From: Boothiomyces macroporosus
Taxonomy: Eukaryota > Chytridiomycota > Chytridiomycetes > Rhizophydiales > Terramycetaceae
Assembly (NCBI GenBank): GCA_027604185.1
Contig: JADGKB010000011.1
Location: 1 to 64,000, forward strand
Direction of reading: 5' to 3'
Length of the DNA stretch: 64,000 bases
The translations under genes and the position numbers were made by a program. The notes below the pieces were generated by a model. It ran no database searches. It was not told the origin of the DNA and worked only from the letters and a program-made list of their open reading frames with translations. This document shows, piece by piece, positions 1 to 64,000 of the stretch (position 1 is the stretch's first letter; the number at the start of each line of letters is the position of its first letter).

Positions 1-51
1 AGCATGGGACTGCAAATCCTGGGGTCGCGAGTTCAATCCTCGTTCGCTCCT
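1..51 (+). tRNA. tRNA-Cys(GCA), 3' part only
   Basis: The window opens inside a tRNA. A five-base anticodon stem (TGGGA/TCCTG, with G-T wobbles) closes a seven-base loop CTGCAAA whose middle triplet reads GCA, the cysteine anticodon. A T-arm follows (stem GCGAG/CTCGT, loop TTCAATC), then an acceptor strand TCGCTCC and a T discriminator, as is usual for tRNA-Cys. A run of T directly after it (51-55) fits an RNA polymerase III terminator. The 5' half and the A box lie outside the window. Confidence 0.85.
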
Positions 52-55
52 TTTT

Positions 56-430
56 ACTTTTTGCTATGTGCAGTAAGGAATTAATGAGATATTAATGAAT
101 CAAGTCAAATGCATTATGTTCAATGTATCGCCAATCAAACAGTTGCTTTTCAATCGTTGTATTGTGTTGATTTTGAATTTCTTGTTGCTTGAGCTTCAAT
201 TCTATCGTTTTTCGAATTCGAATCGCTTTTTGTTTAGTTCAATGCCTTTGAAATCCCCTCGCCATAATTGTCTTGTTTATCGCGATTATACTTAATGTCC
301 GATGTCATAGTTCCCTTAAGGATACACCATCTGTTGAAAGAATGCAATTTTAAATGATTACTGAAACGGCACCAGCTCTCTCAAGCAAGTTATTCAATTA
401 GCAACCATTATAACGAACTATTTACTGAAA
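56..430. other. intergenic, no gene seen
   Basis: This stretch separates the tRNA from the 3' end of the FGD-like gene. It is AT-rich. A 66-codon open frame at 95-295 has no recognisable motif and no mini-intron signals, and I regard it as chance. Confidence 0.5.
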
Positions 431-2580
431 TTAATTTGGTCGATAACACCATTCACCTCCTTTTGGATTGACAAATATTTGGATAGGAGATACCCCAAGT
501 ACACATGGGTCACATACTTGCCTGCTGGAATCCTTTGAAGCACACCCAGCGCATACGATTCGATCGCAAGATTTACAGTGAATCTATGTTAGTAAACAAC
601 TACTTCTTTATGAAAGAATGTAAATTTTTCTTTACATAAAGTGCAACAATCAATGTGTGATTTCGGCGACTAGGTTAGTTTAATTTCACCCCAATTATAC
701 TCGAGTACAAAGATTCCGCGGTAAGTGATTTTGCTATCCTTTTTGGTTTGGATATCAACAAAGATGATACAATGGAAGATCCAGATGGCAACATTGAAGA
801 CCTTCGTTCACTAATATTAACTGGGCTAGTGGAATAAATTGATGCCCCATCCACATCATGCTGATTTTCAGGTGTTAAAGATCTCGGTGCATTAATACTG
901 AATTTTCTTTCCTGAATGAGAGAAGGCAGGCAGGTATCACAAACCCGCGCTTTCTTTTCACCATTCCTCGAAGGAATGTAGAATGAATTTTGGGAGCAAG
1001 CCCCGCAAACTAGAATACCACAAGATCTGCAGTGGTGCTATGGTTATAATATTTGTACTTTGCGATTAAAGAATGTAAATTTGTTGAAACATACCAAGCA
1101 AGACTGTGCGCTTTCGTCAGGCATCTATTATTAGTTAAATTAAACCCAAATTGGAGCATCAAACTCAGCAATAGGCGAATTAGATGGCAATCTATCGTGG
1201 ATCGCTTCATTTTCAACATGCCATTCTGTGATTGCTTTTCTTATACTCTCAATCCACTGCGTTTTCTCTGCTTCTGATTCTAACTTTAAATAGAACTTAC
1301 GAACATATACAGCAAATGATTTTTCTCTACTTACAATTTGAAAGATGGATAAATGATTATCTTCAGACACTACCTCTTCAACTCGACAGAATTCCAATGG
1401 AATCATTCGGTGAAAATGATAGTGATCTTCAAGGATGCTTGGACTGCAATAGATTAGTATATCTGAAAACAAGATTAGTTCTCTGGGTTGAACAGCTCTC
1501 CGGCTTATTTTCTGTACTCTCCCCCGCCTAATGAATCTTCTTCCAGGGATGAGCAAATTCTAATTTAGTTTAAAGTACGTCTTTAAATCCAATTAATGAT
1601 TTCTGTATATCCACCATTTGAAGCATTGCTTCATGATTTCTTATGGTTTCATTTACAAACGTTGCAACTTGGTTAGTAATCGTTACCTTGGGAGACTGAT
1701 TCAATTGCTTTTTTGATATTTTCATGATCTGGATGATCTTCAGGTGTATGCTTATAAAGATCTTCCAGTAATAACTTGTATCTAGGAATTCTCTGGACTG
1801 GTAAAATCAAAAAAGCTTGAAGCACCAAACCGTGGCTGTCAGGATGAGCTGCTTTGTTCTATCGTTAGCAAAATTTACCTTTGCGAATGCTGCAAACTTT
1901 GCATTCCTTTGGGTGAGATCAGCAACTAAATTCACAGAGTCATTAAATTTTGTGAGAAATATAGAATACACCCGCAGGAAAGGAATCATGATTAGTATAG
2001 ACTTACCAGACTAACAAATATATCTCCAATCAAGTCATTTCCTCTGTTCCACAATTCAATCCTTTTCTGGAGTTGATTGCTCAACTCTCTATTGACGGCG
2101 AGAATACTTTCATGGTGACCAAATATATCCATGATTGCCCTACAATTAGCCCAGCCTACTTTTTAGGTATAATTTCTTCTGGAGTTCCCACCAACGCCAA
2201 CAAGGGTTCATAATATTGCTAGGTTAGATCCTACATACAGTTTTGAGAAATTGCAAATCGGAAACATATCTAATTTCTGTATCCAATATTTCATTCATGA
2301 TCCTCCGTCGTTTAGGTTGTCCAGATTTGACAGTTTCCACTGGGCTCACTTCAAAAATAGCATCCGAGGAAGCAGAGGATATAAAGGAAGGTTGCTCTGA
2401 AATCGCACTAACAATCGACATCCTGTGTGCATGTGGGATTTTGATACTTGGAATTTTGGAGTTTGGCGACAGCGGCGGAAGCTGATCTGTAAGAGGCTCG
2501 TCATTGATGGTATCTTCAGAGTTGAATGTAACCCCGTTGGACAGCGCATTTGTTTTTGTTGGATCTAAAGTTCCCTCCAT
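431..2580 (-). CDS. FGD-like Rho/Cdc42 guanine-nucleotide exchange factor, DH-PH-FYVE-FYVE
   Basis: The spliced product is 649 residues in eleven exons. A Ser/Pro-rich start (1-95) leads into a DH domain (about 95-290; the last conserved region reads LILPVQRIPRYKLLLEDL). A PH domain follows (about 302-420, opening LLIPGRRF). Two FYVE-type zinc fingers come next: RKHHCRSCG at about 444-500, and HKEIHCKSCD at about 582-630. Such proteins activate Rho-family GTPases, and FYVE fingers bind phosphatidylinositol 3-phosphate on endosomes. Introns: 2219-2238, 2140-2159, 1987-2006, 1859-1878, 1668-1686, 1560-1578, 1125-1145, 1038-1058, 670-689, 584-603. The third ends in TG, not AG. The second FYVE lacks part of the basic motif, so its lipid binding is uncertain. 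The family call is strong; the GTPase specificity is inferred. Confidence 0.88.
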
Positions 2581-3022
2581 AAGGTTTTGGATTAACTTTC
2601 AGCCTAAAGAAAAAAGTTTGTTTTCAAAACTGGTGATGTCAATTTCATCTGATAACATCAAAAAAGGAAAGTCGATCAATTATTACTGGTCTGTAATACA
2701 AGTGGCAGGTCCATGTTTGGCTGGGATCAGTCTGTAATACTGGGTAGGAAATGAATGTGCTAGGATCTCCACTCAGCAATACATGAGCTCGGTGATATTA
2801 GCAGCCACTTGAGTATATATGACTGAACTATCCTCTGAGGCACTCAAGTATTTCCTTCCTCTGTCAGTATGGGAAAGCATCGGCTTCTACGATGAGAAAT
2901 TCATGACGAGGTGGATTCTAGAAATCTTTCCAACTCTTATATACATGAAATGAATGATGCCAACTAATCATCATTTTCAAAAAATAGCTCCAATTTCGAC
3001 TTTGAAATTTTTTTTGTTAATC
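2581..3022. other. divergent intergenic region between FGD-like gene and mL43
   Basis: No coding signal is seen. The promoter-like motif AACTTTTT occurs on the minus strand (2611-2618), about 30 bases before the FGD start codon. The rest should hold the mL43 promoter. Confidence 0.5.
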
Positions 3023-3539
3023 ATGCTGGCAAAAAAACAGTTGATTAGAAGGCTACAAGACGCAGGCTTGAACTGGAAGCTTCTACCTGAACCAGTAACC
3101 ATTACTAATCTAGAATTTAACTTCAGCTCATATCAATGGAGCAAAGAATTTTGTCCCGCCAATCTGCAAACTCGAGATATTTTACAATCCACCAAGACCT
3201 GGAGCAGGAGGAGATTCACAGGGAATGGTCAATTATTTAAATAATAGCATTAAACAGTTTGCAAAGCAACGACCATATATTGAAATCGCTGTTACAAAGC
3301 GTTCGGGACCGCCAGAAGTTGTTGCACACTATAATAATGGAACTGTCGATGCTATGAGGACACCTAGATGGAAACCACACCAAATTGGAAAATTAGTGAA
3401 CGATATGTGTGACATATCCTCTTCTTTGAACAAAGAAAGACAATTCCCACGCAATGTAAAGAGAGGTACTGGATCGCATATGGATAAAGCACTACCTCAA
3501 TGGAGTCCATTCACAGCCGAAAAGATTTTCAAACCTTAA
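3023..3539 (+). CDS. mitochondrial large-subunit ribosomal protein mL43 (L51/S25/CI-B8 family)
   Basis: The product is 165 residues in two exons; the only intron is 3095-3113 (19 nt). The core carries the family's thioredoxin-like L51/S25 pattern: strand CKLEIFYN, a glycine-rich loop, then helix YLNNSIKQFAKQRP and strand YIEIAVTK. These proteins sit in the large subunit of the mitochondrial ribosome (yeast counterpart Mrpl51). I chose the ATG at 3023 because it opens the frame joined by the intron; an earlier ATG at 2954 is in frame but adds residues without family similarity. The stop codon overlaps an AATAAA (3538-3543), probably the polyadenylation signal. Confidence 0.82.
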
Positions 3540-3555
3540 TAAAAATATGGATTTA

Positions 3556-5200
3556 TTAACGATACTTGTTCATGAAGGACTCATGGAATACCTTGATGTT
3601 TTGAATGAAATCGTCCATTTGATTTTCAGGAGGCAAGAAGGTTGATCTAAAGTGATATGTTCCATCTTTTTGTCCAAATCCTGAACCTGGAACCACACAA
3701 ACACCAGTAGCATTAAGCAAGTCCATGGCATACATACTGTCAGGATCTTGGTCTTTGATAACAGCTGCTGCAACTGCCTTTGCTGGGAGTTTGACTTGTG
3801 GGAAGAGGTACATGGCTCCTTGAGCATCGTTACAGGTAACACCTTCGAGGCCGTTAAATGCAGCAGCAAGCCTTTGAGCTCTCCTCTTTAGAGAATCTCG
3901 TTAGTAAAATAGTACCGTAAATAGCGTTCTGTTCCTTTTCGTATAATGGATATGAAGGATCCCCTTTCTTTGGAGGGTTCATCATCAACTCTACCATAAC
4001 TTGACCTTGTACCGGCGGGCAAAGAGAAACAGATGCGATTTTGTAGAATAACTCCATAACTTCTGGAGCAACATTGACACATTCAAAGTAACCACCTTAG
4101 TCAGTAGGAAATACCTCTTCTTCCACATTCACCAATCATCCCTTTACTAATAGAATGGAAAGAAATCAATTCAACAGTATCATACTTTGACCCCATACTC
4201 TTCAATACTTTTTTGAAAGAATGGAAAGGCAGCTCTTGGGTGTAAACGTTAGCTTGGTAAACTTCATCTGCCATTAGGACAAGATTTTCTTGACGACAAA
4301 ACTCAATGATATCTTTCATGGCATCAACTGAAAGGGTTTGTCCGGTAGGATTTCCAGGATTGATCACACATAATGCGCGTACATCCATTCCGTGAACGTC
4401 TCTCTTGACTTTTTTCAACGATTTCACCAATTCTTCAATCTAGGTAAGTATAATTTACGGTTAAAGACCAATCTTTAGATTCATCCAAATAGTACGGAAC
4501 AGGTTTACCTCCAAACAAAGAAATTGAGGCAGTATAGAGTGGATACTGTGGAATAGGAATCATAATACCAACATGATCGTGAGCAATAATAGTTTGAAGG
4601 ACTGTTTGAACACCAGGAGAGGCTCCAGCAGTCAAGAATATTGAATTTGGGTCTGCTGGGAATCCATCTCTTTTTTCAATAGCTTCAGCAATACGTTGAC
4701 GTACTAAAGGGATACCTTTGTCAGACTAATAGAACCTTGAGAATGAGAATAAGCGCCGACACTACCGCCCATTGCTTTCAAGAGCCTAGATCAATAAAAA
4801 TCTACTCTTTAGCCCTTTGAATTGTATCTGGAGGGAATATTTCCTTTGTTAATTCCGCATTTTTGCCATCCAACAAATCAGGATATTCCAGTAATGCTGA
4901 GACTTGTCTAAAGAACGTAATCGGCTTTTGTCCTAATTGCTGTGGGTTACCAATGTTGCAAGATACGACATTTTTGAATGGTAATGAATTCTGATTTTTT
5001 GCCAATTCCTACTGTTACGATAAATTACATTTCGTAGTTCTTCTGCACGAATTGCTTGCTCTCCACGTACGGCGTATTCAAAATCCACCACCTTTGGGTT
5101 GACTGTATGTGCGTTTAAAATACCTATTATGAACGAGTACTGTACCCATGCTGCGAGTATGGCGAATGCATCTGGTTGGTAACACCTTTAATTTGAACAT
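3556..5200 (-). CDS. alanine aminotransferase (class I PLP aminotransferase), likely mitochondrial
   Basis: The product is 501 residues in eight exons. It converts alanine and 2-oxoglutarate to pyruvate and glutamate. Recognisable blocks are VDFEYAVRG, GAYSHSQGIPLVRQ, CVINPGNPTGQ and the PLP-lysine region SISKGMIGECGRRGGY. The C-terminus reads PGSGFGQKDGTYHFR. The N-terminus (MFKLKVLPTRCIRHTR) is basic and lacks acidic residues, like a mitochondrial presequence. Introns: 5124-5145, 5009-5028, 4786-4805, 4716-4735, 4440-4458, 4096-4114, 3897-3915. Each junction restores a family block, for instance IYD/SLKRRAQR. It is convergent with mL43, with 16 bases between the stops. Confidence 0.93.
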
Positions 5201-5590
5201 TTTTCTCAAATTAATGAAAAAAATCATGGGGCAAAATTATGATTGATAAACGCTTCACAAATTTAGAAAGTTGTGGGGGTAACGATGATATTGGGTTTGA
5301 AATGTTCTTGAGGTATATTAGAATGTCTGTGGTATCGCCTAAATCACTTTTGCCAACTTTATCTACCATTACAACCATCTTTGTACTACAGCTCAAATTG
5401 AGATTTCAAAGATACTTCCAAAGTTCGTCTTCAAATCAAGCAATTCCTTAAAGAAATACCCGCAAAGAATCAATTCCTTGTTACAAGCGCCTACTCTAGA
5501 ACTTTGCTCCGCACTAATCAGGTGCGGAAAGCAAAAAAATTGCCTTTTTCAAACTGGAGAAAATTTTTTTCTTCAACTTTTTAGTTAGAC
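5201..5590. other. divergent intergenic region
   Basis: This lies between the alanine aminotransferase and PRPP synthetase start codons. Open frames at 5211-5451 on both strands show no motif. AACTTTTT (5575-5582) lies eight bases before the PRPP synthetase ATG. Confidence 0.5.
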
Positions 5591-6656
5591 ATGACCAACG
5601 GTATCAAAATCTTTTCAGGAAATTCACACAGGGAATTTGCGATCCTAGTCGCAAAGTAATATCTTTCCTTATGTTAGACGTTTAGGATTGAACCTGGCCA
5701 ACTGCGTCGTGAACAAGTACTCCAACCAAGAAACTTCGGTAACCATTGGGGAATCTGGTTAATAATTACTAATATTCAGTTCGTGACGAAGATGTCTTTA
5801 TCATCCAATCTGGCTGTGGCGAGATTAATGGTTTTTAAGCTTTAATGTAGATAACTTGATGGAATTGTTGATCATGATCAACGCTTGCAAAACCGCTTCC
5901 GCAAAGAGAATTACTGCCGTTATGCCATGTTTCCCATATGCCAGACAAGACAAAAAAGATAAATCTCGTGCACCTATCACTGCCAAATTGGTTGCTAATA
6001 TGTTGACCGTTGCTGGAGCTAACCATGTTATTACTATGGATCTTCACGCTAGTCAAATTCAGGGTTTCTTCAACATCCCAGTTGACAACTTGTATGCCGA
6101 ACCAAGCACACTTAAACACATCAGAGATTGTATTCCTGACTTTAGCAGTGGCGTTATTGTTTCCCCAGATGCTGGTGGTGCTAAAAGGTTTCTTAAAATT
6201 AACAGCAGAGCAACCGCAATTGCCGATAAATTGGATGTCGAATTCGCTTTGATCCACAAGGAACGAAAGAAGGCAAACGAAGTTTCAAGAATGGTTCTTG
6301 TTGGTGATGTTAAAGGAAAGGCATGCATCTTGGTTGATGACATGGCCGATACCTGCGGAACCTTGGGATTGGCGGCTAAGGTGTTGATGGAAAACGGAGC
6401 CACCAAAGTGTACGCTATGGTAACACATGCGGTATTGTCAGGCAAGGCTCTGGAAGTAATTAATAATTCATGTCTTGAGCAAATTATTGTGGTAAATTCC
6501 CAATTAATGTAGACCAATACTATTCCTCAAGATCATATTGCTCCTCTGTGCCCCAAACTACAGTTTATTGATGTTTCTTCTACATTTGCCGAAGCAATTA
6601 GACGTACACATAACGGAGAAAGTATCAGCTATCTCTTCAATTATGTGCCAAATTAA
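5591..6656 (+). CDS. PRS: ribose-phosphate pyrophosphokinase (PRPP synthetase)
   Basis: The product is 326 residues in five exons, a normal length for the family. It makes 5-phosphoribosyl-1-pyrophosphate from ribose 5-phosphate and ATP for purine, pyrimidine, histidine and tryptophan synthesis. Visible motifs are the N-terminal SGNSHREFA, the [12 protein letters not shown] block, [14 protein letters not shown], and the PRPP-binding loop [13 protein letters not shown]. Introns: 5656-5677, 5758-5779, 5831-5850 and 6492-6512. The last precedes the C-terminal exon that ends with SYLFNYVPN. Fungi usually have several paralogues; I cannot tell which one this is. Confidence 0.95.
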
Positions 6657-6708
6657 CTTAATAAAAAACATGCATACTACCATGAATATTACTCTATTAA
6701 ATACGAAT

Positions 6709-8788
6709 TCAATGCTTTCCTCTCCCTCTACCACGGAAAGATCCTCTTCCCCGTTTGCTGTCAGCACTTCTTCTTTCCCTTCCGTCAAAGCTCTTCTTTT
6801 TCTTATTAGGATTAAATGTGATGGACAGATTTCCAGAACTACCAACCTTAACGTCTTCTCTCGGCCCAACCGCTTCCTTTTCCAATCGTTCTTCAAACAA
6901 TGCCTCCTGTGCATTTTCTCTCTGGATAGTTTCTTGGTCATTTGCAGTGGCATTGAAACCGTCCTGATATCAAATCTAATTACCTTGAGCTCATACATCT
7001 GTGGCCCTCTCTTCTTTGTTTTGTATTTAGCAAATCTAATTTCATCTTGATCTTCAGAGTCTTCAGAGTCAGGATCTTCTTGCACTGGCTCATACTTTGC
7101 TTTAGTAATTTTGGTCTGGGATTCAGATGGGTGATGAAGTTTGTATTCGTGCGAGGTAGTATCCACTTGGAACGCAGGGTCAGAGAACATGCTCTTGAAA
7201 CGATCATCCTCCATGATAGTCGATGTATCTTTCTTTTTCTTTTTCTTTTGTTCGTTATCAGAATCATCTGTAAGATCCAACAAATCGGCTGCAATCGCAG
7301 AGTTGACTTTTGGCAATTTGCTCTTTGCGGATATTCTTGATGCTCTCTTTTCTTCGATTTTCTTTTGAACCAAATTCTTTTTGTATTCATCGAATTCAAA
7401 TGGATTGGCAATCGCTTTCGCCTTTTCATAAAGACGCAAGTCTACAAAGAATCCGTGCATATAGGCTTTCAATACATTTGTTCCAATCAAATGATCCAAT
7501 CCAAGACTATGGTCAAGCAAAACTTACTTTGAGAGTTCCTTTCTAGTAACAAACTTGTAGTCGTCATAAATAGTAGTGTTTGGATTTTCTTCCAATTCTT
7601 CAGTAATGTTATCCAAGAAAGAGCACCATTTTGGCGCAGTTCCTAATGCAGGGATGTAGTACGATTGGATTTGAGTTGCTAAATTAAATTGCAAGTACCT
7701 TCCCCTGCAAGCATAATCAATCCAGAATCATCAAATACACAGGTGTGATTAATGTCATTTGGAGCCTCAATATTTGTGAAAATTGCTCCATCATTTTTGT
7801 TCCACATTTTAACAATCTTTGTATCTGACGATATAACGTTTCCGGATTCATGAAACTGTAGCGAATGGATTGGATATCCGTACTGGTGGTCTTTTACTAT
7901 TAAAGGAGTTGGCCTTCTTAGATCATAGAGCACAATTTGTCCAGTTGATGTTCCTGCCATGAATGACAAGCCATCAGCACCAAATTCAATACTTGATATT
8001 TCAGGCACAGCATCCAGGAGAGATGAATCAATTTTACTCACAACAGCTTCTGCAACGTCTAATATTCCAATCCGCTTTTTTTCAGTTGGATGCCAAAATT
8101 CTACTTTTCCATTTGAACCCCCAAAGCCAAATAATTGGTGAGCAGGGCTAATTTTACAAACGTTAACTTCTGGAAGTGAAGTTTCTAGTGGTGCCATGAA
8201 TCTGCCTTGTTCCAAATTTAACCTCCATACTTCATTACTAGCACCACCAATCAACACATCGCACGAAGGATAATGATAGGTAAGATCTCTACCAAACTAT
8301 TGTCAGTACAAACCAACCTTTGGCACTCTAGTTTGATAGTGCATGCCGTAATGTGAATGAAATTCAACTGTTCTGTCAGTTTGCAAGTGCACACTCTTTG
8401 TCCAATCTTCTGATAAAATCTTTTCTTAAATAAAATGTACCTCAAATGTAACGTTTTCGCAGTTGGTATGTCGTTCAAATTTCATGGACATTTGATCCAA
8501 ATCCCACACCCGAATCTGTGGTTTATAAACACCTGAATTAGCAATAAAACACCAGTCGCCATTAAAAACTTTCCATCTCTGGTCTGTCGCAGCTTAATGC
8601 TGGCTTCTGGAAACTGAAAATCCTGAATAAGTTCAATACGGTTTCTCCAAGCTACGGTTGGATAAATAAATACCTTGATCATATTTCAACTTGTTTTTAT
8701 TCCTTTGGACTTGCCAGTCAGGAATTGCTGATTTAGAAGCACTGGTGATAGAGTATATTTTTATGTTGTTTGCATTCGAAACTTGCAT
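6709..8788 (-). CDS. ENP2: Enp2/NOL10-like nucleolar WD-repeat protein of 40S biogenesis
   Basis: The product is 644 residues in eight exons. The start MQVSNANNIKIYS, the block RIELIQDFQFPEAS, VPKFGRDLTYHYPSCD and the C-terminal LGLDHLIGTNVLKAYMHGFF are all characteristic of Enp2/NOL10. These proteins have an N-terminal beta-propeller and work in the small-subunit processome. A Lys/Glu/Asp-rich tail with runs of lysine and an RGRGSFRGRGRG end suits a nucleolar protein. Introns: 8652-8673, 8533-8552, 8420-8440, 8297-8317, 7679-7698, 7507-7527, 6964-6983. AACTTTTT lies on the coding strand at 8807-8814. It is convergent with PRPP synthetase, 52 bases apart. Confidence 0.94.
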
Positions 8789-9056
8789 TTGGACAAAAAA
8801 GAAAAAAAAAAGTTTGGGAAATTCAAAGAATTCAAAGCCAACATAAAAGAGGGTGCAAGTAAAATTTCTGTCAATTATCTACGCAATAAAGTTGCGGCGA
8901 TATTGATTACATTTCAAAGAGTCTCTGATTTAATTCAAACCTCATGAGTAAATAATATAGAAATAACGTATATAACAAATTGAGACTGTAGTAGTGAATA
9001 GCGGGGACTAGAGTGTTTTTGTTTGCTCAACCTTTTTACCAAAAATTTTGACGGAA

Positions 9057-10268
9057 ATGCTTGGAATTAACGCCAAAATCACCATTACCATAATTGCAAT
9101 CCCAGTAGTAGCATACAGCTTACACCGTTTGTTTCAACATCCTAAATCGACGCTTTCCGATCGCGACAGTGTGGTAAATCTTGATCCAGGTGAAGAGTTC
9201 CAAGGAATGTTTGACAATGTGCGATTTGTTACTTTTTATGAGAGGTTGGAGCTTCAAGACATCCTGGATAAAACTCAAGCGGTTCTAAATGCAAACCCTT
9301 GGCTTGCTTCAATTTACCGAAAAGTGAACGGAAAACTTCAACTTCACTACAACAGAGTGAACAAAGCTTCCGACTATGTGCGATATATTGAATCTGACAT
9401 TAAAGTAAGTGAAGGCACTGTGGAGCTACTCCTCCGGTACTGCCGATTACCAAAAGGATGCAACTCTGTAAACAAAGACATCCCCCTCTTTGAAGTAATT
9501 GTTGTCAAGCTCAAGGACAAAACTGCACTGATTTTTGATATGTCTCATATTGTTGGTGATGCTCAAACACTTTACATGATATACAGAATGTATGATTCAA
9601 ATTCACACCCATATTCGATGCAAATTGAAAGGGTGAACATCAAGGATAAGCTAAATAACTTTAGCAAGGAAGTTCCAAACATGATGTTGCTGGTCTACAA
9701 CAGCTTATTCCCAACTACCAACAAGACACGAACATTCAAGGTGCTAAAAGATAGAATGGAAGCAGAAAAGATATTACAAAAGACAGCTGATACCGAGTTC
9801 CTGTCCACGAACGATATTCTAACAAGCTGGGCATTTAACGCTTCAAAATGTGATATTGGAGTGATGCCGATCAATTTACGAGGAAGAGTAGCCGGAGTAC
9901 ATGACAGCCTTGCCGGCAATTACGTTCATGGAATTTTTTATTCAAAAAATGACTTTCAAACGCCCCAAAATATCCGAGGAAGCTTGCCACGGAAAGATGG
10001 GATATATCAGAGAATGGGTGATCGTCCTCTGCCTCAAAGTCTATGGGAAGTGTTCACAACCAAAGTCGGATCAGTAACTAATTGGGTTGCGCCACAAAGG
10101 GATGTTGTGATCAACGGAAATATTTCCGTATTTCATGCGCCTTTACTAAACCCAACGATCCCAATGACAGGACACTTTACAATCTATAAGAGTAACAATG
10201 AAATCTATATTCGCTGTTGTTCAAAGTATTTGGAGGAGATACCACACTATTTGTCGGAGTTGCAATAA
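9057..10268 (+). CDS. membrane-anchored HxxxD-type acyltransferase, paralogue 1
   Basis: A single exon encodes 403 residues. An N-terminal hydrophobic segment (about 4-22) would anchor it. The body has the layout of the CoA-dependent acyltransferase fold shared by BAHD, condensation and wax-ester synthase enzymes. Visible are HIVGDA with the likely catalytic His164 and Asp168, the block STNDILTSWAF, NLRGRV, and a GNY motif. Unlike its two paralogues, the residue after the catalytic Asp is Ala instead of Gly. The substrate is unknown. It lies 34 bases upstream of paralogue 2 in the same direction. Lack of introns is unusual here. The start is the first ATG of the frame. Confidence 0.7.
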   Translation: MLGINAKITITIIAIPVVAYSLHRLFQHPKSTLSDRDSVVNLDPGEEFQGMFDNVRFVTFYERLELQDILDKTQAVLNANPWLASIYRKVNGKLQLHYNRVNKASDYVRYIESDIKVSEGTVELLLRYCRLPKGCNSVNKDIPLFEVIVVKLKDKTALIFDMSHIVGDAQTLYMIYRMYDSNSHPYSMQIERVNIKDKLNNFSKEVPNMMLLVYNSLFPTTNKTRTFKVLKDRMEAEKILQKTADTEFLSTNDILTSWAFNASKCDIGVMPINLRGRVAGVHDSLAGNYVHGIFYSKNDFQTPQNIRGSLPRKDGIYQRMGDRPLPQSLWEVFTTKVGSVTNWVAPQRDVVINGNISVFHAPLLNPTIPMTGHFTIYKSNNEIYIRCCSKYLEEIPHYLSELQ

Positions 10269-10302
10269 AAATCTTGTGTAACTAATTAAAAAGTTCTCTT
10301 TG

Positions 10303-11553
10303 ATGGAAGTCAAGTTAATTTTAGTAGGCCTCATTCTCCTGCTCTCAGCAGCATATTATTGGATAGTTAGATCAAAGAAGCAAGTCCCAAAACAAAGTTA
10401 TTTAGGGGCTTTTGACTATAGTGTTAAACCGCATATGGCTATTGAAGACTTCACAATTTATATTCCTCCTATTTCAACAGTTACATTCTACACCGACTTG
10501 CCTATCAAAAACATCTATGACAGAACTAAACAGATCATCGACGCAAATCCTTGGCTGGCTTCAAGAATAAAGTCTGGCGTAAATGGCTTTGAGCTGCACT
10601 ACAACCAGCATAACAACCACTACAACTATATTTCAGAGCATGAAATTGAAGACGAAATGTCATTTAATCCTATACAACTGCTTCGATTCAGCAGAGTGAA
10701 ACTGGGTATCGAATGTCAGGATCAGGATTTACCTCTCTTTGACATAAATATTGTCAAAATGAAAGAAAATACTGGGCTGATTATTACGATGAACCATGTT
10801 TTAGGTGACGGGGATACCTATTTTAAAATTTACAAGATGTTTGATGACAAAATCCCAATAACAAAGATGAGCTTGGAAAGAATCAAAGGTGTTCCTGAGC
10901 AGGTGGATCATGTCTTTGGAATGCGAAAAGACATGACTGGACTTTGGTTGGACTATAGATATTGGTGGAGAGACAGGTTTCCTCGGAATCTTCCGGTAAA
11001 GATTTTCAGAGTATCGAGGGAAGCAATCAACCAACAAAAACAATCCGAGTCAAATAAAGACGGAGAAAAATTCTTATCAACCAACGATATCCTGACCAGC
11101 TGGATATTCAATTCGTGTCATACCTGCTTTGGCATTGCGATGGTCAACCTTAGGGGAAAACTTGACATAGAAATTCCGGAAAATGCTGCAGGGAATTACT
11201 TTACATCGCTGAATTACACTAAAAGAGACTTTATACTTCCTGGCCAAATCAGACGGTCGGTCACTAAAAGAAATGGCGTGTACATCAAAGACACACCAAC
11301 TCCTTTCCCTCCCATATGGAGCGTGTTTTCCAGCAATTCGAATCTAACAGACGTATCCAATTGGACAGGCTTCTACCATCATCTTGTAATTCAAGGGAAT
11401 GAACCGGTTTATCACTGTCCATTGGCAGAATCTACTTCTCCAGATTCGAAAATAATCATCTTTAAGCCAACCCCAAATGATGTATTCCTTCATGCATTTG
11501 GGTTAGTTGAAGAGGAAGTATTGGCTTCGGGCTTGGTTGTAGAATTGGAATAA
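10303..11553 (+). CDS. membrane-anchored HxxxD-type acyltransferase, paralogue 2
   Basis: A single exon encodes 416 residues. An N-terminal membrane segment (about 3-22) is followed by a short basic stretch, which suggests the catalytic domain is cytosolic. The catalytic signature is NHVLGDGDT with His165 and Asp169. STNDILTSWIF and NLRGK match the paralogues at the same spacing, and so does the C-terminal WTGFYHHLVIQGNEPVYHCP block. It is closer to paralogue 3 than to paralogue 1, because that C-terminal block is nearly identical in 2 and 3. Acyl donor and acceptor are not predictable from sequence. It could equally be a wax-ester or secondary-metabolite acyltransferase. Confidence 0.7.
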   Translation: MEVKLILVGLILLLSAAYYWIVRSKKQVPKQSYLGAFDYSVKPHMAIEDFTIYIPPISTVTFYTDLPIKNIYDRTKQIIDANPWLASRIKSGVNGFELHYNQHNNHYNYISEHEIEDEMSFNPIQLLRFSRVKLGIECQDQDLPLFDINIVKMKENTGLIITMNHVLGDGDTYFKIYKMFDDKIPITKMSLERIKGVPEQVDHVFGMRKDMTGLWLDYRYWWRDRFPRNLPVKIFRVSREAINQQKQSESNKDGEKFLSTNDILTSWIFNSCHTCFGIAMVNLRGKLDIEIPENAAGNYFTSLNYTKRDFILPGQIRRSVTKRNGVYIKDTPTPFPPIWSVFSSNSNLTDVSNWTGFYHHLVIQGNEPVYHCPLAESTSPDSKIIIFKPTPNDVFLHAFGLVEEEVLASGLVVELE

Positions 11554-11634
11554 CTATTTGACAATAAATTCTGATATTAGAAATAGATATTGTACTAGGA
11601 ATCCCGAAACTCTTTGTAATGAGACAGTGATTTA

Positions 11635-12801
11635 TTAATTATATTTTTGGTAGGTGAAAGGTTCAGATAGGCGGCTCAACCTATGGAGTGAAGTATAGTG
11701 GTTGTAGTAGTCATCTACATCCCAAAACTCGAGCTCGACTTCGGTATCATCCTGATCATCAGAGACAAAGAGACTTGAATGACTTTGCTGCGGTGGAAAT
11801 ACGACGATAAGCTGATCGTCAGCTCTATTAATAAGAGGAACTTTGTACGTATTCAAGGAATCTCTCGTTCCATTAGTGCTCTTGGTAGACCGTTTGAAAG
11901 CTTTCAAATCTGTTGCCAATGAGTCTCTTTTTGAATCATTCGTTCGCGAACTCTGTTTCCTTTTGAATATCTGCTTTGGAGGAATATGCGAATTCTTCAA
12001 GAATATGTACAATTGCAATCCGAAAGAATAGCTGCCCATATCTAGAATCAAATATAAAATTACATAGCCCAACGTGTGTTACATAAGTGTAGCTGCCTGT
12101 AAGCCATGAATGAATCTCGAAACCAGAAATAATCCAATCCACCAAGACCAGTAGTAAAAATTTGATGCCATCTGCTTTGATTATATGGTCAATAAGCGGC
12201 TTTGAATCATCTTGGTCGGAAATTTTGGCGTAAATGTATCCAATCGAACCAATTGTCACAAAAATAGCCTCAAACAGTTGCCCAAAACCTAGCAAAAATG
12301 GAATAATGTGATGTAATGGATGATTCAAATAATCGTATTTCAAGCTTGCGACATCATAGCCAACTATGACACCCGCAAGTCCTCCTGTGCCTTTAAATAC
12401 CACAAGCAGAGAAAAAAAAGCGTACATGGATATCATAAACTTGATATTATCCTAATGTTAGCAGTGCATACCTTGTAAAACACCCTAATACACAATATGA
12501 ACAAGATTGCCATGACAATTGAAGTTACAAAATTAAGCCCATAGTTCGCAATCTGTAAATCTCTTAACCAATATTGTGGTGAAACGTATGGGCTAGTTAG
12601 ATAGTCTAAAAGTGTAAATTGACAGCCCAAACACCCAGTGAGCAAAATGAATGATAGTACTCCAACTTTGTAGATAGCTGTGTGCCCAGCAGCCGACCTC
12701 TTGGAAACAATCAAGAATAAGCTTTCAAATAACTTGTGCAATCCTAAACCTATAAATACTGCTGCAGGAGTTTCGTACGCGTTCTCGTTCCTCATTGTCA
12801 T
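11635..12801 (-). CDS. seven-segment membrane protein of unknown function
   Basis: The product is 374 residues in three exons (introns 12452-12471 and 12042-12063). I count seven hydrophobic segments between residues 10 and about 265, then a hydrophilic C-terminal tail of about 100 residues rich in Ser, Lys and Asp. The segment KFMISMYAFFSLLVVF contains polar and charged residues. I do not recognise the family. The topology would fit a receptor-like or solute-carrier-like protein, but no motif supports either. It lies on the opposite strand between the second and third acyltransferase genes, and its stop is 81 bases past the stop of paralogue 2. Confidence 0.75.
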
Positions 12802-14092
12802 TTCAAAGTAAGTATCAACCTTTATAGTTTAGAGCCGTTCCATATTTGTGTTTTGTCATACTTTGCCGTTGATTTACTTCCCCCCTCACTCTGGAACGTT
12901 GAGAGTCCGTGGTGGCTTGGCGAAAAGAGCGTTGGTGGAAAAAGAAAAATGCGCAAAACAACAGAGCCTGGGAAAAACAATTTGCCATCTTGCAACTGTA
13001 TCTGCTGGGATGGACATTGATACCCGCACATTCTGCCCGAAATTATTATCTTTTCCAAGGTTTTTTGCAAACACGTGGGAAAGTTTGTTGGCCAAAGTAG
13101 ATAATGCTAATGTAGAATTCATTTGTGCGCTAAACTGGTATTGATACGCGATATAAGTTGGAGCTAACCCTTGAAAATCCAGATTCAATCAAAGCTTGTG
13201 AATTCCTCTTGATACTATTCCTCTATCGGAACTGGAGATCATCATAAGGTATTGGTTAAGCAGCGAGAACGTGGGCCCAGATTCAGAAAGTAGTTGAACT
13301 TTTTTATGGATATCACCATTAGAATACTGAGCATCAAAGCGTTTTGAAGAGCGAAATAATTTCCGCCATAGTTTGCAACAGTCGCACTTTTGATTTTTTG
13401 AAATCTATAATTGCATTCAATGCACATGTAATTGAATTGCACGAGGTATTTGATCCTAATCATATACTTTGAGCTAATATAGCTTTTTCTTTCATGTGAA
13501 AGTGCACCGACCATATCACCGATGGAAATGAAATACCGCATCACTGATGCCATGACAATCTTATGCAAGCTAATTCAACCTTAAGAACTTCAATTTGGTC
13601 AAATCTATTACGCCTTTTAACATTGGCCAGTAGAATTAAGCTAGAGAGCTTGAATTATGCATCTGCCTTATGCCACTGGGAAGCTTACCACCGAATACCA
13701 GCTATTCACTTCCACTAGGAATCTTTTCAGCTTGATCATTCCTTATACACCGTTAATATGCTTCCATCTGCATCTCCAGTAATATTCCTGTATCGAAATG
13801 AAACGCACGATTTCGTTTTGAAAATCTCTAAATATTACACTTACTAGATTGAAATGCAATACAACTTGCAAAACTCATCCACCAACAATTGAATGCAATC
13901 CCTGAATTCATTTTATCCAGTGTCCCAAAATGATTTCCGCATAGAAACAGGCTAGCTGCTGCCAAAAGGAAATATGCTTCAGTATCTAGCACTAGAAAGT
14001 CCATTCACCAAACTATTCTCAAACGCAGTCTAAAAAAATTTCCTTTTTCGTTGTCAGGGATCTCTTGAACGACATGACTCGATTTCTTTCCA
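12802..14092. other. longest gene-poor stretch
   Basis: Nearly 1.3 kb holds no gene I can support. A 108-codon frame on the minus strand (13242-13568) is the longest in it and contains a CIEC pair and a hydrophobic stretch. It has no family motif and I could not extend it across mini-introns. The region may hold a decayed gene or a non-coding transcript. Confidence 0.4.
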
Positions 14093-15337
14093 ATGTCCAA
14101 GCTGCTCTTTGCGCTCACACTTTGCATTCCAGCTGCTGGATATTATATTTACAGAAAATACAAGGAAAACAAGACTCAAAAGCAAGCACTCCAGTATGGC
14201 AATTCTTTTATCATGTCAGACTTGGAAGAATTCACTGTAGTAATTGGGCCCATTAGTACTATAACATTTTACAAGCATTTACCAGTAGAAAAAGTTGTTT
14301 CCCGTTTAAAAGAATTGTTAATTTACAATCCATGGTTGTGCTCAAGAATGTTCAAATTTGGAAATCAAATTGAATTCCGCTACAATACAACCAACAATCC
14401 TGAAGATTATATTTCTGTATTTGAATCAGATTTACAAATGTCCAGTAATCCGATTGAATTTCAAAAGTACTGCAAGTTGAAACAAGGAATGCATAGTATC
14501 AACAATGACTCTAAGCTTTTTCAGGTGGATGTCATCAAATTAAAGGACGGATATGCCTTAATGCAGTCCATGTGCCACTCTTTGGGTGATGGCGATACTC
14601 ATTACAAAATTTACAAGTTGCTGGATGAAAAAGAACAGATGAAGAGTTATTTGCCAAGCAGAGCGCATGGCAAGAACCAACTAATTCCTGTATTCGGAGC
14701 GGCAAAAGGACCCTTTGCAAAATGGTTAAGCGATCGATTTGTGTTTAGAGTTTTGAATCCTCTATCCCATCCAACGCATATTCTTAGAGTAAATCTGGAG
14801 GAGGTTGAAAAGTTGAAGGGATCTAATGAATTAAAAGATGGGCAACCTTTTATTTCAACAAATGATATTCTTGCCAGTTGGGCATTCAAAGTGTCCAAAG
14901 CAGAAATAGGTGCTTGCATGTTCAATCTACGTGGCAAACTAGAAGGGGTATACGATCATATGGTTGGAAACTATTTTACAGAAATGTGCTATACAAAAGA
15001 TTCGTTTGTCTTTCCAGGTCAGATACGCAAGTCAATTACAAAGCAAAAGGAAACGCCATACTACTTTAAATGTACTGACACTGCCTTTCCTGAATATTCC
15101 ACACTAACTATTCCAGAAAATCGTTTGACTTCATTCACAAATTGGAGTGGGTTTTATCATCATTTGGTTATCGCAGGAAATGAACCACTTTATCACTGCC
15201 CATTACTTGCCCCAGTAACTCCTGATACACATGTTGTCATTTTCAAACCTAACGACAGGGATCTATACATGCACTCTTATGGAATTGACAAGAAAGTTAT
15301 TCAGCAGTCTGTTTTGGTGGAGCTGATTCACTGGTAA
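14093..15337 (+). CDS. membrane-anchored HxxxD-type acyltransferase, paralogue 3
   Basis: A single exon encodes 414 residues. It has an N-terminal membrane segment (about 3-20) and the signature CHSLGDGDT with His162 and Asp166. Then come STNDILASWAF, NLRGKLEGV and VGNYF, and the C-terminal WSGFYHHLVIAGNEPLYHCP. Alignment by eye with paralogue 2 is continuous over the whole length. Its last 41 bases overlap the end of the convergent TFIIB-like gene. The role is unknown; three copies in 6.3 kb point to local duplication. Confidence 0.7.
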   Translation: MSKLLFALTLCIPAAGYYIYRKYKENKTQKQALQYGNSFIMSDLEEFTVVIGPISTITFYKHLPVEKVVSRLKELLIYNPWLCSRMFKFGNQIEFRYNTTNNPEDYISVFESDLQMSSNPIEFQKYCKLKQGMHSINNDSKLFQVDVIKLKDGYALMQSMCHSLGDGDTHYKIYKLLDEKEQMKSYLPSRAHGKNQLIPVFGAAKGPFAKWLSDRFVFRVLNPLSHPTHILRVNLEEVEKLKGSNELKDGQPFISTNDILASWAFKVSKAEIGACMFNLRGKLEGVYDHMVGNYFTEMCYTKDSFVFPGQIRKSITKQKETPYYFKCTDTAFPEYSTLTIPENRLTSFTNWSGFYHHLVIAGNEPLYHCPLLAPVTPDTHVVIFKPNDRDLYMHSYGIDKKVIQQSVLVELIHW

Positions 15338-16211
15338 TATATCGATCGTCGTTTTGCACCTTGTCAAATACTGATTCGAGAGTATGCTCCAAAAGAACAA
15401 AATAGCCCTTCTTTGTTACTTTTTCTAAACCGTTTTCTTTGCGATACTGTTTGATCAATTTGTGGATTTCGGTGTATCTACATTTTACAGCATATAATCC
15501 AACATCTACAATTGAGCTGAAGTGAATCATTTCTAGCTTTGTGATTTCCTTTCCTGTTAAACTCTCCAGTGCTATACAGACACAAGCAACGCTAATTGAA
15601 GAAGGGGATTTGCCAGAACCTAGAGAGTCTCGAGTCACCATTTTTAGTATATCTATTGCCCGCTGGTATACTCTTTCGTTAGCTATATTTTCGCATAATC
15701 GTTCCAAGTACCTGAAAGGATGCATAGGGTCAATGACTAAATTCAACTCCATTTGAACGGTGTGGTACAGCTTGTAAAGATCCTGAGCCGACACTCCAAA
15801 CTGAGATATTTCATTGATTGTTATTGGTATTGAATGTTCTTTTACGGTCAAGTAAACCAAAGCCAATAGTAACTTGAAGTTTGGGTGAAATTGATGAGTG
15901 ATTTTAAAACGCTCCCAAATAAGTGGTACGAGAGAGTTGATCTTTAGTTGGTGACATATTTCATTTAATTTGACAGACATTTTATTCATTGTTGGGTTAG
16001 AGTCTGAATTTAGTTTCAAGAAATTATTTGATTTTGATGGTTTGGTGGGACGAAAAGGTTTCTGGGTGGACATTGGCTCTACTTGATACTGCACTGTATC
16101 CTTCACAAGACCGCAGTCAACGCAGACCGAGTGTCCGTCAACAAATTCGAGATTTAGACATTCGCATTGCATAAAAAAAATCATGGCCATCGACTGACCA
16201 GTTGAGCTCAT
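15297..16211 (-). CDS. TFIIB-family transcription factor (zinc ribbon plus two cyclin folds)
   Basis: An uninterrupted frame of 304 residues. Near the N-terminus CEC and CVDC, about 14 residues apart, form a zinc ribbon (CECLNLEFVDGHSVCVDCG). The rest contains two all-helical repeats; the second has the signature GKSPSSISVACVCIALE typical of TFIIB and Brf proteins. It could be a divergent TFIIB, a Brf-type RNA polymerase III factor or an Rrn7/TAF1B relative. The short length and missing C-terminal extension argue against Brf1. The N-terminus has several possible ATGs; the first is used. The 3' end overlaps acyltransferase 3. Confidence 0.75.
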   Translation of the reverse strand: MSSTGQSMAMIFFMQCECLNLEFVDGHSVCVDCGLVKDTVQYQVEPMSTQKPFRPTKPSKSNNFLKLNSDSNPTMNKMSVKLNEICHQLKINSLVPLIWERFKITHQFHPNFKLLLALVYLTVKEHSIPITINEISQFGVSAQDLYKLYHTVQMELNLVIDPMHPFRYLERLCENIANERVYQRAIDILKMVTRDSLGSGKSPSSISVACVCIALESLTGKEITKLEMIHFSSIVDVGLYAVKCRYTEIHKLIKQYRKENGLEKVTKKGYFVLLEHTLESVFDKVQNDDRYITSESAPPKQTAE

Positions 16212-16321
16212 CTCCAATGAAATTTATGCAGATCAACTAGTAGTACAGGGAATTTCCAGTATTATGTAATGCATGGAGTGATCATCAATTATCCGCTAAA
16301 CTTTTTTTTGGAAAAACTTTA

Positions 16322-17184
16322 ATGCATACTTCTGATACAATAACAACTCTATTTTGCTCCTCGTTAGCTTCGCTGATATCAAGAACAGTCACATATCCAT
16401 TAGATACAGTCAAAACTTTGGTGCAGAATAACCGCACAAGAGCAGGAATCATACCAGTTGTAAAAACCGCTCTTTCGACTAGGAAATTCAGTTCATTTTT
16501 CCAAGGGTTGGGAGTTACTTTGACCCTCTCAGTCCCAGCTTCAACAGTATATTTTACTACTTATGACCGAGTAAAAGTTACAGCAGCAGAACATGGATAT
16601 AATCCAGACTCTTTTCAAGTCCATACTGTATGTGCAGTTTTTGCAGAAGGATTATCAGGACTGCTATTCACTCCAATGGAAGTAATGAAGCAAAAGATGC
16701 AAGTTAACAAAAAGAGTACGAATACGTTCCACATGGCCAAGAGCATATATCAAGATTTTGGTGTTAGAGGATTCTTTCGTGGATACTTTCTCTCGCAAGT
16801 GGTATTTGTGCCATATACAGTAAATGAAAGTTAATCTAGGTGTCCTATTTTGTAGTGTATGAAAAACTGAAAACGATTTGGGGAAACTACACTGGAACAT
16901 CTACTGAATCAGTCGTCAGGTCTAACCTATCAGGAGCTGCGTATTTCATTACATCTTCCCTGTCAGCGTGTATTGCAGGGGCAATTACAAATCCTCCTGA
17001 AGTGGTTAAAACTAGAGCCCAAATTGCGTCCAATGTGAATACAGTGAAAATTGTTAAAGAGCTATGGCAGGAGGGTGGGCCAAGAGCATTCACAAAAGGA
17101 CTCGGAGCAAGAATTGCTTGGATCGTGCCTTCAATGTCTCTCACTGTAACAATGTTTGAGCTGTTGAAAGACTCTCTCTTGTAG
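16322..17184 (+). CDS. mitochondrial carrier family (SLC25) protein
   Basis: The product is 280 residues, one intron (16820-16839). Three carrier repeats each begin with the signature PxD/ExxK/R: PLDTVKT, PMEVMKQK and PPEVVKTR. Such proteins exchange small metabolites across the mitochondrial inner membrane. The substrate cannot be read from what I can see. The first repeat is short, and its loop FFQGLGVTLTLSVPAS fits carriers near the S-adenosylmethionine or iron groups, but this is only suggestive. AACTTTTT occurs at 16299-16306, some 20 bases before the ATG. Confidence 0.88.
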
Positions 17185-17528
17185 TGTATCCTAATATATT
17201 AATTTCACAAAGAATACTCGTGGCACTGCCAGCTAGAACGCCTTGGCAGTAAAATGTTCTCATTTACCTTGCCTTTTTCTTTGATGCACGATTGAAACTA
17301 CTCTCGGGGGCTGGAGTTTCATCAAATTTCAAGCTGGTTAAGCAGAGGAACATACTAGGAAGAAAGTATTGCCAATCATAATGAATCCGAATGCGAATAT
17401 CTCAATTTCACCCTATTTCTTTTATGTTGAAATTTGATTTTCGGGCATTCAAAAGTCCGAGATGCTTTTTCGGGGGTTTCAAACTTGATAAAAGAAACGG
17501 CTTGACTTTTTGTGCAAACTGAAAAAAA
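17185..17528. other. intergenic, upstream of regulator 1
   Basis: No gene seen. GACTTTTT (17503-17510) lies 19 bases before the start codon of the Zn2Cys6 regulator, matching the recurrent start-proximal motif. Confidence 0.45.
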
Positions 17529-19444
17529 ATGTCCTTCTTCAACTCACCAGGAATGCAGGATGACACATATCCGGTAGCTAAAATACAAAAGAAGCCAGTA
17601 GCGGTACCGGGAAAGAAAAAGCGGACTTGCGGTACCAATTCATTTAATTTAGATTTATGTCGGCAGCGTAAAGTGAAGTGTGATGGAGAATTGCCTTGCT
17701 CTTCATGCAAGAATTACAAAAAGTTGATTCAGAAAAAAGACTGCTGTTATTCCAGGAGTGCAATGGAAGATGGAGGTTCAAAAGTCAAGCAAGCTTTGGA
17801 GCAAGGAACACTGAATCCGGAAAGCCTTGACACTCCTAATTCTCCTTATGGAGCTGGATTGTTTGATTATAACAGGAGTAAAAACAGCTTTGTGGAGAAT
17901 CCTGATATTATGAATCATTTAACCGGTATTTCATTCTTGTATGACTGCGGTTACAGTGTAATGAGCAACTACCAGCTAGCTATTCCAATTCAAAGGTATC
18001 ATTTTTCTAATTTAGACAAACTCCTATTTCCAGGAACTTGTCTAGGGCAATGTGTTTCAACTCGATATTTTATTCTACTCTGTATGAACTGTTTCCGGAC
18101 GGTGGAGCGCAATTCCATGAAAGGCAGAGATTGGCAGAGTCTTTTATGATCGACATCCGAAATATCAAGGCTCTTCCAGAGTATGATTCAAATCAGGAGC
18201 TTTGTGATGATTTTAGAGCATTACTACTCCAAGCGCAAGGACATTACAATTTGGGTAACCCTGAACAGGCTAGGGAACTGCTTGGTAAATTTAACCTAAG
18301 ATTAGATAAAACATATCGCCTTGGTAAATTGTATGGAGTGTTTAGCATTGAAGAATTGAACTTTAGTTCACATGTTCAACTTAACAGGGATTCGCCAATG
18401 AAAGGAAGCATTCAAGAGTTGGAGCTGATTGAACGAATATGCATCTGGGAATACTATTTGAAATTGGACACGGAGTTTGCAATGGTAACGGGCTACAAGT
18501 TTATCATTGAAGATCAGATGCCTGATATATTATTACCAAGCCATCCTGACATTCAAAAAAGAAATATCAGCCCTTCGTTTGATCTCGGTCGAAATACATT
18601 CTGGGCCAACTGCTCTTGGTCCCCTACTTTTGACAGCTGTAAAGAATCTTGCATGCTAGTACTTAAAGATTACGATAACCCAGCACTCCAAGCCCAGAAC
18701 GATCTCAAGCAGTATAATTACTTTAGACAAATCATAAAGTTTTCCAGAAGAAAGTTATACGAAAACCCTCAAACTAATGATCCAATTATTAGAAAAGACT
18801 TTCATCAATACATATTGAATTCTCTGATGCGGTTTCCAACAGACTTTTCTCTGTTGACAAGTCTTGCTGATTTTGCCTATGGCAGCCAAGAACAGAAACC
18901 TTACTCTGGAGCTATGAAGAGCAGAAGTGGATATGAATTTTACACAAACTGTTTGGCAATGTTTTGCTATATTCATCTCTCTGGTGCACAATTGAACGAA
19001 TCAACATACTTTTCACTAGAAATCGGTGGCGCAGAAATGTATTCATCCAAAGATGTTCTATTTGCGGCATTGCGGGCATTGGCATACCTGCTTGACTCTG
19101 TTAAAGTGCATACAACTGCAGAATCTCAATATGCAGCTGCGAAATACCCAGCAGAAGTATTTCAGCAATATATAAGCTCACACCCTAATCCCACCCTTCA
19201 ATCTCCATATTTGGTAAGTCTTCCAGTCGCATTCAATATTTACTATATATCCGCATCAACGCTGATCACTTTCCAATCCACCTATTCGAAAGAATCAGAG
19301 TTGAGAAGGGTGGTTGATATCGTGAAAGCTAGCGTCATCCCACATCTGCAAAATATCGGAATTATATGGCCGACTTCTAATCAGTACAGTACAGAGTTGG
19401 TAAGGCTAGTTTCCTCAATCAAACAAAACAGTCTGTTCAGTTAA
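17529..19444 (+). CDS. Zn2Cys6 (Gal4-type) transcription regulator 1
   Basis: The product is 624 residues, three exons. After splicing the zinc cluster reads CDLCRQRKVKCDGELPCSSC, with a final CCYS, at about residues 34-70. This is the canonical fungal binuclear zinc DNA-binding domain. The remainder is a helical middle region of the kind that regulates activity, with no ligand domain I can name. Intron 1 (17632-17652, 21 nt) falls between the first two cysteines and has no in-frame stop, so retention would insert seven residues there. Intron 2 is 17996-18015. The neighbour downstream is a paralogue with introns at the same two places. Confidence 0.9.
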
Positions 19445-19983
19445 TATATTATCATAGTTGTGAATAGCCGGATATTTAAACCGTAATCGCACGAGCCTCT
19501 TGATTAGTTGATGGTCAATGATGCGAGACCCAATGTCTTATTTTTCAGCGTGGGTTTAATTTCCACTTTTGAAAAACTAGAATGAGAAAACAATTAGGGC
19601 CGACTAGCACAAAAGTACCCGGATATAGATAATATACCCGTACTGTGCTTCCAATGGTTTATAATTGTTCCTGGTGTCATCACATTTATTCTTGCTTCGG
19701 GTGAGGAATCGGTGTTTCAATTCGGTTTCCCCCAATCACCCCACCAAAACGAAAAAGGAAACGACTGGTTCCACAAGGCATTTGATGATGGAATAAAAAA
19801 GGATTTAATAGTGCAATCGAGTATTTATTTATTCGTGTATGGCTTGCATGTAGAAACAATGAGCACCTGTATGTTGTCAAGCCTTGTTAGCCTGCTCGGC
19901 GCTAGCAAGACCCAGCCATTTTTCTTTCCTTATTGGGGCTCTTGGAAATTTCTTTCTTCAAAACCAGCGTCTAAAATTCAGAA
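19445..19983. promoter_or_regulatory. region between tandem regulators with CGG-type inverted repeats
   Basis: No gene seen. Two elements start with CCGGATAT. One spans 19469-19483 and reads CGG, nine bases, CCG. The other spans 19620-19640 and reads CGG, fifteen bases, CCG. Inverted CGG triplets are the usual targets of Zn2Cys6 dimers, so one or both flanking regulators may bind here. This is inferred from the motif alone. Confidence 0.35.
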
Positions 19984-21875
19984 ATGCTCGGAGATGATTC
20001 AATTAACGATGACGGAATAGGGAAAAAGAAGCTCACTTGCGGTAATCTATTTATTTAATTCCACAGAGCTGTGCAAGCAGAGAAAAGTAAAATGTAATGG
20101 CGAAACGCCGTGCAATAGTTGTTTACAGTACAAAAAGCTCAAAGATAAAACGCAATGTGTGTATAACACTGGCCCACCTGCCAAGAGAAAGCGAAGAGCC
20201 AAGGAGCCATCTGTGGAAGGGATGCTAGCATATGAGAAAATCTCGGCGCCGAAAAGCATTCAACTTGCAAAACCAGAACCACTGGAAGCTTTAGTTCAAA
20301 CACTAGAGGAATATGAATACTTGCCTGATAGAAGCTACGGAACTAATATTGAAACACATTTGCTATCCCTATCGTTTTGCGCCAACGCCGGATTTACGGT
20401 TGAGGACTCAATGCAGGCAGTGATTCCTGTTCAAAGGTAACTTCAACTAATGTAAGGAGGCACAAACTATCTTCTTCATTGAAGAAAGCCCTTTGCTTTC
20501 ATTCTGTTTTTATTTCCAGTTCCAAGCAACTGTTTTCATCATCAAATCCTAGTTTCCAAGAAAGACTCGAAGTGGCTAGAGGTTATGAAGTAGACCACAA
20601 TATCCTAAAATCTCCTTCGCATTATTCTTCTATTAGAGACTTTTTCGATGATTTCAGGGCACTGCTGATTCAATGTGCAGCCTTTGCAAATTTAGGAGAT
20701 GAAGGCCAAGGCAGACAATTACTCAGTAACCATACTTAATATTAGACAATACGGTTCATCTAGGCAGAACGTATGGATTCTTTCAGAGCAATTTTGCAGA
20801 AATGTTTACTGATCATCAGAGATATGGATTTTCGTACGAACAAGAGCAATATGAAAGACTTTCACTCTGGATTCACCTGTTGAAATTGGATACCCAATTC
20901 GCAAGAGTAACTGGATACGACTATCTGTTTCAAGAGTTTCCGGAAGTGCAGCCAACACAATCGTCCCCGTTCTACCAAGCACCTACAACACGACTATGCC
21001 ATCCAGATTTAGCTGCAAATACAATCTGGCAAGAGTCTTTTTGGGCACCAATCTTTGATGATTTTAAAGAGTCTGCATATATAATGGCATTCTTATCTCG
21101 AAATGCAGAGTATCGCGTGCACTCTGAATTAATGCAAATCATATCCCACCGAAAAATCATTGACTTTTCTCGCACAAAGTTGGTCGACCCTTTGCAAAGT
21201 GGGGACGACTACGTGCGACTTCACCACCACAACTATTTGCTAGATTCCTTCACGTTGATTTCATCAAAGTTTGCGCTAATTAACAGCCTCAAGCCTTTTG
21301 CATTCAGCAGCTCCGGCACAATTGTACAGGCACATCATGGGATTAGAAACCATGAAATTTTTGCAAACACTTTTACTGTATTAGCAATGTTTTCTCATAT
21401 CCACCTATCAGGGGCACAGACAAATGATCCAAAATTATATCCATTAGAAGTGAACGGTGCGGAAGAGTACAGTCCAAAAGATGTTTTTTTGGCAGCTTTG
21501 AACGCCATATCCTACTTGATTGACGTTGCAAACGGCCCATCCAAGCCAACTGATAGTATTTCCGGGCCATATAACTATCACCCACAGCAATTGAGCAGCT
21601 GTATCAACAACACAATTGCACCAAATGTTCCAAGCCCTTACCTCTGCAGTTTGGGTATCGCCTTTGATATTTACTATATCACGTCGTGCTGCTTGATTGC
21701 TCTACAGACTTCTTATGAAGTGTCAAATCCAGAGATGGTTCATTGTATTAGTGTTGTACAAACAAAAATCATTCCAGCGCTTGGTGGAATTGCTAGGGTA
21801 TGGCCGGATGCAAACCAGTACATTAACGAATTGATGAGATTGCTTACTTCTGTTTCTCATTTGCAGTTTTTCTAA
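19984..21875 (+). CDS. Zn2Cys6 (Gal4-type) transcription regulator 2
   Basis: The product is 608 residues, four exons. The spliced zinc cluster reads CELCKQRKVKCNGETPCNSC at about residue 19. The body aligns with regulator 1 throughout, for example LCFHSVF with MCFNSIF, and the C-terminal VWPDANQYINELMRL with IWPTSNQYSTELVRL. Introns: 20042-20066 (25 nt, splitting the same codon of the zinc cluster as in regulator 1), 20437-20456 (same site as intron 2 of regulator 1) and 20726-20745, which regulator 1 lacks. It is a tandem duplicate. Its targets are unknown; genes of lipid or nitrogen metabolism nearby are no guide. Confidence 0.9.
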
Positions 21876-21975
21876 TAGATTCTTCTAATTCACATTGATT
21901 TTTTAATTTGGTTATGAAACGAGTGCCACATTGCGTTGAGTTTGGATATTCCAAAACTTTGAAATAATTTTTCAT

Positions 21976-22405
21976 ATGGAAAGCACTCCTCCTACTTCTC
22001 CAAAGACTCCAAGCAGTATTCGCACTTAATCCTAGAAAGAGTACCGCCAGGCGGACACAGTCAAATTGCATTTGGCGAGAACAATTTGCCAGTAACTCCA
22101 AAATCTTCTATTAAATTGTACAATAACAACCGAGAATCACCTTCGCATGCCTCCATTTCATCACTTCGTAATGCATGCCTAATCTAGATCTCGACCACCT
22201 TGAACACAAATCATCCGAGAGTCCAGACCCATTCACCAAGATTCAAAAGCAGCTTCCTAGAGAACAGCAAAGTTCAATTGTATTCGGAGATGATGGCGAC
22301 GCTGAAGAGAAAAAGAAACAGTTTGGCAAAAGAAGAGTTGCCAACCCACCGGTAATTGTGTCTGATCATAGGGAGGGCAATCATCTGTATTCTTTGGTTA
22401 AATAA
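21976..22405 (+). CDS. small PGG/FG-motif protein, possibly Jupiter/HN1- or SPIRAL1-like
   Basis: The product is 129 residues, three exons (introns 22016-22035 and 22168-22187). It is hydrophilic and probably disordered. It contains RVPPGGHSQIAFGE near the start and a second, looser copy QQSSIVFGDDGD near the middle, plus a basic GKRRVANPP stretch. The pattern PGG-x-S-x-x-FG recalls the repeats of microtubule-associated Jupiter/HN1 and SPIRAL1 proteins. The similarity is a short motif only, so the function is uncertain. Both introns are typical 20-mers and the frame is kept, which supports a real gene. Confidence 0.6.
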
Positions 22406-22439
22406 ATCATTCTCATAAACTTTTTAATTTTTTGTTGAA

Positions 22440-23436
22440 ATGAATCCCAATCCAACCCCGTCAACAAGTATATTCTCACTAGTGAAATCGATCCCACTCG
22501 GAACTAGTACGTTACTCGCAATATCAATATGCTTTTTTATCTTCAACATAATCTCTGGATGGGCGTTTAACGATTACCTGTGTCTAGCATCAACAAACAC
22601 GACAAATGCAATCCTCACACACATATTTCCTATACTGTTAAATCCGCTAGTGCATAAAGGATTTTATCATCAAATAGTTTCCACTTTACTGTTTCCGTTT
22701 GTTGCGGCAAATGTTGAATCACATATAGGAACTTTTCCATTTCTGTTCTTGTTCTTTTTAGGAACTACTATAGTATCTGTAGTATATGTTGCCTATGTAT
22801 GGATCTGGAGTTGGATATTTCCTTCATGGGGGTATGAGTGTATTGAAGGACTGGATATTCCGTTCTTTATCTTTTTATCAATTGAATCACTCAATAGTCG
22901 CGGTATTTATGAAATTACAAGGTAAGATTGGATTAATTAGTAAAATGGGGATCGCTGTTCCAAGGGATATTTACCCTTTTCCATTCTTGATTATTCTATT
23001 CATTATTATGCCATTCACAACTATTGTGGGGCATTTGTTGGCATGCGCTGTTGGATATTTGTGTAATTTGGTATTAATGTAGATTATTTTAAAGCGTTGG
23101 ATGACGTGATGTTGAGTACAAGGGCTGTCAATTCATTAGAGACTTCTGGACTATTTGCGTGGTATGTAAATCAAAGCTCATTTGTCCCAAAGCCTGGTGA
23201 TGTTCAGCTACCAGAGCCAGTACAAACTAATGTGCCTGGTGCTTATCCTAACCAGCGACTACTGTAAGTATTTCTAACTTAGTGATCCTAGAAACGCTAC
23301 TGGCGAGCCTTCATTCATGACGCAGGTGTCAAATGCGTTCAGTAGAAACAAGTACATCCCCATCAACGAGAATCAAGAAGAGCCATTGCTATGGGATGAA
23401 ACTGACGGCAGTCAACCATCGCCAACCAAGAACTAA
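22440..23436 (+). CDS. rhomboid-like membrane protein (Rbd2-type), probably inactive
   Basis: The product is 312 residues, four exons (introns 22922-22940, 23063-23082, 23264-23282). About six membrane segments precede a soluble C-terminal tail ending NQRLLDPRN and onward. The layout and the last-helix block VGHLLACAVGYL, with its conserved GH, match fungal Rbd2-like rhomboids. The expected catalytic GxSG is replaced by GLDI in ECIEGLDIPFF, so the serine nucleophile appears missing. It may act as a pseudoprotease in membrane-protein quality control. AACTTTTT lies at 22418-22425. Confidence 0.7.
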
Positions 23437-23491
23437 GATTTTCCTAGTCAATATAATTTCAAAGCCACATTGCACTTTGCAATTTCTTTTC

Positions 23492-24513
23492 ATGTCCATT
23501 CAATACTTTATATCAAAGTCAACGAATCCATTCTTGAACTTGGCATTCGAAGATTGGCTCTTTAGACATAACCCTGCTCGCCACATTCTCTTCTTTTACA
23601 GAAACACACAAAGCATCGTCATTGGAAGGAATCAGAATCCATGGAAAGAAATCAATTTCACAGCACTAAGGGCACATAACGTACCTCTAGTTAGGAGGAA
23701 TAGCGGTGGGGGGACAGTGTACCATGTAATCAGTAATTTACCATAGGATATTGGAAATACCAATTACTGCCATATTATGCCACGAGATATATTTGAAAGA
23801 GATCTTACAGTAAAAATAATTCGAAATGCTCTTCATCAACTGGATATTCCAGCAGAAGTAAATACCAGGTACGATTTGGTTGTAAACAACGAGAAGATAT
23901 CTGGCAGTGCTTACAAATTAGTTAATAACAGAGCCTATCATCACGGGACAATGTTGATTGATACTGATTTGAAGATTTTGAATACATTCCTGAATCCAAA
24001 AAAAGTAAATATTTTTAACCTAGAAAGAACTGGTTGGAAACGGAATAGAGAGCGTTCGATCGGTAGTCACTAAATTGAGAGAGTTTTCGTATACTGTAGG
24101 TCATTTAGATTTTTGTAATAGCACGATTAATGAATTTCACAAGATTTATGGGAGCGAATCTGCACCATTGGTAAAGCACTTGGACGAATCAGATGTGAAT
24201 GAAGTCGTCCAATCAAATATGGATAAACTAAAAGTAACTTTTTGATTAATGACAGACCAGGGAATGGATTTACCACCAAACTCCTCCTTTTACGTTGAAA
24301 TTACAAACAGAATTTGATTGGGGCCAAACAGAAATTCAGCTCAAAGTAAAGAATGGGGAAATCCAGGACATCGACGTCAAGAGCCCTAATGACCAAATTA
24401 ATCTTTTAACCAAGCAAGACCTCCTTGGAAAATATTTTGATATTCTGCATTCGCTAAGACTTGAGAATGCTGAATCGAATATAATCAAAGACTATATAAT
24501 AAAGAGCTTGTAA
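23492..24513 (+). CDS. lipoate-protein ligase / lipoyltransferase (LplA/LIPT1/Aim22 type)
   Basis: The product is 319 residues, four exons (introns 23726-23746, 24005-24023, 24234-24255). It attaches or transfers lipoyl groups to mitochondrial dehydrogenase E2 subunits. Visible are the RNTQSIVIGRNQNPW and VRRNSGGGTVYHD blocks, IGNTNYC restored by intron 1, and KISGSAYKL around the adenylate-binding lysine. The C-terminal domain reads REWIYHQTPPFT across intron 3. The first ATG is 55 bases after the rhomboid stop, leaving almost no room for a promoter. Confidence 0.93.
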
Positions 24514-24554
24514 GCATTTTCTAGGGTTACAATTTGTGACTTTTTCAATCAGAA

Positions 24555-26348
24555 ATGCTGTGGAGGAAAATAAAGCGGGAACTCACTGCATTTCGATTAT
24601 TACTGCTGCTGCTCTTTTCTGTGTTTATTTACGGAACATTCTTCAAACCAAATACTCATCACAGCAAAGTAGTAGGAAGAGTGCGAACTATTTGGGACGA
24701 TTGCAGAGATGAAGTGGTAGAGTCTTTTAGACATGCTTGGAAAGGGTACAAAGATTCTGCATGGGGATACGATGAACTGCTTCCAATTTCAAAGCAAGGG
24801 TCAAATTGGTTCAAAATGGGTTGTACAATAATTGATGCACTTGATACTGCTTTAATCATGGAGCAAGATGATATATATTTCGATGCGAAGCACTGGATAG
24901 AATCGGATTTGAAATATGACGGAGATGGGGACTCTAACGTATTCGAAATCACCATTCGCGTATTAGGTGGTCTGCTATCTACATATACGTTTACTGAAGA
25001 GCAGGTATTTTTAGATAAAGCTGTCGAGTTGGCGGATATATTATTGATTGCATTTGAATCGCCAAGTAAAATACCATTCAGTTCAATAGATTTCTCCAAA
25101 AGAGTTGCAGTTCCAAGTCCAGGTACATTTTATTAATGCAAGATGTTGGGGCCAGTACTTCTGAAGCGACTACTTTGCAAATGGAATTCAAGTACCTGAC
25201 TTACCTGACAAAAAACCCAAAGTACTGGAATAAAGCACAGGAGATAATGGGCGTGATATTTAGCTTGGAAAGACCGAATGGATTAGTGCCTGTTTATATC
25301 AGCGCAAGTATTGGGAAATTTGTTTCAAATGAAATTAGACTTGGATCTAGAGGAGATTCATACTATGGTTTGTATTTCTAATGTAGAATACTTGGGTAAA
25401 CAATGGTTGCTGGTTAATGAAACAGAGTCAAAATATATAGAAGAATATAAAAGAGCGGTTCTTGGAATAAGGGAAAAGTTGCTCTACGTTTCATATCCTC
25501 ATCATTTATTTTTTATTGGGGAGACTACTGCAGGAACAACAAATCTCTCACCAAAAATGGATCACTTAGTTTGTTTCTTGCCTGGAACCTTGGCGTGGGT
25601 TGCTTCTAGAGGAAAAAGAATCACAATTGAGGGTAGAAAGCTAATGAAACCAGAAGATTTGCGTGATTTGGAGTTAGCAGAAGAGCTGGCCAGATCATGC
25701 TATGAAATGAATGCCCAAACGCTAACTGGATTATCTCCTGAAATTGTCCACTGGAAAACTAAACCTGGTGGTGCTACTGATAGAACCGTTGATTTCGACC
25801 TGGCAAATAGACTATTGTACTACCATGAAAAACCATATGTAAACTCAACTATTGTCACCGAAAAAGAAAAGCATGCAGTGCCGAATAACGGAGAAACAGA
25901 TTCAGATACCAGATTTAAAGATGGGTTTGCAAAGAGGATGAATGAAGAAGATTTTGAGATACATGCTTTAGATACTCACAATTTACTTCGACCAGAGACT
26001 GTAGAGTCATTATTCATTTTATACAGAGTAACTGGCAAGACAATATATAGAGAATGGGGCTATAGCATTTACAGATCCTTTGAAAAATATTGTAAAGTTG
26101 CAGATGGTGGATATTCAGATATAGTAAGATTAATATTAACAAAGAATGATGTGCGATCAGATAGCCCGCAGTTTAGGGACAAAATGCAGACATTCTTTCT
26201 AGGCGAAACGCTTAAATATTTGTACTTGCTCTTTAGCCCAGAAGAATATCTCCCTCTGGACAAATTCATATTTAATACTGAAGCGCATCCGTTACCAGTG
26301 TTTGATTTGCGTAACGATCCAATCTACAAAGATTTGCTTCAGGTATAA
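24555..26348 (+). CDS. ER class I alpha-1,2-mannosidase (glycoside hydrolase family 47)
   Basis: The product is 584 residues, three exons (introns 25123-25142, 25368-25386). A basic start and a hydrophobic segment (about 16-30) form a type II signal anchor. The catalytic domain shows FRHAWKGYKDSAWGYDELLP, DALDTALIM, GGLLSTYTF, EATTLQMEF, GDSYYEYLGKQW across intron 2, and the C-terminal FNTEAHPLP, whose Thr binds the calcium ion. It trims N-glycans in the ER or Golgi. Length and motifs fit Mns1/MAN1B1 rather than the EDEM lectins. GACTTTTT sits at 24538-24545. Confidence 0.93.
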
Positions 26349-26682
26349 TTGCAATAAAAATGTCCATTCAACTAGAAATCTTGATCTGTCACTCTGTGGC
26401 ACATGTACAGAAACATGTCTGATTTTGTGGGACATTAATTATCACCTCACTGACAAGCGTCTGTTTCCGTGAGTGCTTGGCAACCAAATATCCGTCGATC
26501 TTTAGTGAACAAGAAAGATCTTTTAACACTAGCACCGGATATTGCTTGGAAGTCGCTACCCAACTTTAGCGGGCTTGTTTGCAAACAGACTCTTTTTAAC
26601 AGTTGGCCGCAGCATACACGTTCAGGTTTAATCATGTGACATTTACTCCTTTAAAACAAGAGAAAAAACTTTCTAAACATAA
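26349..26682. other. intergenic, no gene seen
   Basis: An AATAAAAAT just after the mannosidase stop probably serves polyadenylation. A 62-codon frame on the minus strand (26447-26635) has no motif. Confidence 0.4.
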
Positions 26683-27791
26683 ATGGAGGATTGCTCACCA
26701 GTGGAAAAGAGACTTGCCGAAACTCTGGCGCAAAGAGAGCAAGGTAAATTGTAATTTATTCAGAACTTGAAGCTGCGTGTGAAATCGCTCAATTATTTTT
26801 GCAGCAGCACCAGGATTCAGAATTAAGAATTAATAGGCTGCTGGATACTGAACGAAAACAGCAAGAAATGATCCGCACTTTGGAAATAATGTGTGAAGAG
26901 CTCAGGCAACAGGCGACTTTAAATGAAAAACACTTGAAAAAGAAACAGCAGATTATAGATAAACAATCAAAGGAAATGAATTTATTGAAAGCAGAATTGA
27001 TTTCTATTAATGAACAGCTATTGGAAATGGATTCTATGTGCGCTGATTTGGACCGTATCAGAGTTGAAAACAAAAAACTACACGCCAAGAATAGCCAAAA
27101 ATCGTTGGACAAGCAAAATTTATTGGAACAATTGTACCAATGTAACGATCAGATATTTGACCTGAATCAGAAAATTCAAGTGCTAACTGGCGATTACCGC
27201 GCTTTAGAAACGATGTTGAACAAAGAACTTCAAGAGACCAAGGAGTCCAATGATGAGAAACTGTCAGAATTAAAAAACCACTATGAAACGGAGATTAGAA
27301 GACTGAAAGAAGTGTACGAATCTGAAATTTTACAAATCAACCAAGTTTATAACTGTGAACTACAGTTCAATGAATACCCACTACAAACTCTGGAAAAGTT
27401 TGATTCTTTGAAAGTCGTAAGGAGTGATACCATGGACACTCTTGCGGACAGTGGTGATGAACTTGATCAAAAACCTCTAGATTACCCTATCAAACACATG
27501 TCAGAGGATCGTCTTGCCAATCCGCACCAAAATACCAGTGTGCTTGAGGCTATTCAAGAACCCCAAGCACTCTCTCCTACTTTGCCTGATAAAGAAGATA
27601 CAAAAAATCCAATTGGTGAAGCTCGCAGGCACCAAAAGCTTACACCTTATGAATACCTATTCCTACAAAGGTTACTCTTACTATCCAAACAGCCTCATAA
27701 TCTCACCTTGATATTTGGAAAACGGTTATTCATGAGAGAGAAATTCAAACTGCTGTATAATATTCTTAGTCTGTTGTTGCAAGGCAACTAA
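26683..27791 (+). CDS. coiled-coil protein, possible HAP1/BICD-type motor adaptor
   Basis: The product is 362 residues, two exons (intron 26744-26763). The first 190 residues are almost continuous coiled coil, with heptads of Leu, Gln and Glu. The rest is low-complexity with a short basic end. Across the intron the sequence reads LAQREQELEAACEIAQLF, which resembles the CC1 box (consensus around AAEIGQ) of HAP1/TRAK/BICD dynein-kinesin adaptors, with Ala in place of the Gly. This is a weak, local likeness; a simple structural coiled coil is also possible. Confidence 0.6.
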
Positions 27792-27904
27792 TATATTTTT
27801 CAACTTTATTTTGTCATGCATTTCTTGTGATAATAATCTGGGATAATAACCACTGATATTTCAAGCTCCATGGTTGGCGAGTCGATTTTACCATTTACTT
27901 TTTG

Positions 27905-29095
27905 ATGTTTGGCATCGCAGAAGAAAAACTCGAGGGATACGAGCTGGACACTAAACCAACGTTTAATTTCAAGTTTGAAGAGGATACAGACTGGCCAACA
28001 TTCTTCATTGAACAGCTGCTTCAAAGCATCCTATCCACTCCCTTAATAGTGCTTGAAACGCTCTCAACAGTCCAAATTCAAAAGAGAAACGAAGAACAAG
28101 TACTATTTACTAATTGCAGCATGATTTCGAATCCATTGACGGAAACACTCCTGTTCCGCTGTATTTTAAACGATTGGAAGGATGGAATGTTGCTGATTCG
28201 GCCAAAACAATTATTGATTCGGAACAGGAAGGATGGGCTTCCTTATTTAAAGGAAATCTCACGCAAGGACTATTTCAATCGCTTTACAAACTGATTCAGC
28301 CAACTATTGAAGAATCCGTAAATGACTTTTTTGATGTTTACGAAGATGTAAACCCATACACTATGGTGTTTTCTCATATCTTTACCGGTACTTTACTCTC
28401 GCCATTAGAATTGGTCCGCACTAGGTATTCTTTGTTAATGCAGAATTATTGTTCAATCCAATAACCACAAGAGAAAAAAGTACTATGGTCCGTTCCATGC
28501 GTTATTCCTCATTGCACAAGAAGAGCGACAGTCACCACATTCTTCCATTCTATCAACCTTTTATTCTGTTAAACAATTGATTCCCACTGCCCTGGTTTAT
28601 ACGATTTCACCATTAATTAGGTATGGGTCAGTGTGCTTCATTGAGCAGGAATTGGGACTTGATACAACATTCTCTCCAGTATTTTACAAACTAGCACAAA
28701 TTTGCTGCTTGGGGGTTGAGTCATTGGTTATGGCGCCTATTGAACTGGCAAGAAAAAGATTACAGGCACAAAGACTGGATGCTACTACGGCAACGACTCA
28801 ACAAAGCTTAGATTCATGTATTGAAACCTGTGATAGACCATATACAGGCATCTTGGATGTGCTAATTAGCGTAGTAAAGGAAGAAGGTCCAAGAAAGAAG
28901 GGCAAGAGCAAGAATATCTCTCAGCAAGATTGGCAAAGCGTATACGGCAACGTGGAACAAGAAAAAGAAAGCAATTGGAAGACCCTAGTTGGCTATGGCC
29001 AGGGGCTAACAAGCCTATATCGCGGCTTCTGGCCACGATACTTTTCATCCCTGATACTCTTTGTCTCTGAAGAAATCACTAAAGAAGACTGGTAA
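27905..29095 (+). CDS. Ugo1/SLC25A46-like modified mitochondrial carrier
   Basis: The product is 383 residues, three exons (introns 28100-28119 and 28425-28443). Two degenerate carrier signatures are visible, SPLELVRTR and APIELARKRLQAQR. A long charged segment separates repeats, and the C-terminus reads GLTSLYRGFWPRY. Loss of one signature and the acidic N-terminus fit the outer-membrane Ugo1/SLC25A46 group, which acts with dynamin-like proteins in mitochondrial fusion. A conventional but divergent carrier cannot be excluded. Confidence 0.72.
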
Positions 29096-29122
29096 AATAT
29101 AAAAATATTTTTTTGAATTTAA

Positions 29123-29534
29123 CTACAAGAAAACTTCATTCGCATCGCCTTCAATAACAAACTCCTTACTTTCCAATTCTTCCTTGAGACATATTCCAAG
29201 TTTATCCGCCAACTCTTTCTTCTTCTTTTCCATGTCCTTCAAATGAACTTTCTGTCTGTCAATCACAACAATATTCTCTGCAATCGCCTACGTTAACCAA
29301 ACATACCTCGATAAACACCGGATCATTAGGATCATGCTCAAACATCTCCTTATTCGAATACTCTAACTGGTTGATTGCTCGTTCAGTGATGTGTATTTGC
29401 GCAGAAAGGTATTCGTAGTGGGCTTTTGGATCTGATTCAAGAAACTGCTTTTGTTCTTGCTGAGCCTTTTGCATTTGGTTCAGCTCTGACGTTCGTTTGG
29501 TTAGATAAATTCCAGGGGCGATTTCTACTTCCAT
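29123..29534 (-). CDS. small helical coiled-coil protein, unknown
   Basis: The product is 130 residues, two exons (intron 29288-29306). It is almost entirely charged helix: KRTSELNQMQKAQQEQK and later DRQKVHLKDMEKKKKELADK. Length and composition recall small prefoldin-like or other coiled-coil subunits, but I see no diagnostic motif. It converges on the Ugo1-like gene, 27 bases apart. The typical 19-nt intron that restores the frame supports expression. Confidence 0.65.
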
Positions 29535-29869
29535 TTTGTCTGATCAGAAAATAATTTTGAGCTCAAGAAATTAATTTGTCGTTGAATAGTAGGTGTAAAG
29601 ACACTGCTGTCTGTTTGTGGTTGAGTTCTACTAGTACGGTAAAATTACAACGACATGCTTACTCCCAAGGGTTTCTGCTCTAAAAGATTGCTTACCAGTT
29701 TGCACTCGGGTGGTAAATGACCATGCACAGTTTTAGCCTATTCCAGTGCAATAAATCTAAATGGGAATCGTATGACTTTCATATGCTTGAGACTGAAAAT
29801 CCATTTTGAATAACGTGACATCTCCAAAATCCACCGCTGCAAAAGTACTTTTTAATCTCAAAGACCCTC
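29535..29869. other. divergent intergenic region
   Basis: Separates the small coiled-coil gene from the START gene. An open frame on the minus strand at 29779-30045 overlaps the START gene and looks like its shadow. Nothing else seen. Confidence 0.4.
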
Positions 29870-30984
29870 ATGAACCCACCGACCATCTCCCCCCTAGTAG
29901 TTTCTACACTAGTAATTATATCCGTATCTATCCCCACTTTTATTTCAGTCAATTTTTTTAATGTTAATCCAAATATTATCACTGTCCTGCTACTTGGACT
30001 AGTGGGTATCTCTGCAGTGCACCCGTATCTTGGGTTTCCCAACATTGCTCAATTGGCTGGCTTGGAAGAGCCAAAAGCAGTTCAACAAGCTCCAAAGGAA
30101 ATTAAACCAGTCCAACAGACTTTCGACAAACCAGATCCATTCATTGGTGAATACCCTGCGCTCAGAGACCGTCTAATTGATTTGGCTGATACTGAAAAGC
30201 ATCCAATCGGTAAACCAGATTCTATATGGAAACAGGTATTAACCCAAGAAAAGGGAGACTACACCATATCTGTCCAGAAACAGGATACTGACAAGATGTT
30301 TTTCAGAATTGTTGTTGATTTCGAAGCTTCACCAGAACAGACATTTGATCATATTGCTGATATTACTACTAGAAATACATGGGATGAAATTTGTCAATCT
30401 TCTGGAATCGTTGAAAGAGTATCTGCCATGACTGCGGTTCAAGTAATTCATGTTAACTCTAGTTTATGAGAACCAAAGGGATTTTTCCAACTGCACCAAG
30501 ATCTGCTTTGGTGGTTGGATTCATATCAAAGTTGGATGATGGACGATACATTAATGTAACTAGGTCCGTCGATTCGCATCCGGACTACAAGATCCCTAGT
30601 GGAGATGTTTGTATGACTGCTGATATTGCAGGATTGATTGTAGGACCTCATCCATCTGGAAATCCAAAACGCTCAAGATGTGTGCAAATAGTAACTGGTG
30701 ATTTGGGTGGTTGGCTACCTGCATCTGTTGTTAATATTGTCACTACACAAGCATTCCCAATTTCTATGCGCAGAGCTAATTCTCAAATGAAAAAGAATCT
30801 TTTAGACAAAAAAACAAGTTCTTTAATTGAAGAATCACTAGGAAATGTTGCTATAGCTGAGCAAAAGAAGCAAACTCAAGTAGCACAAGATTCATTCATT
30901 ATTAAACTACTTAAAGGATTGCAGAAAAGCCAGCCTATCATGGTATTCATTATCTTGTTGATTGCAATCTTTAAAAGAAAATAA
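29870..30984 (+). CDS. START-domain lipid-transfer protein with membrane segments at both ends
   Basis: The product is 364 residues, two exons (intron 30443-30462). Two hydrophobic segments lie in the first 60 residues and one at the very C-terminus (MVFIILLIAIF), leaving a soluble middle. That middle has the START pattern: RIVVDFEASPEQTFDHIAD, TRNTWDEICQSSGIVE, SRCVQIVTGDLGGWLPASVVN. START domains carry sterols, phosphatidylcholine or ceramide between membranes. The ligand is unknown. Anchoring at both ends would hold it at a membrane, perhaps at an organelle contact. Confidence 0.85.
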
Positions 30985-31625
30985 AGCGCGTTGAATTGGA
31001 ATATTTAAGAGTTGCCCTTGTTTAACTGCATCAACAACTCTGACTTTAATAAAGTATCTAAGCCACACCAAAAAGAAAAAAAATCAAAGCTCCAAAAATT
31101 CTTATACATATTACCACGATCAGCTTATACCATATCACTTAGCAATGCAATTATAGTGTTATAAATGGCGCTGCGCAAGATTAAATTCCACTTTATAATA
31201 CCCTAAAGACTCTTGTTTTTAGAGTTTCGCTTTGTGGATACATGCTACTATCAGTATTGATAATTCTGTTTTATGAGTGTGAGCTCATTATCTTTGTAAT
31301 TAGCTGAGTCAGGTCAATACTGCCATCCATAGAAGACAAGAGCTGTTGGACTGGAGGGAGTGAATGTTCAAGACATGTGTCTATCAAGAGACCTTCCCGC
31401 CTACTTGGATCCAACAGTCATTAATAGTTTGGGCCTCTGGTCGTGACTCATTAAAGTTCTAGAGTCATTTTGGCTCTTTATGAACCGCCAAAGGAAAATC
31501 ACACCTGACTTACTCGTATGACTTGAATTGGGTAGAATTGGTGATGTTTCATGATATCTTTGTGCCATTTAGCCTAAAGGTTAAATGTACATAAATAGTA
31601 AATTAAAGTTTAACTTTTTTTTCTT
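30985..31625. other. intergenic, no gene seen
   Basis: About 640 bases, AT-rich. No frame above 60 codons and no tRNA-like arms. AACTTTTT at 31612-31619 lies seven bases before the asparaginase start. Confidence 0.45.
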
Positions 31626-33810
31626 ATGCAGTCTCAAGTGTACATCAACGACAGTGTAAACTCACAATTAGACAATCTGATGGTAAACAACATGGTGCCA
31701 GTCGATATGACTAGAGTACTAATTATTTACACTGGAGGAACCATTGGTATGAAGAACTCTGCTGGGGGATACAAACCAGAAGAAGGATATATTACACAAA
31801 AGCTAGCCCAAAACCCTCGTTTCCATGATTTAGAAGACGATAAATTGAGCCTGTTTAATTCTGTTAACGTTTCAGTTAATCCAGATGAACAAGAATACAC
31901 ACACATGATAAATGGGATAAATGTTCAAAAAAGAAAACTACTGGCACTGATCACACCGTATTCATTATTCAACAAACGAACTAGGTATTCTATTTTGGAG
32001 TATAACCCGTTATTAGATTCATCAAATATGACAATGTCTGACTGGATTAAAATTGCCACTGACATTGAGATGAATTACGAATTGTATGATGCATTTGTAG
32101 TTTTACATGGAACTGATACAATGGCTTATACTGCTAGTGCGCTCAGTTTTTTGTTGGAAAACCTTGGAAAGACTGTGATTCTTACTGGATCACAGGTACC
32201 CATTTCTGAAGTTCGAACTGACGCGATTGATAATTTATTAGGTGCATTGACGATTGCTGGGCATTTCATTATTCCAGAAGTAGGATTGTTTTTCGATAAC
32301 AAGCTGTTTAGAGGAAACAGATCTTCAAAAGTAAATGCAATCGAATTCAACGCTTTTGAATCTCCTAATTTAAGACCGTTGGTGCACGTTGGTATCAATA
32401 TTGGTAATTTGAATTAATCGCAGATGTAAGCTGGGAAAATATCTGGCAACCAAAGAGAATTGCCCGATTTAGAGTGCAAAAAACTTTGAATTCATCTGTA
32501 GCTTCCCTCCGTCTGTTTCCTGGTATTACCGAAGCAACTGTAAAGGCGTTCTTTTCACCTGCAATTAAAGGTGTAGTTTTGGAAACCTATGGGTCTGGGA
32601 ACGCTCCAACCAATAGAAAAGATATTTTGGCAATTTTAAAAGATGCGTGCGATAGAGGTGTGGTTATTGTAAACTGTTCACAGGTATTTCTTTTTTAATT
32701 CAGTGCAAAAAAGCAACTGTAACAAGCTTGTATGAAACTGGTATGGCTTTGTTGAATATCGGTGTTGTTCCTGGATCAGATATGACTCCAGAATGTGCAC
32801 TTACTAAGCTCAGTTATTTGCTCGGAAAGTATGAAGATGACCCAGCAAAAGTTCGATCACTGATTAGAAAAAACCTTAGAGGTGAATTAACTGTGGTTAG
32901 TAGACGCCAAAGGTTCACATACCAACATCCTAGTGCGTTGTTGTCGTCGCATAATGCACTAATCGGCTCTGTAATGAATCTTTTGGGTGTAGTAGATCCT
33001 AGTTCTGTTCAACCCACACCTTTGGATAGCAGTTTTGATATGAAACGACGGAATTCCACTCACGATATAGAGTCTGGGACAGATGGAGAATACGATACAG
33101 TTGGAATAGAAAGACAGCTAGTGCCGCTTGCATATTGCCATTCTGCACGACAAGGGGATGTGAAAACTCTATCCTTGTTAATTCAAGAATTTGAATTTAT
33201 GATTAACCAACCAAACAACGATGGAATTACTGCACTCCATGCAGCGGCAGTTGATAATCAACTAGAGGCAGTCCAATTATTACTTCGCCATGGTGCTAAC
33301 GTCCACTTGCGGGACAAGTTTGGAAGATCACCTCTGTTCAATGCCGTGTATTTCCAGCACAAAGAAATAGCGCTACTGCTGAGACAAGCTGGTGCGCACT
33401 TTGCCCAAGAAGAAGCATCTGAAATTGCAAATCAATTATTTGAATCAGTTTCAAGAAATGATCTGGAGCGCATAAAGCTTCTAATAGACTGCGGAGTAAA
33501 TCCAAATATCGCAAATGAAGACGGAAGAACTATCTTGCATCAAGTAGAGAAGCGCTAATCCTAGGCTGCCACTTCAAACAAAATTGAAATAATCAACTAT
33601 TTATTATCTCTGAGTGGCCAAGAACCACTCGCAATGTCCAGATCAGCATCAGCTAGCTCGATCGACGATGCAAAGTACATCCCTCAACATATTGAAGTTA
33701 ATCTTGAGCCAAAGGACAGATGGGGAAGGACTCCGTTAATGGATGCCAAAACTTTCTATCGAACAGATGTAATTTATGTGCTTGAAAGGGCATTAAAAAT
33801 TAGATTGTAG
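31626..33810 (+). CDS. L-asparaginase with C-terminal ankyrin repeats
   Basis: The product is 707 residues, four exons (introns 32404-32423, 32684-32703, 33544-33564). The type I asparaginase part shows YTGGTIGM with the nucleophile threonine, HGTDTMAYTASAL with the second catalytic group, and LETYGSGNAP. Ankyrin repeats follow from about residue 470 (DGITALHAAAVDNQLEAV, FGRSPLFNAVY, DGRTILHQ, WGRTPLMDA). It hydrolyses asparagine to aspartate and ammonia. The fusion is known from animals and some fungi (60 kDa lysophospholipase type), so it is not novel. Confidence 0.93.
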
Positions 33811-33892
33811 GAATAAAGTTACCTCTAATTCCTAATATGAATTGAAAGACTGATTAGAATCATTAAGATTGTAATTAGGTTATATTATTACA

Positions 33893-36800
33893 TTAAGGAT
33901 TGCCTTTCCACCAGTCACTCATTTCTGTTACATTTGCTCTGGCATAAAATAGGATATAAGCAGCACTCCCCTTTTGTTAACACAAATTACTTTGATTTCG
34001 TCTTCCTCGACTCCACCGGTTCTCGAATCATCCAAATTGAACCATTTATTGTGATTATGGTTTTTGATATGCGCTGTATAGTGGCCTCCGTTTAATCCAC
34101 CATAGTGATTCTAAATTAGATTAAATTACTGATAATGCGTATAGATTATACACATATTGCTGTGGCTCGCGCAAATGCTCCATGTATGGAGTCAAATCGG
34201 CGTTGCTGAGTTAGTTTAGAATTACTTTACTGGGAAATCCACTACTGTATCTAGTTTATCTCTGAATGGACCGTTGTATGAAAATCTTTTTAGATGAATA
34301 AGCAAGACGGTGGGTAGCTTTACAATTGATAATCGCTTTGTCGCTCTTCGTGGTTTCTTGCATCGAGGGCAATGCCACATATCGTCCCCATCCAGCGTCT
34401 CTTCCTCTAAAAACGTACTAATGCACTCATACAATGACACTGGTCCATTTTTAACTCCCCTCTTGTTTCTGGGTGGTATAGGTACTGTCAAGTACATGAA
34501 TTGGTTATATGTGGTGGAAGTCTGATTAAATTAACGGTACCTTTCCACAAGTGGAACATCGCAACAGCGACTTTAATGTTCCTTGAAACATATCTACAAT
34601 GATACTCCAGTTTCGAGCCCGGTATTTAGACCATTCTATTTGCATAAAGTCTAAAGGACTATAGTCCTCCGAGTCCAAGTCGGGACCATTTGGAGGAAAG
34701 GGTCGTTTAGCAACATTCAAATCCTCATGAAGTTGATCCAATAAGAATGCAAGAAATTCCTGCGAATCTTGCTGTTCATTTCCCGCAAAACTAGGATGAA
34801 GGCTGCCAACGCAAGCTTTGAATTCTGTTGGAATAACAACTGAATCCTCACAAGACCACAAAGATTGTATGAGTGCAGCATAAGAATCTGCAACTTTTCC
34901 TTGACTGCCAAGAGGATTATTTCTTGCTAAGTGACGCTTGTAACTTCCATTCAGAAAGTATCTCGCTAATGGTATAGTTGCGCTTAGGCATTGAATGGTG
35001 GAATTCATGAAACATGTATTGCCGAGATTCCGTAGTCCAGATATACCAAAAGCTCTTTCAATTGGATTTTGATGGTGGATTGTAGACTGTCTTTTGGTTA
35101 TGAATTGCTTTGAAGGAAGTGGTGGTGGAACTCCAGATGGAGACGAAATTCTATGTTAGTTAATTTTTACGATGGTTTTTTGGCAACAGGAGGAGGAACC
35201 ATTGGAACGTCGTTTCGAATCGCACTCACTTGCGGCTTCATTGGTACTTGGGGTGGTTGTAATCTGTATTGCATATTCATATTTTGTTGCATTGCCATCG
35301 ATTGCTGCTGATTCAATTGCATTTGATACTGCATTGGTACTTGATAATTGGACTGTAAAGACGGGTTTGGCAGGGGTTTATAGTTCATTGAAGCTTTCAT
35401 ATTGTTTTGATAATTCATTGTTTGGGCAGTCTTTTCCATTTGGTTAAACGTTTGAGCATTGGTGACTGTGATTCTTTCTCCAAGTGGTTTTACAGGCACA
35501 GGGGGTGGTGTTGGACTAGATATACGCTCTGATGGTTTTATTCCTGTAGGAGTTAGTACTTTGCTTGGGAGGGGTGGTGATACAGTTTTTTCCATTTCTT
35601 GCAACGTTGGATATTTTGCAGTAAATTGATCAATCGTGTTTGTATTGTTGAACGACGGACTATTGGATCGGGGGTGATTCACTTTTGGATAAGAAACTTC
35701 AATTTCGGGATACTTTTGAGAGGCTAGAATGTAAGCACTATCAGTAGAGTTTGGAGCAACCGGTGTAGTGGGTAATGAAATTAATGGTTTTTGTAATCCA
35801 TCTCTAGTGTACTTTGGTTCTGGGACTGTGGGCTTGTAGTTTGGATCGAATTTTGAAATCATCTCATTAATTGGTAACGGCGACTTTTGCACAAATGAAA
35901 GAAATGGATCTTCAAAGCTTTCTGCGCTCAAGACATTTGTCGTGTTAATATTGACGATAGGTCTAGTTTTGTTTGTGATGGACGATGTACGTTCAGGAAG
36001 AGCCTTTTTGTTCTAGATTAAAAATATATACTTGATCGTTAGATTTGGTGGAATTCGACCTCCCAGCAGGCTTTGAGCGCAAATTAGCAAATCTCGCTTC
36101 TAATTCAGATCGTTCGTTTGTAGGTGATCGGCTGCGAGTTTCAGTTTCATAAGATTGAATAATATTAGACACTAAATTATTATTTTGGTTTGATTTTGGC
36201 AGTTCATAGGTTTTAATCGTAGTTGAAGCAATAGGTTCATGAACCAATTTAGTTGCGTTTGTAGAATAGTTGATATTCGACGAAAATCCAGATTGATTTG
36301 GTCTGGCAACGCTTGAATTATTTGTATAGTTCACAGATGTTTGTTTCAATTGGCTCATTGGTGGGGGAAAGCTTGGCTGTTTGTTTAATGATGGATTGTT
36401 TGGTACTGGCGAGCTATTTTGGCTTTTACTATTCTGTCTACTAAGATCAGCGGGTCTATTAATCTGCTGAGCGATAAATGAAGTCGGTTGATGAAACTGA
36501 TTTGCTTGTGGATCCAACTTACTATCTGATACCCCCATTTGATTACTGTTTGATCGATAGTGATTGTTCAACATCCCACTCTGTTGATTTGGTAATTGTG
36601 ATCCATAATTTCCTTGACTCGCAACATAATTTTGACTTTGCGCTGGAGGCACTCTTGTTCCACTACTAGGCTTTATCCCGATTCCATTTCCTATTTCAAC
36701 CCAATCATTATAATTGAATCCGTTTGTAACAAAGAAATTCCACGCTTGAAAGCCGCCTGTTAATACTTTAGGTGCTTGTTTTGGCATATTTTGAAAGTCG

Positions 36801-37706
36801 CTATACAACACATCATACAATTGATTAAATTTCTGCTTGGTAGTAGAATTAAAGTCGTAGAATATAATTGAATCTGCATGGTTTACGTTCTCAAACAAAT
36901 TTACAGAATCCTTGGAATTGAATGTCTTTAAATGTTCAGATAATTGTTTCATAGTTACACTACGTTAAGTTATAGTACTTTGGAGTAAACCATGTTGGTT
37001 CCAGATAGACTACTCCTCCTCGTCCCCTAAATGCGACATGTCCTTGGATAAATTCTTCTATTTCTCGAAAATCAAACAGTACAACAAATATATTCTTCTG
37101 CAAGAGATTCATTAGCTCTGGACAAGTTATTGATTCCATTATCCTACTGTTTTCTTTTGGTGGTGTTTGTGGTTTATACGGTAATACTACATCTTTTGGG
37201 GGCAACCCAGGTTTTACTTGAGCACGACTCATATTAGGTGATTGGGGTCTGAATTGATTTTGTATATCGTACTGGGGTGATTGTGGACGATAACCTATGT
37301 TTGGTGACTGGGGTCTAAAATCAGTTTTAGGAGGCGTTTGTGGTTTTATTTGATATTGTATGTCATTTCGTTGGTTGCCTTTTTGTATTCGATCTTTAAT
37401 AGAGTCCAGTATCTGTAGGTTGTGGTTTATTTTGCTTCGAATTTGCTGGTACTGAATATCTGAATTATCAAACTTTTTATGCTTTGGAATTACTTCCATT
37501 ACGATTGAAACTCCTCGTAATAGCAAGATATATGCCTCCTCATACATCCCGTCGTTGTTCTTGGAAGCCCCCTTTCATTAATCTCAAGTTACTTCATCCA
37601 GTAGCTGCTTGGCTTTCTTTATCCAGCCCCTAGGGTCAATGTCGGGGAAATCTTTGAGTAAATTGGTGGTATCTGCTGATTTGTTCAGCTCAGAGATGCT
37701 TTTCAT
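33893..37706 (-). CDS. Doa4/USP8-type ubiquitin-specific protease with rhodanese domain
   Basis: The product is 1218 residues, nine exons. An N-terminal helical USP8-dimer/MIT-like region (WIKKAKQLLDEG) precedes proline-rich RPQSPN repeats. A rhodanese domain (about 185-310) and a long Ser/Asn/Gln/Pro linker with PxxP stretches follow. The catalytic USP domain starts near residue 865: Cys box GLRNLGNTCFMNS, two zinc pairs (CSTCGK and CPRCKK), and His box NHYGGLNGGHYTAH. It fits Doa4/Ubp5, which recycle ubiquitin at endosomes. Introns: 37572-37592, 36960-36978, 36013-36031, 35151-35170, 34522-34540, 34206-34225, 34111-34129, 33971-33990. Confidence 0.92.
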
Positions 37707-37731
37707 TAGTTTTTCAAATTACAAATCTTGC

Positions 37732-38319
37732 ATGGTGCCAGAAGCGTACGCAATTGTAGAAAAGAATGTTTATAGATCCGCAGCGATCCAGCAGAGCTCG
37801 TTTAGCTTTTACAAGAACTTGAAGACAATTTTACTGCTGTCGCCAGAGTTGCCAAACAAGTCGCTCTTGCAGTACTCTCAAGGCAAGTTATACTACACAG
37901 CTGTTATTATATAATAATAATTCTTTCTTTTAGACTAATGATAGAAAACAAAATAAATCTCATACATCTACAGCAGCCATTCAAGTCAAACAGTTGGAGA
38001 CCAGTTAGCGAAGAATTAGTAAAGGAAGGGCTCGAGATTACTCTGAATGCTGATAATCACCCTTTACTAGTAATGTGCACATCTGGAATTCTAGAAACTG
38101 GTTGCTTGGTAGGTTGTCTGAGGAAATTACAGGGCTGGAACTTTAATTCAATAGTATACGAAGTAACAATTCCTAATATAGTATCGCTCGTTTGCTGGAA
38201 ACAAAGCCAGATATTTGGTTGAGCAATTTATAGAATTATTTGATACCGAGCTGGTTGTACTGCCCAGCAACCTACCTTTGTGGTTTACAATCAATTTACA
38301 ATTACTTGAAGAAAAGTAA
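37732..38319 (+). CDS. Oca/Siw14-type dual-specificity phosphatase-like protein, catalytic motif altered
   Basis: The product is 173 residues, three exons. The fold is recognisable from VEKNVYRSAAIQQSSFSFYK, ILLLSPE, and GCLVGCLRKLQGWNFNSIVYEYRSFAG. The signature HCxxGxxRTG has become MCTSGILETG: Cys is kept but the preceding His and the phosphate-binding Arg are lost. It is probably a pseudophosphatase, as proposed for some Oca proteins. Intron 1 (37887-37933) is 47 nt, the only long intron in the window; intron 2 is 38163-38181. The start codon is only 25 bases from the divergent protease start. Confidence 0.78.
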
Positions 38320-38347
38320 CTTTTTTTTCTTTTTTTATTTTTTTGTC

Positions 38348-41300
38348 ATGAATATCAAGGAAGCCATAGAATCACAAAACGCTAGTGTCATTGAACTACA
38401 GCTTCGTCAGTTTTTACAGCACAAGCATCCTGAGCATTTGACTGATGAATTATTGTTGAATTTATGGCAGTGGCAGATAGAGAACAATTTGGTCCAGCTG
38501 GAATGTCTAGTGTTAGAATCCCTTGCGCTATACATGGATACAAGCAAGACATTGTCAAAGACTATAACCAGATCTTATCTCTCACAAATCTATACGAATC
38601 TAAGCGGAAAGCATTCAACTGTATCCTCAACTTTAAAATTAATGATTGCAATGGCGAATTATTCTTCCAGGGATTTGGCTTTGAATTTTAATTTCAATTT
38701 AAAGCAATTCGACTCGATTTTAAAGATCAGGAGAAAGAGTTTAGAAGAGGACAAGATGCCGAATGATATCAGGAACCTCTACATTCAGTTAGTATGCACA
38801 TTGGTTAGAAAGAATGATTCTACAACCAGACAATATCTATTGGAAATCAAGAATTTTGTTGGTGCATTGATGAAGGATTTGAAGAATGATAACCCAAAAA
38901 CAGTTCAATATGTGCTTGAAACAATGGAAATAATCATCGCTGATGAGAAAATATCAAGAACTGCTAAATCACTTCTTTTCAGCAATTACATCTTGGAGCA
39001 GCTTATTCAACTATATGACAAGGAATCGCTGGCTTCGATTGTGCATCCGTTTCTATTAAAGCTATGTACTACTGTAGGCTCTAGTGTCTGTTTTCAAGAT
39101 GCTGGCTGGTACGGCAAGCTACATAATTTCAACTTGTCCAAACTCATTCTAAATTTGAAATCTAGTGATCTAAAACAACGTGAACTGTTGATATCTATCC
39201 TTGGGAAGTGTCCAGAGCTAGTACAATAGTAATACATTCACTAATCCTAGCTTCTTTGATAATATCAAGTTCTCTCTTGAACCAAGATCTAGTGTTTCTT
39301 ACTTTGCAAACATTTCGTTGATTGTGGAGATTATCAATCTGGAAATTCCCGTTAATTTTGGATACAAGAACCGAAATATGGAGAAAGAAGAAAAGTTTAC
39401 ATATCTGGATAATGGTATACCGTTGCCAGAAGTACACTCTGCCCTGCAAAACATTTATCCTTCAATATTGAACAAAATCATTACATCGAAATCGCTTCAG
39501 GCAAACGACTCTGAAATTAGATTTGCAATTTCACAGTTGCTGGTGACCTGCTTTAAAAAGCTGGAAATGGTATTGTCAAAATCCAGCAATACTGAATGGA
39601 ATAGTCTGATTATTGAAAATGTTAGAAATTTACTACCTGATGTTCAAATTGTCCTGGCATTATTCCAAAAAGAAAAGTTTACTGAAGCAAAGATTGATGG
39701 TAAAGACCTCTTGATATCACATACGCATTTACTTTACTATTACCAAATATTCAATACAGAGCAACTCAGAAAAACAAGGTTTGATTTTACAAAATTGCTT
39801 CAGTTCGATATCCAATCAGAAATATTTGTAAAATTGATTGGAAACGTCCCAGATTTCAAGTGGAATCAGTCTGTGGATATAGTAAAGAAACTCATTTCAT
39901 TGGATATGCTCTTTGACAACTGGCTCGCACATACAATCCTTTTCCAAAAGAGTACTATAAAGACCTTCAAGAGAAATCTAGAATTCTTTGATTTGGATTA
40001 CATTTCTAATATTTTATACAAGGACAGCAGAAATTATAAATTGCTTGATTCATGTGCTCAAGGAGTTCCTGTTATTTACTATGCACTGGATAAAACAGAT
40101 ATCAGCTGTATCAAATTCATTATCGAAGATGTAATTTACTCTGGAATTGACTTGAAGAAAATTAATTTTGAAGGAATCATTCAACACTGGATCAAAAGAA
40201 TGTCTGGTGAAAAGTTGGACTTTAAGAAGCGAGATTCAATTGAAGAATTGGATTTGGAGAAATTAATTAAAGTAAATCTATCGGCAGTAGCTACCAGCAA
40301 GTTGAATATGAAGCCAGAGTTTCTAGACACACTTGTATTGATTCAAGGGAGTAAAGTTACAGATTGGACTACGCTGCATTCAGTTGAACTGTTATTCGAT
40401 CAATTATATATCCAGAATGAATCCCCAGAAATCCAAGAACAGTTGCTGAAATGGTGTGAAACTGAAAAGGAAAGAGTAATCAAATGTGGGCTATTCTATA
40501 TGGATGCTAGACCAAATGAATATTCAGATACTGTATTCTTGGATCTTTTATATCATGTAGCTGACAAAGACTGTTCTTTTATTTTGGAGAATATGGTGAT
40601 CAAACAAAGATTTTTGGAGCCGAATGTTGCAAAAGTTGTTTTACAATGCCTGGATGAGCAAAACTACGTTTTTTACAAAACTCTGTTTATCAATGATTTG
40701 CATGATTTCAAACCTGTACATCTGCAAATACTACAGTCTGGATTATTTGATGCTGAAATCCCAAGGCTGCTCAAATTAAATCTGCACGATTCATTGTTCC
40801 GTTACTGTGTTCAGAATTTAAATACGTCGGATTTGGATTTTCTGTTTTCTATATTGAAACAGTGTATCAAAGACAAAATCAAACTTGCACCAATTTTCAA
40901 GAATTCACTGCTGGTATCAAAATTAGAATCTAAGCAGATAAAGAAGCTACTAAAGAATGAAGACTATGAGTATATTGGATGGGTATTAAAATCGTTCATC
41001 TTCCACTGGCCAACTGTTCTTGGATGGATAGCTGAAAACAATGTCAATGATAGACAATTTTTATTAAATATTGGATCAGTCCTAGTTGATTTTGAAAATT
41101 ACAGTATGTTAGAAGGTATCCCCAAATTTGTTTTGAAACCATTCAAAAAATTGTGCAAGTCATTTGTGGAATCAAGTCTATGGGAACTCAATGAACAGCT
41201 ATTGCAGATTTTGCACATTGTACTTGGCGATAAAGTGCACAAAGTTGTAAACAAAGGATTAAAGGAAATTAAAGGCGAAAAACAGGATTTGGAAAAGCTG

Positions 41301-43736
41301 AATATCTTTAATGACCTGCTTTATTCAATTGACAGAATCTTGGCTGAAAAGGATAATCTCGCCATGACAATACTAGCATTTATTAAAAGTATTTTGGTTG
41401 AAAGGAGAAAGAAGATGGCAGTCACAAAGACAGATTTTGAACAAGAGAGTATTTTGTCTGGATTGATAGAATACATCATTCATCAAGACTATAGCCTTGT
41501 GAACATTGAATCCGAGTTGATTGACTCAGTCGTTCTGCAATGCATAAAGTATCGATTAACTGATCCAAAAGTCTTGAAACTTGTGGTCTACTTATTGCCA
41601 ATGACAAAGGTAAATATTTTTGATATCTAGATTGCCAAATTAGATGTGATGATTACCACTCATTCTGCGTATGATTCAATAATTACTTCTTCTGAAATAC
41701 TAACCAATAGAGTCATCCCTGAAAACCATCCTGCAAAACCAATGCTGCTCACTTTGTTGTACGACATCATGCTTCAAACGAAAAGACTCTCCATAGATTA
41801 TTTACCAAAAATTATGGCTAATTACCAAGGCACGATGTCTGAATCAGACTTGTGTGCTTTGAAGATCATAATGGGATACGAGCAGCTGCAAGATACCTCG
41901 ATTACCAACTATATTGGGCAGTTTGCCAAAAAAGAGGTTACACAAGATTTTATTCCTGCTTTTGAAACTTTGAATGCTATTGATATTCCCTGGATGACTC
42001 ATTCGTTAAACTGGTTTCCTATCGATAGGGATATATTGCAAGTGGATTACATGCAACGTAACGCATTTTCAAGCGGGATCTCTCCAATTTACGATCCGGC
42101 ATTCTTTTTAATGCTGTTCTTGAATATTCTGCAACAGCCAGAGCATGCCGATCTTCATCTTTTGCTTGAAACAAATGTAGTTGGAATGGCGGTAATGGGA
42201 TTATCCAGCACTAGCTTAAATACTAGGAAGCTCTGCCACCACCTCACTTTTACTTTTTATGACTTGCTGCTCAAAAGTGAAATTAAAGAGCGCAATCAAA
42301 CTCTTTTAGTATTGTCGACTTTCAGGAATGCTGTCAACCCTACTGCAGAAGATCCATATCCTAGAGTGCCTCAAATGATTGCTAGTTTTGTCGCTCAATC
42401 GCTTGCTATCATGTTGAAACCAGAGTCCGAGTTGTACCCACAGATTAACAGGTTTTGTCTCCAAAGACCAATCATTGATTTAACTGATGTTCCAATGTTT
42501 TACCAAATGTTTTATTCGCAATCCACCGAGAATAGAAAAGACCGTCATTGGATTTTGAAATTGCTGCTACATGGAATTTCGACAAAATCTGATTTCCAGC
42601 TGCTTAAACGTAGATTTGTATTGGATATTCTCGAGAGTTTCTTTGTGTCTCCAATGGCTGACATGTATTCAAAACAGCTTGTCTTTCAGGTAAAGGAATG
42701 CTAACAAGATTATCTTTAAATTGTGCGATATACCTTCTGCTGTATCTACGCTAATTACAAAACAGGGAATACTTGGGTACCTGAAGGGAATTTGTTCTAC
42801 CATACCTTTGAATACACCAAACAAGCTATTTTTGGCATTACCGGTGTTGCTAATTCGATTATTTAAAACATATATTGACACTCCGATGAAATGGGATGGA
42901 AAAACTGACAGAATTTTCTTTATTGAAGCATTTGTTGATACAATCGACGTTCTGATCACAAGGCTAAAGGAATTAAAGAATATTCATGCAAGTTTTGTAA
43001 GCAGTAGTCTTGCTAGAATTATTAGTTTATGCAATGAACTAGCAGCCTATTGCACTGGCTGCAGTAATGGTATCAAATTTCATTCAGTGACTTTAATGCA
43101 ACTATACACTGCAATCGAGACGTTAGATAATGAAGAATTAAGGCCGATCGTATTTTTTGAAAACGACATTGACCAGCTTTTTACAGAAACTTTTGAATCA
43201 AAGAAAAATTTACTGAATCAATTCAGACAGCTTTTATGCAATACCCGCCCACATCCACTTCACGAAGTTGACACCAACTTTGTAAAGCTAGTCGAATGGT
43301 CCCTGAAACAAAACAACGGTGTCAACTTTTACTATTGGCTGCTCGAGCTTCAATTAGCTTATCCAACGATTCTAACAAGTGCAGTGCTGTATCAGACGGT
43401 GATAAAGCTACTTTTAGAGAATTTAGATTCCGTGATGATTAAAGAAAAGCAGCTTTCAAGGACAATACTTGTACTAATTTTGAAACAGTTGAGTAGCGAA
43501 CCTAGAAAGAGAAGCTTGGATGGTAAAGCTTGGCTAATATAGATGTACCTGAACAGAGTTTTGACCCCAAAGTTGTAGAGCGCATTAAAGAGATGATTCA
43601 ATACACCCCTACACCAAAATACTTGCTTAATGGAGGAATGATGAATGAAATGTTTAAGAGTGCTGAACTGGGGCATCTATTGAAAGTGTGTTGGAGTGGT
43701 TCTGCCACTACCATTGATGATTGGTTTGCTATTTAA
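38348..43736 (+). CDS. URB1: Urb1/Npa1 60S pre-ribosome assembly protein
   Basis: The product is 1768 residues, five exons (introns 39229-39250, 41610-41630, 42690-42708, 43523-43542). It is a giant helical-repeat protein. The N-terminal Npa1 region is visible at about 60-330 (SSTLKLMIAMAN, FVGALMKDLKNDNPKTV). The C-terminal NopRA1 region reads QRPIIDLTDVPMFYQMFYS and KDRHWILKLLLHGI, then FVLDILESFFVSP. It works in early nucleolar 60S particles with Rsa3, Dbp6 and Npa2. It has few introns for its length, with an unbroken exon of 2.4 kb. AACTTTTT (38318-38325) precedes the start. Confidence 0.93.
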
Positions 43737-43761
43737 CAATATCTTAATAAAAATATACAAT

Positions 43762-44702
43762 TTATTTTAAACTTCTGAAACCAAAGTTGTGTATTTTCTT
43801 TGGTAATGGCTTTAAGCTCTGTCCTCTTTTTGGGATTGATAGATTGCTGTCAATAAAAGTAATATTTGAAAAGTTTTCGTTGGTCAAGCAGGATTTTGTA
43901 AGCTTGTTAACCCATCGCAGAATTACCACCATTGAATCTGAATTGAAGTCTAGCATGGTCGGTTTCAAATCTTGAATAGATGGGTAGTATGATAATTTGA
44001 AGCCAAAGGATTTTTGATTGACGCTCTTTGGTTCTTTTGGAAAGATCTTGCATGTGTGATCCAATTTAATGGAAATAATAATGCTTCGGTCTTTAAACGA
44101 ACGATAGACTGTAAATCGGTTTCTTGTAATACTGCACCACCTTTTCTTACCAACTGAATCTGGAGTGTTGGAGAAGTACAATTCACCTTCATGATCCGGT
44201 AGCCGCACTTCTTTCTGAGTATTTACATTTGGGGTATCTGGTAGTTGGAGTTCGTCCAGCATGGCAGCAAACAAATCTGGAATACCGCCAACAGATACGC
44301 CAGAATCAGAAGAGTTTAGTTTTTCTGGTGGTGAATAACTTAGGGATGCTGTGAGCTCTTTGGCAGAAGCACTGGAATTACTCTATATCGTTACCTTTTT
44401 GTTGAAGGATCTGAGTGCCTTCTTGGAGGTATTGAAAGTTTGGCCAAATCTTCAAGGCCATACTCTTCGAATATCCAATCCCTTCCTGTGTATGTTTCGC
44501 CCTCAGCATCTGGAGTATTTTTGATTTCGTTATCTGTGATATGTTGGTATGCCAGCGATTTCTTTGAATCATCCCAAGATGAGCTTGAATTTGGTTGTCT
44601 TTCAATATGAGTTGGCTTTTTAATTCGCAGTGAATTTGAATTCTTTCTTTGGTGGAACGAAGAATTCTTTAATGTTGGCATGGAATTTGCTACACTTAAC
44701 AT
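43762..44702 (-). CDS. PH-domain protein, unknown role
   Basis: The product is 305 residues, two exons (intron 44372-44394, 23 nt). A Ser-rich N-terminal half is followed by a PH-like domain at about 150-265: HEGELYFSNTPDSVGKKRWCSITRNRFTVYRS, ending with a tryptophan-bearing helix VVILRWVNKLTKS. PH domains bind phosphoinositides or proteins. No second domain is visible. Its stop is 25 bases from the Urb1 stop, on the opposite strand. Confidence 0.72.
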
Positions 44703-45695
44703 ATATGAGGAGTGGATATATCAATCTGCTGTGCCGACTTATATTACTATGACATTCAGGCTCATGCATCACTGAATGGGGCCTCTATCATATTCCAAGG
44801 TGGCACAACAAATTGGGTGGTCTGAATGGAGAAGCCCAATGTTCGAAAATCGTCCCCCTTCTTAGGGTTAGAATTATAACATAGTGGGAAGGCGCCTTTC
44901 TCATTCGTTATTGTGACGTTTTTCTAAATGTGGACCAGATATGATTCATCACAGTGAGGTGTCTCCCAGTTGGATACAGTAAAATGAAGAATGTTTTTGG
45001 CTGCGGACAACCGCATTGGTGAAAGCTTTGATGATAGGTAACAGGAGGGTTGCTAGATAGGCTCCCAATAGTTCCTCGGTTAATATGGGATTACCCATTC
45101 CATCTCATTCTTATTCAACGGCTTTATTTAAGGAGTGTATGGGCTACACTGCCAACGCTTCCCGCCGATGTTTGGATGTATGTTGATGCTTTCCTATTTC
45201 TAACTTGGATAAGCGATTCAAATCCGATATCATACAATTTATCATTCAACTGAGCTACCAGTACCTCAAAGTGATATCAAAATGGTTATCGGTTAGAAGA
45301 TGGGCGAAACACACATCAAGTGGTAATTTCCAATCCGTTGCCGCTAACCATTTTTGTTTGGTTTTGGTTCTACTATAGGTCACCTCCCCACCAAAGACGC
45401 AAGTATCGTACGCTTCAAACGAGCAAGAATAACCAATCCACTCGCAGTTCTTGATCCTAGATAGAGATGCGTCTTATCAACCATGTGAGCGGAAAAATAT
45501 TTTAAAATACTCAAAATGGCGGCATTCTCGGTTGGATATTTTGATGTAGGCGTATTATATGCAAGGCTGGAAATAGATGGATGTTTTTCCCACTGATGCG
45601 AACCTACTGAGCGAGTCACAAGGGTGTCACAAGCCGCCAGTTTTGGCTTCGACCTCATATAAAATCGCGCAAGTTTTTTTTAATTTGCATTGAAA
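44703..45695. promoter_or_regulatory. divergent region upstream of arginase, with two GATAAG sites
   Basis: Nearly 1 kb between the PH gene and arginase starts. No coding or tRNA signal. GATAAG occurs at 45208-45213 and, on the other strand, at 45473-45478. GATA factors commonly control nitrogen-catabolic genes such as arginase in fungi, so these are plausible but unproven sites. Such hexamers are also expected by chance in AT-rich DNA. Confidence 0.35.
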
Positions 45696-46795
45696 ATGGA
45701 AGAAGCAAATCACATCAAAAAGAAGCAAAAGTACAGCCATTTGTATGAAAAAATTCAACGTTCTACTCCTCCACCAGGCACCCCACCGGTAGAAGAGCAG
45801 CGGTATTTGTCTCAACCACACACTGTTGAAGTCATTGGTGTGTCTTTTTCTGCTGGCCAAGTAAGTGAATGATTAACCGATAGCCTAAGGAAGGTTGCGA
45901 AGTTGGCCCATATCTGATGATTAAAGCTGGTATTCTTGATCAACTAGAAAAATTGGGCTGGGTCGTTGAATGCCCAGATGCACTTCCATCTTACGAACAT
46001 CTCCAACCAGATGAAGAGGAGGAAGGCAAATATGGACTCTTGAAGAACGTCGAGTACGTTTCCCGCGTTACAGAAAAAATTCACCACAAGCTAAAGAAGG
46101 CTGCAAAGAAGGGGCATCTAGCTCTCACTTTGGGCGGTGATCACTCTATTGGTATGGCTACCGTCTCTGGCGCCTTGGCTGCCTACCCTGACCTTGGTGT
46201 TATCTGGGTGTAATGTGAAAACTAACATAGTGATGCTCATGCAGATATTAACACTGCAGAAACTACCGAAAGTGGTAACTTGCATGGTTGCCCAGTTTCT
46301 TTCTTGATGGGAATCGGTCCAAAGATTAAGGCTTTCGATTGGTTGAAACCAACCCTCAAACCAAACAAAATTGTCTATATCGGTCTTCGTGATGTTGATG
46401 CTGGTGAAAAAAAGATATTGAAGGAGCATAACATCAAGTGCTTCTCAATGCACGATGTTGACAGATACGGTATTGGAAAAGTTATGGAGCAAATTTACGA
46501 CTACCTCGGACGTAAGACTCCTATTCATCTTTCATTCGACGTAGATGCTTTGGATCCTTCAGTCGCTCCATCCACCGGCACTCCAGTGAGAGGCGGCCTT
46601 ACTTTCAGAGAAGGTCACTATATTTGTGAATCAATTTTCGAAACTGGAAGATTAGTCTCCATGGACATGGTCGAAGTCAACCCGGAATTGGCTGACGATG
46701 AAGTAGCCCGCCAAGCAACTGTCAATGTAAACAATATTTAACTTTAGGTTGGCTGCTCCTTAATCAGATCTGCTATGGGAGAAACTCTATTGTAA
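45696..46795 (+). CDS. arginase
   Basis: The product is 344 residues, four exons (introns 45861-45883, 46210-46230, 46727-46747). It cleaves arginine to ornithine and urea. The manganese-binding motifs are all present: GGDHSIG, DAHADIN (completed across intron 2) and SFDVDALDP. The C-terminus reads RSAMGETLL. The N-terminus carries an extra Lys-rich stretch of about 40 residues before the catalytic domain. The fungal role is catabolism of arginine as a nitrogen source. Confidence 0.95.
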
Positions 46796-46952
46796 AAGAA
46801 ACACCGTTTTAAATAATCCAATAAATGAAATATCTGATTTCTTATTGGTTGCTGCTTCACGTTGAGCATAATGGACACACGTCATTCTTTATTCTCCGAT
46901 TATTTTTAGTCTTCAATCTACAGCATTACTCTAAATTAATACCGTTAAATAA

Positions 46953-48348
<1,396 letters not shown>

Positions 48349-48466
48349 ATTTTTACTAAATAAAAGTGTATAACCCATGTAGTTTGTCAAAGTCATGTCA
48401 ATTGAAGTGTGGCTAAGCAATTGATAACACTGCATGATCATTTTATATTTTGCAATTATTTTCAAG

Positions 48467-51449
48467 ATGGACGATGATGAAATTATAGAAAGCGAATCTT
48501 TCCTAGAGAATCAGAATGCGGAATCAGTAAATGACGAGTCTGAAATTGTTGATCAACCAACAGTTAAAGAAATGCAAGAAGTACCAGAAATTTAACCCAG
48601 GCATTAAACAAATCGCATCCTTTTGGAATTAAAATTTGGAAACCGGCTTTATATCCCAAGCATCGCAGCATAGATACCAAGACGTATCAAGCGCTGCACT
48701 CAATTCCCGGTCAGCGATCATCCCAATTCACAGCAGGAAATATATTTTGGGCTTTACTATTCGGCTGGTGGATAGCCCTAGTTTATATTCTTACGAGCAT
48801 TTTACTATTTGCTCCTATTTGGATATTGGGGATAACGGGATCGGGTTTGTTGAAATGTTTTGGATTTGAACGAGGAAAGATGGTCGAAGAAATGGAAATA
48901 TTTGGAGAATATATGAAGGTTATTTGTGCGTAACTCAGGTTCTGATGAATTTATCCGGTTATATACTGTGGCCATTCAACAAGTTTGTTGCAAGAGTGAT
49001 TACTGGGGATGCGATCCCAGACATTTATAGTGAAATGCCGCCTGCAGAGATCCCTTTGATGGCCGATAATAATTACAACCAAGATGATATACAAATTGAA
49101 GTCGATCAGCAAGTACCAAGCTCCAGCACTCTAGCAGGTCCTGGAAGGATCAGAAGGGATGACTATCTTAATAATCAGTCTCATTTTGATTCCGAGGAAT
49201 CTTGGTCTGAAGAATCCAGCCGAAATGAACATGATTCTCTACTAGCTAGTTTAAGACACATGCTAAAGAAAACATACACCAGAGGTTTCACAAGATTCTA
49301 CTTTTCACTTGTTGCATGGATTATTCTAACACCACTTCATATACTTGTATCTGGTGTGTGCTATTTTCTAATCCTACCAATTCCAATGGGGAAGACGTCG
49401 TATTATCTGCTCAGACATCTCTATAGACATCCATTAAAATTAGTCGCGAAACATTGCGATAGTTTTAGCGAAAATTCTAATTTGCATCATTTCGGAGAAG
49501 GTTATACTGCGGAAAGCAGTGTATCGCTCCAACCACCAGAAGACCACCTATCAGCCTCTGGCCGGCCCAAAAGTTACTATTATTGGAGTCAAGAAACTGC
49601 CCTGACTACGAAAACCCCAGCGATAAACCAAGAGAATGAAGGCAACAGCTTGAACATCCTGCCTCCAATTATTGCTACACCTTCTTTAAGCTCAACCAGG
49701 AATTATGTTAATTCTTCGCACAAAGAATATCAAATTGTACTTTGCATTTACCATGCAATGGGAATTGAATACTTCAAATATACAATTGGCGGAATCAATA
49801 TCATCTTTATCAATCTTTTGTCAATGATTGTATTTACCTTGGTCGACTTTTACATTATTGGACCACAAAATGGATACACGGGAATCGCAGATAAAATGAT
49901 CATTTTTTTCGCTGGATTACTCAGCACTGTCCCTCTCGCATTTTTCATTGGAATGGCTGTCTCGAGCATCACGGCTGAAACAGGTTCCGTAGCTGTTGGT
50001 TCAGTAATCAACGCAACGTTTGGAAGTATCATTGAAATTATTCTTTACGCTTTCGGATTGATGGAAGGGAAAGAAGAGCTTGTACAAGGTGCCATGATAG
50101 GATCATTTTTGGTTGGGCTGCTTGCTCTGCCTGGTGTTTCAATGTTTTCTGGAGGTATAAAGAGGACCGAGCAGAGGTTCAACATAAAAAGTGCTAGTGT
50201 AACCAGTACAATGCTTCTAGTGTCTGTTGTAGGAGTGTTTACACCCACATTGTTCCAAAACATTCACGGAACTTATGAATTTATTTGCAAGAGCTGTCCA
50301 GTAAAGGAAACTGGACAATCTTGTAAAGAGTGTCGAATCTATCAGCCACATCCAACTGAAGATCCGATATATAAATCGTCCACCAGACCTCTGATGTATA
50401 TTTGTGCGGTTATTCTACTTTTAACCTATGCAGTTGGTCTATGGTTCACTCTTCGAACTCATGCTGCCCATATATATCCTGAAAAGAAGAAAAAAACTCC
50501 CAGATTACCTACCATAGAACTTGAAGCAACACTGGTTTCTCCTCATCCTGAAAGCTCGCAGCCAGAGAGATCCTCCCACCCACAAAGAAGGAAAATTGGT
50601 AGAACTAAATCTGTTGTATCAAATACTTCAACTAATCCTTCCATCAGAAAGAGAAGAAATCACTTGTCAAAGTTGAAAACTACACCATTGAATACAAGTC
50701 ACCATGCTCCATCAACTCCAGTTGACAATTCATCTGAATCTTCTTCAGATGATGAAGGACATGGACATGGAAACCCAGGATGGGATCTGGCAAAGAGTGC
50801 GGGAATTTTGTTGGGCTGTACGGTAGCTTACAGTTTGATTGCCGAAGTGCTGATCGATTCTTTAGATGAAATCTTGGAAATTCTACCATTATCTGAAAAA
50901 ACACTGGGATTAACAATTTTTGCTATAGTTCCTACTGTCACAGAGTTTTGTAAGTGTATTTTCTAATTAAGATAATGCCATTGCATTTGCGGTAGGTGGA
51001 AATATAGTTTTGTCGCTGGAAATTGGGTCTGCTTACGCCATTCAGGCAGCATTGTTACAAATCCCTGCCTTGGTTGGCTTTTCTGCACTTTGGAACTCTT
51101 ATGGCCGGCCATTGATAGACACACCTATCCCTGGCAAATACATTCAGGGTGCTTTTCAATTAGCAGCTGTGCCTTTCACAAAAACGGATGAATCTGCCTC
51201 AAAAGTCAACTATCAATTCACCTCTGAATTCACTCTAGTTTTCCCCAGATGGGAGTTTTATACTATCCTATTTAGTGTCTTTTTGTGTAATATCAAACTA
51301 ACGTAGTGACCTATGTATATTTGGAAGGAAAGAGCAATTATTTCAAAGGAGCACTTTTGTTGTTGACCTATATTATCCTGATAGTCGCATTTTTCTTTGA
51401 GCCTGACATTTCTGGATCATCAATTCCGTATACTGTCATGGCTATGTGA
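48467..51449 (+). CDS. Vnx1-like vacuolar cation/proton exchanger (CaCA/CAX family)
   Basis: The product is 966 residues, five exons (introns 48581-48600, 48919-48938, 50950-50971, 51287-51306). The N-terminal block HPFGIKIWKPALYPKHRS and FGWWIAL are typical of the large fungal exchangers related to yeast Vnx1 and YNL321W. The two exchanger repeats show GSVINATFGSIIEI and, across intron 3, NAIAFAVGGNIVLSLEIGSAYA. A cytosolic loop rich in Ser and Lys lies between them. These proteins load Na/K or Ca into the vacuole against protons; the ion is not decided by sequence. Confidence 0.9.
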
Positions 51450-51494
51450 GTCAAATAAAGCCAACTGTGTGTCATCTTGCTATTTCGTATTTCC

Positions 51495-52040
51495 ATGACT
51501 CATGGTGTTTTGTGGCCAAGTGACTCACTCGATTTTGAGAGCAAGTATTTAACCACAATCAAAGACTACACTTTAATGAAGAAGATAATTAATTTTTACA
51601 GACAGCATAATCTTTATGGAGAATTCTCAAACTTTTACCAAGCACATATCGAAATTAATGGATCTATTTGGCCCACAACCGAGCATTACTTTCAAGCTCA
51701 AAAATTCCCGAACAATCCAGAGATAATGAAAATGATTCAGGAAGCGGAAACCCCTGGAACGGCTGCTAGATTGGGAAGAAGCAGGTCATTTCCACTCCGC
51801 AAAGATTGGGAACAAGTAAAAGATGGTGTAATGCTTGATGCACTTCGAGCAAAATTCACTCAGCATCCACATTTAAAGGAGTTGCTTTTGAAAACTGCGG
51901 ATGCGTGTCTTGTGGAGCATACTAGAAATGATTCGTATTGGGGTGACGGTGGAGATGGGTCTGGCAAGAATATGCTTGGCTTGCTCCTGATGAAACTACG
52001 TTCAGAATTGGAAGAAAATTCTGAATGGGTGGTGTGTTAA
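51495..52040 (+). CDS. NADAR (YbiA-like) domain protein
   Basis: A single exon encodes 181 residues from the first ATG. A second ATG at 51576 starts just before the conserved domain (FYRQHNLYGEFSNFYQAHIE), so the shorter 154-residue form is possible. Conserved blocks are WPTTEHYFQAQKF, DALRAKFTQHP and the glycine-rich DSYWGDGGDGSGKNMLG. Family members cleave N-glycosidic bonds; some act on riboflavin precursors, others remove ADP-ribose from guanine. The role in this organism is unknown. The first ATG lies 45 bases after the exchanger stop. Confidence 0.85.
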   Translation: MTHGVLWPSDSLDFESKYLTTIKDYTLMKKIINFYRQHNLYGEFSNFYQAHIEINGSIWPTTEHYFQAQKFPNNPEIMKMIQEAETPGTAARLGRSRSFPLRKDWEQVKDGVMLDALRAKFTQHPHLKELLLKTADACLVEHTRNDSYWGDGGDGSGKNMLGLLLMKLRSELEENSEWVVC

Positions 52041-52091
52041 TATATCATTTGAACTAGTCTAGTGTTTTTCAACTTTTTTCAAAATTTTCAA

Positions 52092-53435
52092 ATGGCAGTT
52101 CCGACCATAGTTGACGAACCGGACAGATTCCTACAAACATTAACCTCAATACTATTGGAAACCCAGACAGATAGTTTCAACTTGGACCCTTGGTTCAACA
52201 ACAAGCTCAAAGTACATTAAACTAACGCAGCCTCTTTTATTGCTCAACAACCACAACTACTTGATGACCCAGTTATTAATAAAGCAACTGATAGCAAAGA
52301 GAGCTTCAGAAGATCATAATATATATTCACTAGTCAGAGTCCTGGAGCTTATCAACAATCTCGCCTTCGAAAACCAGTCGGAAGAGTACTCTATCATTTA
52401 CCTAGTACGAAATATATCGCTGAAATTGTTCGATTTACAAATACCGAAGATGGTCTCCCTGTTGATTTGATTAACTCTATAATGAATATTGTAAAAAGCG
52501 GAAGTCCAACTGGAGGAGATATCATCAAATTACACAGGATATATCAAGGACCTAACCCGCCTGATATCGAATACCTGCGAGCAGCGGATATTATGCAAGC
52601 ACTATTAAGGGATTCATTTGCACCTGGACATCCAACTTCACACATGCAAGAAAAGTAATCATAATTAATATAGATTATGGCTACTTGCTTATGGAGCATT
52701 TGGCGGCCCAAACTCTACAAAAGAAACAATTGAAACGGGGTATAAAAAATTAGTTCAGTTGGATGCTTTGTTTATAAAGATTACATCAATGTCTCAACTA
52801 CAGGAACATTTCGATTCCCTGTTAGAATTGCTACTGGAACCTATTTGCTCTACGGCAATAGTAATGTGGTTCAAGAATAAGCTCTTTGACGATGAGTTTT
52901 ACGAATGGACAGCGTTTACAATGGGCGATACACCAATGGCATTCCACATATTAGATGAAGTAACTTTGAGTTAATTTAGATTTCTATCAATCATCCAACC
53001 CATAGACCTCAAGTATTCGATATTTGGGTGTCATTGTTTGAAAGAACTTTTGATATGCTGGATGCGAAAATTGCAACTCTAGTAGTGGTAAGCTTCAATC
53101 TAATCTAGATTCAATTCAGAGAAAAATTCCTTGATCATTTCGTTCTATTGTTCCACTTGCATTTCGAAAAGCAAATCTTGTCTTATCTAGCAGAAAAATC
53201 TGAAGAAATAGATCCTTCTTTGATTGTGTACTTTTTAAACAAGATCATTCCGGACTTAGAAATGCCATTACCCGTAAAGATTTATGGAATTATATTACGC
53301 ATGTTGGTACCGTGTCCAGCAAGTTTGGTTAAATCTAGTCAAGCTATTTCAAGACTGTTATCGACAGGGAATCATATGGACTTGCCACCAGAAGATGCAG
53401 CGATACACGAACAACTAGAAACTGCAGTTTTATAA
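52092..53435 (+). CDS. NELF-C/D (TH1) subunit of negative elongation factor
   Basis: The product is 414 residues, six exons. Spliced sequence shows GGDIIKLHRIYQGPNPPDIE, then KLWLLAYGAFG, HILDEISINHPTHRPQVF and REKFLDHFVLLFH, ending with an acidic DPSLIVYFLNKII stretch. These correspond in order and spacing to the C-terminal half of animal NELF-C/D. NELF holds RNA polymerase II at promoter-proximal pauses. It is shorter than the roughly 590-residue animal protein, mainly at the N-terminus. Introns: 52212-52230, 52386-52405, 52655-52673, 52960-52979, 53088-53108. Model yeasts lack this protein. Confidence 0.78.
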
Positions 53436-53441
53436 AAATGC

Positions 53442-54759
53442 TTAACCAATTATATTAATTAATTTTTCCATTACTAAAGGGTTTGATAAAACAGTTGCGG
53501 TTAATACGATAGAAGCAAGGCCAATGAGCTAGATTAGTTTTAAATTACCATATAAGCGACCAAATTATTTTGCTTTACAGGTGAATGTTCAATTAATCTC
53601 AATTTCTCTATTGATTTTGCTTGATCTTGAACAGTTTTTGTTAAAGATTGGATTTGAGTGCTCAGCTTCTCATTCTTTGATTTTTCAGCATTTAAAGAGC
53701 CAGATAAATTGCTACATTCAGCTTTTAGAGAATCGATTGAAGATTGAAGTTTCTGCTTTTCCTTTTCTTCTGCTTCAGCCTTGACTTGAATTGTTGCTAG
53801 TTGAGTCTTTAGATCATTTTTGGCAGCAGATAGCTTATCTTCAAATTCTTTCGATTGCTTTGCAAGGTCTTCTCGAAGTTTCTAATTAAAAACAAGATTA
53901 CTGCAAAGTCGCCTTCAGTGTCATTCTTGAGGTCAGTGATTGCCGTCTTTAGTTCTTCCACTGCACTAGACATATCGCTCTTGATCTCTGCGGACTCTTG
54001 CGGCCTGTATTCTTGATACGATTTAAGATCAATATTATGCTGATCGACCACATCTTTCAAGGCAGCGAGTCTCTCGTTCATTTCAGCGATAGTCTTGGAA
54101 AAATCTGTTGGTAAATCATCCTTTTTCTTTCCCACAGATAAAGCCGATTTTTCTATATAATCAAAGGAAGATTGGATTTTCTTTAGGGTTTCAGCAGCTT
54201 CCAAAGATATTGTTTTCTCGTCCGCAATAATGGACAAAATCGCTTCGGCATCAGTCTTTGACTTTAAAGTCCCAGTAGGATTAACAGTAGAGGTAACTGG
54301 GGATAGAGCTGGCCCCAACACTATTTCTACAGTCACGGTTGTTGAAACTTTGTTGTATAATACTAGCATTAAATTTCAGTAACCTTTGCCGTCATCGTCT
54401 CTGATATCTACTCCGAATTCCAAGGTATCCCCAGATCTAAGCGGTTTGAGTGTACTCAACATTCCTTCTTCACTCAGACGCTCTCCGTTCACAAATGTTC
54501 CGTTACTGGACTTTAAATCCTGAATCCAGACGGTATTTTTGCTGAAACTCAATTCCGCATGAACCCTTGATAATACCTTGGCGTCAAAATATCCATTATT
54601 TGGCTCCGGAGCTGTTTTTGCAGACACTTTTCTCCCAATCTTCTGGGGAGCATTTTGTTTAACTACGATTCTTTTCTCTACAAACGCATCATTTACTGGC
54701 GACAGTATTACTCTAAATTTAGATTATTTTTACATCGCTTGTCGGTTGTCTCCACTCAT
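53442..54759 (-). CDS. FHA-domain, coiled-coil, tail-anchored protein (SLMAP / Far9-Far10 type)
   Basis: The product is 411 residues, five exons. An N-terminal FHA domain (about 10-125) shows KIGRKV, VLSRVHAELSF and SSNGTFVNGERL, the phosphopeptide-binding loops. About 230 residues of coiled coil follow, then a single C-terminal membrane segment (LIGLASIVLTATVL) with a short tail. This order is that of SLMAP and the yeast Far9/Far10 (Vps64) subunits of the STRIPAK phosphatase complex. Introns: 54713-54733, 54363-54383, 53882-53901, 53529-53548. Its stop is 6 bases from the NELF stop. Confidence 0.85.
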
Positions 54760-55023
54760 TTGCTGTTCAATTTTCCTTGTTTTTGTGATCAGCCAAGATC
54801 AGCTTTTTGTTTTTGAACTTGAACCGACCATAGCTGTCGACTTGAAATCATCATTCCACACCATGTTTTTGGTCTTGAAAATGTTGGATTTATTTACTTG
54901 TTGGGATAGCTGCGCGTACGCACTCTCGAGTTAAATACCTGAGCAATATTACTAGTAAATTATCGCATGTTTAAATTGGATATATACCAATTTGACTTTG
55001 CTTTATTTTTCTTGAATCTAAAA

Positions 55024-55409
55024 ATGCAAAACGAGTCGCTGGAATTTGTTTTGAACAGGATAGAAAACTTACTCTCGATATATATTACAGACAAGGATGG
55101 AGTAATGGTCATGAAAGGTACTCTAATATTGATGTAGCTTGTTCAAAGGATATGCCAGCAAAGTTATTGGAGCCGTCATTCACAGCTTCATTCTTGTTGT
55201 CGAGTGAACAGCTCAGCAAAGTTAACTTGGGCGAGAACAAGTCGATTATTTGTAGATTTGACGATTACGACATTGTGCAATTCAAATATCACCAGTTTGT
55301 ACTGAATTTGATTGCAAAGAATGGTGCAAATATCGGAATGATGCTAGCTGTTGGTAAAGAGTTGGAGGAATTTATGAATGTATTGTCTAGAGAACTTATA
55401 AATATATAG
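55024..55409 (+). CDS. LAMTOR3/MP1 (Ragulator, roadblock-fold subunit)
   Basis: The product is 121 residues, two exons (intron 55118-55137). It aligns with LAMTOR3 over its length: YITDKDGVMVMK, a middle strand KSIICRFDDYDIVQFKYHQF, and the end LAVGKELEEFMNVLSRELI. This roadblock protein pairs with LAMTOR2 in the lysosomal or vacuolar Ragulator complex that anchors Rag GTPases for TORC1 signalling. Identity is good; the partner subunits are not in the window. Confidence 0.85.
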
Positions 55410-55417
55410 TAGTAACT

Positions 55418-55941
55418 TTATTGGAACTTGCACACTTCACGCTTGATTTGATAAGATTGCGATTTGTAATCAACCTCCCAAATCAAGTCATAATGGCTTC
55501 CAGGATACACTGGAGCAGGGCCGCTCACAAAATTAGCTGCGATGCTCCCCAACTGGCCGTGTTCCCAGGCAACTAGAACAATTTTGGAGCCCTTTTGAAT
55601 ATTAGAGTTGATTAGATTAGTAGCGCAAGTAATATCATCCCGATCACATTGATCTTGAATAGGGATGTTTAGTACGTGAGAAAGGGGAGTGATAGTTTCA
55701 ACAGCTCTATGAGAGTGATCTGCTGGGTTTTGGGCAATCAATGTATCTGGGGAAGGGTACTTTTGCTTTTTGCCAGCAAAAACTAAAGTGCTTAGGCATT
55801 GGGCCCTTTGATATCCTATGATTAGATAGGGACACCTTGTGCACTAAGGTCTTCACCACTGTTAGCGTCTTGTTCCCCATGGCGGATAAAGTAGATTGTT
55901 TGAGCAGCAACAGCACCTAGCAAAAGAGAGATAAACTTCAT
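55418..55941 (-). CDS. secreted histidine-phosphatase superfamily protein, tandem copy A
   Basis: The product is 167 residues, two exons (intron 55816-55835). A signal peptide (MKFISLLLGAVAA) leads directly to the catalytic block YFIRHGEQD with the nucleophile histidine. A second conserved His lies in LVAWEHGQLG. It belongs to the phosphoglycerate-mutase-like (RHG) superfamily. Small secreted members in fungi usually have unknown phosphoester substrates. Copy B is 328 bases away, on the same strand and similar end to end. Confidence 0.85.
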
Positions 55942-56269
55942 TGGCCTAATCATATTGCCATCTCTTTTTATACCCTCTTACCACTTTAGGCTGTTGGCCC
56001 ACGCAAACAATTCACGCTGCCTGGCGCGGGACTTTTACAATTTATCACACAACATTGTAATAGAAAGTGTTATTTTCATATCATACTATCGGCTAATGCA
56101 TATCTCAAGTATCTTTATTAGTTGATGGATCTCAATCGCAACCATCATTATTGCATCTTCCAAACAAAAAAACGTGGACAGGGACTCCATGTGGTTTGCT
56201 TTTTAAGAAAGCGCATATTTTAGGGAACTGGCTGGAAAAGTTTGTTTGAGCCCATTTTATTATATTCTA
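55942..56269. other. intergenic between tandem phosphatases
   Basis: Should hold the promoter of copy A. No coding frame or repeat seen. Confidence 0.4.
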
Positions 56270-56767
56270 TTAGAATCCACAGTTTTCGTAAGCGAGTGTG
56301 TAAGTTTTGCTTGGAACATCAACAACCCATACAATGTCGAAATGGTCGCCTGGATAAGTTGGCGCATCACCACTGATAAAGTTTGCAGCAATATCACCCA
56401 ATACTTGGTGTTCCCAAGCGAGAAGGATGATTTGGGATCCATTGGAAATGTCATTGTTGATAAGGTCAACGGCACCTTGAACGTCATCTCTATCAACATT
56501 GTCTTGAATAGAAAGGCCTAAAGCTTGAGCAAGAGGAGTAACAGTTTCTTCTGATCTGCTAGAGTGCTGAGCTGGGTCTTGCGCAATAATAGTATCTGGG
56601 GATTTGAAAGTCGGATTTGATCCAGCAAATACAGAGTTGGCAAGACAATCTGCTCTTTGGTATCCTTGAGCATCCAAATCAGACCCGCTGCTTTTATCTT
56701 TTTCGCCATGGCGAATAAAGTAGATTGTTTGAGCAGCAACCATAGAGAGGAGTACAGAAAATTTCAT
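56270..56767 (-). CDS. secreted histidine-phosphatase superfamily protein, tandem copy B
   Basis: A single exon encodes 165 residues. Signal peptide MKFSVLLSMVAA, catalytic YFIRHGEKD, second His in LLAWEHQVLG. It matches copy A along its whole length but has no intron: the sequence LDAQGYQRA is continuous where copy A is split (LSAQ / GYQRA). An upstream in-frame ATG exists, but the chosen start gives a proper signal peptide. The substrate is unknown. Confidence 0.87.
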   Translation of the reverse strand: MKFSVLLSMVAAQTIYFIRHGEKDKSSGSDLDAQGYQRADCLANSVFAGSNPTFKSPDTIIAQDPAQHSSRSEETVTPLAQALGLSIQDNVDRDDVQGAVDLINNDISNGSQIILLAWEHQVLGDIAANFISGDAPTYPGDHFDIVWVVDVPSKTYTLAYENCGF

Positions 56768-57608
56768 TCGTGTTATTGGCGTGCTGGCAGTTCTCTGGTA
56801 TTTATAGCCATGATGGTCAAGAACGTTTCTCATTGAACCTTGTGGTTGGGTCTTTGAGCATCTGTTCAAGGTACCCTGGTGGTGAATATCACCATGCCAC
56901 GGATTATTTGCAGGTTCATCCTCCGTTTAACGAAAGGAGCATGTGCCCAGGGATATTGTAGGTATTAAGTTGATCATATTCAATTATTCAAGGTTTCGCA
57001 ACGAAAACGTTTTCAGTTCTAGACTTGTAAAAAGTCTGTTTTCCAGAGATAAATATCAGGATGAAGAACCAAGAATACATCCGCCGCTTATTTTAAATAA
57101 TATGTGAAGTTTACATTCGTTATTTCGTCTTTTAGGTCCACCGTTGCTTTGCCCTTGTCCATAAAAGGACTCGTTCAATTGGGTCAATGGAAAAACCAAA
57201 AGGGTTTCAAGTTCAATCGCAAAGAAGAAGCGGTATAGAATGAACGAGCAAAGATCTTATTTTGCTCGAGTAGAAATTCAATTAATGATTCATAGCTCTT
57301 GAAAGCACATGACAATTGTACAACAAAAATCTGTAAAACGTGCCTAATATTCGTAGAAAAAGGAAATTTTCAAACAAAAATCGCTTGCAAGATCTTTGTA
57401 ACATTCTCTTACTTTGTGAGCATGTAATCTGAGTTTAATTTCGCGAGAATTTTGATATTCGTGCTTGTATTTCGTTTCTATCGCTACAGAAAACTGATAC
57501 GCTGGTACCGACCGATATTTATTCTTTATTTGATTTTGTAACCAGAAAGCTCTTTGGAGCGCCTTCGTTGCGGTGAATCAAATTGTTTGCGCCAAAAAGC
57601 ACAGGAAA
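56768..57608. other. intergenic, no gene seen
   Basis: About 840 bases between divergent genes. A GTTCAATCGC near 57210 resembles a tRNA T-loop, but no matching acceptor or anticodon arms can be drawn. No open frame of interest. Confidence 0.4.
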
Positions 57609-58529
57609 ATGGACAGTCAACATCACTGGATGGCGCACCATCAAACCCGCTCAATTTTCAATCTAATATTACCAGGAACTCATAATTCTGGAGCGTATAC
57701 TATTGACCCGCAATCGTTTGCCCCATTTACTCATACTTGGTGGTTGGGCTGTCTGGGAAAGCGATTTGTAATTACTCAAACGAGGTCGATATACCAGCAG
57801 TTACTAGACGGTATACGCTCTTTGGATTTAAGAATATCTCTGCATAAAAATACACCGTGGGTATCTCATACAGCCAAATTACTGCCACTGGAAACTGTTT
57901 TACAAGATGTTTGCAGATTCGTTACACATTATCCAACTGAAATTATTGTAATTAGATTAAAAGGTGATTGGGGGTATGAACCCGCAAGCTGGGATAGCAC
58001 TGTATCATTATTTCAAGAGCTTTGTTCAGAATTACTAATCCCAGTTTCTGAGCGCGGACTGTCAATTGGAGAAATGGTGGCTAAGCATTACAAAGTGCTT
58101 CTATTTTCCGACGAGCTTTATAATTGTGGATTGCAGAATTGTTGGCCCTCCAATACGTGGTTGGCTGAACGATGGCATGATACAGCAAGCTTGTCCATAT
58201 TAAAAGCAAAGCTATTTAACGATCTGACAACAGAAAACACAACCGGAAAGTTTATTATGACTGGGCCAATTCTGACGCCAACTACCTCGTTCATTAAACA
58301 TGTATACATGCGGATGCTATGTTCCTGTGTGGTGGTAGCTACTGATGATGGTCCTGTTGAGTGGTCTGAGCTTCGAGATATGGCTAAAGATGCAAATTCT
58401 GTCGCACTGGGGTACATTCGAAATTTCAAACAGCAAATCAGTGTCAAAAATTTCAATATTTTGCAAATGGATTTCCCCTCTGATGAACTGATTTCAGAAA
58501 TTATATCTTTAAATACAACTACTACTTGA
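57609..58529 (+). CDS. PI-PLC X-domain (PLCXD-like) phosphodiesterase
   Basis: A single exon encodes 306 residues. The X-domain shows both catalytic histidines, in LPGTHNSGAY near the start and WVSHTAKLLP, plus LLDGIRSLDLRIS and the TEIIVIRLKGDW strand. There is no C2, PH or Y domain, as in PLCXD and bacterial-type enzymes. These cleave phosphatidylinositol. No signal peptide is evident, and a CVVVATDD stretch is the only hydrophobic patch. Lack of introns fits recent acquisition but does not prove it. Confidence 0.88.
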   Translation: MDSQHHWMAHHQTRSIFNLILPGTHNSGAYTIDPQSFAPFTHTWWLGCLGKRFVITQTRSIYQQLLDGIRSLDLRISLHKNTPWVSHTAKLLPLETVLQDVCRFVTHYPTEIIVIRLKGDWGYEPASWDSTVSLFQELCSELLIPVSERGLSIGEMVAKHYKVLLFSDELYNCGLQNCWPSNTWLAERWHDTASLSILKAKLFNDLTTENTTGKFIMTGPILTPTTSFIKHVYMRMLCSCVVVATDDGPVEWSELRDMAKDANSVALGYIRNFKQQISVKNFNILQMDFPSDELISEIISLNTTTT

Positions 58530-58587
58530 ATTCTAAATAAAAGATTACTATATATTATTCACTATCAGTATTCTTATAACTAGCCAA

Positions 58588-59892
58588 CTAATCGTCAAGT
58601 AATTCATCTTCTTCATCGTCATTTTCTGGTTCAGAATGTCTTTCTTCAGATACTTTTGGTGCCGTCGCAAACGGCTTTCTGCTTTTGCGCTGCTGTTCGA
58701 TTGCGTCTATTTGTGCCTGCATGCCCTTTGACATTTTTGGCTCATCATCTTCAGTTTCCTGTTCTTGGTCTGACCCTTCTATATCTTTTTCTCCATCAGA
58801 CTCTGAATTTATGCTAATTGACCCATCGTCCGAACCTTCCTTTGATTAATGCAACTTACGTCTTCTGATTCTTCTGAATCTCCTTCAGATTGAGCATAAT
58901 CTTCATCTTCTGATTCTTCATGTGCGATTGGTGCTTGCTCCTCTCGTGAAACTTCTTCATCTGACTCTGCTGTACGATGATTGATCAAATTGATGAATTT
59001 AGCTACTCCTTTGATTAGAGAATATTACCATCATAGATTTCGTAATCAATCATTGAAAATTCAGTTTGATTTTCATCTTTGTCCGTGACCAGAATATTAA
59101 ATGTTCTTCCAGTAATTGAAACGATTTCGATTCCCAAGATATCATTAAATTCGTAAAACATTATTGGCTTTTTGATACCAAAAAATAATCCTTCCTTGAA
59201 GAACACTAGCATTCTCGGTTAGCTGATATTTACCCTTCCTTTGCTTTCAAAAAGCACTTTACTGCTACTTCAGTTTCAGGGAATATCTTTGGTAACGGCT
59301 CGATGAATTGTAGTTTGTAGTACTTTTGGATAATTTCCTGCACAATCTGCTTAGGCTTTAATTTGACCAATTTTAGCTCAGATTGAACTTTGAATTTGGT
59401 ATCTGAATCATCCACCCCAAATAAGATCGACTCTCCCACATCCTTGTGAATAAATACAATCGTCCAGTGTAGTTTCGATTTGCTTGGTGTTACAAAACAA
59501 GCAACGTGCTTCAAATCTTGCACTTGTAATGCAAATTCAGTGCTGGCTCCAACCGCTAAACATATATGCTTTTCATAGAACACCACCGATGCTTTTTTTC
59601 TTATTGGCAGAGTAACAGATATATCGGTAATCGTTGCAACTGATTTCCCAAAGTTTTCTAGCAACTTTGGTTTTTTGTGAACTTGATCAGTGGAGAAATG
59701 GTCAAGTAATGCACTGACTGTTGGTAATGTATCTGGATATCGGTCAAGCATATCCTGCACTTGTCTTTTCAATGTGGATGGAAGTGTGGTCAGCAGTGGA
59801 TCTCCAGTCATGATTGCAAATTTCCAAATTATTTTTTCAGGTACCTCAAATTGTCCGGAAGTAACTATAAGTGAGTGTGTAGCTGAAAGCAT
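58588..59892 (-). CDS. RTT106: Rtt106-like histone chaperone
   Basis: The product is 414 residues, four exons (introns 59214-59233, 59009-59028, 58840-58859). Double PH-like core: the first half includes VVFYEKHICLAVGAS, and the second LVFFKEGLFFGIKKPIMFYEFNDI and RTFNILVTDKDENQTEFSMID, which is diagnostic. A strongly acidic Glu/Asp/Ser tail (from about residue 300) fits histone binding. Rtt106 deposits H3-H4 acetylated on H3K56 and takes part in silencing. It converges with the PLC-X gene, 58 bases apart. Confidence 0.87.
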
Positions 59893-59961
59893 TGCTTGTA
59901 TATTCCTTTTATAGCGGTTGTGATGTAATTGAAGCGCGTCTCAAAGTTCAACTTTACTCTG

Positions 59962-60625
59962 ATGCTAAACTTTTTCGGGTTCTACAACGTATTCCTATAC
60001 TAATATAGTCTGTTAAATTACATAAATCGAATACGGATGACCATAGACTCCAGAATTTGGCAAAATCCACGCTGGGCTCTGCGTCGCTTTCAAAACTCGT
60101 AAAGTTGCCAAAAGGTGAAGATTTGAACGAATGGATAGCAGTTCATATCGTGGATTTTTACAATCAGTTGAATTTGCTATTCGCAACTTGCCAACAATGT
60201 ACCAGAAATAATTGTCCAGTAATGAATGCGGGCCAAAAGTATGAATTTCATTGGTGTGATGGAGTTGAATTCAAAAGACCAAGTAATTATGGTTAATCGT
60301 AGTTAAACTATCCGCACCAGAGTATATAACAAATTTATTGAATTGGGTCAAAGGGTATATTGATGACGAGCAAGTATTTCCAACAGGAACTAACCAGTTC
60401 AACAAAAAGTTCTTGCAAACCGCGAAACAAATATTCAAGCGATTGTGCAGGGTGTACGGTCATTTGTACTTGTCGCACTTTGAAGAGTTTGAAAAATATA
60501 GAGTTGAATCAGTGCTGAATACCAGTTTCAAGCACTTTTACTTTTTCGTAAAAGAGTTTGAGCTTGTGCCAGAGAAGGATTATGAGTATCTCAAGCCAAT
60601 GATTTCAAAGATAGAAAAGAACTAG
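59962..60625 (+). CDS. MOB1: Mob1 kinase activator
   Basis: The product is 207 residues, three exons (introns 59989-60008, 60283-60302). Spliced blocks match Mob1 throughout: KSTLGSASL, LPKGEDLNEWIAVHIVDFYNQ, the zinc ligands CPVMNAGQKYEFHWCDG, KLSAPEYIT, LNTSFKHFYFFVKEF. Mob1 activates NDR/LATS-type kinases in mitotic exit or Hippo-like signalling. The first exon (MLNFFGFYN) overlaps the sequence AAACTTTTT seen upstream of other starts, so a start in exon 2 is not fully excluded. Confidence 0.9.
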
Positions 60626-60668
60626 TGTAAAACTAATATAGAGCGTGTTACTATTCAGAACGGCTTCT

Positions 60669-62318
60669 TTATTTAAACAACCTCTTTTCATAGTTGTATA
60701 ATCCATGAACACCACCCTCGGCCTGAGCGCTAGGAGTTCTCTTTTCAAATTTAACTTTGCCTTCAGCAACGCCGTCTTGGAGTGCAGGAATATCTTTGAC
60801 ACCAATATCTTGGAAACCATGTTGGACACCAGTGATGAGGTATCCCATGAATTTTTTAACAGTGCCCTTATCAACAACAGATCCAGATACACCTTGTGCA
60901 ACCTTTACACGTCCATCTTCAGAAAAGTAACGTTTACCAGCAGCATCTCCGGTATCCATGGCTTCCAAAGATCCCATACCACGATATCTCTTTAGTCTTT
61001 GCCCTTCATGGTAAAAGTAGTCACCAGGAGATTCAGTAGTACCTGCCAACAAACTTCCCATCATCACAGCCGAAGCACCAAGAGCAACAGCCTTAATAAT
61101 GTGTCCTACATTGGAAATACCACCATCAGCAATGACTGGTACGCCAAATTGACGAGCATACTGGGCAACTCTAAATACAGCAGTTCCTTGTGGTCTACCG
61201 CAAGCCATAACTTCCTGGGTAACTAGAATAAGAAATAAACTTACTGCAAATACTTCCAGAACCCATACCAACTTTAATTGCATCAGCACCAGCCAAAATC
61301 AAAGATCGAGCTTGTTCTTCAGTAACTACATTTCCCGCAATTACATCTATTTGTGGGTAAGTTTCCTTGATGTATTTGATCATATTAACTTGGAAGAGAG
61401 AATTTCCTTGGGATGAATCTAATACAACAATGTCTAGCCCAGCATCTACCAATGCAGCCAACCGGATTTTGTCTTCTTCATGTGTGGAAATTGCAGCTGC
61501 GCACAACAACTGCTTGGATGATTTAGTCTTGGATGCCAATGGATAATCTCTCGCCTTGATTAAATCAGAACGAGATAAAAGAGCAGTCAAGTTTCCATTT
61601 TCGTCAACGATTGGTAATTTTCCTGGAATTACAACAAATATACCTTTACGAGAAGAAGATAAAATCTTGTTGGCTTCAGCCAAAGAAATTCCCTTTTTGG
61701 CAGTGACCAATTCAGTAACCATGATATCTTTCAACTTTCTGCTGGCGTCAGCTGCACTTTGCAAAAAGTCGATATCTCTGGAAGTGACTAAACCCAATAA
61801 TTTAGAGCCCAATTTGCCGTTTTCAGTTATTGGGATACCAGAGTATCCAAACTTTTCTTTAATCTGCAACAAATCTAAAACAGTATTGTTTGGACCCAAG
61901 CAAACAGGATCGCTAATGAACCCATTTTCAAATTTCTAGATTAATTGAAAATTACCTTGACTTTACGAACCATTTCCGCTTGATCAGCTACAGGACAGTT
62001 GTGGTGAATAACACCAAGACCTCCATTTAACGCCATATGAACTGCCATTTCAGATTCTGTGACGGTATCCATAGGAGAGGACAACAGCGGGGTTTTAATC
62101 TTGAATCTTTTTGTAATTTGAGTTTCCAAATTTACGATTGAAGCTGGGAAATCAATGTAACCAGGGAGGATGAGGAAATCATTATAAGTTAACCCGCCGG
62201 ATATTTGAGCATCAAAAAGCTGAGTACCGGTGAGCCCATCGTTGGTTGGCTGCTGGAGTTTCTGCAAGAGTTCTTTGTTCTTTTGAGGGTCAGTAGATAA
62301 AATCAATTCAGTAGACAT
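60669..62318 (-). CDS. inosine-5'-monophosphate dehydrogenase
   Basis: The product is 535 residues, three exons (introns 61936-61955, 61223-61244). It oxidises IMP to XMP, the first step towards GTP. Visible: [15 protein letters not shown], two CBS domains (about 120-235), [13 protein letters not shown], the catalytic-cysteine loop GMGSGSIC, and the flap [11 protein letters not shown]. Intron 2 lies directly after the catalytic cysteine codon. It converges with Mob1, 43 bases apart. With PRPP synthetase it is one of two nucleotide-pathway genes in the window. Confidence 0.96.
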
Positions 62319-62663
62319 TTGTAATAAATTAAGCCAAATTTTTTTTCATTTTTTTTTACTTGTATCCGTGTGGCGTATCGCCATGGAGCTTGAAAAGGGA
62401 ATTTTACGGAAAATTTTAGATATATAGCTTTGATATATAGCCTCTACTAGATGATTAGATAGCGGAATGAAAATAAGCTATCCCAACAGTTCGTTAGCGT
62501 AAATCAAGCAGGATGATTATGAACCTGACACGGATAACGATCTTGGAAGGTCAGTAGAATCTGAACCACACGGAAAAGAAACCCCCTTCTCGGTCGTCCT
62601 TTGGAATACTTTACAAGGAACTTTGAAAGGTAAAACATTTATTTTAGTGCGTATGGAAACAGA
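62319..62663. other. intergenic, no gene seen
   Basis: Long T-rich and A-rich runs near 62340-62360 precede the IMP dehydrogenase start. Nothing else recognised. Confidence 0.4.
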
Positions 62664-63925
62664 CTATTCTTCAAAGTCATCACCAATAAACTCACCAAGT
62701 CGTTCATGCATGTCTATCCACTCACTCTTATCAATACCATGTGCACCCTGTTCGAAATCTCTTCTTAAAGCAGGATCGAAATACAGATGATTAAAGTCAT
62801 TGATCCTTCTGGCATAATCCAAGCAGCTTCCAAGTCCGACTTGAATCTCTTTGATTTCAAATTTAGGGAATCCCTTAAATTCAGTGAATGGATCAAACAA
62901 GATGGATTTTGGCTTGGACTCTTTACCTCTGTAAAGCATGTATTCTTCATAGGTTCCTTCTTTATCAAGTGTCATATCCCACTTGTTGAACTCTAATCCT
63001 AATACCTTTCCAATTGAACTGTAATAATTCAAATCTATACGTCTGGAATCATTAAATCTGGTGGGCAGATTCAAGGATTCGATTCCTAATCCAATCAAAG
63101 CACTTTGCTGATAAAGAAATGAAAAATCTGACGAAATATCCCAATGGTTTACACTTGGAAGGTGAATTGGAATAAATGTCGCTTGTTCCAACAAGTTGTC
63201 TAACACTAGAATTTTGTTCATGTCAGAGAGTGTCTTTTGCTTTAAAGAATTAGTCTTGTTTTGCTAAATTAGCAAGAATTACCGTAATTCCATAAACCAC
63301 AATACTCTTACTGTATTCTTCGGCAAGATCAGTAACCATTCTGGACATTAAGCCTGAAAATCCATCGTCCAAGTCTGAAAATATTTGAAATCCTTGGGAA
63401 GTATCACATTCTTCCATTTGTTTACGGATCCCATCCTCAATATCGAGCGTCTAAATTAGCAAATATTACATGCTGCGGATCAATTTCTTGGTTGTAATAC
63501 TGGTACTTGTTTAGTTCATCGCCAAGAGTGAATTGGTTTATCTGGTAGACTGTATCCCTATCATAGTAGACGGAATTGAAATCAGATGCATATTCAGCAT
63601 TATTCAATGACTTTGTGTAATCTTTTTCTTCTGTTGCTTCGGATTCCAAATCTTTAATGAATTCAGAAGGCTCGTTTTCTTCTTGGCGAATTACTTGAAT
63701 TTTCCCATTCCAATTCACTTGTTCATCAGCCGCAGTTGTTGTTCCGACTGACTTGTTGTAGTCAATCATTAAGAGGCGGGGATAATATTGATCTTTGACT
63801 TGCTTGTACAACACCGAGTCATTGAAAAAAGTTTGCTGATTATAATAATTCCCAATTATATTGAAATAATGTGTTGTGACGAATGAGCTTTTGTGTCCAA
63901 ATGACAGCGTAACAATTTCCCTCAT
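62664..63925 (-). CDS. DML1: Misato/Dml1-type tubulin-like protein
   Basis: The product is 407 residues, three exons. It begins MREIVTLSFGHKSSFVTTHYFN, as Misato proteins do. Across the two introns (63451-63469 and 63264-63282) it reads EECDTSQGFQIFSDLDDGFSG, the tubulin/FtsZ-like glycine block. An acidic end GEFIGDDFEE closes the protein. Misato/Dml1 is needed for mitochondrial DNA inheritance and morphology in yeast and flies. The two introns differ at two positions only. Confidence 0.92.
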
Positions 63926-64000
63926 TTTTCAGATCTGCAAATTTAAAATTTCCAAATTCAAAACCTCTGATTGGAAAATTGATACCAAGAATTCATTAAT
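63926..64000. other. 5' flank of the Misato gene
   Basis: AT-rich end of the window with no feature beyond the probable promoter of the Misato gene. Confidence 0.3.

Follow-up and report, generated by a model that had tools for sequence, protein, structure and literature searches.

Predicted introns of about 20 nucleotides in the examined parts of the genome of the chytrid fungus Boothiomyces macroporosus

Genes and introns of the window

In the window, the whole 64,000-nt stretch of Boothiomyces macroporosus DNA analysed here, a trained gene finder called 110 introns across 41 gene models, and 107 of them, distributed across 35 models, are 19-25 nt long (23 of 19 nt, 49 of 20, 23 of 21, 9 of 22, two of 23 and one of 25). 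The original prediction had counted 103 introns in 33 genes, nearly all of them ultra-short; the short length is reproduced, but the totals differ, and a single 47-nt intron that it described was not called in the window.

The first gene is RhoGEF/PH/FYVE-like with PDB matches (431-2580, minus strand), and has introns at 584-603, 670-689, 1038-1058, 1125-1145, 1280-1300, 1560-1578, 1668-1686, 1859-1878, 2140-2159 and 2219-2238. It was called as two models (431-1989 and 1992-2580) that need a join, which a candidate 20-nt GT...TG intron at 1987-2006 provides. It is followed by a gene at 3023-3539 (+; intron 3095-3113) and by genes for alanine aminotransferase (3556-5149, -; introns 3897-3915, 4096-4114, 4440-4458, 4716-4735, 4786-4805, 5009-5028, 5124-5145), PRPP synthetase (5591-6656, +; 5656-5677, 5758-5779, 5831-5850, 6188-6208, 6492-6512) and a NOL10/Enp2-like protein (6709-8788, -; 6964-6983, 7507-7527, 7679-7698, 8297-8317, 8420-8440, 8533-8552, 8652-8673). 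Beyond the model at 9057-11553 (+), probably two fused tandem genes, lie genes at 11635-12795 (-; 12042-12063, 12452-12471), 15364-16172 (-; 15411-15430) and 16322-17184 (+; 16820-16839). The gene at 17553-19444 (+; 17632-17652, 17996-18015, 18285-18305) has a Cys-rich N-terminus that by eye resembles fungal Zn2Cys6 factors, and the next one, at 19984-21875 (+; 20042-20066, 20726-20745), is paralogue-like.

The central part of the window carries plus-strand genes at 21976-22401 (introns 22016-22035, 22168-22187, 22352-22371), 22440-23436 (22922-22940, 23063-23082, 23264-23282), 23492-24513 (23726-23746, 24005-24023, 24234-24255), 24555-26348 (25123-25142, 25368-25386, 26124-26144), 26683-27791 (26744-26763), 27905-29095 (28100-28119, 28425-28443), 29870-30984 (30443-30462), 31626-33810 (32404-32423, 32684-32703, 33544-33564), 37938-38319 (38163-38181) and 38348-43736 (39229-39250, 41610-41630, 42690-42708, 43523-43542), and minus-strand genes at 29123-29534 (29288-29306), 33893-37706 (33971-33990, 34111-34129, 34206-34225, 34522-34540, 35151-35170, 36013-36031, 36960-36978, 37572-37592) and 43762-44702 (44372-44394). 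Further on are plus-strand genes at 45696-46795 (45861-45883, 46210-46230, 46727-46747), 46956-48348, encoding a CDKL-like kinase (47124-47144, 47443-47461, 47573-47592, 47683-47703, 47844-47863, 48038-48057), 48434-51449 (48581-48600, 48919-48938, 50950-50971, 51287-51306), 52092-53435 (52212-52230, 52386-52405, 52655-52673, 52960-52979, 53088-53108), 54967-55409 (55118-55137) and 59962-60625 (59989-60008, 60283-60302), and minus-strand genes at 53442-54759 (53529-53548, 53882-53901, 54363-54383, 54713-54733), 55418-55953 (55816-55835), 58588-59892 (58840-58859, 59009-59028, 59214-59233), 60669-62318, encoding IMP dehydrogenase (61223-61244, 61623-61643, 61936-61955), and 62664-63769 (63264-63282, 63451-63469).

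Three introns of the window fall outside 19-25 nt, and all are doubtful. The 133-nt one (10192-10324, in the fused model) runs from one copy of a tandem gene family into another. The 194-nt one (56921-57114, in a model at 56270-57162, -) is likewise excluded from the short count, while the first part of the 116-nt one (20437-20552, in the paralogue-like gene) would itself qualify as a 20-nt intron. In a non-random sample of 281 kb, 1.9% of the 15.2-Mb genome, the trained finder called 376 introns, of which 362 are 18-25 nt long, so that nearly all are shorter than about 30 nt and vary little in length; extrapolation gives about 10,200 gene models and about 19,500 introns. The other 14 measure 43-331 nt, and in eight of them one end itself passes as a short intron; none of the 14 resolved fully into a pair of short introns flanking an exon. 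As judged from these gene models, nearly all introns in the examined parts of the genome are about 20 nt long, close to the shortest known from any organism.

Controls, splicing signals and spacing

The trained gene finder is biased toward what its training taught it. The first-round finder was given no motif for introns, used a length prior that was flat from 10 to 400 nt, and required only GT...AG. This run already peaks at 19-22 nt, with 46 of 123 introns at 18-25 nt vs 6 at 26-33 nt and 11 at 10-17 nt, and with no intron of 18 nt and 14 of 19 nt. When GT...AG was replaced by eight decoy dinucleotide pairs, 6-14 introns were called for each at 18-25 nt, and a ninth pair, CT...AC, gave 7. 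The 107 short introns, the flat-prior peak and the decoys together bear out the prediction of 19-25-nt introns throughout the window. A genome-wide pattern, which admits only 20-36 nt and to which 19-nt introns are therefore invisible, placed 83 of the first 100 matches listed at 20-22 nt vs 17.6 expected under even lengths; its total of 1331 vs 1105 for the reversed control is a weak excess taken alone.

GT and AG were imposed on the gene finder, but the inner signals were not imposed in the first round. The motif originally described (GTA, an AT-rich stretch, CTAAY or TTAAT, then AG) proved correct: GTA is present in 89% of introns, followed by yTAAy, a few bases and AG. The donor consensus is AAG/GTAANT (exon/intron), with G in 50% at -1 and, within the intron, A in 89% at +3, A in 60% at +4 and G in only 16% at +5. 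The first G lies 13-15 nt from the branch A, and the branch A 4-7 nt from the last G, a placement that is not blind, since the fit began from yTAAy and allowed the branch only 3-10 nt from the intron end. Total length has a floor near 19 nt, and the 13 + 4 combination (18 nt) was seen once vs 7.3 expected. Independence of the two spacers (chi-square p = 0.33 in a table without the 4-nt column) was dropped; with that column p = 0.016, a dependence that arises because the 13 + 4 combination is avoided.

Stop-free introns of length 3n seem depleted (21/81 vs 112/281, p = 0.026), as has reportedly been seen in Paramecium, but the gene finder overlooks such introns and we therefore conclude nothing from it. 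As an acceptor TG was called 3 times, and 14 other dinucleotides 0-3 times each, so non-AG acceptors are rare at best. The GT...AG ends, together with inner donor and branch signals able to pair with U1 and U2, are those of U2-type introns.

Splicing machinery and homology across the junctions

Genes for U1, U2 and U6 are present with canonical intron-pairing stretches, those for donor and branch being U1 ACUUACCUG and U2 GUAGUA. All five assignable protein families were found: Prp8, SF1, U2AF65, LUC7 and the METTL16 family. Of the spliceosome factors that the original prediction proposed to survey, U1 (68.8 bits, slightly below Rfam's 69.5), SF1 (above its cut-off) and U2AF65 were found, while the zinc finger of U2AF35, as a sixth protein family, matched many places, with no one gene assignable. 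The U2AF65 fragment scores 230.7 vs a cut-off of 310.3 set for the whole protein; its RRM1-RRM2 is strongly similar to solved human U2AF65, and the third RRM is also matched. Searches for U5 and U12 gave no match, in runs without a match anywhere, and Rfam at gathering scores had none in the window or 22 other stretches. The Prp8, SF1 and U2AF65 genes themselves contain ultra-short introns. The core components examined seem normal and, as far as these three factors show, the space limit of about 20 nt does not appear to be accommodated by a conspicuously stripped spliceosome.

There is a single LUC7 locus, whose product NCBI names Luc7-like 3. In a tree of 25 proteins hand-picked from 120 listed, it falls on the L3 side with support 83/84. 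The Batrachochytrium protein is of the same type, and the LUC7 type alone therefore cannot explain the short introns.

Homology continues across the junctions: six genes have 33 of them, and the 27 that fall inside the printed solved-structure alignments all pass without a gap. This homology supports removal of the segments from the mRNA, and we infer that they are spliced. At two compared loci, NCBI's models contain 7 of the 10 introns called here, 3/3 in LUC7 and 4/7 at the U2AF65 locus. At the latter, NCBI has a 52-nt intron in place of a 19-nt one, which deletes residues retained in the Globomyces protein, and a 253-nt intron that spans two short ones and merges two genes. Public gene models can thus lose residues or merge genes at introns this short. 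Counting against the introns called here, the alanine aminotransferase of Boothiomyces sp. JEL0838 in NCBI lacks 14 residues adjoining two junctions, and two further chytrid proteins lack longer stretches; Terramyces and Batrachochytrium, however, retain them. Anatomy, homology and NCBI's gene models all support the reading as spliceosomal introns in a fungus.

Interpretation and comparison with known systems

We consider it very probable (about 0.93) that these are ordinary U2-type introns shrunk to about the smallest length that accommodates all three splicing signals. The entire intron would be recognised as a single unit, with branch and acceptor read jointly by SF1 and U2AF65 and no space left between those two signals for a pyrimidine tract of its own. 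U1 may rely on the exonic part of the donor (AAG/GTA), because the +5 G is not kept. Deletions would have trimmed the introns until nothing shorter could still be spliced, leaving the narrow 19-22 nt range.

A less likely arrangement, in which the tiny introns are just as real, has SPF45/RBM17 holding the acceptor side in the place of U2AF65, the situation in those short human introns whose pyrimidine tracts are truncated. Just 4-7 nt separate the branch A from the last G, human SPF45 substitutes for U2AF65 on short tracts (passages of PMC8363638), and Paramecium bursaria retains RBM17 and SMU1 (passages of PMC12862383); the U2AF65 found here, however, looks functional from its RRM1-RRM2 and third RRM match. 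It is very improbable that many introns are truly longer and were trimmed to a favoured length by the original prediction and the gene finder. NCBI's 52-nt and 253-nt versions and the 14 long introns of 376 point that way, but those two versions lose conserved residues or fuse genes, the length peak emerges under a flat prior, and 8 of the 14 have an end that passes as a short intron.

Small size, and nothing else, would suit segments that are retained in the mRNA and skipped during translation, or edited out non-spliceosomally. We give this almost no credence, since the GT...AG termini, the branch motif, the spacing and the snRNAs that match them are all spliceosomal. As little credence goes to chance open frames, to indels from sequencing or to pseudogenes as the source: the frames, read without introns, are interrupted every few hundred bases, but the decoys, the uniform length and motif and the gap-free junctions speak against it, and Prp8, IMP dehydrogenase and other essential genes have the identical construction. 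Chance open frames were rejected by the flat-prior run and the decoys, pseudogenes by homology spanning entire essential genes, and bacterial origin by chytrid best matches and nuclear snRNAs.

The original prediction knew such introns from ciliates and chlorarachniophyte nucleomorphs, which is indeed published, and passages of PMC10245619 extend the range to mikrocytids (16-17 nt) and heterotrich ciliates (15-16 nt). That it knew of no fungal genome so described agrees with our search of open full-text papers, which found none. The 18-21 nt introns of the Bigelowiella natans nucleomorph (passages of PMC10245619) nearly share the length range and share the narrow spread, but lie in a relic algal nucleus of extreme reduction, in contrast to the 15.2-Mb nuclear genome of a fungus. 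Those of the mikrocytids Mikrocytos mackini and Paramikrocytos are, as far as passages of PMC10245619 describe them, likewise ultra-short and uniform with conserved signals, but there 224 introns were found in a parasite whose spliceosome is highly reduced, compared with an extrapolated 19,500 and Prp8, SF1 and U2AF65 here. Ciliates (heterotrichs, and Paramecium with introns of about 25 nt), though not fungi, are likewise free-living with many tiny introns. Paramecium bursaria, according to passages of PMC12862383, conserves the donor exon-side, has lost the +3 to +6 consensus and keeps LUC7L3, and donor recognition by LUC7L3 only has been proposed for it; B. macroporosus, with one LUC7 of probable L3 type and -1 G at only 50%, still conserves A at +3 and +4 and has lost only +5. 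Fusarium and Cryptococcus share U2-type introns, a yTRAy-like branch and a YAG acceptor, but their introns (42-529 nt, median 57, in Fusarium; on average 56 nt in Cryptococcus, PMC11913375) are about 3 times longer, and Fusarium has +5 G in 93% of donors (passages of PMC5677156) vs 16%.

We suggest, tentatively and at somewhat under even odds, that a free-living fungal lineage independently evolved a ciliate-like mini-intron spliceosome with core branch and acceptor factors kept. Spacers of 13-15 and 4-7 nt with the 19-nt floor would be the physical minimum of the machine, and donor choice would have moved exon-side via a LUC7L3-type U1 snRNP, letting the +5 G decay genome-wide; the pattern may extend to all Terramycetaceae. 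A structural question still to be answered is how a spliceosome acts on 20 nt: the stretched RNA spanned by the human A complex measures 79-125 nt (as quoted in PMC12862383). The other cases encountered are ciliates, a relic nucleus and a parasite with a reduced spliceosome. B. macroporosus has been recovered from soil and from pine pollen (PMC11210171, strain table), and would, if the suggestion is true, provide a model, rich in introns and open to culture, for how small a spliced intron can be. A fungus with thousands of such introns, canonical U1/U2/U6, SF1 and U2AF65 places the question beside the best-studied splicing systems, and loss of the +5 G alongside a single LUC7L3-like protein would put the LUC7 model of donor classes to a natural test.

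Ultra-short introns in the window and the wider assembly

The assembly containing the window comprises 15,203,306 bases in 216 contigs, with the window as bases 1-64000 of contig C11 of Boothiomyces macroporosus (Chytridiomycota, Rhizophydiales, Terramycetaceae). We added 22 stretches from 21 contigs, 217 kb together and each of 10 kb save one; the total sample of 281 kb, 1.9% of the genome, was picked by contig number and to include the Prp8 gene and is not random. Genes were modelled with a purpose-written gene finder that reads both strands, its training set being long open frames. The motif-free round admitted every GT...AG segment of 10-400 nt as a potential intron under a flat length prior; in the trained run motif and length were learned, with 30% of the length prior left flat.

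The lengths of the 123 introns from the motif-free round peak at 19-22 nt (46 introns of 18-25 nt, 6 of 26-33 nt and 11 of 10-17 nt). Eight decoy dinucleotide pairs in the same setting yielded 6-14 introns of 18-25 nt and a ninth, CT...AC, yielded 7, versus 46 for GT...AG; 44 of these 46 recur in the final model. The trained run placed 376 introns in 189 gene models: 2 of 18 nt, 87 of 19 nt, 153 of 20 nt, 78 of 21 nt, 32 of 22 nt, 7 of 23 nt, 1 of 24 nt, 2 of 25 nt and 14 of 43-331 nt. The window introns had been predicted to be nearly all 19-25 nt long, which holds for 107 of 110 in the trained run, the peak being present already in the motif-free round. Some of the 14 long introns are probably bad models, since in eight of them one end itself passes as a short intron; none of the 14 can be divided cleanly into an exon flanked by two short introns. 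Genes at 9057-15337 lie alike in tandem, and the model at 9057-11553 probably fuses two of them via a false 133-nt intron.

Intron density in the sample is 1.5 per kb of coding sequence, with positions even along genes and all three phases used (162, 109 and 91 of 362 short introns). Scaled up from the sample, the genome would have about 10,200 gene models with some 19,500 short introns. A genome-wide pattern scan, which admits 20-36 nt only, matched 1331 times versus 1105 in the reversed control, alone a weak excess; 83 of the first 100 matches listed are of 20-22 nt. Sites recur at a spacing of about 42.6 kb in contig C2, where there are five pairs; contigs C20, C36 and C3 show such recurrence at 45.1, 42.2 and 21.6 kb, respectively. 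These represent either long repeats or unmerged haplotypes.

Splice signals and total length

The donor consensus, in per cent, is A50 A58 G50 / G T A89 A60 N T60. The +5 G is found in 16% of short introns (58/362), whereas the Fusarium donor, given as A38A38G53/G100T99A74A42G93T66 in the portion consulted of PMC5677156, has it at 93%. The low value is not caused by training, since 9 of 46 introns carried +5 G in the motif-free round. The predicted pattern, GTA...CTAAY/TTAAT...AG, is borne out by the +3 A (89%) and by a yTAAy branch motif, whose position was fitted 3-10 nt from the intron end, seeded with yTAAy, and hence is not blind.

The branch A follows the first G by 13-15 nt in 352 of 362 introns and precedes the last G by 4-7 nt in 359. 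With a second spacer of 5-7 nt, the two lengths are independent of each other (p = 0.24). The pair 13+4, which makes an 18-nt intron, was observed once versus 7.3 expected (p = 0.001), and the flat run contained no 18-nt and 14 19-nt introns; total length thus has a floor at about 19 nt, which the trained length prior may sharpen. At 1987-2006 (minus strand), the two halves of a RhoGEF-like gene are joined by a 20-nt GT...TG segment whose branch motif and spacing are the usual ones; it is either an uncommon TG acceptor or the product of a mutation or of a sequencing error.

Homology across junctions and NCBI gene models

Six spliced models were aligned with solved structures: alanine aminotransferase (3556..5149, minus), PRPP synthetase (5591..6656, plus), NOL10 (6709..8788, minus), CDKL kinase (46956..48348, plus), IMP dehydrogenase (60669..62318, minus) and U2AF65 (contig C2). 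They contain 33 junctions, 27 within the printed alignments and 6 outside. None of the 27 in-range junctions has, by eye, a gap within three residues, and homology supports predicted excision of the introns. The aminotransferase model is also continuous with Terramyces and Batrachochytrium proteins, save near the first junction, where N-termini differ. NCBI aminotransferase proteins of Boothiomyces sp. JEL0838, Globomyces sp. and Kappamyces sp. are without some stretches, and the 14 residues missing from JEL0838 adjoin two junctions, which counts against excision. We take these missing stretches to be probable errors of those gene models.

NCBI predicted models give a second view of the short introns, after the gene finder. 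For LUC7, the NCBI protein is identical to our model, with introns of 20, 20 and 19 nt. The U2AF65 locus encodes NCBI protein HK103_002678 of B. macroporosus, which maps onto the DNA block by block. Our gene finder places seven introns there in two genes, four of which are in the NCBI model (19, 20, 19 and 19 nt); of the others, one becomes a 52-nt intron, and two are covered by one 253-nt 'intron' that merges U2AF65 with what is a distinct gene upstream of it (433-2548 of L029, a stretch of C2). The 52-nt version deletes conserved residues retained in the Globomyces pollinis-pini protein.

Since the NCBI gene models are public, 20-nt introns were already implicit in the data, though seemingly undescribed as far as we found. 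The claim that no fungal genome had been described with such introns agrees with the open-licence literature, where none was recognised, mostly by title and the start of abstracts; in the text seen of PMC11913375, 'ultra-short' is used in fungi for introns below 60 nt, with Cryptococcus richest among those compared. Precedents in ciliates and nucleomorphs are published as stated, to which mikrocytids must be added: lengths are 15-16 nt in heterotrich ciliates, 18-21 nt in the chlorarachniophyte nucleomorph and 16-17 nt in mikrocytids (passages of PMC10245619), while Paramecium and Nyctotherus introns measure about 25 nt (abstract of PMC5014332). We rate the present introns as an extreme type already known elsewhere, here in a kingdom for which no earlier report was found, with a donor change of their own.

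Splicing machinery and a proposed mechanism

Of the spliceosome genes proposed for a survey, U1, SF1 and U2AF65 were matched in the genome. U1, with the 5' stretch AUACUUACCUG, scores 68.8 bits, slightly below Rfam's 69.5. In SF1 the SF1-HH domain was matched, and the KH region, zinc knuckles and tryptophan motif were seen by eye only. U2AF65 matches the solved human RRM1-RRM2, its family-model match reaches the model's last residues, and by eye it retains the tryptophan stretch, which we take to be the part that binds U2AF35. U6 carries ACAGAGA, and a METTL16-family protein is encoded, of the family that methylates U6 opposite donor +4. The Prp8 model has about 2330 residues and six introns of 19-22 nt. 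Genome searches for U5 and U12 matched nowhere, which does not prove absence. Both U2 genes carry GUAGUA; they have diverged (stretches L026 and L027 on C80 and C178; 142 and 135 bits), the 5' halves being alike and the 3' parts differing more.

One LUC7 locus was detected, named Luc7-like 3 by NCBI, and in a tree of 25 chosen proteins it groups with animal LUC7L3 (support 83/84). In Paramecium bursaria, loss of LUC7L while LUC7L3 is kept is accompanied by a donor conserved on the exon side only, according to the part seen of PMC12862383. The parallel is partial, as the B. macroporosus donor still has +3 A and +4 A and, at the protein level, Batrachochytrium has the same LUC7 type.

The most likely mechanism builds on what was observed: the splice signals and their spacing, the length floor, the snRNAs and several of the factors. 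For its recognition steps we infer that the whole intron would be recognised as a single unit, that U1 would depend on AAG/GTA and that SF1 and U2AF65 would occupy branch and acceptor inside about ten bases; deletions may have worn the introns down to the shortest length still spliced. A possible alternative is that SPF45 rather than U2AF65 holds the acceptor side, as in human cells SPF45 takes the place of U2AF65 on truncated tracts (PMC8363638, in the part consulted).

ARAGORN reported 0 tRNA genes in the window; by eye, positions 1-55 resemble what is left of a tRNA gene, its 3' portion, after truncation by the contig start.
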